A DNA stretch of 64,000 bases from Dryococelus australis. Lineage: Eukaryota; Arthropoda; Insecta; Phasmatodea; Phasmatidae. Shown one piece after another: positions 1 to 64,000 of the stretch (positions within the stretch are counted from its first letter, which is position 1; every line of letters starts with the position of its first letter). The translations under genes were made by a program, and so were the position numbers. The DNA is taken from positions 110,162,123-110,226,122 of the forward strand of contig CM056993.1 of assembly GCA_029891345.1 (NCBI GenBank). Direction: 5' to 3'. The notes beneath the pieces are model-generated. The model saw nothing but the letters and a program-made list of their open reading frames with translations, was not told where the DNA came from and made no database searches.

Positions 1-2570
1 AAAAATACAAAATGACAAAATCTCAGTCACCATATTGGTTTTGATTTTCAAAACATATACATGAATGCATAATTAAAATGATTTATAAAACAAATAAGTG
101 TTCTTCAAATACCCTAGATATGTTTTAAAAATTAAGTAAGTGATGCTAAGTTTTTATTTTTTGCAACAACATTTTTTAAAGTCTTTATTGCATAAATAAT
201 TATTTTCTTATTTATTAAAATAGTCGCAGCATTCCAGTGATGATTTTAGAAATATCACGTCTGCTTTAAGCATTAAATTTAGATAATAACAGTTTTCATT
301 GTTTATGTAAAAATGTGTGGACGTTGAGTGCTGACCAATTGACTGTCGATAACGTCAGAATTGAAACTTATGAAATGACAAATTACACAATATTGAATTT
401 TCCATTTTTATTGTGTTAACTGGTTAAACTTTATTCACAGATAACGTACAGCTCTCATTATAATCAACATGAAGTCTAATAAGGTTATAAGTTGTATTTT
501 ATCTATGCACATGTCAGAACCCTCATGTACTGAAATCCTGGCTGTATGGAAATTTTTTGACAATCCCCTGACAAACAGTAGATAGGGAGTCCACTGTATC
601 TTATTTGCACACACTTGTATACATAAACTGGTAAGTATTTTTTTATTGAATTGGTGAATTTATCCATTAAATTAACCTATTTACATATTACTGTCTGAAA
701 TATTGTATGAATGTTTTTAAATCACAATAGATATTTTTGAAATAGTAGAGAAAAACATACCAAAATCATTTCAGCAAAACTAACAAAATCATGGAAATAT
801 TTTCATTGAAAACAGTTGTCTCTACCTACGGGTAAACTAAGTAAAACCTAGCAGCGACCTGGGAACATCCGCTGCTACGTCAAAGTTGTTTTCATAGCCG
901 TCAAAGTCATTCTATACTTGAGTAGTCTAGGAGCAGGTTAAGCGTAGCTTACTTCCGTTCGCACACTGCTTAGTAGATTATGTTTCATGTCATCAGTATT
1001 TATTATTCGTAATAAATATATTTTTATCCTATCCCACGAGTAAATTTGTGTAGATGTAAATCCTGTCCGATACTAGGAACTCTACTCTTAGACGGATCAA
1101 GCAAGCGACTGGGTGTGACAACAGTATGAATCATATTGTAGGACTACAGAACCCCTTCAGGAATCTGTACGTCGGCAACACACATCACTTTTGATGGTCA
1201 CCCGTTCTGTGCACCCAGGTGTAAAGGAAGGTAGAGCCCCAACCACTAGGTATTCATCCAAAAGGAGCAGGATAACCACATCAGGTTGTATCACTGACCG
1301 GAGCGCCGTGGGTGCTGGCAGAGGTATTTTGCCTGGGACTGGAAGCCCGTCTGTTTGTGCACCAAGGTGCAGAACCGTAGGAGCACAGGGTTCGCACCGT
1401 CAACTGCTGTTGGGCTCTACACTTAGTTAGGGTACCATCAATTGCTTGCATCAACTGAAAGTAACTTAAGTGTCAATACTGCTTCTATGCCGTTTGGAGA
1501 AAGGCACTATGCTCAAAGGAAGGAGGAAAAGGAGGAGTTCTTTACTACTAAGCGAGTGTGCACCAATAACCTCTCTGTACTTGGCGGAGACACCCCACGG
1601 GAACGAGCTCAAACCACCCGTCATCTGGAGAGGCAGTCCTCTTCAGACAGCACCCCCATTTATTTCCCCTTGTGCACTAGGCTTGGCATTGAGACACATT
1701 CTGCAGTTTGCGCCCTAGTCACTGGATGTGACACCATGCTGGGAATTGCCAACTCATTTTGTGAAAACAGTGCATCCATCAACTGGAGCCAGCTACACTT
1801 GACCTATCAGTACGACATCAGCTAGCACCACCCAAGCGACTGCTGTTCCCAGTCGACCTAACTTTAAACCAGAGCCCAGGAGATCGGTGAGTGAGTACCC
1901 TGGTAAGTTAGCCATACCCCAACGGGTTAAGGTAATAGCGAGAAATACTGCGGTACTGCCCACAACAGATTTCACACCAAGCCGCCAGCCTACCAGACCA
2001 GTAATAGCCTCTTGTAGAAGTCGACTCAGTCTCAGTATTTGTGTATTAGAGCGTGCATGACCTAGCGCTCACTAAAAGTAACATTGATTATTCTAAGTGA
2101 CACGCATCAAGTAGCTACCCTAAGGAACTCCAGATATTCCCGTATAAGATTTAGAGTCTATTGTGAAGTTTAATAAAGAACTTACTGCTTTGTAAACTGC
2201 ATCTTTAACAGTTTGTGTAGGCAATACTTCAACATATTATAGTGAGTTTCATGACATATAATTACATAATCACAAGCTATAATAAGCTCAAAATAAATTG
2301 CATCCATCTGTTTACTAACAATTACTTCACAAACAGTAAAATTTACAAAATTAAAAAATATTGATTAAAAGCGTTTTGCTAAGAATAAAAACAGCTTAAC
2401 TACAGTTTTTAAAATTATTTTATATTTTTTAAAAACTTCTTAGGTGTAGGTATTACACTCACTTTATCCCCACATAGGCCTACTAAAGTAAAATCACATA
2501 ACCACAACAGCCCATAACAATAAAATTTCAGTTATTTTTTGGGGTAAAATACTTTCCCCCATCACAAGCG
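1..2570. other. AT-rich non-coding sequence with an unassigned GC-richer block
   Basis: No convincing gene. About 840-2180 is richer in GC than its surroundings and has short ORFs on both strands that match nothing I recognise. It may be an old LTR element remnant, but no paired repeat or primer site was found. A terminal TBRG1 exon on the minus strand could lie here but was not identified. Confidence 0.4.
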
Positions 2571-3455
2571 GACTGAGGGAGAGAGGGGGTGGATGGAGGG
2601 AGAGGGGCAGGTGGAAGGAGGGAGAGAGGGGTGGGCAAAAGGAGTGAGAGGAGGGGTGGGAGGAGGTTAGAGGTGCATATGAAGGGAAGGGTTTAGAGGG
2701 GTGTACGGAGGGAGGGGTTAGAGGGGTGGATGGAGGTAGGGGAGAGGGAAGCGGGTGAAGGGCGAGGGGGGTGGATGCAGAGTGTGAGAGTGTGGACGGA
2801 GGGAAAGAGGGGGTGGATGCAGGGTGTGAGAGGGTGGACGGAGGGAAAGATGGAGTGGATGGAGGAAGAGATGGGGTGGATGGAGGAAGAGAGGGGAGGA
2901 TGGAAGGAGAGGGGAGGATGGAGGGATAGGGGAAGGATAGAGAGAGAGAGAAAGAGAGAGGATGGTGGGAGATAGGGGGAGTATGGTGGGAGAGACAGGC
3001 AGATGGAGGAAGAGAGGGGTGGAGATAGAAGGGGTGGGCAGAAGGATGGAGGGAGGGGTGGACATGGGGAAAGGGAAGTGGAGGTAGATGGGGTGAGCAA
3101 AGGGGTGGAGGGAGAGGAGCAGATGGAGGAAGAGGAGAAAGGAGGAAGGAGCAGGTGGATGGACAGAGGCAGGGGCAGGCGGAAGGATGGCGGGAGGTGC
3201 AGCGGGAGGGAGGGAAGGGAAGGCAGAGGGAGCAAGGGAAACATGAGTGAAGAGTGGGAGGTGTTGGTGGTGGGATGTAGGGAGGACACATGGATAGTTA
3301 GAGGGAGGAGCTGGCGAGGGAGAGAGCGTAGAGCAGGCAGAGTGAGAAGCAGGTGAGGAGATGGAGGGAGGGGAAAAGCAGTTGGAGAGGAGGGCCAATG
3401 GAGAGTACAGAGGGAAGGAAGGGGAGGGTGAAGAGTGAGGACAGTAGAATAAAAT
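2571..3455. repeat. Long purine-rich (GA-rich) tandem repeat tract
   Basis: Nearly 0.9 kb with almost only A and G on the plus strand, built of imperfect units such as GGATGGAGGGA and GGAAGAGAGGGG. Long ORFs in several frames on both strands (Pro/Ser/Leu-rich on minus, Gly/Arg/Glu-rich on plus) follow from the low complexity and are not genes. The tract starts about 50 bases downstream of the FYRC exon donor, so in the transcript it is a long pyrimidine run inside the intron. Confidence 0.9.
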
Positions 3456-3506
3456 TTTAAAAGGGTGCCCAATATTACACAGAAGCTAGCAGCAGAGAGG
3501 GCTCAC

Positions 3507-3738
3507 CTCGAACTTGCTCCATTTGTAGCTGGAGCACTTCCTTGTGCCCGGAGAGCTCTGTATAAGGTTCAGTATTGTGGGGTGGGAGAAACCAAAGAAC
3601 TCCGGGCCTTTGCCAAGGGCATTCACCACCTCCACACCTACCGCCATGTTTATGTGGTGCAGCAGCAAGGAATGGCAGTCACTGGCCGAGCTGCCCCCCA
3701 GTGGCACGTCCAGGTCACTGTCTGCCACTATTTCAAAC
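3507..3738 (-). CDS. TBRG1: TBRG1-like exon 6 (FYRC domain)
   Basis: Exon of 232 nt; acceptor cgtgccagcag, donor TTCGAG|gtgagc. It encodes an FYRC domain: an N-terminal strand '[15 protein letters not shown]', the helix region '[16 protein letters not shown]', and the signature '[20 protein letters not shown]' followed by '[10 protein letters not shown]'. It is 13 kb from exon 5, with Gypsy element 1, Tc1 and satellite DNA in between. It ends in phase 0. The next, probably last, coding exon should lie below 3507 or outside the window; none was recognised. Confidence 0.9.
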
Positions 3739-6700
3739 CTGCTGGCACGTACAGTGAAACCCCTTCTTTTATACTTTTGAAATGTTCAAAAAAAATTTCA
3801 AAATGAAGGAAAGTGCAAAAAGAGTAAAATTTATACTATAAAACAGTAAATGGGGCTGAAAAAGAATTGTAAAATACAGGAAAATGTACTGTAGTTACTT
3901 TCAGCAGTACACTATCACCACAACCTCACAACTGAAGACATAAGCACCTCTGAAGCATCTACTATTATGTACATTAGGAATGTGCAGATTCACTTTTAAA
4001 AAATCCAATTATGAACTGTTGACTCTGAGATTTGCCAGTTCCAGTTCAATTTCATACTCTCATGTAAAACCAACACGATTTTTGAATGAAATATGATTTA
4101 ATAGGCAGACATCTTCCAATTACAAACTGAAAATAAACCTATGTAAAAATTGAAATACATTGGAACCTGTATGGATAAACTAATGCATATTGATAAAATA
4201 TTATTTGCAGATTTGATCTCCATCCAACATTAACATCTGGTTTGCTGAAATGGGTGGATGCAATGTGTCAGAGAATAACAGTATATTCTGTAGCTGATAA
4301 ACTTAAAAGTAGTCAACCCTGTTTAAAAAATAGAAGCAAAACCAAAAGAATTTTTTTGAGAGAAAATTTGCATTTTCTTCTTACCCACTCCCTGCTCCCT
4401 TTTCTCTCAAAAATTCTTTGAAATACATTTTGGTAAAGGCATCTTACCTCCCCCCTTAGGACTCGCAACTCCAAATTCGTAGGTCACAACCCTCCTAAAT
4501 GTCAAGCTGGTAGATTGTTATCTTACAGCAGAATGGCATCCCCATTTCACTGCGTGGGACAAAAACTAGAAACTTTCTTTGAAATGACAGTGGAAATTGA
4601 GACTTTTTTACTGATGCTATCATTTCCATTTCAACACTCACAAAGGTTTTCTTATCTGCTAAATTAACACATTACCAGAACTAATTTCGTCGTAGCTGGA
4701 ACTTCACAGTAAACAAAAATTCACTGAAGAAAGGTTCGTTATAAACAAGTTATACTGTATTATCAATCCCTTCAAAACACAGATACTTACCAAATAAAAC
4801 ACCCAATGCTATCGTGCCAATGTACGTGTAAACATCTGGCTTAAAGATAAGTTTTGGCTGTATAGCATCTTTTGTGATACTGGACACAATCAGCGCAACC
4901 TCATTTCCTCCCCTTACATGGCTGGCAATGAGGGGGATGGATGTGGTTGCCTAACAGTCAGTGTGGCAACATCTGCCATCCAACTCGAGAAACCAACCGG
5001 GGGGAAGGGGAGTATATAGCCATCTGAGTGGGGAGAGGTGGTTGCTATGTTTACCCATGAGCACCGATACAAGGCCTTACAACCTCTATTTGATGTCACT
5101 GGCAGTGGGCAATACAATAACTACACAACATTGTTTTGGAATATCTAACAACACAATAAAATAAAATGGGCAACAATAAATAATACAAAATTTTCGCTCC
5201 ATTCAATCTGTTGCCATTTGTAAGAAAGTTAAGAACGATGAACGATAGTACTTGATACATTCTTTAAATATATAAACAAGCTGTAAACCATTTCTTAATT
5301 TTTGTCTTATTTACTCTGTTGCTATTTGTAAGCAAGAAGAAAAATTAGGGATGGGCTGATACAGATACATTGGCCAATAAACCCAAAATCAGATTCTGTT
5401 ATAATCTGTCATGATCCAACCAAATTGTTTCATCAACCCTAATGATATAATTATGATATTTTTGAACATGTGAACTGAATATGACCAAATTCTATATACA
5501 TATATTGCTAAGTAAGGACACTTGACTTTTATAGTTTTCTACCATGTCAGACATTTACTTTCAAAATGGTGGCCATTTTTTAATGGACAGTGATACGTCG
5601 TATCTAGGAAAACATTAAAACCCATTTAAACCAATTTTGTATGCTGACAACGCAAAGTGTAAGCATTGAATTCAGTGACGAATATTGTTGTAGATCCACC
5701 ATTTGGAAAATAGCACCACATGAAAAAATTAATCTTTTATATTATATCTTGAAAACTACTCAACCAATTTTCGCCAAATCTGGCACGTAAGTAGTACTAT
5801 AATAGGCCAGGTAATGTAAGTAACTCAACTTTATTACACACTTATTTTCAAAATGGTGGCCATATAAATATGTTTGGGTTTATTTGGTATAACTACCACA
5901 CCATTTGACCATTTTCAACCAAATTTTGTATACTGATATTATCTATTACAAGCAATATATAAGCCAAAAAAATACTTGTGTATGCCATTTTGTAAGATAG
6001 TGCTACATGAATTAATAAAGTTTTTGTGTAATATCTAGGGGAAACAATTGAGCGATTCCTACCAAATAAGCAAACAAGTAGTACTGTGGCAGTTTATACG
6101 TACAAATATGTTTTAAGTATGTAAGGCACTTATTTTGAAAATGTTGGCCATCGAGCTATTTTAGCATAGTATGCTATATCTTCGAAACCATTTAATCAAT
6201 TCCAACTTAACTTTGTATAATGGCAGTATATACACTATCGACGAAAAAGTAACTGGGCACCTGTCCACAATGCTCGGTGTGTCACCCCGTTACAATCTCG
6301 GAAAGCCACCTCTTGTGGCTACAACAGCAGCCACCCTGTCTGAAATGCTCTCTACAAGTGTTTGCAGGACATACATGGGGATTCGTCACCATTCCTCTTG
6401 CAACCATTCCATGAGTTGAGCAATGGATTTTGGCCGCACCTGACAAACCCTCACCCAGCGATCCAATTTGTCCCAAAATGTTCTACAGGGTTGAGGTCGG
6501 GGCTCTGGGCGGGCCAGTCCAATCTGCGAACATTGTTGTCAGTGTACCATTGCATAGTAGCCCTTGAAACATGGCACGTTGGATTGTCATCCTGGAAGTA
6601 ACACAGGTCCATTCCATAAAAACACACACAATGTTGGGAGCATTTCATTATCCAGAATGTTACAATAGGCCTCTGTGTTCATGCTACCATGGAAAAACAC

Positions 6701-9041
6701 CAGCGGTCCTACGACAAAGGCTGTGAAACAGCCCCACACCATTACTCCATCACCACCGAATTTCCTTGTTGGCACTATACACTCAAGGAAAAGCCATTCC
6801 CCAGGCAGATGCCATACCCATACACGTCCATTGTACCATAATAATGTAAACCTCCACTCATCAGTCCACAGAACTGATTTCCACTGCTCCAGTGTCCAGT
6901 TGCGATGGTCCAAACACCATCTGAGTCGCCGAGCTTTATTGCTTGTCATGATATGGGGCTTATGCGCAGCTGCTTTTTACAAAATATCCAAGTCGGTGGG
7001 CCTCTGTACGCAATGTTCCAATGGAAACAGATACTCTGTTGCTGCATGAAACTTCTATCAGATGGTAGCCATGGGTTGTGCCCTATTTTTGACAATTTCA
7101 CGTGTCAGGGTTCTGCAATTTCTGTCAGTCAAGAGTGGAGGTCACCCAGAACATGCAGCATTGGCACAATGCCCATCGACCTTCCACTTACGCAGGACGA
7201 ATGCGACCGTTGATTTGGGTCTGTTTACCTTCCATGCAATTGTCCGGCTAGACAGCCCACTGAGATGGCAGCCCACAATCACGCCCTTATTGAAGTCAGA
7301 AAGCTCTGTACCTCGTGCCATCTCCTTGTCAACTGGTTCTACACTGGACTGTAGCGTATGGCGGCCACACAAGTCAAGTGACGTACTGAATTACCTATCT
7401 TCACTGGTGCCCAATTACTTTTTGGTCGATAGTGTATATCAAAAACTCTAAATATGTCTACATGGAACCTCTTTTGTCCTCCATTTTGTAAGATAGTGCC
7501 ACACAAATAAATCAATTTTTTATGTCATATCTCAGGATAGAATTAACAGATTCCTACCGAATGTGGCAAACCAGTAGTACTGCGGCAGGTCATGTTAACT
7601 GATATGTTTTAGGTATGTCGGACAATTATTATCAAAGTAGAATTCATTCATATAGCTACTTTAGTTCTGTATGTTAAATCATTAACACAGTGTAATTAAT
7701 TCCAATCAAACTTTGTATGCTGACTGTATAAGTTACAACCATCAAATGTGTCCACACAAAATCTCTTTTGTCTGCCATTTTATAAAATAGTATCACATGA
7801 CAAATTTAAATTAACCTCTGAAAAAACAACTGATTTTTTCCCAGTTTGACAATCAAGTAGGTAGCATTATGGCAGGCCATGTAAACTTATAAACTTTGAG
7901 AGGGTCAGACATATGTCAATATGGCAGCCATATAAACATTTTATAACAAAACAAATTTCAACTTATCTTTGTATGCTGGCAATACCAATATTATATTCAT
8001 CAAAATTGTCTATGCAAAGCCTCATTTCTCCTCCATTTTGTACGCTAGCCAAACATGAATTAATAAAGTATTTATGCCATATCTAGGGAAACAGTCAATC
8101 TATTTATTTCAAACTAGGGGTTAGCCCGTGACTTTTTTTTTGTATTGTAATGGGGCTAGAGCAGTTACCATGTTAACAAATTTGGTTACCATACAAAGAC
8201 TGAAAAAAATATTGCATAGATATATGTAGGTAATAATGAAATTATGTGAAATTAACTCAACATTGAAGCGAGTGCGGTCCCATTTGATATTTCTCTATCC
8301 ACTTTGCCACTGCGGTCCCACTTAACATAGTTCTATCCACTGAGCCGCTAAGGCTCCACTTGGAATCGCTCTATGCACTGAGCCACTGTCGCCCTCTTTA
8401 ATTAACTCAACATTGAAGCGAGACATTAAAGTAAATAATAATGATATTCCATTACCTTTGTATTTCTATGCAATAAGTTCTATGGATTAATACAAAAATT
8501 TCATAGGAAAAAAGTAATTAAAAAATTAGTTTTTAGCGTAAAAGGTAATGATTGCATAATCTCATCTTGCTGAAATTCGAATTTGGCCTGTATTTTACCC
8601 TGAGGATTGGCTCTGCAAGATTTCAAGAGCTTCTGTTGAGTTTATGGGGACTTAGAGGTATTAAAGACAGACAGAGATTTGGATTTGGCAAATAAGCTGT
8701 ACTGTGGTAGATCATATTAATTTAACTATGTGTTTTATGTGTGTGTGTTATTTTCTGAATGGCACCTATACAAATATCTTAGCTTAGTGGGCTATATCTA
8801 CGAAACTATAATATATAAGATTTAAATTTAACTTTGTATATTGCATCTATGATAATTATTGAATGTGTTAATATATAAACATTTAGTCCTCCATTTATGA
8901 AGATTGTCACATTAACAATGAACGATTTATGTCATATCTTAGAGTACCAAAGAGTAGATTCTTCCAAAATTTCACATGAGTATTACTACGGTAGGGTATG
9001 TAAATTAACATGTGTCATGTCTGGCAAGCATATTTTAATGG

Positions 9042-9088
<47 letters not shown>

Positions 9089-12000
9089 TTCAACAAAATT
9101 CAACCACATTTCGTACACAACAGAATTAATTAGAAGCATTATTTATGCATACAGAGATCCTCTTTTGCAGGAGTTTTTGCAAAATAGGGTCAGGTGAGTA
9201 AATTAAACATTTTGCCATATTTCTGGGATAAGTCAACTAATTTCCACTAAATTGTGAACATCTACAGAAGGCCATGTAAAGTTACATAATTTAAATGGGC
9301 TCAAACTGATTTTCAAAATGGAGGCCATATAAAAAATTTGATATGTTTGGCATATCTATTTAACAATTTCAATCAAACTTTTTATGCTGATAGCATATAT
9401 TAGAAACATCATATACAGAGTCTCTTTTTAAGTTTTTTATGCCATATTTCAGAGACCAAGCAACCCATTTCCACCAAATTTTTCACACAAGTAGCGTTAT
9501 CATAGGCCATGTACACTGATGTGTATTTAGTGGCTTAGACACTTATTTTCAAAATGATGGCAGTGTAAATACATATTTCAGGTTAGTATTCAAAACATTC
9601 GACTGATTACATCTGAAGTTGATACTCCGAATCCAACATCCGTGATGCAGTTGATTGCAAGCTACCTTAATTTTACGAATTTTCTGAATTTGAATTTGCA
9701 GTACGTCACTTGTGTATTTTAATTATCTTAGTACTGTTTCACATTTTTCTGGATTTCTCTCTAATGCTATTGTTGCCAATTAGTTGTTAACACCTACATA
9801 ACATCTAAACTTTTAAGAACTTCACTAAAATATATTTGCACTCATGTAGAGGCAAGAAGGCTTATTAGTTAACAATAACATCTTGCTATTTTTGCAACTG
9901 AAAAATCAGTTTCTGATTTTATTTATATCTTTTAGTAACACGTGATTTGAAATTACTTAATGGGTACAGATATGGCTGGCCTTGGTGCTGCTACATATTG
10001 TTACGTGCTGCTGGCCGGCACTGTGGCAGTGGACCCACCTCACCTCTCCCCTCCCCCGGGAAGGCCTCCTGACCCCCCTTTCTAGGAAACCTGTGAATAA
10101 TGGACAGTGACCACCGGGCTGTCGCACTGCTCGGCGCCTTGCATGTGTCACAGCCCCTCTCCCCTGCTGGAGGTTTTGACGGGTCTGGTGACGACGCAAG
10201 AATGTTCTGGTGGGACTGGCTGGTGCCTTGGCCCTCCGCGGCGCATCACGGGTGTTGGGGAAGATTCTAGGTGGCGGCCTACGACGCTCTATATACTGCC
10301 GCAACCCAATGGCCGGCAGTCTTTGACGGAGGCCGCCTGGCCTAGTGTGTACGAGTGAAGTGAGATGTGGACGACGACAGCAGATTGAGGAACGATGGTG
10401 GGCAAAGTGTTCGTGGCGTGAATAGACGAGAGGGTTTTAAACCGACTAGTGAAGCCTACTATGCGTGAGGGCACTTGGAGGACTCTAGAACATTTCGACT
10501 GACGGGACATGAACTGAACTGAGATGGGACTGAATGGACGTGTAATACAGATTTTATTGTAAATACAGTATTCGAACTGTCAATTTGGACACATATTTTA
10601 TAGAATATTTGAATAGCTTGATACACTGTCTATTGGGACTGATCTTTAATTATTTAAATAAATTGATTTCTTTGTGGTAATTATAAATTGTATGAAATTG
10701 GAGTAATTAGTTGTGAACAGTATGAGGTGTCAATTTATTGTGAGATTTTGAGTTCAGAGAATTTTGCTGTAGATATTGTAAATAAAATAAGGAAATTATA
10801 ATTAATTCTTTTATTTAATTAAGACCTCCATCCTTTAACGAACTTGGTATATTCCACTTGAATTCTAGAGAGAGAAATTGTAACACTGGTGTCAGAAGTG
10901 GAATAGAGGCATTTTATAAAAATAAAATAATTTTAATTTGTATTTGTAAATTTCACAATATTTGAGCAATAGGCCGAGGAATCATTTTGAAATTTTTGAA
11001 TGCTTACTAGGGAAATGTCGGTAGACATGGAAGCACTCCGCTCTTTATTCAAAAGTTTAAATGGCCAGATAAATTGCAAAATATATCCTGTAAATAATCA
11101 GATTAGTAGCATAAATGAAAATGTAAATAGTAAAATAGAGTGTTAGTACATCTGTAAATAGCAAAATTATTAGTGTTAGTGAACTTGTAGATAAGAAAAT
11201 AGACAATGTTAGCGAAGTAGTAATCACGAAAATTGATAGTGTAAACGAAAATGTAGATAGAAAAATAGAGAGTGTGAATGAGAATGTGGACAGAAAGATA
11301 GAAGATGTAAGCGAGTTGATGAATAATAAAATAGACTGTGTGGACAAGAAGATTGACAGTGTGAACAAAAGGATGGACAGTGTTGAGCAAGATATGAAAC
11401 AGGAAGAGAGCACCCTCTAGCAGGAGTTCTTGCAGCAGCAGGGGAGACAACATGCAGTGGTGGAAGAGGAGCCGAGTTTGGCCACCTCCGAGACGACAAA
11501 TACAGGGAGCAAGAAGAAGGTAGAGGTCCCCATCAGTGCAGCAGTCGCAGGGGAGGCGCAGCAGTTCTGCAGTGTAGGTACGCTCCAGCCAGGGGTGGGT
11601 AAAGACGTCACAATTAAACCAGCCCCCTACGATGGATAGACCTTGGCTAGAGTACCAGCACCAGTTTGAGATTGTTGTCACCCTGAATGGCTGTACTGAA
11701 GAGCAGTGGGCGTACTACTTGGCAGCTGTACTGAGGGATTCAGCGTTGAGCATACTGCAGTCGCTGCCGGAACGACATCGTCTAGAACACTCCACTCTGG
11801 TATCGGCTTTGGAGCTTCGATTCGGCGAATGGTACCTGCAGCACGCCCACCATGCCCAACTGCGAAGCCGCATCCAGCAGCCTGGCGAACCACTGCAAAA
11901 GCTGTGGCAGGACATTGTGAGGCTGTCACACCTGTCTCTGGAGGGATGCTCGGAAAAGGCACGAGATGTCATCGCAGTCTGCTTCTTCGTTGACGCTATC

Positions 12001-15000
12001 GCTAACACCGACGCGCGGCAAGCTGTGCAGTTAGCTACGCCTCACACCATGCAGGGTGCCTTGGCCCGTGCACTGGAAGAAGAGTCAGCACGGCAGTCAT
12101 CAGTGCCCGACGTCCGGTGCGGGCAGTGATGCTTGATGAATGGCAGGACGACAGCGTTAAGGGGATGTTGAAGGACTTGCAGATGACCATGAGGAACATC
12201 GCCCCCAGGGTGCGCACTACGGAGACTCGCCATCCCCCACCCAAACTGCCACAATGTTGGACATGTGGACAGCTGGGGCACCTGAGAGCCAATTGTCCTC
12301 AGCAACAGCAGCAGCAGCAACACCCAGCAACAGCCAGCAACAGCAGCAGCAGCAACAGCCAGGGAGCAGGGACCAAGGGGCAAAGGTCGGTAATTGCTGG
12401 AGAGAAGGCCCCAATACTTTTGCAAGTGCGCTCAACGAAACAAGACTCCAATGTCATATTGGTGGAGGGGAGTCTAGATGATGTTTCTTGCCAGATGGTC
12501 GTTAACACAGGAGCGACTATAACAGTGGTAAGACCCGACATTCTTGGGCCTTCCCCCCAGCGATCATCCAATAAGAGCATGGATCACTGCTATTTAACAA
12601 CAGTAATGGGCGAGACAACACCAGTCAAAGGCAAGAGAAAGGTACTCTTACAGCTCGGTAACCTTGAGATAGAGCATGATATTTACATAGCAGAAATAGG
12701 GGACGAATGCATTTTGGGTCTTGATGTATTACGTAAGCTGGGATGCCGTACTAATACTCGACTGGGGGTGTTACGTGTAGGTAATAAAGAGAAGGTAGTG
12801 TCAACACGATGAGAATTATCTTCACTAATGAGCTGCCCAGTAGTGTGTAATCAGTCAACTGTGCTCCCTGCTTCTAGAGAAGTTGTTATTCCAGGCAGAT
12901 GCTAGCAAAAATTTATCAGGCAATTGGACATAATCGAACAAGCTCAGGAAGGTGGCATTTTACTCTAGTACCATTGTAGTCAGGACATTGATTTCTTCAA
13001 AATTGGACAGTTTGCCTGTTAGGATGATTAATTTGTCTGACCATGCTATCCGCCTTGAAAAGGGGGCCACAATGGGGTTTTGCAAGCAAGTCTCACAGGT
13101 ACTTCCAAATGTTCCAGAAGCTTCACTGTCACAACCTACTAAATATCCTCTTTCAGATGCTCTGGGGAACTGCTTATAAGAACAAAAGAAAACCTCAACT
13201 GGCGACAGGAGAGGGCAGTTTCAGAATTGTTACAGAGAAATAGAGATGCTTTCTCCTGCGAGCCCAATGACCTTGGCGGAACTAATGTTGCATGCCACCA
13301 CATCGACACAGGGGACCCATAAAACAGCCACCAAGGCGACTACCGCTAGCTTCATATGAGGTTGTTGACGGGATTCTGAAAGAGATGAGAGATTTAGATG
13401 TGATACAGCCAACAGTTAGTCCATAGTCTTCTCGCATTGTGCTTGTTAAAAAGAATGATGGCTCTATTAGATTTTGTGTTGATTACCACCAACTTAATAA
13501 TGTGACCAAGAAAGATTCTTATCCACTCCCTAGGATAGACGACACCCTGAATAGCCTAGCAGGGTCACAGTGGTTTTCTACTCTAGACATGAAGAGCGGG
13601 TATTGGCAGTGCATGGTGGCCCAGGAAGCAAGGAAAAGACTGCCTTTTGTGTCCAACAGAAAGGAATCTGGCAATTCAAGGTTATGCCCTTTGAGCTAGG
13701 CAAAGCCCTGCAACCTTCGAACGACTAATGGAGAAAGTTCTGCCCTTAGATATTTGTCAGGTGTACCTAAACAACATTGGGATCACAGGAAGAACATTTG
13801 ATGAGCACCTGGCACGCTTAGATTCTATGTTTCAGAAAGTGACTGTGGCCTATCTGAAATTGGTTCCCAAGAAATGCCACCTTTTCCAAAAGAAAATTAA
13901 TTTCTTGGGCCATGTTGTATCGGCCCATGGGATTGAAAGAGACCCTGAGAAAACCAGAGTAATAAGAGACTGACCTCTACCAAAGGATAAAATTGAAATT
14001 AGAAGTTTTCTGGGCTTATGTGCTTACTACCGTCAATTTGTGCCTGGGTTCACCACTATCATCAAACCTCTGCATGAATTGACTGAGGCAAAAAGGAAAT
14101 TTTGTTGGACCCCAGAGTGCAAAAGTGCTTTCAATAGACTAAAGGAAATTATGATATCTTCCACAGTACTGGGCTTCCTGAGTAGAGAGGGTGAATTTAT
14201 TCTGGCTACTGATGCTAGTGATGTTGGAATCGGGGCTGTGTTATCTCGGATCCAGGGTAGAAAAGAGCGGCCATTGGAATACTTCAGTAAGGTGCTACAC
14301 AAGCCAGAGAGGAACTACTGTGTGACATGCAGGGAACTTTTGGCAGTGGCGAAGACAATTGCACATTTTCATTCATATCTTTATGACTGACACTTCATCC
14401 TAAGAACTGATCATGCTTCATTACCCTGGCTACTAAATTTCAATAACCCAGAAGGTCAAATAGCCCGGTAGATACAGCACCTGCAAGATTGTAAATAAAA
14501 TAAGGAAATTATAATTAATTCTTTCATATAAAAAGACCTCCATCCCTTAACGAACTTGGTATAGCCCACATGAATTCTAGAGAGAGAAATTGTAACAATA
14601 CTTAACTCAATATATAAGATATACCTGATGAAATTCGTAAAATAAAATATAATTCAACTTATAACACTGGTATCTACTTTTGAGGTAGTTACAGTTAATT
14701 TGTAAAAATGAACACTATACTGCTATAATATTCATTGGCTTACGTTTTCTATCAAGTTAAAGTCAACAAACAATTTCGTAAAAAAAAATACAACAATCTA
14801 GAAGGTGTCAGATAGCAAAGCATCTCGGCATAATGACTGGTACAAATTGCCAAAATTTTATTTGTAAGTGTGAGCATGTACACCATATTTTCAATTATGA
14901 CAAAAATTGAATTTAATAAGAGTAGTATGTGATTGACCGTGGATGTAAGACAACGAGAATTCACTGTGAACCACATATTGCTGTTGTCAAACACAAACAA

Positions 15001-18000
15001 GTTTTATGTGAATGTCAAACACATATATGTTTTTCATTGTGGACCTAATATTACCAGTGAATGGTCATCAAAGCAGCCAAGCTCACGTCGTACAAAATAC
15101 ATGCTCACAATTGAAGCCACAGTACCATGTTGATCACATTGGGACCCTAAAATTCCATAGTTTTCTACACTGAACTCGCAGTGAAACCTCACCTGTCACT
15201 ACTACCCCACAAGTCTAACTTACAAACTGTACTTTCCACCCACCGCCTTAAAAAACCGGGCAGGAATATCGGAGTGTGTGAACTTGTGGAACATAAAGTG
15301 CACAGCACTACACGGCAGAGGAGCGTGACACACCAGCTATTTATTACCAGCATTTTAATGCCATACAACCACAAAGATGGTATTAAATACAGATGTAAAA
15401 TCATGTGCAAAACTTGATAAATGAAATTTTAGACTTAGTTGAGAAACAAGTAGACACCCTGTCTTATTCGAACCACCCAACCAGACATCTAGTAAACCTC
15501 ACCTACACTGGTTAATTACACAGTACCAAGATTCCTTATTAGGATACAATCCAATTCTCGCCGCATATCCTCCCCACCTCATATCATCCTTTAGCTTGGA
15601 CTATTACCTGGGCCTGACTTCGCCGTAGCAAGCAACGGCTGCAGTTCAACCACCACCACCTACAAGTCACCGGTCTCAACCAGCTAGAGCTCTTCACTCA
15701 GGAATATCCAAGGTAAGGCATCGCCCTAGTATAGTTTTATTCACACCTGACTTTGCCCTCATACGAGAACCTACACGTCCATATACATACATACACAGGG
15801 AAAGAAAATCAGCATGACACTCCCCTGTAATCAGTTTGACATTACCTGAATGTCTTTCATGATGCTGACATCACAATGATTGATGTACACTTCTTCCTTG
15901 GCCAAACAAACCACTCGCAGATCTACCATAAGTTAACAACTAGCGTTAGAATCAGGGGTTCAACTCCACAAGCCAACAGAAACAAGCCTTCTCTACCGCA
16001 GCCCCAACGTGATCGACACCACGCCCAGCTGGCACTTTAACCTACACATCTTGTGAATAATGGGCTCATGACACAGCTCCGACATTATCTAGCGTTTATG
16101 TTAACATGTGCAGAATTTATGTGTAGTGCTATTTTGCTATAATTTCTCATAATAGGCAGTGTACACACAACACTATGTTTAGCATTACAGTACAATGGCA
16201 AGTGGAGTACCTGACAGCGTGTTGATAAAATATACAGCCTCCACGTGACACACCAGCTGATTTGCGAAAGGATAAATAAACAAAAAGTAAACATTTGGTA
16301 CTTCTTTCGTTGAAATGTCAAGATTTTGCCAAGTTACATGAGACAGAGAATTAGTAGTGTTCCACCACATTATGCTATCATACAATGCTATTCCTCTCAC
16401 ACTTGCTTTTTGTAACCCACCTCCCCCTTCCTTTTTCCCTTTAAGTAACTGTTCAAAACTACATGGCTGTAAAAGAACTGTAGCAAATTTTGTACCAGAA
16501 ATAAGAGTTGATCATATATGATAACATAAAGTACAGATACTATTAACACTGAGAGTCCTATCAGTAATGATATGATCATTCACTGGTGAGCTAATTAGTC
16601 AGGAACTAGCAATCTGAAGGAGCACAGGTAGTTCAAAAAACAGTTCAGTAAACCATTAATGCAGTCTATGAAAACTTAACTATGTACTTGCCAACTGACT
16701 GCACCAGTCGAGCCATAAATATTTCCAAGTCCACATGCAAGATATCTAGCACTAAGGTCTTGCAGAATTCCCATACACTCCTATAAAGTACAAACATATA
16801 TCTTTTAAATTATATCGTACTAACATAGTTTGAATAATGGAGGTTGGTAAGAGCATAATTCACAAATTAGCACAAATGCCAGGTTTTCCATTTTTCAATT
16901 TGCTAGACATTCTGCGTGCAGAGAAATTCAAGTGATGTGCAACTGTGTACAAACCTTGGAGCTGGACCACCATCCATCACCTTGCATGTGTACACACTCT
17001 TTCTCTCAGGGTCCTTCAAACTTCCATATACTCTTGTTGAACAGAATCCCACAGGGAAAATGAACTCCTCTGTATGGTAGTCTGGTCGGTCAGAAACCAC
17101 CTGTCAAAATAATTACTGCTGCATTAGTTTTTTACCAAGCCAACTCTATATATGTGTGTTCAGTTGTATAACTTAACTACATTATCTACAGGTTGTTGCA
17201 AAACTGCATGTCAATAATTCGGGGAAACATTCCTCATATCTGAAGGATGAAAAAATGTTATGTGAACACAGGTCCGCAAACGCTTTGTTTCTTTACTACA
17301 GCCCGTAATACATAATGTACAGTGTATGGCCTGCGGGCTGGATGTACAGTGTATGGCCCGCGGGCTGGATCATATGTTACTGTGGAATGCTGTAACATAC
17401 CAACCCCCGAAGAGTCCTGATTTGAATCCACCAGGCTTTTATTTGTGGAGACATTTAAAGGCATTGTGTATGCAACCCCAGTGGACGATGTGGTCACCCT
17501 CCATAACCACAGCTATGGTGGGTTGCAAAATATTCAGGAATTTTCCAGGGATTCATCAACACATCCTGGTGTCCATGCAACGGCGGGTTGATGCATGTGT
17601 TTGTGCAGATGGAGGGCATTTTGAACATTTCCTTTTGTGCTGATAAGCTTCCACACTTGTGTAACTAATTTCTGTGCAGTTCCTACTGTTCTAGGTGCAG
17701 TGTCATAGTGTGAGGTGTCATGTATCATGCAAACGAGCACTGCAATGGCACTCCACAGTACCATGATCCAGCCCGTGGGCCATACACTGTATGTTACATA
17801 TTAAGGGCTGTAGTAAAAAAAAACGAAGCGTTTATGGACCTATGTTCATATAACATTTTTTCATCCTCCAGATGTGAGAAATGTTTCCCCGAAGTATTGA
17901 CATGCCATTTTGCAACATCCCTTGCAAAAATGTTCTTAACTTCATAAATAAATTCACAGAAACTGTGTATATATTTGTTTTCACTGCATATCTGTGCTTT

Positions 18001-21000
18001 ATTTGCCACACAGTAGAATCTTATTAACTCGGGATGGCCAGAACTTGGCTAATTAAAAATAAGCACATTAAACAGAGTAACCATTCATAACCCAAAAGTA
18101 TACACACAATGACCATGCATGATAGCTGCAGCAGTAAAAACTAAACTGAGATCACAGGACATCATAGTTTCCAAGTGCCATTAGGCTTTGTTTATACCGG
18201 ATATGATGCAACAAAAAAGACATTAAATAATGGATGGAGGGAAAACATGAAATTAAATTCGAATTTAATCACTGTGAGCGAAACAATTAAGGACCATACA
18301 TGACGCTAAGCAAAACAAATCAGCACAACAATCACTCAGCTTGCTGACCACACAGTCTGAATGAACCCCATAGCAAAATAAATATGTAAACCAATAATTT
18401 TGCAGGAAGTCACTATGATTTTAAACAACTCTACAACGATGGTATGAACAGCACTACTGTTGTTTATAGCATTGCCTCAACAAATTTTAGGTCTATGTAC
18501 ACATTTAAACTAGCAATGACAAGTACATGTATTTGAAATTGCAATTACAAGACTGCAATAATGCAACTTCCACTTTTTAGAATGATTGTTAATTTTTACA
18601 ATACAAAAATTACAGCTAAAAAATTACAGTTTGCATATTAATTACAATGGAAAGTAGTGAACTGCAGTTTGAATTATCAGCATACAATTGTATACATTCA
18701 AAAACAAAAAAAAAATATAAAACATCACTGTGATAGGCATTTCTGTAATTTTTTTTTTTAAGTTAGCCTCAAGTATGAATACAAGCAGTATATGATTCAA
18801 TCAATGGTTTGGCAATTGAATGTATGTCCAGTTTTTCCTGGATTAATTAAGTTTTGTGTCACAGATTTTGCACAAGTACTGTCACCACTGCCACTACACT
18901 GATGTTTCCTCCCACATGTTAAATGCTTCCTTTCACTTAATGTTGCAACATAATGCACAATATGCACAAAAAAAAATGTCTTGTGTTCCTGTGTGCAGTG
19001 CACAAAATATAGACAAACTAGCAGTAACTTCAGGGACCTGGAGGGAGTGGATGGTTGCAGGTGCAAGATGTGCTTGCAGCAATGCCCTGAACAGGGTACA
19101 GCATGGATACCGGGCAACAGATTCTGCGGAGGAAGGGGGGAGAAGGTTAGGTGACTGACATCCCCTATTTATCCCCTTGTGCAATAATGCTTCAAGTGCA
19201 GGCAGACTGTCTAAAAATAACTTTTTTCTTGTTACCTGTGCACTATATAAAGCACATTAACTCAAATAACAAACATTAATTAGATTTAAAATGTTGGCGC
19301 ACTTTCAGGGGAGGGGGGTGCGGAGTTGGCATACTTCCTTCCCCCTTTTTGACTTCTCCTATCTCGCTGTTAAAAGTGATGGATAAGTCACTGGTATGAG
19401 TGCTGATTTCCTTTGGGATATAATTGAGGTGGCCCTTCGGAGGTAGAGAAATGTCGGATAGGGGTTTTGCTCATGTTGGGATACCGCCTGGTAGAAGGGT
19501 TCTGATTAATTGGAGAGGAATCAAACCCCAGGGTGAGCTTGATCATGATTGGCTTCCTCCCAGGGAGTTTGATCTTGCTCACAATGAAGGCAGTCAAGAT
19601 ACGGGATACCAGCTGTCAGAAATTAAAGAATTTAATGATAATGAAATGGAGGTGTTTGAGATTTGTCCCTAGACAACGTCCTACTCAGCCTCTCGCTCTT
19701 TTCCTGGGCTCCTGTACGGGGCAGGCCGCGTGGGCTAACAAGCAGATATGAAGTCGAGGGTGGGGGATGCCAGCCTGGGTTTACATACTGGTTTGGGGCG
19801 AATGATAATATTGAGTACTTTCCCGGCAGCGGTGCCAATTCTACACATGGTAGGGGGTATAGTGATGCTAGGCTGTACAGTTGGCAATTGTTTTGCTACC
19901 AGTGTAGCCATTGGTGAGATGCAATAACATATGTGGTCATAATCGGCCCACAGCAAACAAATCCCTAATAGTGAATCTAAATACCTATTTTGGTGTTCAT
20001 CAATAGTGAGGACTTCCTTACAGGCTGTTATAGATCTTACCTCGTGCGGGGGTTGATAGGGTACATACTCACTAGCGGATTCAGATCTGTGACTATCCTC
20101 TGGCTGTATTAAACCTCAATGTACAGCTCGTCGAGCAAGATGGCGAATGTGACTCTGTTGTTCACCTCCTTTAGTCATCGGTACACTCAATGTCAATGAT
20201 TATATTAAAATAAAAAGAAAATAATAACTAGACTAATTTATTACTACACTAGGCTCTGTCTAAATACCACTAAACGGAATTGCTCAATCTTATCCTAGCC
20301 GTCGGACTACTGCCCTCAGGGGAGTGTCTTGTTCAGTAACTTCAAGGTGCTGCACGTGAGACAAGACTATCTAGGTCAGAGTGCTATCACAAGTATGTTC
20401 GGGTGCACTGGACACACCTCAGGAGTCCCAGTGCTGTACAGACTAGATCCTTGTGCAGGCTCCAGGAAACCTAAGGGTTCAGTCCACTCGTTTGTACTCT
20501 GCAGAGATTGCATAATTAATATTGAGTCGTAATTAATAATATTACAATTCTAAATTAATAAATTACAAAATGAATGGGGAATGAGAAATGACTATCTCAC
20601 CAAGTATTATATTTTACTGAGCGTGTCTGCTGACGCTTTCGGAAAACAGTGGGTATAGCGGCTCGGTATAGTGGAAATTAAAGTTTAAATAATTAATTAA
20701 ATTAATATTTACATTAGGTGAAGATGAACCTGAATTGCATTGCAACTTTCAAAGTAATAAATCTCAACCAGCTAAAGTTTTTCAGTTTACACTGAAGTAA
20801 GGAGGGGTGCTTAGTATCCAGAAGGTACGTCGATGCAGCCTACTACCGCTGAAGTCAAGGAATGACCTGGGTAAAGGGGTGCACAGGTGAGGACGTCAAG
20901 GGATGCCTCTGGATCTTCCCTTCGGGGGCTGTGGGGTAGGTGCTGAAGAGCAGTCTGCCGGCTGCTGGAGCTGGAATTGGGAGCCTTTTCAAGCTGCTAA

Positions 21001-24000
21001 GGATGGAAAGAGCCTTCTTCGGGCTTGGCAAGATTGGCCTTGTTCACACCTAGGAGAGCCCCCAAACTCTTCGGTCGGTGGGCCTGCAAACTCTGGCAAG
21101 AAAGTTTTTGGCTGTCCTTATATACTCAAAATCACAGCTTCATGGCTTTCACAGGGGTACGGGGGTTGGTAGCCTTCCATCGCAGAGGTAGATTATTTCA
21201 GGGTATCTGACGGCACCACTCATTTCTTATCGCCCTGGATGGAAGCTGACAACATATTTACTGCCTCCTCTCGAGGCTTGACGGCTATGTCGTCACTGGT
21301 CGCAGGGGTGCTGCCATCCTGCGGTGTCGCTGTTAACTTCTTTCTCTGCTCTGGTGTGTCTGCGACTTGGTGGGTAACACAATCTTCGTTTGTAGGGTTA
21401 GCGGCCGCATGCTAATTTCTGAGCGGGCAGTACAATTTATTATTAATACGTTAATTATTTTTGTCTCTGTAGTTGTCCAATGCGTAGTCAACCCCGTAGC
21501 CACTGAAATAATTGACTGCTGCTTTAGACTTGCCCGAAATGCTCTCAGTGCTTACTGATGGGGTGAGGGTGAAATCGTCAAGTAGAGTACGTAGGCACGC
21601 TGTGCAGTAGTGTGACATGCATCAATGTATAAAAAAATAATTAATACAACATGCTTAAAACCATTTAAATATTTTTAATTATTTTCAGTGCTAACTAATA
21701 GCTCTGCAAATGATGTGATTATACATAAATTTGCACCCATGATTCCTGGAGTACAAGCAAAGAAAGCATGGAACTATGCACCCATTTACTCACTCACATA
21801 ACATAGACCCAAGAATACACACACACAAAAGAAAGCACCTAACTGGGACCTATAAATTGCTGGCAAGTAAAAGGCAGCTTCTTGTTTTGAATGGCACAAG
21901 ACATATATCGGAGGATGGAAGTGAGAAAGGATGAGAAGGCAAGGGTGACGAGACAATGAATGCTCAATGCTCCTACCATGTCCTGTTTTACATTTACTGA
22001 TGTACCATGTTGATGTACACCGTCCACAATAACAAACACGGAAGCTGCTAATGTAATGGCATGCTGAGAAATGCACACATACACACCATGTAAAAGTGAA
22101 TTTTTACAAAATAAACTGTGTATGAGACAATTTATCAGAGAAGTTGAGGAAATGGTCTACAAAAGAAAATTAATGGATAGTTGAAACTATGGTTTGAGAA
22201 GCTGCAGTTGACTGAAGGTTACTGTGTTGCAAATTACACTTATACAGTAAAAAAATGCCTACCTCCCCAAGGCTGTGAATAGTAAGTCCTCCCAGTATTA
22301 TCGGGAATACAGGCCGGCCCGTCACGTCCAGAGGAATAGGCTGGACTATCTTCTTCGCCTTGGGGGTATTCAGTTTTTTGGGTTTCGAATGAGTTTTCCC
22401 CGAGTCTTCAGAAACACAAAATCAGAAAACCTACACAATTAGGCAGCTCACAAATCAATAATCCAACACTAAATTTCATTCAGCATTCTATCAAGCAGTA
22501 AAAAGGTACTCCTGCTTACTGTAGACTTTTCAGCCCGATACACAGGTTCTCTAAATTAATTACTTGGACATAAATTAGCATTATAGACCCTACCGATAAC
22601 ATTCCAAGTAGAAATCATTCACCAAAAAATTAATTATGTCTATTTAATGCAGTAAACCATTACCAAAACAGACACACTATAAAACAGAAAGCTGTACAAA
22701 TATTAAAAAATATTATGGCCCCGGCCCCATTGCATTTACTGTGTATAACAGCCTGTATAAAATGAAAACCTTCACAATGTGGAAATTAAAGGTTTTTAAT
22801 GGAATGTACCATAATTTAAATGCATCCCAGTTGCATTAAAACTTGGTCAGAGGAAGCATATTTTAACATTTGAAATTACATATTTAAGTAAGTATGTAGA
22901 GAAAGCTCTAATCTTAGTCAAAGATAGAGTGTTTTTACAGTTCTCTAGGCAAAAAAGCATTATAATGTCGCGACATAGACACTAGTTATTGTGCAGCTAA
23001 CATGCGCACTCCACGGTTTGTGGAATATATTGGTTTGATGCAAGGTTGCGACTGTTCAGTAGTGTAAAAGTGGTGTTACAGAATCCCAATTCTGTCATGT
23101 GTGAAATGCCAAAGCTTAACTCTTTAATTTAGTGAAAGGTGAAAGTGACTGAAGATCACGAAAAAGAAAAAGTGCCTTCAAAACAATTATTGGAACAGTT
23201 TAGGCTTACGTGCAGGAAACCACACATAGTAAGGAGGAAATGAAAAGAAATTTCTTAAGGAATGGTTTATGGATACTGTGCAGAACAAATTAAACTATTG
23301 AATTTAAAATAAAATGTTTATGTTATAATGCAGAATCTTTTTCTTTCAAATTTAACTTTTGTGTTGTTTGACTGCCTCTTCACATGCCTGAAATGGAAAC
23401 CTGCTGAAACTGAAAATATTTCAGGGTCCCACAGAGTTTCACTTTAGACAGATTTTACTGTAGTATAGAAATCACATTTCATAAAAATTCTTTCTCTATT
23501 ATTTTTCTGTGATACTGTGACACATCTGTCATTTCTGCCACTTTTATGGCATGCAATCACAATGGTATATCATACTTCCAAGTATGATGAGTGGAGTGTA
23601 AAAACATAGATTTAGTTAAATATATGGTAGTAATAGGCAGCTAGGATACTAACTACATTATTAGAAAGAGATAGAAAACTTACATACTCACAGGGCAGAA
23701 GTCACAGACACACACACACATATACAAAGTCCGGCAAACACATTTTCCATGCAGATGCGCTGTCGCCACATTCTGCTGGCTGGACCAGCTTCTCTATTGT
23801 CTGAAGAATGTGACCCAACCAACAACATATAGTAACCAATGTTGTAACCGTGAAAAATGTATTCCATCCAACTTTGTGTACATGTCTGTCTGCAAGTACC
23901 ATCCTGTGAGCACTCGTGTTTTTTATCTCCTTTGTCATAATGTAATTAATTAAATATAAGTTTGTTGAATTATGTACCTTAGGTTCACAGTGTCAAGCAC

Positions 24001-27000
24001 ATAAAATGAAGCAAGTGACAAATAAATACAATTTACCATGCTAAATCAGTTAATTCTGAAACACTAGCCATTAAAAGTAATTAAAACTAATCCCCACCAC
24101 TAGTATCCAAAAATTTTTTCTTGGAGTGCTTCTTGGTAGAAGTGACACCTTCAAGAGCCCCTTGAGGAGGGCTGAGTCCAGAAGAATATTTGCCGCCATG
24201 AGATGGTAACTGAACATCTGACTCTGAAACACAACAGGCCACTTAAGCCACACCACCATCATATTGAAACCATGTTATGTCGCATATCTGCAAAATGTTG
24301 AGAGTTACTATAAATCCTAGTACAAACCATACCACATCATTTAACCTAGCTCCAACTACAATAGTGTTTGTAGGCAACATAAAATTCATTCAGCAATGTG
24401 TTTCTTAATTAATTTAGTTATTATATAAGATCCATCCTACCTAAATAAACAAAAATGGAGGAAGGGGACAAGGGGAGAACATCATTTTGAAGCTCTAAAT
24501 ATATCAAATGTTTTATGAGCACTTGATCCATCCCAAATCGCTTGGAGCCTAGTGTATATAAGGGATTGCTACGTCATTTTTTGGCCCTGATCACAACAGG
24601 ATGCAAAATAAATCTGTACATGATCTGATTTTTACTGTTCAATGGTCATCACTTAAAATTTAAAATAAACATGTTACAGGTACAAACATATACCAAGAGA
24701 AGAATAATAGCAGATTATTTTAATAAAATATTATGGCAACAATTTGATAATGCCCAAATGTTTCAAAACACAACTTACTGAACTCAATTTATTGTCATAC
24801 ACTGCTATGATATCCATGCTGCTGTAGAAAATTTCCATTATCTTTTCAGTCTTAATTCACTACTACAATTTCCTTACTCATTCCTAAGTTTTGAATAATC
24901 GTGATGTGTATGGGTTGCCTGGCTCCAACTGTGATCTAATGCACTAGGCAATCACACTGCACCCAAGATAGCCACCACTGCTGGCATGCAAAACAAAACC
25001 AAACCAAACACAGTACCTTATTTGTTGTGTTATCATAACGCAAACCCAGCATGACCCATAATGTTTCAAATATATACATTCTCCTTTCATATACAGCAAA
25101 AATCACACTTTTCTGACAACTTTCACGGCATCTGTACTACTTTTTTTTATGAGTTCTTCACATCGTACACTCAGATGCAGTGCTCAATTGGCAGTTGCTT
25201 TACTTCTACCTTAATACTGCCCTGTAAGTCAGCTGGGTTACTGGCAAAGTGCTGGAGTCTGACACTCAATGTCTGTGGTTGTTTCGATAGCGGCTCCAGT
25301 AAAGAAATTAAATGTGTGTGTGCCTGGTATTATACACAATTGTGACTGTACAGAAAGTTTGCCAGAAATATATTGGTGAACTCAGTGTGGACAATTGCCA
25401 CTGCCATCGACTTGGCAACGGGAAAATACATGGAGAACTTTGGCAGGGTTGCTATTATCGCATTAAGAACAAGTGGCTTGCCAACTGCGCAGATGTAACA
25501 CAACAGTGGCAGGAGACAAGTCGGTGGAGCTGTCAAATTGGAATCAGTGCCCGGGCTTCATGTCAACACATTCAGATACTACTATGTCCAGCAAACTTGC
25601 AGGTACTGTTTCTACACCTATCCACTTACGCCTGCCACTTTCAAGTGTGTGTTCATAGATGGCGTGGGTGCAGTAAAACTGATTTTGAGATACTGCCAAA
25701 GTGTTCATGTTAGCTTTCACGAGTAAAAACGACGTTACAGTAAATAAATGTCATAATTGCAGCATTGTCTGGCTACTACCTTTTGGTTGTTCATAATCAA
25801 TGGATAAGATAATTAATGTATGAAACTGTTACTGTGGTTCGCAAACTCTTGTATAAAGGTTACATCAAGTAAATGCAACATCAGTTTTCCTCCTTTGTTA
25901 TTTGGTTAAGGAACAACTTCCAAACGTTTCAGCACAACTCAACTTTCTTAATCAGAGACAGATTCAAATATGTTGGAAGGGGGACATAGTGAGTGTAATT
26001 TTGTGCTGAAAGGGGCGAGGCACATTTGACTTTCCCAGCACCCAGATTGGCTGTATCAGTGGCTTATCTAACAGCTCAGATGGTATGGTGCATTATTCAT
26101 AACTAAAAAAGATTTTTCTAGCAAGTTCAGAAGCATTATTTCAGTCGCCCCTTACCAGCTTTTCAAAGTTTACATGGTTCATCTGACCATCGTAATCACT
26201 GCAACAGACAGATGCAGCAGTATGCACGAGTATTTAGTAGGCTTCAGCTAAGCCAGCAGACTGGTACAAGGCAGCATGCAGACAAAAAAAATGGCCAATC
26301 AGATAAGGGAACACAGTTCCGCTAGTCTAGTATTCCACACAGCATCACTGTGTAGCACCCTCTAACCCACAGGCACATGTTTCATCTTTCCCAATGATGC
26401 CGCGACAAGCTTCGGAAAGCCTCACAGCCTCCCAGGTAGGTGCTCATTCAGATGTGGCAAAATTCTATGTAATGTTTCAATGTAGTTCAGTATTTTCTGT
26501 ACTCGATCAAAACTGAATACGATACTCTTTCCCATTAACATTTAAGACACCAAAGCCAATGGGTTGACGGTGCACTGGCTTGAGTATCCCTCTAGAAACC
26601 AATTCTCCTCAACACGGTCTTTAACCTATTGGCTGGACCATATATAGACCCTGGGAGCATCTGGCCCTAGCTTACCAGAGTGCATAGTTTGAGCACTGTG
26701 GATTTTATAAGCTTTTTTCTGGCCCACCCAGAGATGGGGAATTGGAATAATTGTGGGTACACAGCTGGGCATAGTTAGAGAAGTAACGTTACTTACGAGA
26801 TAAAAATAAGTAAAGAGTTAAGAATTACTACTTTAAAGTATGTAGTGGTGTCCGGCAGGCTCAGGCATGATCGTAGGTAAAAGTTCAGTAATGTAGCAGC
26901 ATGGGAAAGGACCTATTCTTTCTGGGGCCAGTGCCTTGGGTTAAACTCCAGTCGGAGTTCTATCAAATGATTGGTGTCTCTAGTGACATTATCAGCTGGG

Positions 27001-30000
27001 AGATACACCTCACCATAGACAGTGCTCGGGCCTATAACGGCTTGTGGAGAGGGTTCCTTGATCCTTCTTGGGAAGAGTTGAGCGAGCTTCTTTACCAACT
27101 TCCCCTCGGTTTTACAGTGGTTCTCTATAAGGGGCTCAACCAGCATGTAATCAGAGTTATGGTGACCCTGTATGTTTGTTCTCCTAAGTTTCAGGAGCTT
27201 CAGAGAAAGGTTCTCTTCCCTCTTGCCAAAGCGATGCTAGCGAGTGATGTTACCAACCAGCACTAGACACCAATCATCAACAAGAGGCGAAAGCGCCCTT
27301 CAGTGGGGATGTGATTCAATTCACTAATGTGATGGCCATGCATGCATCTGGAAGTACTCAGGTGGACAATTACACAGAGTGAAGTGGGTAGGGAAGATTT
27401 GAAATGAAAGAGTGAGTATGTGAGTGAAAAGATTTGAGCGACTCTTAATATTGAAGTCTTGATAGCAGATGAGGGTGAAAAGAGGTAAGAATGGAACAGC
27501 GCCAGAATGCAAGGGCAGGGAAACGGGATATCCCAGAGAAACCCTACTGATCAGTTGCATCGTTCATCCGAATTCCCACATGCGAAAATAGGGTGTGTGT
27601 ACCCGAAGCGCAATAGCGGACTGGCACACACACCATGTTGTGATTCAAAAATAGTGAAGTTACATGAAGTTAGGTTAGGATTTCCTGTATTTAGCGCAGC
27701 CAACCAAATTTGTTTACGTAAATTACACACCATTTTTGTGTGTTATATCCCACAATTTCCCTGATCTTCATGGCCTTTACCAGTAATAGATTTGGTAGTA
27801 TGTACTGTGAGTATTGTGATGTACCTAGTAAATTCATGTTCTGTGTGATCAGTAGTGTCGAGTGATACCATTATCCAAGAAATTGTCTCTTTTTTCTTTT
27901 CAGAAAAGCTGTGATTCTTAATAATTACTGTATATAGAAAACATTTTAAAAATGACATGGAACATAACAGTGGGTGGGCAGAACTGACCAACCACACACA
28001 TTAATATGGGGTGTTGTACGGCATAAACACATGAATGGCACACAAAAAACCAACACACAAATGTTTATAAAATTATGAAAATTAAACCTTTGCTAACTTT
28101 AATCAACTCTTTGCATTATAGCTGATGACGATCATTGGTAAATTCCAACCCTACCAACAATCAGTTTTACGCACCCGTAGACAGCTTGTACTGGTAGAGT
28201 TTTCTCAGCAAGAACCGTCTCTCCTGGGTAGCCACAAAAACCATTTCTTGCAACTGAGCCACATAATCACACAAAGAGGCATTCACCTACAAAGAAAAAA
28301 TTTTTTCTGAGACACTGCATCAGGTTATTAAGTACTTAAAAAAATATGTGAAACTTAACAACAGTCATATGAAGACATGTTTCCATTCAAACTATAATCT
28401 TAGGTCTTATTATTATGATCTCAATAAATCGCCTTATGCCTGCCTCTTACATACTGTGGAGTTCCTGAAATAAAATGTACATAACATATAGAAGAAAACT
28501 ATATACAACATTTACATAATCCACGTGTCTGGAGACGATCTATAGTTTTAGTATGGCGGCAGTTAGATGTCAGGTTGTGTGTGGATGCTGTGAAAAGAAG
28601 CTCACTACGAGTAATGGATGCATACAGTATGATGGTAAGTGCAAAAAATGGTTCAGAAGGACATGTGCTAAGTTAACAAAAAGAGAATTTCAAAGAAGAC
28701 ATGAAAATAAGGCTAGGTACCGTGGGCAATACGATGATGATGATGTTATGTCTAACACTTCGAACGTGGATGCAAACACAACATCGGAAGGAAATGAGTT
28801 GAAACTTATGCTGCAAAAGCTGAATAAACTGGATATTCTTACTGCTGAGCAGGGTAAACTAAGAATATTGTGCTAAAAATTTTGATGACATGAACTTAAT
28901 GAGGTTAGACAAAAACTTGATCAAGTGATAGCCGAAAACAAAATAATGAGGGAGAAGTTGGATACATTGCATGAAGAGAGTACAGTGCAAAAAGCTGAAA
29001 TAGCTGATCTAAAAAGGGAAAATGAACACCTGAAGCAGCATCTATGGCGCAACAATTTAGAACTTCATGACATTCCAGTGAAAGAAAATGAAAATACTGT
29101 CGATCTGGTGATACAAGCATCATCAGCTCTTGAGGTAAAACTGATCAAAGAGGACATTGATGCCTGTCATCCTCTTACCCAAAGAAAACCAGAACTACCA
29201 CCTCCAATTATTGTGAAGTTCACCAGTCGACTAAAAAAGGAAGAAGTCATGAAGGCAAAGAAAAGTTTCCCACAATTAACGACTGTCAGCCTCAATCTGA
29301 ACAAAACAAATGGACCAAGCATACCTGTCTACATTAATGAAAATCTCACACAGCATCAAAAAACACTGCACAAAAAACTGAGAGATTTGCAAAGACATGG
29401 GGTGAAATTTATGTGGGTAAACAATGGTAACATATTTGCCAAGATCAATGAAACTTCCAAGGTCACTTAAGATTAAAGAAGAGGATGACATCAACCAGCT
29501 AAAAGGAATGCTGTTTATGAACAGTAATAACACCAACTCCACTCCAAGTAAATGCTAAAAAAAATCTGCAACTGAAGACTGTGATGTACCATGTGTTGAA
29601 GAAAGAAGCTTTTCAAATTTTCTGGAATATTAAACTTTTGCAAAATTCTTCAGCATGTGATGACTCTGAGTTAAAAATAATGTATTTAAATGCCAGAAGC
29701 TTAAGAAATAAAATGGACGAGATAGAAACATTAATTAACACAGTAGGGAATGTTGACATTGTAACAATAATTGAAAGTTGGATTAACAGTAATGAAACAA
29801 AATATTAGAATATAGAGGTTTATGACAGCTTTTTTGCCTGCAGAGATATAAAGATTGGAGGAGGTACTTGTATATGTGTTAAACGAGCTACAAGAACAGG
29901 TGTACTTAAGGACCTGATAGAAGAGGAACACAGCTTATTTCATGTACAATTAGACAGTAGAGTGGTTACAAACTGTAGAATACACATTTTAATCTGCTAT

Positions 30001-33000
30001 AACTCCAGCAAAGGCAACTATCCAGTGTTCCTCCAAAAATTTGAAAATTCTCCTAAGTAACGTTCAAAGCAGATACACTATTGTAATAGGTGATTTTAAC
30101 ATTGATTCTCTAAGTAATTCAAAAGAAATGCAAGACTATAGTGTATGGCATCTACCAGGTTAATTCAATTGTCCCCACCAGATGCTCTAAAACTACAAAT
30201 AGATCATATTCTAGTTAATAAAACTGAGTATGCGTTTAGAATATGTAATATAGGGTCCATAGATAGTTGTGTAAGTGATCACAATGTTATTGTATAGGAA
30301 GTTACCACTGGAATAAATAAAAAGCTACAACCTAGAGGTCAGAAAAATGAGAGTAAAACTGATCACAGAATAAAAATTAATTACTCTAATCTTAATATTT
30401 ATCTAGAAGGGAAACTATGCTCTGACACTCTTGGAAATGAGGAGGATAGTGACAGAATGTACAATGAATTAACACGACAAATTAAGGCAGGGACTGCAGC
30501 CAATATAACTGATTGTAACACTAAAAAGAGGAAAGGAGACAATATTAATCCTATTAGAGAAACATGGGTTAGTAAGGAATTAATACAAATAATTCACAGC
30601 CGAGACACACTTCACTCAAAAGTGAAGGCCAACCCACACAATGAACAATTGAAAACAGAATACAAATTGTATCGCAACAAAATAACATTGCTAAAGCTTC
30701 TATGCAAAGAAATTTGAAAGCTGTAATAACAATGTCAAAAATACTTCAAATGTCATTAGGGAGATAATATATACTAAACGGGTAACCCAAAATATAAACA
30801 TAGACTCACTTATACTAAATAATGTGATAACTACAAATAAACAGGACATTTGCAACTCACTAAATACATACTTTATAGAAATTGGTAAAGAACTAGCATC
30901 CAAATTCACATTAAAAACATATAAACAAACATGTGATAATAGTACCCAAACAAATTAGTTGTTTCTGAAATGTACTGATGAACTTGAGGTAATGAGCATC
31001 ATTAAAACTATGAAAAATACAAGTGGTGTAGGTTATTATAACATTTCAAGCAGGACACTTAAGAAAATAGCACATTCTATGCCCCACACTTGTAGAAATT
31101 ATTAACCAATCCATAGCTTCTGGAAAGTGTCCAGCTAACCGCAAAATTGCTAAAGTCATACCAGTTTTTAAGCAAGGAGAACAGTGTAACCTAAGTAATT
31201 ACAGACCCATTTCATTATTACCAAGAATTTCTACAATATTTGGAAAAGTTCTTAAGCAAAGACTGATACAATAACTAGACAGCTTCAATTTCTTTTGCCA
31301 GTGGACAGTCTGAGTTTCTAGAAAACTCAAGTACACAAACAGCAATGCTAGACCTTGTAAATATGCTGCAAGAGAGTCTAGATAATAATAAAATTGCTGC
31401 AGGACTGTTCATTGACTTAAAAAAAGCTTTTGATACAGTGGACCATGAAATACTTTTACAGAAAATGTATCACTTAGGCCTAAGGGGAGAAGCATTTAAA
31501 CTGTTTGAAAACGATCTAAAGGATAGGCAGCAATATGTCACTTTGAATGGCTACACAAGTAATCTAGCAACAATAACACATGGTGTACCACAAGGCTCAG
31601 TACTGGGTCCTATATTATTTTTAATTTACATAAATTATATTGCAAACTGTAAACTCAAAGGACACATCACTCTATTTGCAGATGACACAAATATTTTCTA
31701 TACAGAAGATAAGGCTGAAGAACTTATTAATAACATGCAGGAAGACATAAACACACTGACAGAATGGATTGAACAAAACAAATTAAGCATAAATGAAGAA
31801 AAAACTAACTATATGTTTATAACCAAATCAAACCAAACCGTAAACTGTGAGACTACTTCAAATTAATAACAAAGTACTACATCGAATGGAGTATGCAAAA
31901 TTTTTAAGACTGCTAATGGATCAGAACCTTTCATGGAATATTGATACAAATTATGTTAAGAATAAACTTAAACCAGCCGCAGGGGTCCTGTGGAGAATAA
32001 AAGATTATAATACAGTACAGGCACTAAAGAATATCTACTATACCATTTTCCATTGTCATCTGCTATATATGTTATGTTTCTGGGAAGCATGTAGCATGTA
32101 ATAAACAGCTGTTTTATAGTATATAGGTAATTCAAAACAGAGTATCAGAAATGTTTCTGGTTACGATACTATAAAATGTGTGAAGGATATGTATGTCGAA
32201 CAAAGAATATTACCTCTAAAGATGATAGAAGAAGAACAAACTAAATTAGCCCACAAAATATTCAGAAATCTTACTAAAGTAGTTTGCAATACAAGTTTAA
32301 GAAAGATGTTCATTCCTATAACACAAGAATTCTTACTGCTTAGACATAGTAGAATTAACACTGCAAAATTTGGAACTAAAAGTATTAAATATAAATTGAC
32401 CAAATCATACAATAATTTAGGAACAGACAATATATAGAATGAAACAATATTTAAATTGCAAATTGAAAAAAGTTGTTTGGGAAAAATTCTGTGATAACAA
32501 TAGATGAACAATGCACATTTATATACTAGCTATATGTAATGTTAATATATGTGACATGACTACAGGTAATGGATATGTATTTATTTTTTCTTACAATTTT
32601 ATTATTAATTTGATTTTCTACTCATCCATACTACTTTAATCTCATGAAACATGTCATTCACAAGAAAATGTAGTTAATATAATAATGAGTTTGATGATAA
32701 TCTTGCTTGGTTAATGTGTAGTACATCTGTATTTTTATTTTATAGTGTGTAGGCTAAGCATAATTTGTTAAATGCTATCAACGTGTTTCCATGTGCATAG
32801 AAGACTGGGCAAATATTATATTATTTCAATTCTGTGTATTTTATCTCTAATAACTTTTCATATGATAGGAGATATAGGATCTGTTATTGTAAGTTGTGTT
32901 TATTTGTATCTGCCTTCCCAAAGTGTTTTCATTAAAATTGTACCTAGACTGCCTATAGCAATAGGCTTCCATGGACTTCATTTAATTATTGAAACAACTT

Positions 33001-33449
33001 TTAAGTGCATGAATGCTCTGATTATGAACCATCATGCAATATTTATAACATGAGACTACAATGACTTGAACTTCCATTGTTTTCTGTTTGATTTTTGTAC
33101 TGACTATTTGAGATGTCACCAATATGTTCTGTACTGTTCCCAAGAAGGAGTCATACAGAACTCATGATAACCTACAGTAAATAAATAAATAAAAAAATAA
33201 CAATTGGTGACGACTACCAATACGCTTGTAGGCCTACTTGTGTCATTCTACGACACTATACATTATTCCATATTCCCAAGAGACATCTCATTATGGGGTA
33301 CACGGTGAGCAAAGTAAATTAATTATAATAGTAATAATTATAATACTTACAAAAACCATTTCTTTCGCAAACCTCTTCAGTTTTGATAATTTTTTCTTGT
33401 ATGCATACAACTGACGTCTTATTTCTACAGAAGAATATCTATAATTCAT
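3507..33449 (-). CDS. TBRG1: TBRG1-like gene (FYRN/FYRC protein), six exons, 3' end incomplete
   Basis: Six minus-strand exons (33449-33351, 28286-28175, 24223-24098, 22405-22263, 17100-16955, 3738-3507) have GT-AG borders and matching phases. Together they give 858 nt, exactly 286 codons, with no stop. Domain order: short basic N-terminus with an ATG, a coiled-coil region containing '[15 protein letters not shown]', a Lys/Ser-rich linker, the segment '[20 protein letters not shown]', FYRN ('[16 protein letters not shown]'), then FYRC ('[17 protein letters not shown]'). This order and spacing is that of TBRG1, not of the much larger trithorax/MLL proteins that also carry FYRN and FYRC. In vertebrates TBRG1 (NIAM) is a nuclear growth regulator linked to p53/ARF; the same role here is inference. 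Vertebrate TBRG1 has roughly 410 residues, so a C-terminal exon and perhaps N-terminal sequence are missing. Introns hold a LINE, Gypsy, Tc1 and satellite DNA. Confidence 0.88.
3739..4790. other. Intronic AT-rich sequence without recognisable genes
   Basis: Lies in TBRG1 intron 5. No domain, RNA gene or paired repeat recognised. Confidence 0.4.
4791..4912 (-). CDS. Possible unassigned exon (hydrophobic peptide)
   Basis: A 122-nt minus-strand stretch with a strong donor (TTATTTG|gtaagt) and a plausible acceptor (catgtaag). The only sensible frame reads '[20 protein letters not shown]' and then '[18 protein letters not shown]', which looks like part of a membrane protein. It lies inside TBRG1 intron 5, but its phases (enters with one base, leaves with one) would break the TBRG1 frame. 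It cannot be a simple cassette exon of that gene. It could be a nested gene, a pseudogene fragment or chance. No family recognised. Confidence 0.3.
6233..6261. repeat. Tc1 left terminal inverted repeat
   Basis: CACTATCGACGAAAAAGTAA followed by CTGGGCACC. It pairs with 7406-7434 except at two positions. The TA at 6231-6232 is the target duplication. Confidence 0.9.
6451..7372 (-). pseudogene. Tc1 transposase remnant (DD34E)
   Basis: The minus strand carries the N-terminal helix-turn-helix region ('[19 protein letters not shown]'), then the catalytic domain: first Asp in '[10 protein letters not shown]', second in 'QDDNPTCHV', and Glu in '[11 protein letters not shown]'. There are 34 residues between the second Asp and the Glu, the Tc1 DD34E signature. 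'[12 protein letters not shown]' is also typical. Internal stops (for example after the segment near 7140 and before 6587) and at least one frame change mean no full protein can be made. The catalytic residues themselves are intact. Confidence 0.92.
7406..7434. repeat. Tc1 right terminal inverted repeat
   Basis: Reverse complement begins CACTATCGACCAAAAAGTAA then TTGGGCACC, matching the left end. Followed by TA at 7435-7436. Confidence 0.9.
8255..8425. repeat. Small ~39-bp minisatellite between 22-bp direct repeats
   Basis: The phrase ATTAACTCAACATTGAAGCG occurs at about 8259 and 8400. Between the copies are three imperfect ~38-39-bp units that start TGCGGTCCCA or similar and end CTATCCACTGAGCC(A/G)C. 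This block interrupts the 285-bp satellite. Confidence 0.75.
9047..9081. repeat. (TA)n microsatellite
   Basis: About 17 TA dinucleotides in a row, inside the satellite array. Confidence 0.95.
9999..10885 (+). repeat. 5' LTR of Gypsy element 1
   Basis: About 887 bp, beginning TGTTACGTGC and ending AATTGTAACA, the usual TG...CA ends. The end is confirmed by the matching stub at 14491-14597 and by the primer-binding site that follows. Confidence 0.85.
10887..10901 (+). promoter_or_regulatory. Primer-binding site of Gypsy element 1
   Basis: TGGTGTCAGAAGTGG lies one base after the LTR end, the form common in insect Gypsy elements for priming minus-strand DNA synthesis from a tRNA 3' end. Confidence 0.85.
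11000..12480 (+). pseudogene. gag: gag of Gypsy element 1 (coiled coil, capsid, CCHC knuckle)
   Basis: Starts with ATG at 11000. Residues after about 35 form a repeat of 11 residues ('[11 protein letters not shown]' and variants; 33-bp DNA repeats at about 11130-11370), a right-handed-type coiled coil. Next come a capsid-like region around 11640-12000 ('[12 protein letters not shown]') and a zinc knuckle [14 protein letters not shown] (12255-12296, spacing CX2CX4HX4C). A Gln-rich CAG/CAA tract follows at 12301-12360. Frame breaks near 11130 and 11630 and a TAG after 'KPAPYDG' destroy the ORF. The knuckle itself is intact. Confidence 0.85.
12417..14480 (+). pseudogene. pol: pol of Gypsy element 1: protease, reverse transcriptase, RNase H
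   Basis: Protease: the motif reads VNTGAT at 12501-12518, with Asn in place of the catalytic Asp. RT: '[20 protein letters not shown]' and '[12 protein letters not shown]', then the active-site box reads YLNNIG (13764-13781) where the family has YLDD, so both metal-binding Asp are lost. RNase H: '[17 protein letters not shown]' and '[17 protein letters not shown]' near 14200-14330. Stops interrupt at 13424 (TAG after Ser-Pro), 13971 (TGA after Arg-Asp), 14388 and 14469, and there are frameshifts near 13640 and 13705. Several of these are positions where the family has Trp. No integrase is present. Confidence 0.9.
14491..14597 (+). repeat. 3' LTR stub of Gypsy element 1
   Basis: About 107 bases matching the end of the 5' LTR (from TGTAAATAAAATAAGGAAAT to TTGTAACA), with few differences. 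The rest of the LTR and the pol 3' end are missing, so a deletion joined pol directly to the LTR tail. Confidence 0.9.
14598..16954. other. Intronic sequence without recognised features
   Basis: AT-rich to 15180, then a slightly GC-richer stretch at 15470-16080 that looks repeat-derived but matches no family I know. Short ORFs only. Confidence 0.4.
16955..17100 (-). CDS. TBRG1: TBRG1-like exon 5 (FYRN domain)
   Basis: Exon of 146 nt; acceptor ttttgacag, donor CCAAG|gtttgt. It encodes most of an FYRN domain: '[20 protein letters not shown]', then '[18 protein letters not shown]' and 'MDGGPAP'. FYRN and FYRC together form one folded module in TBRG1 and in trithorax-type methyltransferases. The exon leaves two bases (AG). 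With the first G of exon 6 these make Arg, giving '[13 protein letters not shown]' across the junction. That is the expected FYRN-FYRC link, so no further exon is needed between them. Confidence 0.9.
17190..17921. mobile_element. Internally deleted DNA transposon with ~180-bp inverted ends
   Basis: 17190-17375 and 17760-17921 are inverted copies. Shared blocks, read inward from either end, include TGCATGTCAATA, TTCGGGGAAACATT, GGATGAAAAAATGTTAT and CAGTGTATGGCC. The interior holds only the tail of a transposase. A 27-bp tandem duplication (TGTACAGTGTATGGCC...GCGGGCTGGA) sits at about 17317-17370. The element lies just upstream of TBRG1 exon 5, in intron 4. Confidence 0.85.
17392..17643 (+). 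pseudogene. C-terminal transposase fragment (mariner-like DDE)
   Basis: Encodes '[19 protein letters not shown]' followed by '[20 protein letters not shown]' and 'GGHFEHFL'. This is the usual end of a mariner-like DDE transposase found in many insects: a SPDLNP box, Trp-x-His-Leu-Lys, then a Arg-Arg-Val-Asp-Ala-Cys tail. The N-terminal DNA-binding region and the first catalytic Asp are absent, so it cannot be active. Confidence 0.75.
17922..22262. other. TBRG1 intron 4: repeat-like sequence, no clear gene
   Basis: 18010 begins CAGTAGAATCTTATTAACTC, similar to the ends of pogo-type transposons, but no partner end was found. 19260-21580 is GC-richer and has short ORFs (e.g. 19424-19672) that I do not recognise. 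It is probably an old transposon. Confidence 0.35.
22263..22405 (-). CDS. TBRG1: TBRG1-like exon 4 (linker to FYRN)
   Basis: Exon of 143 nt; acceptor ttctgaag after a pyrimidine-rich stretch, donor GGGGAG|gtaggc. It starts with a Lys-rich stretch ('[12 protein letters not shown]') and then encodes '[20 protein letters not shown]', the conserved block just before FYRN in TBRG1 proteins. It ends in phase 0 with Ser-Leu-Gly-Glu, and exon 5 continues Val-Val-Ser-Asp-Arg-Pro. The GC content is clearly above that of the flanking introns. An in-frame TGA sits just upstream of the acceptor, supporting the border. Confidence 0.88.
22406..24097. other. TBRG1 intron 3, AT-rich, nothing recognised
   Basis: No ORF with a known domain. 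A short (CA)n run at about 23708-23722. Confidence 0.4.
24098..24223 (-). CDS. TBRG1: TBRG1-like exon 3 (Ser/Lys-rich linker)
   Basis: Exon of 126 nt with acceptor tgtttcag and donor G|gtgggg. It encodes a low-complexity linker ending in '[14 protein letters not shown]', probably part of a nuclear localisation region. It is supported mainly by phase: it enters with two bases and leaves with one, matching exons 2 and 4. Reading through the donor meets a TAG three codons later, so an intron is needed here. The linker is poorly conserved in the family, so this exon is less certain than those carrying domains. Confidence 0.7.
24224..28174. other. TBRG1 intron 2, includes decayed coding-like patches
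   Basis: The minus strand at 25720-25130 shows stretches that read like protein in changing frames ('[19 protein letters not shown]', '[18 protein letters not shown]', '[19 protein letters not shown]'), interrupted by stops. This fits an old pseudogene or transposon, family unknown. A 121-codon plus-strand ORF at 26901-27266 also has no recognised domain. Confidence 0.35.
28175..28286 (-). CDS. TBRG1: TBRG1-like exon 2 (coiled-coil segment)
   Basis: The acceptor follows a T-rich tract ending ttgtag. The reading frame contains '[20 protein letters not shown]' followed by '[12 protein letters not shown]', very like the TBRG1 segment with the pattern ALCDEV...EERRFLL. Two donors are possible: G|gtgcgt, and gtaaaa 4 nt further on. 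The gtgcgt choice leaves one base over and makes the codon GAG with the first two bases of exon 3, so the frame continues. The gtaaaa choice would break it. Just upstream, in intron 1, lies a 4.6-kb LINE in the opposite orientation. Confidence 0.85.
28553..29470 (+). pseudogene. LINE ORF1 (zinc-finger and coiled-coil RNA-binding protein)
   Basis: Begins with ATG at 28553. The N-terminus has a PHD-like Cys pattern ('[20 protein letters not shown]', then CKKWFRRTC). After stops near 28876-28890 the frame continues with a long coiled coil ('[20 protein letters not shown]') and a nucleic-acid-binding C-terminal domain ('[20 protein letters not shown]', '[20 protein letters not shown]'). This layout is known for ORF1 of some CR1/Jockey-type LINEs, where it binds element RNA. 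Only the linker stops break it. Confidence 0.82.
29581..32437 (+). pseudogene. LINE ORF2 (endonuclease and reverse transcriptase)
   Basis: Endonuclease: '[20 protein letters not shown]' (29680-29740), '[11 protein letters not shown]', GDFNID near 30100, and '[10 protein letters not shown]...SDHNVIV' near 30195-30295. [12 protein letters not shown] (31193-31222), '[20 protein letters not shown]' (from about 31402), '[19 protein letters not shown]', and an intact FADDT box near 31675. The order and motifs are those of a non-LTR element with an APE endonuclease. Stops at 29806, about 30057, 30297 and 31274 and several frame changes prevent expression, although the catalytic residues I can see are unchanged. 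Confidence 0.9.
33351..33449 (-). CDS. TBRG1: TBRG1-like exon 1 (start codon, basic helix)
   Basis: This first coding exon has 33 codons and is too short to stand out as an ORF. The ATG is at 33449-33447. Reading back in frame, two consecutive TAG codons lie about 20 bases upstream, so this is the natural start unless an upstream exon exists. The peptide is rich in Lys, Arg and Tyr ('[20 protein letters not shown]'), fitting the start of the TBRG1 coiled-coil region. It ends in phase 0 at a strong donor (TTT then gtaagt). The next exon opens with '[14 protein letters not shown]', which continues the helix. Confidence 0.75.
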
Positions 33450-34054
33450 TGCACTAATATGTAAAGTAAACTACTACATGCGAAAATGATTTAATAATTA
33501 CATCACTGTACAGTTTTAAGGGGGGGGAAAAAAAGCAATTCGTTTTATTGCTCATCTTCGTCTGCTCTGCATTGTTTATGATTTGTTTTTGTGTACTTGT
33601 TGCGGCGAAAAAACTCCTGGCCTGAATAACTTCGCCTGCACAGCCAGTAAATACCACAATATTCTTATATATTCTAACAATCATGGCGTATTCCAAAGGA
33701 CTGATTTGGGTGCGCGCTGAAAATTGAAATAGTGCATTAGACACGTGATTGCTACAAACGATCGCATATAATTTATGCACTGACAACTTGAACACGTCAC
33801 AAAAACAGTGCAAAACATTTGCGACAACATATCATAATTTGGAGAAAATGCTTGAAATACCATGTTTATAAAGGGATTCAAATTTAAATTTATGATATTC
33901 CGTAAAGATAATTTTCTCAAATATCTCTTTTTTAACTCTTCGGCAAATTAATGCACCATATGCACGAGTCATTGAGTGAAATTAACTTCATCGCCGAAGT
34001 AATTACGAACAACTTCGTCAATATGACAAGAACAAATATGTACCATATTAACTG

Positions 34055-34525
34055 TCATGTATTATTTAGCTGCCTAAATGTTAGATATTGAAGAATATCC
34101 AACATTGAAATAATATTCGCATTGTTTTCATAAACACAGGTTGCCACCATATTGTTCTGAAAAGCAGAACTGACTCCAGACTCGGTACGGGTAAGAATTC
34201 TCTCGGTGCCCACTCGTTCAGTGCAAATAGCAATTGGAATACAAAAAATCGACTGCTCTGAGAGCGAGTTCCGGTATTTGCAACACGTGGCACTCGGCCA
34301 GTCCACACCGAGTTGACGGTTGTCAGGTGTCTGAAAAAGGGTTGGTTGAGGTAATATGGGCGGTGAACTTTCAGGTGAGGCAAGGTTATGAAAAAATTCC
34401 CTGTAGGTATCAGATGTCGCCTTGGCGGCGTCAATGTTGCAGTTGCGGTATAGCTGATGACACTTGATATTCTCGAGGTGCTGCAGGCCGATCACCCGTA
34501 CCAACATTCCCTCGATGCTCTGCAA
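34055..34525 (-). CDS. Hypothetical ORF upstream of TBRG1 exon 1
   Basis: 156 codons on the minus strand, 0.6-1.1 kb upstream of the TBRG1 start codon. Composition is protein-like ('LVRVIGLQHLENIKCHQLYR', then a Pro/Ser-rich part) and GC is higher than nearby. The frame stays open upstream of the ATG as far as a TAA. No domain recognised. It could be a fragment of a retroelement gag, an upstream exon, or an open stretch in a GC-rich promoter region. The rest of 33450-34746 holds the presumed TBRG1 promoter, but no specific site can be named. Confidence 0.3.
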   Translation of the reverse strand: MQSIEGMLVRVIGLQHLENIKCHQLYRNCNIDAAKATSDTYREFFHNLASPESSPPILPQPTLFQTPDNRQLGVDWPSATCCKYRNSLSEQSIFCIPIAICTERVGTERILTRTESGVSSAFQNNMVATCVYENNANIISMLDILQYLTFRQLNNT

Positions 34526-34746
34526 TTCACTTGGTTGTAGGCCTCGTTCACAAGTTGTTTAGTAAACGATGGGCTGTTTAGGCGGCCCATTCGCTCTATG
34601 GTATTGCAAATTTATTATAATGAATTTATGAGAACTCCCTATGCTGTGGATTGTTTGGGGACAACCATATGCCCAGAAATATTGACACTTTGGCACATTG
34701 CAGCACATGACATAAATACCCTGAAATGTTGACACAAATAACATTT

Positions 34747-35350
34747 TGACGCTGGCAGCTACTACAAGAACGTTTGCCCACCTTAAAGAAAGTTCAATGC
34801 AGCCAACACCAGACTCTACCGGGCGTTAACGCTCCCTGGTGCAGTTCATGCGACTTGTTTCGATTGATGCCGAACACACCACATCAGTGCGAGTGATTTA
34901 AACAGCGGTGATGTGTGTGAATTGCAAGAACAGTGCCATGCAGGGAAGTGTAGGATGGCCACGTGTATTTCACGTGCACTGATACATCAAAGGAGAACTT
35001 GTGTGTTATTTATGTAAACGTATGCAATTATGTAAGCTTAATGGCATGTAAAGACACACAGCCATATAAAACACTGGGGAAAACTCTTCTTACAGCCCAG
35101 AGGGCGTTTCAGTGTTTTCTTGTTATTTTCATTCCTACTTGTTTAATCCGCATGTCATTTTCCAGAGTCTGTTATTTATATGTTATTGTTGTTGTGTGTT
35201 GTTTTATTTCTGCAAGTGTCATTAATGAAAGGTGAGTGTAAATGCTGTGTTTCATATTTGCAAGTGTAAGAAAATAGTGCACGGGGCCCGCCTGACCGCC
35301 AATGCCGACCAGCGCACTTTCATTGCAAAGATAGTCATTGTTTCTCGTAG
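34747..35350 (+). repeat. Left LTR of the short LTR element
   Basis: Shares with the right copy blocks such as GACTCTACCGGGC, TGGTGCAGTTCATGCG, GTGATTTAAAC, AAGGAGAACTTGTGTG and GTGTCATTAATGAAAGG. The right limit is where alignment with the second copy fades. Confidence 0.75.
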
Positions 35351-36023
35351 TTATCAGTTGTCAAAGTGTAAACATTGTACATACTCATTACAAAATTTCG
35401 TCTCACAAGCAAGTGTGAAGGGAGTTCATTGCAAATATCACCGCAAGTGTGAAGGGAGCCGAGTAGTAAACAGGTACGCATCAGGATGTAAATATTAAGC
35501 AAGACATTTATAGATTTCATTGCTTCATTCCAGCAAATGTTCTCATTCATCATGTCATTGTTTTAGTAACCTTGTACTCCTGACCTGTCCAGTCGTCAGC
35601 ATCGTACGTCCGACTCATAACTCACTGACTTCATCGCCTGGCAAGGAAAGATAATCAGTGTGTACTTAATCCTCCCTCTGCAAGTGGTAACCACATTCAC
35701 AATGGTGGATGTGGAGTTAATCGGTGGGCTCGTAACTCCCCTCCGCACACTGTGTCATTTTCATGTGTGTGGAATTAACCGGTGGTTGTCAAGCCCCCCA
35801 CCCCCTTTTTCGCATTTTTTCCTCTCAGCAGTGATTCATGCACTTGTACATACATTGTGGCAAGACAGCCAGATGAGAAAACTGCAAGTGTTCCAGACAG
35901 CGAGTCATTGCTCACATAGACAGATGCAAGCATAGGAGATAGACTGTAAAAAGTAAGCAAGCAGAGGAGATCGTAGTGTACATATGCAAGTAAGGGAAGT
36001 AACATGTACAGACACAAATAGAG

Positions 36024-36608
36024 ATGATAATGTACAACACAAGCAGAGGAGATAGTGTACAGAGCAAGCAGGACGAGATAGAGTGTAAAAAGCAAGCAAG
36101 TAAAGGTTATCATAGTTTACACATGCAAGCAAGGAATGAGAAGGAATGTGGTACAACATCTTTCCTGGAGGAGCCTCCATCTGGAGCAGAGCAAATTTCA
36201 GCACCGGACACGACGCTGTTCAACAGGGGCTCTGAAACTGCAAGTTCCACTATTGAGGACGCTGTAATTCCAGAACAGTATGGCGAACCGACAGCTGGAA
36301 GTGAAGGGCACGTAAGCAATACAATAAGCAAAGGAGAGGAAGCGGAAGAGAAAGGACTGAGCAAGGACAGCCAGGGGACCCATGATTGTGTCGGCTCTGA
36401 CAAGCGCCCTGGGAGTGTCAGTGGGGAACAATGTGTGTCAGCACTTCGCCCAGGAGGGCTAGCAGCAAGAGGTATAGGTCCGACATCGCCCGATGCATTG
36501 GCATCTGAGGGGCCACGTCTGATGGTCGGCACTGCAGAGTCCGATGGCGCGGCATCGGGGAGCGCAACCGTCCAGGCCAAAGAGCTGAAAACAGTCGCAG
36601 CACCTTAG
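36024..36608 (+). CDS. Hypothetical ORF inside the short LTR element
   Basis: 194 codons, rich in Gly, Ser, Ala and Glu, with no recognisable domain, no zinc knuckle and no catalytic motif. It opens in a region of ~35-bp imperfect repeats (AAGCAGAGGAGATAGTGTAC and variants at 35930-36110). It may be a remnant of the element's gag or simply an open frame in GC-rich DNA. It is not a likely host gene. Confidence 0.3.
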   Translation: MIMYNTSRGDSVQSKQDEIECKKQASKGYHSLHMQARNEKECGTTSFLEEPPSGAEQISAPDTTLFNRGSETASSTIEDAVIPEQYGEPTAGSEGHVSNTISKGEEAEEKGLSKDSQGTHDCVGSDKRPGSVSGEQCVSALRPGGLAARGIGPTSPDALASEGPRLMVGTAESDGAASGSATVQAKELKTVAAP

Positions 36609-37070
36609 GTAAGAGCTCCGGCGATGGGGGAAACCACGCCTGTCGTCACCAGATCTTCGGGAGCAAGAGAACCGACATCAGCTGAGAGGCCGCGAGACAG
36701 GCACGGTCGTCCGTGGGGAGTGTGGTAGAGGCACGGACACCCACGGGCATCGTCCAGCCGGGTCGCAACCGGAGGCAACACACCTGCGTGAGCAAGGAAA
36801 CAAGTTTGCAGAGTGATGGAGACAGCAAGGGGAATGAATCAGCTGGTTCACTGCAGCACTGCAACATCACCCAATGAGGCATTGTGCTGCAAGCGGTGAC
36901 GTCTCGGCATACCGCAGGCAGCAGCACAACACAAGTCAGAGTAAGGAATAGCAGCTGCAGCAATGTAGATCGCCCTATATCCTACTTCAGTGTCACAGAG
37001 AGCTAAGGAAGTGCTCTTGCTGTGACTGACGGGGAAACTGCTGCAAACAGCCTCGAAGGAGGGATGCGTT

Positions 37071-37672
37071 TGACGCAGACAGTGAGCACTAGACTGTTTG
37101 TCCGCTATAAAGTAAGTTCGCTGCAGCCGACACCGGACTCTACCGGGCATTAACGCGCCCTGGTGCAGTTCATGCGGCATGTTCGGACTGAAGCCGAACA
37201 CACCACATTAGTTCGAGTGATTTAAACCATGGTGATGTCTGTGAATAGCAAGAACAGTGCCATGCTGAGAAGTGTAGGGTGTCCACGTGGCCATATGCAC
37301 TTCACACACACTGATACGTGAAAGGAGAACTTGTGTGCTATTTATGTAAAAATACGCAATTATGTAAGGGTAGTGCAATGCAAAGACACACAGGCATATA
37401 AAACACTGGGAAAACTCCTTCTTGCAGCCCAGAGGGTGCTACAGCAGTGTTTCAGTGTTTTCTTATTATTTTCATACCCACTTGTTTCATCAGCTCATAA
37501 TTCGCCAGAGTCTCATAATTTTATATTATAGTTATTGTGTGTTGTTTTATTTCCGCAAGTGTCATTAATGAAAGGTGCTATGTTTGCAAATGTAAGAAAG
37601 TAGTGCGTGAGCCCCCCTACCTGCCAACGCCGGCCAGCATGCCACGTTGCAAAGTTAGTCATTCTTTCATGT
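37071..37672 (+). repeat. Right LTR of the short LTR element
   Basis: Begins TGACGCAGACAG after the purine run and follows the left copy for ~600 bases. It ends near AGTCATTCTTTCATG, and the flanking sequence then differs. Confidence 0.75.
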
Positions 37673-37852
37673 CTCAAGAGTGTGGGTGCATGGTTCGACA
37701 TCGTCGTGTTTTCTAAAGCGCCCAGGTGACATACAACTTTTTTTCTAATCACTTCATTGCAATGGTTTTTAATTAATAGGAACCATTACTTGGCGCCATG
37801 GTGCTTCAGTGGGTAGAGGCAGAATATAAGGAGCGGTAAAATTTTGGAAGTT

Positions 37853-38640
37853 ATTTTACCCAGGGTGCCAGATATCGCTGGACGATATCGTTTGAGTCGG
37901 TAGAGACGAGGTTTCCTCCAGGGTCGTTCGGCCGACGACCAATGCTATCTTGGACTGCTGCTCCTAATAAATGCACTGTACAATCATTCAAAATGTGTAG
38001 TGTGCAGTGGCCTGTTCGGGTCAGCTCATACACCCATGTTACGTAATATTGCAGCATAGAAAAGCTCGCCAAATAAGTTGACACAGTGGCTTATTAGCTA
38101 GTCACACATCTACATTTACACACACGATACTTGCACATTAACGAATTAAAAAAAAAAACATATAAATAGAGTAGGTTAAAAAGGTGCGCGTATACTAACG
38201 GCCCGTGCCTTGCAGAGCCCGAAGGCCACGAAATAATGTCCAAATTAACCGTTCTCAATGTGTTATTATGCTATTTATTTACCAAGGTTCTCAGCTCTGC
38301 ATTTTACATACATAATGACACTTCAAGGATTCAAACTGCCAGTGAGGTAACGCTGTAAAAATGGCACGAAGCAGATAAAATTATGTGAAAGGTTTTAAGC
38401 TTCCCCAGGCAATGCAAGCAAGGGGGATAGAGGGGGTGGAGTCTCGGACAGCTAAAGAACAAAGGTTCCAGTGAATTAAAGTCTATGGAGATTGAATGAT
38501 TGAAAGACAAAAGTTGAAGGCTGCCCGAGCGGGTGAAACCCGAGCTGCAGTTACACACAACCACACCCCCGAGATGCTCGTAGCTGACTGACTTGCACGG
38601 CATGGCATGCCGGCCGACTTTGGCAGGCCACATGGATCTA
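37853..38640 (+). repeat. Copy A of a dispersed repeat with a hairpin head
   Basis: Head: ACCCAGGGTGCCAGATATCG with a 7-bp stem GATATCG/CGATATC (37871-37877 and 37883-37889, loop CTGGA). Then come GGGTCGTTCGGCCGACGACC and CCTAATAAA. Tail near 38515-38640: AAGTTGAAGGCTGCCCGAGC and a GC-rich end. The same head and tail recur in copies B and C. Element class unknown. Confidence 0.6.
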
Positions 38641-38949
38641 CTTTCTTAACGTTGCAAAATACATATTAACCTTTCGCGTTCCTCACCTTGTGTTGGAACG
38701 TGTGTAAATAATTCTTAAAAATAACATTGCAATAGGAACGCTTTTTACATTTAGGTGAATGAGGTGAGGATAGCATACATTGTGAATGATACAATATGAG
38801 ACACTGAAAAACAAACTTTACTCACTCTGAAATGCATTGGGGTTTGACGTTTGTCTAATGTGCAGGAACCTGGCAACTAGTGCCAAGGTGTTTGTCAATA
38901 AGGCTGTTGGTTAGGTAAGGAGTGGTGATTACAGTTTTGGAATCTCAGT

Positions 38950-39610
38950 GGAGATAATTACCCAGGACGCCAGATATTGTCGGGTTGGCAATATAGTGAA
39001 GTCGGATAGAAGTTGTGGACTCATTCCTCAGGTTCGTTCGGTTGACGCCCATGGCAAATCTTCCAAGTGGAGTTGTTGTCTCCTCGCAGAATAAATAATA
39101 TTATTAACTGAATAACTCCCTTACTTGTTGCGTTTTGGGATATCTGGTCTCCCCACATGCCCATACAAAGCACTGTTACTTATTACGCCGACTTGTGACC
39201 ATTTCAATCATACTTTAACAGTAAGATACAATTTGAGAAAATTGGCAGGAGAAGGCCTTTACCTTAAATGCCTTGCGGCAACTGGAAATAAACCACATAT
39301 GGTAACTCATCACTGCTGCGATTTGTTCAGTATATGATTACATTCCCAATGGGAAAGTTTACATTTGGTGGACAGATGAAATAATTTAAGATTTAAGGGA
39401 TGCTAAAGTAACTATTACTGTGAAATAATTTGTCCAACATGATGATGGCTGCCCGAGCGTGCGAAACACGAGCCCCAATGTGATGCGGCACTCCTTTCGC
39501 AAATAAGAACGACCACTAACTTTCTCAGTATGGCGTACCGACTGGCTTGGCGGGCTGGCACCCCGCGCTGCACTACTTCCTTGCACACAACATTTGCAAA
39601 TTGGACCCAT
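38950..39610 (+). repeat. Copy B of the hairpin-head repeat
   Basis: Head: ACCCAGGACGCCAGATATTG with stem ATATTGTC/GGCAATAT (38974-38981 and 38987-38994, one G-T pair). Then GGTTCGTTCGGTTGACGCCC and AATAAATAAT. The middle has AAATGCCTTGCGGCAACTGG (about 39268), shared with copy C. The tail GGCTGCCCGAGCGTGCGAAA lies near 39449. Confidence 0.6.
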
Positions 39611-40740
39611 ATCCTGCATGCCGGTTGTTACATATTGCTCTTAAAATTAACCCTGCAAATATTATTAATTATACCAAAACATTGCAGTGCATGGCTGATG
39701 TGAAAATGAAAGACAGTAAATTAACATTACAGAAAATTACAAAAGACACTTCTAGAACACTGAGGACATTAGGGATGCGAAGACAGGCGTCGTTATTAGT
39801 TTTGTCCCGTTCTGTGAACTTACCTTGCCCTTTTATTGTACAAATTAAATAACAGAAATTTCACAGGGTCTATTTTCAGATTCCTGCACGACGTGCGCAT
39901 GGTCACGCTCACTCTGCTCGGCCCCTGCATCGTTCCTTGCCACACTTCACTGCATTTGCACTCATAGAGCGTGCACACACACTGCGTTACAGAACCTGGT
40001 TTGGCAGGTAAACGGTTTAAGGGGAAGGGGTCACGTGGGCACATGTCAGGTTGTTTCCTTGCCTAAATGATGTAAACACGTGGACGCCCGTGTTTACATA
40101 TTACATGCAAAACCGTGCATAAAATATATCACTGAAAATAACAATTTATTTAATAATAATGCGCTACAGTGAGTGCACTGACGCCACGTGCTCAAGTTTG
40201 TGTTGTGTTGTATCTACAATTGCACTGCACTGCACTTACTGTTCTGCTCGCCGAGTGTGCATACCAACTATGCAGCTTAATAGCATAGCAGTGGTTAAAC
40301 GGGTTTTGGATGGGACACATGACACACGTCAACCAAATTTCATCTGCAGCCCGGAACTCTCCACTCTCTCCTCCCCCCCTGCCGCCATTCAGGTTAGCAT
40401 CGCAGGGGAAGGCATAAGTTACCTTTAAAACAATTTTACTTGCTTTGCACTATGTTTGTACTGTTTCACCCTGTCGGCAGTTTAAGCCCTGCAATGTACA
40501 TAAGTTGTTCCCACAGAGGAACCTAATAAAACCCATTGAATTTACGTCATGACTGTATGTCTTTCATTCGGGTCGTCTTCGGACATTTCGGTGCACAGAC
40601 CCCACCTTCCCGCTAAAATGTACTTTACACGCAAATGATTATCGAAGTGTATTTGTCATCCATCGAGTGTTTTATGTTCATCATTTACCATTAATTAAAG
40701 GTGTGTGGGTCGCATAGAGAACTCACTGCGCAGTACACAC
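39611..40740. other. Sequence between repeat copies, LTR-like end
   Basis: No gene. At 40525-40600, CCTAATAAAACCCATTGAAT followed by TTCATTCGGGTCGTCTTCGG resembles the poly(A)-signal end of an LTR, but no second copy was found. Confidence 0.35.
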
Positions 40741-41400
40741 TTTTAATTTGGAATACCAGGTTGGAAGGATTTTCGCCTTTGGTCATCGGCACACGACCCA
40801 GAAATCACAGAGTGAGCTCTACAACATCACGGCATTGTCGCTGGACAATGCCTGGCACCCCGGGTAGAATATAAATCCTAACCAAATTTATCCCAGAAAT
40901 TGCAAAATTAAGGAAGGATTGAAGGGCCCATACCCTGAAATGCCTTGCAGTGTCCGAATGAAAAATGCTCTCGTCAGTTCATGCCATATTTAATTGGTAT
41001 GATTATTACATTTCCCTCCAGGGGAAAACTTTACACATTTGCTCGCTGTAAACCTGCAGCGAGGTGAAGCAGTTACAAAAGCACTTGGCTAGATGGTTTT
41101 ATGGTGTACTGATAATATATAAAATACTCGCCAAGCAATGCTATTCCTGGGGAGGCTACGGGTAATATCCTGGGTGGATATATAAACGAAAAAGGTTCCA
41201 AAATTAATTACACTATTTCTGAGAAGTTGCTGGTATAAGTGATGATGCCGCCCAGCACGGGAAAACATGGAATGCAGTCACGTGGGCCAAACCCTCTGGA
41301 CACTACTCGCTTACTGAACTCCCGCCGTGGCACAAAGGCAGGCGAAAGCTGGCCCACATGCTGCGGAGGGGTCTACTTGCACACGTGTATGAATCTCAGC
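40741..41400. repeat. Copy C of the hairpin-head repeat, head inverted
   Basis: The head is in reverse orientation: a 9-bp stem GGCATTGTC/GACAATGCC (40831-40839 and 40844-40852) next to GGCACCCCGGGTAG. The middle (CTGAAATGCCTTGCAGTGTC, about 40936) and tail (41240-41400: ACTACTCGCTTACTGAACTC) run in the plus direction as in copy B. This is therefore rearranged or composite. Confidence 0.55.
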
Positions 41401-42245
41401 TTGATCTATGACTATGCGAAGGACACAAACACAGCAATAAGATTATCAAAAATAACAACAGGACCTACCCTGCTAGAAACATGATGAAATGATGTGAACA
41501 AACACTGGTGATGGTTACAATAAACATTCAACACAGAACACTGCAATAAGGATGATTACTATAGGGATACTAGGTTTCAGACACGTTGCCTTTATTCTGG
41601 GCCGGCCTTTGATCACTCAGGGGCTGGGGCGAAGGACAATTAATCTGCCCTCACATTTTTATCATTTAAAATTATTATTAAAAAATACAATGCAATTTCG
41701 TTTAAGAAACTGGAAAATAAAATTTGCATTTACTATGCAACGTTGATATACAAGACGAATTTCGCATTTATGTAATCCCCATAATGAGTTAAAATTTCAA
41801 AACATAAAGTTTGAATTTGAATTGATCAATCAACAAAACAAATTGTAACATTTTGCTGTATATATAATGTTTTTGGATTTGACATGATATGTTACCAAGC
41901 AACACTATGTTATACTTTAAACTCTTTCAAAATTGTTTCCATAAACTGTTCGTTTCTATTTTATTGATCTATGATTACCTCCACTATATAATCATGCTCG
42001 CGAATTATCAAAAAAAGTCTTACATAAATGAATAAGTAGGTAAATTAACCTTAAGAATATGTTCAAACATCGAACTCATTATGCACTCTGATGTCTTAAT
42101 TTTTTGCGCTCATAGTTCGAAGGCCAAAGGCCAGGAAATAACCATAGACAATCGCGAGTTTTTGGCACCAGTCATTTCTCCCACAGAAATCAAACAAGAA
42201 AATTCGTTGATTGATATCGTGAAATGGTAGTTTTTCGTTGATGGC
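41401..42245. other. AT-rich sequence, nothing recognised
   Basis: No ORF with a domain and no repeat match within the window. Confidence 0.4.
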
Positions 42246-42713
42246 TTAGATTAGTAGTGGTAAATAATTTATATTTTTATCAAACAGATTCGTGCACAAA
42301 CCATGTACTTGGTCGGTGAGGATTGATTCTTTGGCCCGAGGTCCGAATAGTTTCCGGTAAATGCCATTGCAATGTCGATTATAGAATTTGTATACGTTTA
42401 TCATGGATGCTTCACTGACGTTGTGCCGAAGGAGAGGTGAAATGTCATGCTCGAATGCAGCATCAGTTTTTGAAGACTTTTTCAGAAACTTAAGCAACAA
42501 ATTGCAGAGAACATCGTCTGAACCAGGTGTATTTTGAGCTTCGGGACCTTCGGGAAAATCGTCTTCCCTTTGCACCTCTATACGTATATGATTGGCAAGC
42601 ACGATCGCCAGGCAGAATCCCATTACAGGAACAAACAATATATGTAATATCGAGCTTACAGGATCAAATCCCGTCACATAGATTCGGAAAATTAATTCGA
42701 CCACGGGAACCAT
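42246..42713 (-). CDS. Hypothetical ORF, possibly a terminal exon
   Basis: 156 codons ending with TAA at 42248-42246. The second half reads like real protein ('SDDVLCNLLLKFLKKSSKTD', 'HNVSEASMINVYKFYNRHCN', 'LFGPRAKESILTDQVHGLC'). The first half is hydrophobic and may be intron read-through. An acceptor (tatagag) at 42576 would start a 110-codon terminal exon, and a donor (CAA|gtaaac) lies about 140 bases upstream, so a short intron is possible. I recognise no family. It could be host or transposon-derived. Confidence 0.35.
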   Translation of the reverse strand: MVPVVELIFRIYVTGFDPVSSILHILFVPVMGFCLAIVLANHIRIEVQREDDFPEGPEAQNTPGSDDVLCNLLLKFLKKSSKTDAAFEHDISPLLRHNVSEASMINVYKFYNRHCNGIYRKLFGPRAKESILTDQVHGLCTNLFDKNINYLPLLI

Positions 42714-45595
42714 GTTTACTTGATTGGTTTTTCCATTAGTCTGAATACATCTCGAGTAAATTGTGTAATCATTTTCGGCGATTTACTTGTCAACTAACTC
42801 ACAAAAATTTGGTTTTGTTGGCTGATTATCGCAGAATGTTTGACCATCCATTTAAGACAATTTTTAAAATGACGTAAAAACTACTTTTCGAGGAATTGTT
42901 TAGATCTTGAGTTATGGATAAAATGGAATCGATTTTGAGTATCGGGTTGAGTTTCAACATAGCTTCGTAGTTGATTATACCATCTAGTAGAAACAAGCTG
43001 ATTTTGACCATTTTTTAGAATTTTTTACATCGTACTTGAAAAAGGTATTGACGTTTGAAAGTTTATATCCTCAAATTTCCAAAATTTTAATGTATTCATT
43101 ACTCAATATATCGTATTTTTTACATGCTGCATTTGAATCAACCGGTTCCTTCAAAGTGTAAAATTTATAAAAATCATCAAGTCACTATCGATGGAGGGAA
43201 CTATTTTTCCTTTAAGTTGTATCCAACTATTTATTTGATTTTATTTGTATCATATATATATATATATATATATACATATAATGGCCTAATATACTATGTG
43301 AATTGCAATATATAACAGAATGAAATATTTGTTTATTGGAAGCGTAGCGAGTGGTTAAGATGTAAGTACATCTGTGATGGCAAAATTGTAGTGTTCAAGC
43401 AGAAAATGTACAACATAATTTCATTTTCCCTGCATGCCATTATGACTCAAGAGAAGCATCAGAAACTATTTCTTCAACTGCTCAGTATAGTCCTGCAGTT
43501 CATCACAAAAGCCACCTAAAAAGCATTGCAGGACAGGCTGTGTTAGATACTATAATGATAGTCATTCTAGAACACCATCTTAAGTTTGTATACACTTACA
43601 TTTTGACAGATAGATTTCTTTACATTTTACCAACAATCATTCTTAACCCATAATATTTATATTTATATTTATTTTTGAACAGGTGTATTTCCCTTGTACA
43701 CAGTGACACTGATTTGTGTGTTTACCAATACAAACTTTATTTTGGTTAGGTATTGAAAAAACATTTATATAGTGATTTTACAGACGTAGTGATGAACTTT
43801 CTGAACTTAACCTCAAATAGTGGACATGAATTTTTTCAGGATGAATGCATATTTATTATTTTTCGTATATAAAGCTAACGATTAACAATAATTTTTGTCA
43901 CTTTTAATTTTGTGGCTTTTGTTCATGTTAAGTTTAGGAACATCCTCTGCATATGTTTAAGAGTGCCGAATTTGAATTTAATTGTTATTAGCCAATCTCG
44001 GTTGAACTGATAACAATGCAATTCAGGTTTCCACAATCATGCTCTGGCGTGGATGTGCAAGCCCCGAATTCGGTCTTCTTCCAGCAGCAGCCACGAAACC
44101 ATTCAGACATCTTTTCGAGAGATCCTAATTTTCGTCAAGTGATGTACCGGTGCTTGGCACCAAAATTAGTTAAAATGTATTTGTTTCACCAGTGTTTGAT
44201 GTAGGAGTCCTGGAATTCTGCCAAGGTAGCCCACAGCCGAGGAAAGAGTCATAAATATGTGATTTTAAAAGGACCGACGCCGACGATGTCATCACTGATA
44301 TAGGATATGGTACTGGCATGCTGCGAGATGGTCGTGGTAATGGGTAAATGTAAACTGCTGGTATGGCCGCAATTATGCGACGAAATGCAAGTGAGGGACG
44401 ATTAGTTTATCTTATGATCTGCAGTCTGATCTGGACATTTGTATGCATACATAGTAATGAACTTAAGGATTTAAACTTATTTCTTTGCAAGTTATCATGT
44501 GCCAATTTCTGCATTAGTCGAGTGCTTTAATAATTGCGGATGCCTAGGAGCCTTTTCTGCCCATCTGGCTAAGCCGAGTGCAAGTGAAATATTTTTTTTG
44601 AGACTGTGATTATGCTGTTTAAAATTAAGAAGCTATGAATTGCTTCTCCAGGCACCCTTACTGAGAGATTGCAGTTTGCCTAAGATGAATTTCATTGTAA
44701 TGTTTCAAGAGATTAAGGCCATATTTTCCCATACCCACGCCAAAATTGACACTTATGGAAATGAGTTCTTCATGCTCAGATCAGAACTGCAAGCCTATAA
44801 TTTCTAAGCTAACTCTTAGTGAGATTACGCATGCTTACTTTGATTCTTGTATGTCCATTGAATTATTTCCTGTTCTATGATAATGGTGTATGTTGTTTTT
44901 ACTATTTCGAGGGTTGCAAAGTCTGCAATATTAGTGTAGGAATGCCTACTGCCAATGCGTTTTCTTGTAATGTGTCATTTCTGAATGTTGAAGTGTCGTG
45001 TTTTTCTTGTGTGTCTAAGTTCAGTAAAGAGAGTCTTAAATTTACTTTTGGTACTCATTGTAGTATGTTATTAAGTGCTTTGTGTGTTGTCAGTATCAGT
45101 GTCTATTCTTGTTGACAACTGACTCAATCTGTAATTTGTCTACTTAGACTTGAGTCGAACTAGTGTATGGCAATTTGATTACTGCCAAGTAAATTAATTT
45201 TGGCACCAAACACATTCTAAATTGGGTAACCAACCTAGTGTACAATGCATACTCAATCATGTTGTTTGTGCTTGATAGAACAAACACCCGTTTCACAAAT
45301 CCCACTTGAAATAGTGTTCTTGTTGCACTGAGAAAAGAATGAAACTGATGTAGGGTTTACCCTACATTCACTCTCGCATGTTAGACACCTGGTGCCTAGG
45401 GTACTCTAAAGGTAAATACTGAGTGGTTTTCAGTGTTGTCTCCCCCCATTCCAATTGATCTGGGCACTCGACTCTACACCACCTTTATTTTATAATTGTA
45501 TGTGTTTTTCTGGCAGGTTGTGTTGATTATGGTTTTGTGTTCACGACCCTTCAAAATTTGTTGTCCCTACGACACTAGCTCACTAACATCAGTCT
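42714..45595. other. AT-rich sequence upstream of Gypsy element 3
   Basis: Contains (TA)n at 43252-43273 and a perfect 16-base palindrome GTAGGGTTTACCCTAC at 45350-45365. The part near 45600 may belong to the 5' LTR of Gypsy element 3, but no LTR pair was found. Confidence 0.35.
43252..43273. repeat. (TA)n microsatellite
   Basis: Eleven TA dinucleotides in a row. Confidence 0.9.
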
Positions 45596-45610
45596 TCTGG
45601 TGCCTTTATC

Positions 45611-47900
45611 ATGGTGGCCGATACTAATAAGAGAAGGGAATGAGTAATGAGCGAAGAGAACCTTACTTCCTGCAGAGTTCTTCAAGGCCTAGACATCGAT
45701 TAAGTGATGAGGAGATGGAGGATGGAAAGTCTGATACAATCGGTATTGTGGGTACACCTGAGTTGAGTGATGTTGGGAATTCTGAGATGGGGGAACTCTG
45801 GGTAACAACGAGTCGCTAAATATCCATGAACATGTATAGTTGGTTACTGATGTCGGTATGGAAGTACCTAATACTAACGTTGATACGACAGGGGTAGGAA
45901 CAGTTCAAGCTAGTGAAGACTCCATACAGACATTAATCTGCATGATGCAAGAAATGGGGGTGAGAATGACAAACCAAGGCGAGGAAATGAAAGAAATGAG
46001 GAAGGATATGAAATAAGGTTTTGATAGGGTAAATGATAGATTCGCAGAACAGGTTCGGAGTTTTGAGGGGTTGAGGAGCAAAGTAACTAATCTCACTTCT
46101 CAGCTAGCCGACACTCAAAATACTATGAAACAATTGGAGGAGAAAGTTCATGTGTAGGTGGCGTGCCAGGAAAGTCTGAAGGAAAGGACTGACGGCTTGT
46201 GTGAAAGGTTGGATCGACTGGAAAACAGGGTCGACAAAAGGATTACACATTCACAGGAAACCCCGGAGGAAAGCCAACATATGTTGGAAAGTGAGGTACC
46301 GAATGTACAACTGAATCTGCAGAATGTGGAGAAGAGATTAGTTATGTGGATAGATCGTATCAAAGAATGTCTAGGAGATCAACTCGTCGATTTGAAAAAC
46401 AGACTGACGGAAGTAGAAAAGAGGCCGGAAGTAACAGCCAATATTATCTCCGAACCTAGTGAGCTAACTCAAGTCGGCCTCCAGCTCATAAATTTCGAGA
46501 ATTAACTGAATACGAAATTATCAAGTACAGAAGCTTAATACCTAGCGGCTAAAAGAAATTTTGAAGAAAAAATAATGAATTACAGAGGAAATTAATTGAA
46601 CTTAGTTCCCTATCAAGACTAGCTCGTTCAAGTGAAGGTGTTTCGCCTGTAATTATAGGTCAGAAACATACCGATTTTGCTGGTTTAGCCAATAACACAT
46701 GTGCTGCTGCAAACCGAGGTAATACTTCAGACCACACTTCACTGTTAAACCCTACAACCGCAGTATTGCATCATCTTGCAAAACACTGGGTAAATGAGGT
46801 ACCTAAATTCTCAGGAAACCAGAATGAAAACCCTGTGATTTACCTGAAAAGACTAGAAGAGTATGCGAAGTTGTTTAGTATGTCGGACCAGGAAATGTTA
46901 TCCTGCCTAAGCCTAAGCTTGAAATCAATAGCACTTTTCTGGTGGGAGGTAATATAGGAAAATATCACAAGTTTTGAACAGTTTAAAGCAGTATTCCTAT
47001 ACCAATATTGGATGTTGTGTATCCAGGGGAATTTGAGAGCCTGACTACATTTGGAAAACTACGATCAGCGAGGTAGCAAAACACTTGAACAGTATATAAG
47101 TGAAATGTACGAGAGGACGAGACATTTGAATGCCCCCATGGAAGACAAGGAGCTGATGGAGGTGATATTTTCACAGCTGCTGCAGCAGTATCAAGATTGA
47201 TGGGCTGACCATCCGTTTACCAGTTTAAATTATTTCAGCCATTAAACTCTAAAAATATATCAAAATGAATGTCAAAGATCTACTGGTGCCAGGGAAGCTG
47301 ACCGAAATAAAACAAGTCGTCCACTCCCTTTATACCAGACCTATCACTTCAGAAATAATCAACATCCTAATCAAAACTCACCAGGTAGAAAACCAAATGT
47401 TAACTTCCTTAGTTTGAAAAGTAATTCTGAGAACGAAGCTAATTGTGGCCCAGGGTCACGTTCTACAGAGGAGGAACCACTACACGAATGGCAAAAGGCG
47501 TAACAAGCTATATTTTGCAGGGTATTGCCCGAGAAAAAGCGAGAGAAGTGACAGATGCGAAGCTCGAGATCTCCGCCCACAGTCCAACACCTTCGTAACA
47601 ACAGACGGCATGGTTTACTCTGTTCTACCACAAGTACATCACAATGCAAATCACACTAACTCATCGCCCCAGGACAGTAATGTTGGGAACTAAAAATCAA
47701 AATAATTGGTTTAGAAATCAGCAGGGCAATTATCACAGACCATGCGTATTAACCACTGACTTGAATAATGTAGCCCCAGTTCCAGGAGGACAGTTTCGTT
47801 ACCACCTAACAGAACATGCGATAATCATGTAAGTAATCGTTGCCCTGTAACTAATGTGGCGCAACAGTCGCAGGGTTACTTCCATAGGAACAAAGGATTG
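45611..47900 (+). pseudogene. gag: gag of Gypsy element 3
   Basis: A coiled-coil N-terminal part spans about 45850-46500 ('RVNDRFAEQVRSFEGLRSKV', 'ERLDRLENRVDKRI', 'DLKNRLTEVEKRPEV'). It is followed by a capsid domain at 46770-47200 ('VPKFSGNQNENPVIYLKRLE', 'LSCLSLSLKSIALFWWEVI', 'GSKTLEQYISEMYERTRHLN') typical of retrotransposon gag. Stops occur at about 46012, 46155, 46502, 46954, 47038 and 47197, so no gag protein can be made. No intact zinc knuckle was seen in 47200-47900. Confidence 0.82.
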
Positions 47901-48181
47901 AATACTTGTGCTAATTTATTTCAACCACCTGGTAATCAGGTGTGTAGTAATGTAAGTGGTAGTAACCCTAATCAAGTAGCGTTAAACTAGAACGGGTTGG
48001 CATGAGCAGTCTCCAGACGCCAACCCAAACAATACTCGTGGGGACACCTGCCATAGATGTTGCAGATGGTAACAGTGAAGTTGAAGATAAAAATTTTGTT
48101 TCGGCAAATTTGGTTAGTAACAGTAATAAGACTATGGTATAGGCACTATTTATGGATGAGTCTGAAAGGGATTTTTTTTAA

Positions 48182-48604
48182 AGGGATGATGATGACATTT
48201 TACATACTTCTGGTACTTTTTTATGTCCTGAATTAATTTTGAACGTTTGTGTAACTAAGGTCCCGGCCTTACTGGACAGTGGTGCTGAGATAAGTTGTGT
48301 GAACGAGGAGGTGATTAAGGAGATAGAGAGTAAAGGAATTAAAGTTCCTATCCTTCCTGTTCCATGTCTGAAAATTATTGGCGTAACGTCACATTCCAGT
48401 CCTATTATAAATCGGCAGACTCTGTTGACAATTGAGGGCTTAGGTTCTACTAAACTAGCCAATGTTTTGATTGTAAAAGGACTTGTAAAACCACTTATCC
48501 TAGGCACGGATTTTCTTACAAAGTATGGATTAACTTTAAATTTTGGAGGATGGCTGATAACTTCGCCAGAAACTCTGGCAGAAATTCCGTTACCTAACAG
48601 CTGA
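48182..48604 (+). pseudogene. Retropepsin-like protease of Gypsy element 3
   Basis: Open frame with the catalytic motif 'ALLDSGAEISCV' (Asp codon at 48275-48277), and later 'LILGTDFLTKYGLTLNF', the second conserved block (ILG.DFL) of retrotransposon proteases. The catalytic Asp-Ser-Gly is intact. The frame stops at 48602-48604 and nothing downstream continues pol. In a complete element this would be part of a polyprotein. Confidence 0.85.
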
Positions 48605-49806
48605 AAAACTTCTGACAGTGTCGTCAGTTTGATTAAGAAGGTGCACTGGTAATTCAGCGTGTTACATACAAATAACAACCATCTTACTTGAAAACTGTAT
48701 TTTATTTCACTTTCAAAACTCAACAAGCATTAAGAGTGTTTAAATCAATCAACGACGTAGCTAAAATAAAAACATGATTATCACATAGTTTCATTCTATA
48801 ATACTGACAAAGGTATTTAAAATCACAAGCTTATGATAGTTAATACTGATCAGTAAGAAATTATGAGAATATTCATTCAGGGCATTAAAATCATTACATA
48901 AAAAATATATTGCCCCGACAACACACAACATTTACTAGACAGCACGTAGTGCCCAAAATATCCCAATGAAAGATTAAATACAATTTCCTTAATATTACCA
49001 GCCAGTGGACATAAAGAAAGATCCCTATAGCCAGTCCAGATTGCTTAGAGCAATTTTCAAAAATATACCCTTATTTCTCTCCAGAATATTTTCCTGTCAC
49101 AATTTATTCTGATTAGATTCCTGTAATTTAAATTAAATTTAATCCATCCGTCAATACTACAATTCGATAAGCACGAACTCACGTGCCTAAAGATTTTGTA
49201 TTCAACTGTTACAATGTACTCCTAGTTACCAACAAGTCACATTGACTGACTCTTTAAGTGGTAAATAGTATTCTCACCAGTTTGCCTTTATATTTAAAAT
49301 ATTCCGGGAATCAATTTTCGTGGACAGTAAAGGACGATAAATAATGAAACTCTCCTTTAGGGTGATCACAATTCCTGTTACGTGCCAACACTCTTAACTA
49401 TTCAAAAATTTCCTCAAGGCTTGCTGCTCACATTTTCGTGCGTACCATGAACGCACACATAAGATATGTTGTTTATTAACGGAGCATATACATGATTGTT
49501 TAGTATTACTTGGCTCCAGAAATAATTTATATTTAAAAACATGGCAAATGCCGCAGCCAAAACGACCCATCAAAGGGCATTTACCATAACAGCTACACAT
49601 TAAAATTTATTACATTAAAATAATTTGACAGGCTTAATTTTCACGACAGTACCCAATATGAGTTTGCAGGCCTCCAAAGCATCGTGAAGCTGAATATTTA
49701 AAATTATAAAAAAGACAATTAAAAGGTTTCTGATTCAGGCAAAGTGTGGACAGTTCGTCGATACAAACAACATTGAGCCAGGCCAGACATACCAACCAGT
49801 GCCAAG

Positions 49807-49892
<86 letters not shown>

Positions 49893-51059
49893 CATATACA
49901 TATATATATGCTACTCTAGAAATTAAGGCCGCTCACCGCCAAAATTAAGCACTCTCAACAGTTACAGAAAAATTACAAAACTTAACCCATTTTCTTTCCT
50001 CAAAGTGTCCAACACTCACCGATACTGTTCGTTCCCGTCGAGGCAGACCATCTTACAAATTTAAAGCCTTTGCAAACAAATGATGTCAAGCTGCAATGGA
50101 TATTACAATTTCAATCATGTCGTATCCATTATGACTTTCGACGATGCCCTCTTCACAATATACAGATTGTCTCGATGTGGTAATCGGCAGTAGAATAAAT
50201 TTGAGAGATACCAGTACTCCTACACTCCAGTAGTCACATGACCCCCTCAAATGAAATTTAGTCACGTGCCGAGAGGGAAAGGGCGAGTGGGGGAAGAGAA
50301 AGGAGAAGGGAGGGTCGACCAGCTGGCCATGGAGAACGTTCTCACACACTGGCGGCAGTGACGATAGCACTAACTAATCAAAAGAGTGTAGCGCCACTAC
50401 AACACTCTCTCCCCCACCCCTTCCCACACAAAACAACCCTTGCTGGTAAAAGTTCAGTTCAGTTCCACACTCTGGCAACCCTGGCTCATTAAATACACAT
50501 CCAAAAACAATAACAAGTAAGAAGTTTCAAATAGATAGAAGAAGTCTTGAAGGAAACTGAGAAAGAGAACAGTCTCCCAAAACAGACCTACAGTACAGTT
50601 TAATAACACAGTACAGAAATAGCGACAAAAACAATCTCTCCATCTCTTCAAATCGACAATACGAAGAACATCCTTCTTCCCCAGGGAAGGCACACATAGC
50701 AGGCAAAGTATTATCCAGGTGCTTTGAGCTGGGCGTCTTCTCGAGTATATGAGGTTGCAGGGGTCTGCAGACATCAGGGCAGCAAGATCTTCAGGCAGCA
50801 CCGCCGCTCTTCTCCATCGCGACGGCAAGGGGTCTCCATGGCACAGCATGGGGGATGATAGGTTCATACAAAAAAAAAAAACAAATGTCGGAGTATTAGA
50901 ATAGGGAAATAAACTAAACAAAATGTTCGTGGTAGGAAAAGGGAAAAGGGACTAAAGGCACATACTATCACAATTCAATATTACAAATACATGTGTACAC
51001 ACTCAAAGAGGAGCATCAAAACAAATTAAGTTCTGGGCACAATTTTTTTTTGAATGCGC
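48605..51059. other. Non-coding; long (TA)n and possible LTR of Gypsy fragment 4
   Basis: 48605-49800 is AT-rich without a gene. 50000-51000 is GC-richer and lies just downstream (minus sense) of an integrase fragment, so it may contain that element's 3' LTR; no partner LTR is visible. Minus ORFs at 50086-50370 and 50454-50921 are not recognised. Confidence 0.4.
49811..49910. repeat. (TA)n microsatellite, ~100 bp
   Basis: About 33 uninterrupted TA units from 49811, then interrupted TACATA units to 49910. Confidence 0.95.
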
Positions 51060-51534
51060 AACATGCGCTTCACGGAAAAGCCTGCCTGACGATGGGATAA
51101 CGAGTTTCGCCATATTAGGCCCAAGGGCCATTAAATTTTGGCAATTGTTTTGACGTAATATCATTTCTAAGATCTGCCAGTCGAAAGCTCTTAACGAGAA
51201 CGAGATTGCCGACAGGAATAGAATCAGGGGAACTACTTACATTTAACCTATCATTAACAGCCTGCTTGGCTGAAATCTAAAGCCAGCCGACCTCACCCAA
51301 CAACTCATTCCGGTCAGTTTCAGACAGAGAGGATGGAAACGGCAGAATATTAAACAGGTTCAAAAGTGGATGCGTAAGTGGTCGCCCAAGGAAGAGTAAA
51401 GATGGAGGAACACCTGTGAAACCATGCAATGCACTATTGAACCCGACATTAATAAACTCCAGATCCTCGTCCCAACCGGCATAGTACCATAAAAACCCAG
51501 TCGACAGAAAAGAGTTCAAAAACTTGGGAAACAT
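51060..51534 (-). pseudogene. Gypsy integrase C-terminal fragment (element 4)
   Basis: The minus strand reads 'WDEDLEFINVGFNSALHGFT' then 'GVPPSLLFLGRPLTHPLLN', the conserved end of the integrase core (W...L......N...H..TG..P..L.LGR). A stop then intervenes before 'IPVGNLVLVKSFRLADLRND' and 'LPKFNGPW', the GPY/F-type C-terminal module. The catalytic core upstream (above 51534) is absent or unrecognisable, so this is a 3' fragment of a different Gypsy copy. Confidence 0.85.
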
Positions 51535-53990
51535 TAATTAAAATGTTGCTAGGAGACAGCAGGTGTGGCATCCGTGTTATTTGAATAGGTGTCGAAAGAA
51601 GAGAGGGCGGGGGTCTGTGGGTCTGGGGCACCCTTGATCTAACTACTGCCAATATTCCTGTGCAGGCGAACCAGTAAAACAATATTGGCAGCAGCTATTT
51701 AATGCAGGGCCATCCCTGCTTCTCGTCGAGCGCGTCGGGAAACTGAGCAGCTCAGTCGTGGCACCGACACCACCTTCTCTCTTCTTCTCCAACATCAGGC
51801 TCTCCAAGCTGTGGGTGAAGGTGGGGAGTACCACCAGGGAGTCACCCCCTCCCACTCCTCCAAAAACTCAGTCGGTCTTGGGTGGGCACTTAAAAGTTCT
51901 CGGTGAGACTTCCAGGAGCTACCAGTGATGTAGGCGAATTCACCAGGAAGGGGATTATACCCCGAATAACTCAATAGGTATTAGAAATGTAGGACTTAAG
52001 CCCATAGGTAGGAGGTAGAGATTGTTTCATCCAGGTACTCCAGAAAAATTGCAGGGCAGGGAGTTCCCATGAGCTTGGTTTCTAATGGGCAAGTTCTGGA
52101 ACACAAGCAAACAAAAAAAAGGAGGCGAATCCGCTGGCCCAGGTGTGAAGGCTGGCATCTGGGAGCTTCGGAGGTCCGATGCATTCCAATCCATCCCTCG
52201 CGCTTCCGAGTCGATAGCCAGCAGTGCGGTTCGCTACACTTCACTCTTTAGCACCTCGAGATCACCCCCCCCCCCCCTCCATCCCTTCACGCAAAACACC
52301 TGCTTCGCTACACTTTGCCCTTTGGCACCTCGAGCACGACGACCACGCTGTAGAGGCTGTAGAGCCAGCCAGTTGGTCCACAATCTGGTATTTAATTATT
52401 CACAGACACCACAGAGCCTGGGGATCCCCAATCCACCACCTGGAGACACGTTGAGTTGTGGAATGGTCACCACACTCGCAAAAGCATCTCACCTTTGCTG
52501 GTCCCAAGCAGCATTCAGATCCTGGAGAGTGAGCAGCCACGAGCGCGATGTTCATCTCACGACAGCCCAGCTCGAAGGTGATTTCAATAGTCAATCATTT
52601 TTTTCTATTATGTTAATAAAACCAGTGTATAACATGTTCATATTTACAAAAAAGTATTTATGTTTATTTTCATTTTAGCACACAATATAGTTGATTGTTC
52701 TTCTATGTTTTATTACACACCTATAAATGTATTATAAATAGCGATTAGATTTGAAAAGCAATAACTTTGTTTTCAAAATAAATTATAACTTGTTTTACGC
52801 TACCTAGAGTGAGATTTATAACTATTGGAACTTAATTTTTACTTTTCAAATATCATTCAGAAATCATGTGTTAGGAAAAACTTTCTCAGAGCAGTACAAT
52901 TTAGATTTTCGTAAAAATGTTTAATTAAATCTTTTATCTCGACTTAACATATGCTTTGCTATCACCATTTTGCCGAAATCTTCACTAGTTCACCATATGA
53001 ATTCATCCAATCACCATCCGCCACCGGTTAATAAAATCACTGTCGCAATTCACAATAAGGTGTGTTCGTGTGGCTTGCTATTCTGCCAGTGTCGTACTAT
53101 TTCTGCTATTTTTCTGCTAGTTGACTTACGTGTTAGTGGAAAACACTTTTTTTTGTATGTTGTTCGGGTGGCACGTGCAATAGATATTTCTGCTCTTGCT
53201 CGCCGAGGTAGAACAGAAATTGTAGAACGAGCAAAAAGAAAAAAAAAAGACCACCAATTTCAAAATTGCATTATATAAGTCGGAGTCTTGTGAGTGGTGA
53301 CTGTCGAAAGTAATTTGCTTAAAGTTATGAACTATGTATGGTATCCTCGTAAGAAGTTCCCCCGAATATGTGCTTACTAACGAAAATAATGAAGAAACAT
53401 TTATCCTGCAAAGTAAGCGAATCCTTGTAGTATTTCGTACAGAATTATTTATAAAAGTATAAATCATAGATGTAGAGTTATGGGCGCTTTTTCACATATA
53501 TATTTACGAACATCAACACGTTAATTCTAATCGAGAAAATGTATCAAAACAGATTTTTTTCAGAATTATCACTATAAATTATCATGTTTCCTAGAATCAG
53601 AATAGCAGTAACATGTACCAATATTCGTGTAATAGTGCAACTTTAAGATAGGCTCTATCTACTGAAAGCACATGTAAAATCATGTTTACATATTTAATAA
53701 ATAGACATTTATAACACTATACATGACAAGATTTTACAACTACCTTACAATGCTACAATTAATAATTAATATAAAAACGAACTACTGTCTGCTGTCCCTG
53801 TCAGCATATGAAGAACAAGATGATAAGAATATGATTACTGTCTAGAAAACGAATTAAGGATGTTCCCAAAATACCACATGATAACATAATAACGAATACA
53901 TGTAGATCAATATTTAGATCAATTAAATGTTCCATGGAAGTAAATATTTTTTATATGCTTTCGGCTAGTAACTTAGTCTTGTGAAGCAAC
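51535..53990. other. No recognised gene
   Basis: 51540-52600 is GC-richer, with short ORFs and a run of cytosines near 52265. 52600-53990 is AT-rich. Nothing could be assigned. Confidence 0.4.
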
Positions 53991-54550
53991 GAAACTCTTA
54001 ATTGTGTGATCTTGGAATCTTGTGTGGGCCGGCCTGCATGAACACATTTGGTACCGCCGCTCCTGTGGCTCCGCCGTGTGATGCACTGGGAAGTGGTTGT
54101 CCCTTCCTGCTAAGCAACTCTGGCTGCCTGCACTGGTGATACTGCTTTGGCGGGTGTGCCCACCAACATTACCGCCGAAGGCAAAGCGAGCTCCCTGACT
54201 TGCTGCTCTCGCTGTCACCTTCCTCACTCCTGCTGTCCTGCTGGTTCCGCCATCTCCAGGTGCGACCTGGCTGAACATCCCCTGCAAACACACTTGTACC
54301 TGCATTAACATCCTGCTCTTGCAATCGTCCTTGCACCTCCTCATACTGCATACACACGTATGATTGTCCCTCATGCTCTACTTGCACTTGCACCTCTTGT
54401 TCTACTTGCACTTACGGATGAAGTGTTACTGGTTCCCTGTGGGGTATGCTGATGCCGGGCAACACCTGTGCAACATCATCCTCTCCTCCTGCACCTTCTT
54501 GAAGTGCTGACGCACTTCCCGCTCTACTCTGTTCCTGCTAGAGCTCGTCA

Positions 54551-57500
54551 TCAGTGTTTCCGTTCTGCACCACCCCTGGTGGTGATCTGTCGTCGGTGCA
54601 CATGGGTGGGTCCTCTTCGGGCTCTCCCCTTCTGAGGTGCTGCCATACCTCGTGTTCCCTCCTGCTTTTTCCCCGAGCTCGTCGTGGCCGTCGCCATCAT
54701 GGGGTCAGGACACACCAGGACTGACTTCGTTCGTCGATGGCACCTGGGGGTCAGCCGGATGTCGTGCCGATGTTCCCTTACCTTCCTCCTTCCCACGTGA
54801 ATGCTGTATGTAGTGGGTCCGTGCATCTGTAGCACATGGTGCGGCCCACTCCAGTGTGCTGCTAAACCTGCACAGAAATCCTTTTTCGCAGTGGACTGGA
54901 GGTGAATCCATACATATACTGCCTGCCCCTCATGCAGTCTTCATGACAGTCTGTTCGTGACTGGTAGCCATCTTGCTGCATAGCGCTCTTTCTGCTGTCT
55001 GATGTCCTGCATGTATTTCTGACTTTGCTGTCTCCGCGTATCCATACTCGGCAATGCACTGCTTTCTTCTTGTTGTGGGCATTTCGCTTCCCCTCGTAGG
55101 CTTCGATTGTGGCATAACAATAAACAATACTTCAAGGGGCGATCGCCCTGTCGTTGCATTTACGCATCTCCTCAACGTATATAGGATAATGGGAATGTGG
55201 TCCGCCCAAGTGGCTTGCTGTTCGCACACACAGAGTCTGAGTTGAGCTTTTATTTGTTAGTTTCTATGCTCTGTCGGTTGGCTCTCGAATGGTACTCCCC
55301 ATCGTGATGTGATAAACTCCCAATTTTGAACACAGTTCCCTACATTTCCGACCAGTAAACTGTGTACCGTTGTCCATCAACAGATTCACAGATATCTCCA
55401 ACGTGGAATAAACTGTTCCTCCAGTGCAATTGCTACATTCCAAGCTCTCACCCTACTGGTAGGGTATGCCTCTGTCCATCATGAGAAATTATCGGTTAGT
55501 ACGAGCAGAATTCGCTTCCCTATCTTGTCCTTGGATATGGACCCATAATATCCAGACAAACTGTTTCGAACGGTTTTCTCAGCATGCCTGACTTTTGTTG
55601 GTGTCTTCCGTCTGCACAACGTGTCTTGTATACATTGCACCTATGACATTGTTGAACGAATTTCTTCACGTCCTTGCTAAGGCCTGGTAAAAAAAAAATG
55701 GTAGCGAACGTTCCGGATAGTCTGCTCAACACCAGGGTGTCCCACCCTACTGCCACAGTGCGAATAGGCGAACACTTCATCCCTCACACACACTCATCAC
55801 TTCTGCGACTGTTGAGTAGAACAGGTCTCCAACCTGCTATCTATGACGCGACATCCCTCTACCTCATGCTGCGCATTTTTTCCGGCCTTTTCCTGCGTCA
55901 ATTTGCAACCTTTTTGTGCTTCTGCAACTTCCCTGTGAAAATCACTGAGTAAGCCCTCATTGTTACCGGCTGTTATCTGCTGCACGTATACTTCCGATAT
56001 GGGGTCACTTGAACTTAGCTGTAAAACATCCTCCCATTCTGCTTCGTCCCGGACGATCACTTCATTGTTGGAATTACGTGACAGTGCGTCCATCACTTCG
56101 TTCTCCTTACCAGACACGTGTTCTACTATAAAATCGTAGGCCTGCAAGGCCACCTCTTCAGTTTGCCCCTTGCTTCCCGCATGCTATGCAATCAAACTAG
56201 GCCCCAGTTGTCGGTCCGTAGTGTAAGCTGCTGATACTGCAGATATATGTGGTATTTCTTCACCACCCAAATAACTGCCAGGCATTCCTTCTGATTGACA
56301 TCATAATGTCTTTCAGCTTGCCCTAGCTTCGCGCTTGCAAAATCAATTATGTGCTTCTTCCCACTGTCGTTAACCTGGAACAATACTGCACCTATTCCCT
56401 CCAGATTTGTGACAGTTTGAAGGTACAAATGTCTGCTTGTTCCGTAGCATGATAATGTCGGGCATGACCTGAACTCATGCTTGATATCTAAAAATGCTTT
56501 CTCTGCCTCGCTCGTCCACTGAAATCTTTTCTAGGATGAAAATAGTTGGGTCAAGGACCCTGTGATTGTTACGATCCCTGGGATGTGTTCTCATAGCCAA
56601 TTAATTAGACCGAAAAACTTTCGCAGCTGTTGCGTATCTTAAATTTTGGATAGCTGTCGATGAGCCTTAACTGTTACCGATTTGGCCGGTTTCGTTCCTG
56701 ATCAATCACACGGCCTAAGGAATAGATGCTGATTTTACCCACATGGCATTTCTCAACTGAGCATGTGAGGCCATTCATTGCAAGCCTCTTCAGGACTACT
56801 GTTAACTGTTCGACCAAATAATTACATAATCGAGATATGCCAGCATATACTCTCCAATAATGCCGTCCAATACATGTACCATCATTGCCTGGAATGTCGC
56901 AGGTGCACATTTCAAACCAAATGGCATTGCACAGAAATTAAAATGTCGACCATCTGGGGCCATGAATGCAGTTTTCGGCCTATCCTCAAGTTTTACCGGC
57001 ACATGCCAATAACCACTTTTCTTATCCAAAGATGTCCACACCTTAGTTTGCCCCAATGTGATTAACACGTCTTTTACACTGATGTACGGTGGAAGTGTAC
57101 TGCACGTTACCTTATTCAGTGGTCGAAAGTCCACACAGAATCGCCATGTTCCGTCTTTTTTGGGAGCTAATGTGATCGCGGAATTAAATTACCTATTTAT
57201 CGGCTCTATCACTCCATCATCAAGCGTTTCCTGCATCTGTTTCTTTATTATCCGCATCTGATGAGGTAAATAACCTCGTAGGCTGGTATGTACCGGTTTC
57301 TCCTCTATCAATGGAATCTCATGCTCGGCTATTGTGGTCTGTTTCAATACATTTTTCCTGCCAAATACGCCACAGCATTTGTCAAGGATGCGCTGAAATG
57401 TGGCCTGGTGTTCGAGCGAGAATTTATTGTCGGATTCCCCTAGTCTTACTTTGGGTAAGCTACCCGTTGGACAGCGGTCCAGGTTATACACTGTGCGTTT

Positions 57501-57830
57501 CTCATTCATGCCAAAATGTAATCGTCTTGTGGTTGGTTCCACGATTGTATGCTGTTCCATCAGCCATGGTATTCCAAGAATAGCCTCGTCACGGATGTCA
57601 GGCGTAACAATGACTGCTGTTTTTGTCTCAATGTCCCGGGTCTGAGCCGTTACTACTGCCTATCCTACTGCCATACTACAATGCTCATCCGTGGCCAACC
57701 GAATCACGTGGTCTGTAGGTGTCACATCTTGCTTGTGTATCTAGTGCAGTCGTGCGAAGTTATGTGAGGCTGCAGTATCGATTAAAGCGTGACACGATTG
57801 TCCATTGATTGAAACCAAAATGCGGATAAA
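54551..57830 (-). pseudogene. pol: pol of Gypsy element 2: protease, RT, RNase H, integrase
   Basis: Protease motif 'ALIDTAASHNFARL' near 57810-57770 (Ala replaces the usual Gly after Asp-Thr). RT: 'KKDGTWRFCVDFRPLNKVT', 'SLDKKSGYWHVPV', 'MPFGLKCAPATFQAMM', then YLDYVIIWS near 56830, where the second catalytic Asp of YLDD is Tyr. RNase H: 'GIGAVLFQVNDSGKKHIIDF', 'ERHYDVNQKECLAVIWVVKK'. Integrase: 'CHRCNVYKTR' (zinc-binding end), 'FETVCLDIMGPYP' (first catalytic Asp), 'NATTGRSPLEVLF', and 'HWSGPHHVLQMHG' as the GPY/F module. Stops at many points; not functional. Confidence 0.9.
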
Positions 57831-57950
57831 GGTGCGTGGCTGTTACTAATCTGATGTACCAAATTTTGTTGTGGGGTTAGTTTCGTATTTGTTGTCCAAA
57901 TTCTGATGGGTCAGATGCATCTGGCCCTTTCATCCCTGTAACCTGTTTCC

Positions 57951-59432
57951 CTACTGCTTATGTTCTGCCACACCTTTAATCTGTCCCATATGAGGATTGT
58001 TCGGGCATTTGTTGTGCCAGTGATACTGTGGGGTTGGGCAGTACCTATACCAGGTGTCGGGGTGGGCAATCCTGATTCCGTCCTTCCTGTAAATTGTTGT
58101 CATTACCTGTTGAGTTCGGGTATTGTGGCTTCTGGCCACTAGACCCCATGGCTCCCCTCCGCTTCTGATCCTGCTTGTATATACTTTCATGCGATTGCCC
58201 ATGATACACTTTTTCACGCAGTGTCCCACTGTACATTTTCTCATGCATTTATCTGCTATAGCTGCGGGGTGGTGGTGGGAAATTTTGTGACGTGCCAGAA
58301 TGAGGTTTGTTTACATTTTCCTACCTCTGCTCATGCCAACATTTTACAGTGCTTTTGTCATGGCATAGTGTCTCATGCATTCTCTCCAGAATTATTTCAG
58401 CATGCATTAAGTCCTCTAATGTGCCATTAAGCAACTGTATCATGGCTGCTCTGAATTCAAGTCAGGCAGTTTCTGCAATTACTTCAAGTACTTCCTGTTC
58501 TGGCAAATATGGATGAAATAGTTTAATAAGGTGGGTTTTATGGGTGACGAAAGCTGTTAAAGACTCACCCGATTGTTGAGCATCCAGAGTCAGTCTGCTC
58601 TGGGTCTGTACAGAGGTGAAGGCCCCTCGGAATCTGCACTGGAATGTGCGCCGAAACTCCTCCCACTGGAGTCCGTAGTGGTTGAGAGATGTACACCAAG
58701 TGCACATGTCTCCATGGAGTTGCGCTCCAACACAGCTGGCCCATTCATCTCTGCTTACCCATACCTGGTGAGACAGGATACGCAATCCTCCAGAAATGCC
58801 GTTGGATCTTCCAACTGCGTACCAGCGAACGTGGGCAAAGTTTGTAACTTGGACTGTTCTTTTGCCATGATTGGTCCTGACGGATGCTGAGGTAGGTTGG
58901 ACTCCACGGTTCCGCTTCGCGTAGCACTTTCTAGCCCTGCTGTTTGTGGCATGGTTCTTCCTGTGCAGTTTGTCAGATACGGATTGATGAGTGGAAAATT
59001 TGGAATACTTTGTGGGTAGGTTGGCATAATTGGTGGTAAACAGGCATGGAAAACATGTGTGGTAGTGGCGACAAAAATGACGTGGGTGGTTAGAGTGCAT
59101 ATGGTGTGGGTGTTGAGGTAGCTTCGGGTGGCAGGGGTTTGTTTACATTAGCCAAGTGATGGCGAGAGCGGGTGGCATCCCTGCTTTGCGCTGCTCTCCT
59201 CTCCTACTCTGCTGTCACATTCCCCTACTCTTCTCTGTTCTGTTCCACCTGTCATGTTGTTACCATCCCGTGCCTCTATCACTTGTGAAAGGTTACTGTT
59301 TACATTTGCTGCCACATCATTGTCCCATTGTCCTAGCAAGTCCAACACCTGGTCATGTGGTGTGTCTGCAGTTATGTTAATGTTTGGTTTATGCCCTGCC
59401 TTTTTGTTGAAGTCGCATGACACAACAAGCAA
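57951..59432 (-). pseudogene. gag: gag of Gypsy element 2
   Basis: A possible N-terminal piece lies at 59432-59148. The capsid region is at about 58770-58462 ('GLQWEEFRRTFQCRFRGAFT' and 'ESLTAFVTHKTHLIKLFHPY'), with the W..F...F pattern of retrotransposon gag. A degenerate zinc-knuckle region is near 58070-57990 ('YCPTPQYHWHNKCP'). The knuckle keeps Cys, His and Cys but its spacing is damaged. Several stops and frame changes separate the pieces. Confidence 0.78.
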
Positions 59433-61315
59433 AGAAATGTAAGTCTTGCAACAGATTAGTATTCCGTGTCACTGATGCATTCTTGGTGACACTTTGTGTC
59501 ACATTGTATGCACTGAAGTACAATGGTGTGTTACTCATTATGCAACAAGTTGTCACAGTATTTCGAAAATGTATGATTTGGGAAATGTTCACTTTCAAGT
59601 TTCCTTTGCATTGGAAAATTTGGAAAATTTTGACTGTCCTGCATCACTTCATTGCTACTGTACTTTTCCCTCTCACGGGTGTTACTGGCACGGGTGCTCA
59701 TAAGGGTGGTCTTGCGATGGCATTGGTAATAGGTCTTATTTTAATTTGCTGATTATCCAGGATTTATCATAGGGTGCAAACAATTCGGACACCACAGCTC
59801 CGACGAGCTGTCAGTCATCCGACCAGGCATGCTCTGTTAGTAAACAAAGCCACATGCACGGGAGATGCGGGTGTACCGTTGTTGTCGCATGGGGTTGAGG
59901 AACAGGTATCACCCTCCCCTCTCACATCACGACTGGCCTGCTCGTCCAGCGCAGGGGTTATCGACCCGACGCTCAGCTGTCGGCGGCGAAGAGTGCAGGG
60001 GAACTGGTAAGGGGTAGTCTCCACCCCGTCACTTCTCCTTCTCGCAGTTTCCCTCTGCTCTTACCTCCAAGCGGTGTGGCATGGCTTACAGTGTGGCATC
60101 GCTTTGATTGTAGACATGCTTCCCAAGCGTCTATGCAGGGCCTGTCCCCTTACATGCATGTGCAGTGCTCTAGGAGAGCACTTGGTGGCTATAACCGGCC
60201 ACTACTGTGAAACTGTAACAGCGTCCTACGACATACAAAGGTTTACGGCAACACTTAAGCTCCCTGGAGCTACGCTACTCCCGCGGGAAGAGGAGGTGGC
60301 TTACCGGGTGGTCGAGATGCATGAAAATGTTCAGGAGTTATGTTAAAGTATATTGTATAGAATGTCCATAGTAAAAGTTGAAGACCGCAGAGTGCACGCA
60401 GGAAAATGATGGAGCTCACGACATGCACTCCACCTCCGTCAGATGCTTCTCGCTTACTAAACTCCCTGCCTGATGCACAGGCTTACCACGGCTTACCCAC
60501 GCACCAAAGCGGCACTACTTTCTGTCGCAGCTTGCATCTCCTTGCCTAGCCTCATGTTATTAAATAACATACATATTACAAAAATCATAAAAGATCCATG
60601 CAACATAAAATATGTGTGAATGAAATGAACAAAACACTAAATGTGTAATGAAAAAGATGATAACTAGTTAACAATGCACTATAGACCCAAGAAACCCGAC
60701 AGCCAATAAACCGTTTAATAAAGTACAACGGATAATGTTTTAACATAGGCCCTGGACTCGTAAGTTTGGTTGTTGTTAGGACCTAATTTACTTTCCTCCG
60801 CCTCGTGGCATCTCGGGTCGCCATGGCAACCACCGGCAGCTCTGCACCGGCATGTCCTTGCACTTGCACTGCTCCTGGTCGCTTGTGCGACCGGGCGCAC
60901 GCTCTGCCCGTCGGTAGAGCATGCAGCCCTGCTGTGGAGGCAATGCAGGTTATGGCCGGACAAACGGTCTTAGGGGTGGAAGCATGTGGCACACGTCAAA
61001 ATGATCCATATTTCTGACCTTTAACTACTTTGATAAAATCACTGTCTGGAGAAGTTTAACATAAAAAAACCAATTCATTACTTGAAATAGGCCCGTGTTT
61101 AACTTTAATGGTAATACCTGTACTAAGTATTTGAGTTAACTATACACTTTATCTTAGATACAACTAAATTTAATCAAAAGTGTCGCTGAATAACTTGACA
61201 TTTCCATATCACTTCCAGTAGCAGTTTCAAATATAAATGAATACGTTGGCTTTACTTGACATAACATAGACACGAAGTCATGAAGATCAGACTACCATCG
61301 AAGTCAAAGGCTCAC
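59433..61315. other. No recognised gene; contains a copy of the hairpin-repeat tail
   Basis: 60370-60560 (AAAGTTGAAGACCGCAG, TCTCGCTTACTAAACTCCC) resembles the tails of copies A-C at 38.5, 39.45 and 41.25 kb. Other short ORFs are not recognised. Confidence 0.4.
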
Positions 61316-61432
61316 CAAACCATAATTGATGAAAATTGGGCAGCAACATCGGTCCAACCAGTCGCCATCATAGATGTAGCCATTATCAGGAGTGGACTGT
61401 GCCCTCCAGGACTTCAGGATATCCTCTTCGTC
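61316..61432 (-). CDS. Possible unassigned internal exon
   Basis: A 117-nt minus-strand stretch, 39 codons, donor TTTG|gtgagc and acceptor aactgag (weak pyrimidine tract). It reads 'DEEDILKSWRAQSTPDNGYI' then 'YDGDWLDRCCCPIFINYGL'. Codon choice and the three consecutive Cys look like real protein, with a stop four codons upstream of the acceptor. I recognise no family. If genuine it belongs to another minus-strand gene upstream of TBRG1. The terminal exon candidate at 42246-42575 has a compatible phase, but a link between the two is speculation. Confidence 0.35.
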
Positions 61433-64000
61433 CTCAGTTTATTTGGCTCGGTATGATATTAGTAATAACTACATACCTCTTTCATCAAGCCGTATTACAG
61501 AAGTCTCTCATTTCGTGGCCTCTCCAAATGTTCCAAAAAATATTCCAAACAAACAAAAACCTCTGCCTGGTTACCTTTCACGATATCTGCACTTCTTCAA
61601 AAATCAATATTATTCTCCATGTAGTATAAATTGCACAGATTAACTGTAAAACTAATTAACAGTTTTCAAGTGTGTTGGTATAACGTCACAAACTTCATTT
61701 CCGATGCAAAGTAGAATGCTTATTCACTCTGTAGTTTATAAAAATTTAACAAAATACTTTATATGGAAATTTATTTACCATTAATTCTTTCAATAAAAAG
61801 ACAATAAACATAGATATTTAAGCAGAGAATATGTATATGATGATGTAGTTTAACACGTGAACTATTGTATGATAAAATTACTACTAAGCGAAATGATAAG
61901 TGAGATCCAACTTTAAGGGAACTCCTAATATAATGTCCCACTTAGGTTTGGAATAAAGTGGAAAGTTAACAAGAAACGTATATGAAAATGGAATGAGAGA
62001 TACTGAAATGAATGATGCAGACTGACAACAGGTGCACTAAACACACATGAGTTCAGTACAACAACAAAGAGTTAACATGATTAGCGAAACCTTGTAGCAA
62101 AATGCAAATTATTTAAATTTAAACATATAAACCTTAATGTTATCATTGAAAATTATTTACACACGAAACAAAACAATAGTTTAAAAAAAAATCAATATAG
62201 TCACACTCAGATCGATGCAGTCTCTGTTTGCATGATTCATCAAAATCATTAAGTGACAAGAGTTTGTGATTATGATATAAGCACTTTGCTTAACATGTTC
62301 TTTCTTTAGTTTTTTTTTAATTTCGAAGTTTTGAAGAAAAAGATAACACACTATATTTGTCTTCAAGGTAAGAGTAGTTACCACTCGATGCTTTGTTGCA
62401 ATGATCTGATTGGTCACGAGTGTTGCCATTTTTTTGATGGGGAGAGTTTCAGCATTGTCTCAGATAAATCACTTCTTTCAATCATCGTTACACACTGATA
62501 ACATAAATGTTAAACAACAATCAATATTGTGATATCTAACATAGCACAGCAGCGAATCACTTAACAGAGTGATCATAGAACACAATATCTAGCGGGAACA
62601 CATTCTCAACTACAGTTCGTTCATGCACCATTCCACAGTTTTTTTTTTATTTTATAAATCACTCGATGCACACTAAGCTTATTCGTTTGATTATGAGCTC
62701 AATAACATACTTCGCCGTTGTTCCATCATAGTGACATTTAGGGTTGATGATATATGAATTGACTGTCAAATAATTAGATTTCCATATACAACATCTAATG
62801 AGAGTAAATTTAGAAGGCTCCTGCTTCTGCAGGAAACATTTCGTTTCCACTCCCTAAGCAACGTTGTTTACCCTAATTGGGAAAACTGCTATAAAGATGA
62901 TACATAATTAAACAAATAACCATATAACAAGCAAATAATAAATTGATACACAATACAACAAATTATCATACAATACACTGAAAATAGCACAACAATCATA
63001 AAACATTTATTGTAACAAAAACACACCAACAACATAATTAAGATAGAAGAGATAGAATAACGACAGGATTACGAGAGTACAAGACAGATGTGTGTGATAC
63101 TTAGGAGCGTCCAGGAAGACTTGAGCCAGAAGACTTAACATTTGATTGATAACATTTCTCTCAGCATATAAAAGATTCTTCCTTATTTCAAACTTTATTT
63201 TATTAAGACAACAGATTAACAAGCCTAAATACGTTCCAGCGATCTGAAACTGCATAGGATTAGTAAGTGGATTCATAACCAAATTATATGAATCACGAAG
63301 GAGATTTTCTTTCGATTATAGTTCAAGGTAGACGTCTTAATTGATAATTGCTGAACTTAATCAACATACAAGGCTGCATTTTCTTTCTTCAATAGTAAAT
63401 ATACTATGCGATGTTTGTATAAGTTATATCTTAACTTCTCTTTGGCAAATCGAAGCACAAATCAGTGTTGTAATATTTCAGAACGTTAGAGGAGGCAAAG
63501 AATTTTCTTATCATTAATATGTTAGCATTTAAATTTTTAATTAAATTTGTTTGCATTTAAATTGAATGTTGTGTACATATATATGTGAAAACTATGTTAA
63601 ATTAGATCATCCTTGCGTTCAGTTTAACACTTCCAAATCAAAATTATCTTTGGAGTTATGTTTCTTTTGCCTGAGTTACCTATGGGAACATTGAAAAAAA
63701 TTTGAAAGTCAAAAATAATAATCAAGAAGAGGAAATTTTGGAATGTCTGGAATAAATTATTGCTACATGTAAAGGAAAAAAATGTTTGCAGTCTTTCACG
63801 CTGAATGTTAATGTGTTTTCCAGCATTTTGAAGAGATTATTTTCCATCGGCGAGAAGAGCTTGGTAAAATGTTGAGCCGAGAAGTACTGTTGGAGTGATT
63901 CTGCAACTGTGGGAATTTACTCCTGAGGTATCTGCTGGAGTTTTCGTGCCCACGGTGTGATGGCCACTATGCTGGATGGACTTCGTTTGGACATATTCTG
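61433..64000. other. AT-rich sequence, nothing recognised
   Basis: No ORF with a domain. Near 63850-64000 the minus strand reads protein-like for about 25 codons from an ATG at 63993 before a stop; this was not assignable. Confidence 0.35.

Follow-up and report, generated by a model that had tools for sequence, protein, structure and literature searches.

A probable TBRG1 orthologue in short exons of the stick insect Dryococelus australis, with an N-terminal helix that weakly resembles INO80E

The closest described systems are mammalian TBRG1 (also called NIAM), the KMT2C/D methyltransferases, and the INO80 subunits INO80E and INO80F (TFPT). The FYRN–FYRC module of human TBRG1 (structure 2wzo) presumably forms one composite fold; the linker of the human protein is lysine-rich, and its chain continues beyond FYRC. 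We know of no FYR module in INO80E or in INO80F/TFPT. In one study, mammalian TBRG1 co-purifies with INO80B-V5 at a sub-stoichiometric level and follows INO80 nucleosome binding (PMC10954555). Another reports that Niam immunoprecipitates contain all reported INO80 subunits, cites a yeast two-hybrid contact between INO80E and NIAM, and assigns most known activities to NIAM residues 1–164 (PMC5557939). The partners of Niam given in the same paper further include Myst2/JADE, B-WICH, ribosomal and other proteins; ARF, MDM2, Tip60 and Myst2 bind to its N-terminal part as well, and no mapping of the INO80 contact to a region of Niam was found in the accessible part of the text (PMC5557939). A sequence likeness between TBRG1 and INO80E was not stated in the partly accessible literature on TBRG1/NIAM and INO80/INO80E, which included few subscription papers, and nothing on conservation was found in the accessible part of the paper on NIAM-deficient mice (PMC4231569).

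We analyzed a 64,000-nucleotide stretch of the D. australis genome (the window), in which FYR blocks were located by pattern, N-terminal exons were added, and the exons were then joined. The resulting gene lies on the minus strand, an orientation that the first-pass annotation had not stated, with its exons running from 33449 to 3507, so that short exons are spread through transposon-rich introns over at least 30 kb. Exon 1 (33351..33449, 99 nt) starts with the first ATG in frame downstream of a stop codon; it encodes the first half of an INO80E-like helix, the second half of which is encoded by exon 2 (28175..28286, 112 nt), placed by tblastn and by its phases. The doubtful exon 3 (24098..24223, 126 nt) would supply a lysine-rich linker and is in frame. 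Exon 4 (22263..22405, 143 nt) contains a basic linker, the DVTGRPVFP block and the start of FYRN, and exon 5 (16955..17100, 146 nt) the remainder of FYRN, both with tblastn and Pfam support, while exon 6 (3507..3738, 232 nt) encodes FYRC, again from Pfam and tblastn, and ends without a stop at a phase-0 GT donor. Joined, the six exons give 858 nt, or 286 codons with no internal stop. The acceptors of the five internal junctions read AG, the six donors read GT, and the junction phases run 0/0, 0/1, 1/1, 1/0, 0/2 and 2/0. The earlier model of six GT–AG exons of 99–232 nt with compatible phases was thus recovered exactly, and its domain order (N-terminal helix, DVTGRPVFP block, FYRN, FYRC) is confirmed in the joined peptide. 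Its figure of exactly 286 codons holds for the length and the open frame but not for a complete protein, since exon 6 carries no stop. Its remark that most of the exons are too short to appear as ORFs holds good, although the FYRC exon sits in a 99-codon open stretch (3489–3785).

Splice sites were ranked with a simple score, whose weights were generic rather than trained on these data, as percentiles of every AG or GT on the strand. On this scale the five acceptors lie at 0.83–0.94 and the six donors at 0.92–0.998. An alternative exon 2 donor, GTAAAA (exon end 28171), was rejected at percentile 0.42, compared with 0.99 for the donor chosen.

The joined peptide matches FYRN (5.2e-25, residues 146–204) and FYRC (4.3e-15, residues 208–281), both above the Pfam cut-offs as the first-pass annotation had anticipated, and the exon 6 residues alone match FYRC at 2.4e-15. 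A search of all PDB sequences identified human TBRG1 2wzo as the best solved relative (1.2e-51, 179 bits, residues 142–286, no gaps); 80 of 145 residues (55%) of the FYR block are identical between the two in an ungapped alignment. We also searched the window by tblastn using a human TBRG1 sequence that is exact for the FYR block (2wzo) and approximate elsewhere. Exons 2, 4, 5 and 6 were matched on the correct strand and in order with E values of 1.6e-6, 1.9e-10, 1.9e-15 and 1.9e-19. The window gave E = 2.4 for its next match, and the reversed window gave nothing better than 1.7. The value for exon 2 is approximate because its match extends 20 residues into the upstream intron, over two stops. 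Exons 1 and 3 were not matched by this query anywhere in the window. Over the N-terminal helix, identity to the approximate human TBRG1 sequence is 38%. Beyond the block, helix and domain order that it shares with TBRG1/NIAM, the window gene has a different, still provisional linker, and the part after FYRC was not found in the window.

The FYRN–FYRC pair is common to KMT2C/D as well, and a rival reading is a trithorax-related/MLL-type methyltransferase gene with its FYR part inside the window. The only other distinct PDB sequences matched at E 0.01, two in number, are in fact from KMT2D, at 7.4e-11 and 45 bits; among solved structures, the only ones compared here, this is 134 bits behind TBRG1. 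A TBRG1-type helix moreover lies in frame upstream of the FYR block. The window contains 140 stop-to-stop ORFs of at least 85 amino acids, of which 111 were scanned with Pfam and 29 were omitted by eye as repeat-derived or as overlapping frames. Neither a SET domain nor a PHD family was found in the 111 scanned ORFs, the window ending 3.5 kb past FYRC. We regard a methyltransferase gene as extremely improbable, in keeping with the first-pass expectation that TBRG1 rather than trithorax/MLL would be the best match (179 bits for 2wzo compared with 45 for KMT2D in the PDB). The TBRG1 family assignment made there is supported by FYRN and FYRC, by the match to 2wzo and by the N-terminal helix. The gene is an ordinary host gene and a new member of the TBRG1 family, and we are highly confident, from its sequence, that the window holds most of an intact-looking animal TBRG1/NIAM orthologue.

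The two exons without a tblastn match differ in standing. For exon 1, the 19 codons before each GT were scored against the 19 residues that precede the corresponding junction in the approximate human sequence. The exon 1 donor ranked first among 3976 GTs of the minus strand, with a score of 31 followed by 18 for the next; as controls, the best scores were 16 among 3703 GTs of the plus strand and 15 among 4968 of the reversed strand. Exon 3, by comparison, has no homology match, either in Pfam or by tblastn with the approximate human TBRG1 sequence. Dropping it keeps the frame (five exons, 732 nt, 244 codons). Exon 2 could then join exon 4 directly, with 244 codons as far as the donor after FYRC, or the linker could come from another exon. 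The intron between exons 2 and 4 holds 26 open, phase-matching candidates from 15 acceptors, including exon 3; a splice-score filter with a minimum length of 27 nt leaves five, two of which have higher summed splice scores than exon 3, and the exon 3 donor reads GTG|GTGGGG. Set against this, the exon 3 acceptor (percentile 0.91) and donor (0.97) are on par with those of the other exons, and its lysine-rich product is like the human linker. We give the six-exon model and a variant without exon 3 equal weight, as two forms of the TBRG1 reading.

The N-terminus had been annotated as a coiled coil. More specifically, this helix resembles INO80E: residues 17–63 match PF24237 (INO80 complex subunit E) at 5.5e-4 within the whole joined peptide, and the first 70 residues alone match at 3.2e-5 and 24.6 bits, below the gathering cut-off of 27.8, so that the protein is not filed as INO80E. 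PF24237 is also hit, at 9.7e-5, by the corresponding stretch of the approximate human TBRG1 sequence and, at 0.0021, by an approximate sequence of human TFPT (INO80F). None of seven shuffles of the 70 residues matched PF24237 at E 1, although coiled coils resemble one another beyond what shuffles capture. Exon 2 alone gave no PF24237 match, nor did any of the 111 scanned ORFs of the window at 1e-3, and two coiled-coil-like ORFs (28889–29467 and 46158–46502) remained unmatched even at 0.1. Aligning the TBRG1 pair with approximate INO80E and TFPT sequences by hhalign (two sequences per side) gave a probability of 96.6% over 53 columns. INO80E (PF24237) and INO80F/TFPT (PF24245) thus share with the window protein a helical block of about 47–53 residues with the same spacing, although PF24245 was absent among the families matched by the N-terminus at E 1. 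In the PDB, the N-terminal 70 residues had no match at E 10, and approximate INO80E and TFPT helices reached E 0.43 at best, always with chains whose names are unrelated, so no structural template was found for the helix. Judged by these sequence comparisons, the resemblance to INO80E is real as a weak family match.

The CpG profile of the window bears on where the gene begins. The CpG observed/expected ratio is 0.43 over 3507–33449 and 0.26 in intron 1, compared with 0.69 over 33450–64000, and it reaches 0.91 over 33450..34949, a likely promoter or 5′ region, to which no strand was assigned. A change-point search made without the gene model placed the strongest single change of the window at 33201, in intron 1 and 150 bases past exon 1, with ratios of 0.42 to the left and 0.68 to the right; none of 2000 permutations of 2-kb blocks gave a change as strong. 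The position stayed at 33201 when we masked the intron 1 non-LTR element, that element together with a tandem array, or all noted transposons (0 of 1000 permutations in each case), and with all noted transposons masked the strength was 28.7 versus a permuted maximum of 26.3. There are exceptions: single 1.5-kb bins inside the gene reach 0.66, and far from the gene 42001–43500 and 52501–54000 stand at 1.0–1.07. Since the boundary lies within 250 bases of the 5′ edge of exon 1, this exon is probably at or near the 5′ end of the gene; an acceptor-like AG four bases before the ATG makes an earlier, upstream exon possible. Low gene-body CpG is usually read as the mark of an expressed gene whose body is methylated in the germline and whose promoter is not. 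The low ratio from exon 1 onward suggests the same here, for a gene expressed in the germline, and the sharp boundary itself is suggestive of mosaic methylation of gene bodies in this animal.

The 3′ end behaves differently. Reading through the phase-0 GT donor of exon 6 adds six residues before a stop. With the approximate human query, the residues after FYRC had no tblastn match in bases 1–3506, and the best scores at acceptors in this stretch were 5, 7 and 2 over 14, 20 and 28 residues, compared with plus-strand values of 16, 13 and 10. The lack of a stop in exon 6, together with the lack of a continuation in 1–3506, indicates that the gene probably extends past the left end of the window, with its last exon or exons outside. 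The 3′ edge could not be placed from the CpG profile, which stands at 0.64 over 1–1500 and is low, at 0.35 and 0.21, over 1501–4500, a region that includes a CT-rich tandem array. This array (2575–3023) consists of units of about 21 nt, lies some 480 bases beyond the 3′ end of exon 6, and is crossed by long spurious ORFs. A 3′ end that is not seen within the window could also reflect a decaying TBRG1 duplicate, as could the retroelements that the introns carry. Such a pseudogene is hard to reconcile with retained introns and 286 open codons, with an FYR block that is still ungapped and 55% identical to the human one, and with a CpG pattern that is that of a gene body, and we consider it improbable; an intact-looking TBRG1 gene truncated by the window edge is the reading that we adopt.

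Scanned as a pool, the 111 ORFs match nine families. One is FYRC, presumably through the ORF at 3489–3785; the other eight belong to retroelements and comprise reverse transcriptase, integrase, two RNase H and two protease families, zinc knuckle, and an FP-like domain of non-LTR ORF1. With FYRC as the sole non-retroelement family, the scan is compatible with the description of this locus as the only clear host gene, although other genes of short exons would escape it. Scans of the window for tRNAs and for Rfam families (gathering cut-offs) gave no match. Searches with the FYRC pair touched 83 stretches in viral_contigs and 99 in genome_contigs, none of them confirmed; as these collections are viral or prokaryotic, they are uninformative on animal orthologues. 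A reverse-transcriptase piece had no match among plasmids. Intron 1 holds non-LTR pieces (28520–32434, plus strand; ORF1 with an FP-like C-terminal domain, and reverse transcriptase) that are antisense to the gene and very CpG-poor. Intron 4 holds a 730-bp element (17191–17920) with 104-nt inverted ends that are 88% identical, 90 bases upstream of exon 5, whose internal plus-strand ORF looks transposase-like by eye and has no Pfam match. In intron 5 lies a Gypsy-like element (10821–14597, plus strand) whose two ends carry a 65-nt repeat (94%); its ORF at 12006–12809 carries a zinc knuckle and an aspartyl protease just under the cut-off. Outside the gene, two direct repeats (34745–35234 and 37069–37577) lie about 2.3 kb from each other and match at 82–85% over three pieces; they may be the LTRs of an old element close upstream of the gene. 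ORF pieces at 54554–59142 (minus strand) and 46158–48601 (plus strand) resemble two further LTR-retroelements by eye.

A working model is proposed in which the gene starts near 33.45 kb on the minus strand, continues beyond the left end of the window, and is expressed, its product being a putative nuclear chromatin factor. The helix of exons 1 and 2 would pair with the similar helix found in INO80E or INO80F, thereby attaching TBRG1 to the INO80 remodeller, and the FYRN–FYRC module (exons 4–6) may make a further chromatin or protein contact. An INO80E-like front part fits the published binding of TBRG1 to INO80; docking through the N-terminal helix is a tentative proposal, which we hold at slightly less than even confidence. 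In its wider form, to which we are likewise a little disinclined to commit, TBRG1, INO80E and INO80F (TFPT) would share an ancestral helical module from this animal to human, and TBRG1, docked by pairing its helix with that of INO80E, would for that reason be an old, FYR-bearing accessory subunit of INO80.

For annotation, the locus is a useful example of how readily short exons can be overlooked when they are scattered over 30 kb of transposon-rich introns. Taken as a gene, it is conserved and ordinary; the lead to follow is the INO80E-like helix, which, if true, would provide a reason in sequence for the published TBRG1–INO80 and TBRG1–INO80E contacts.
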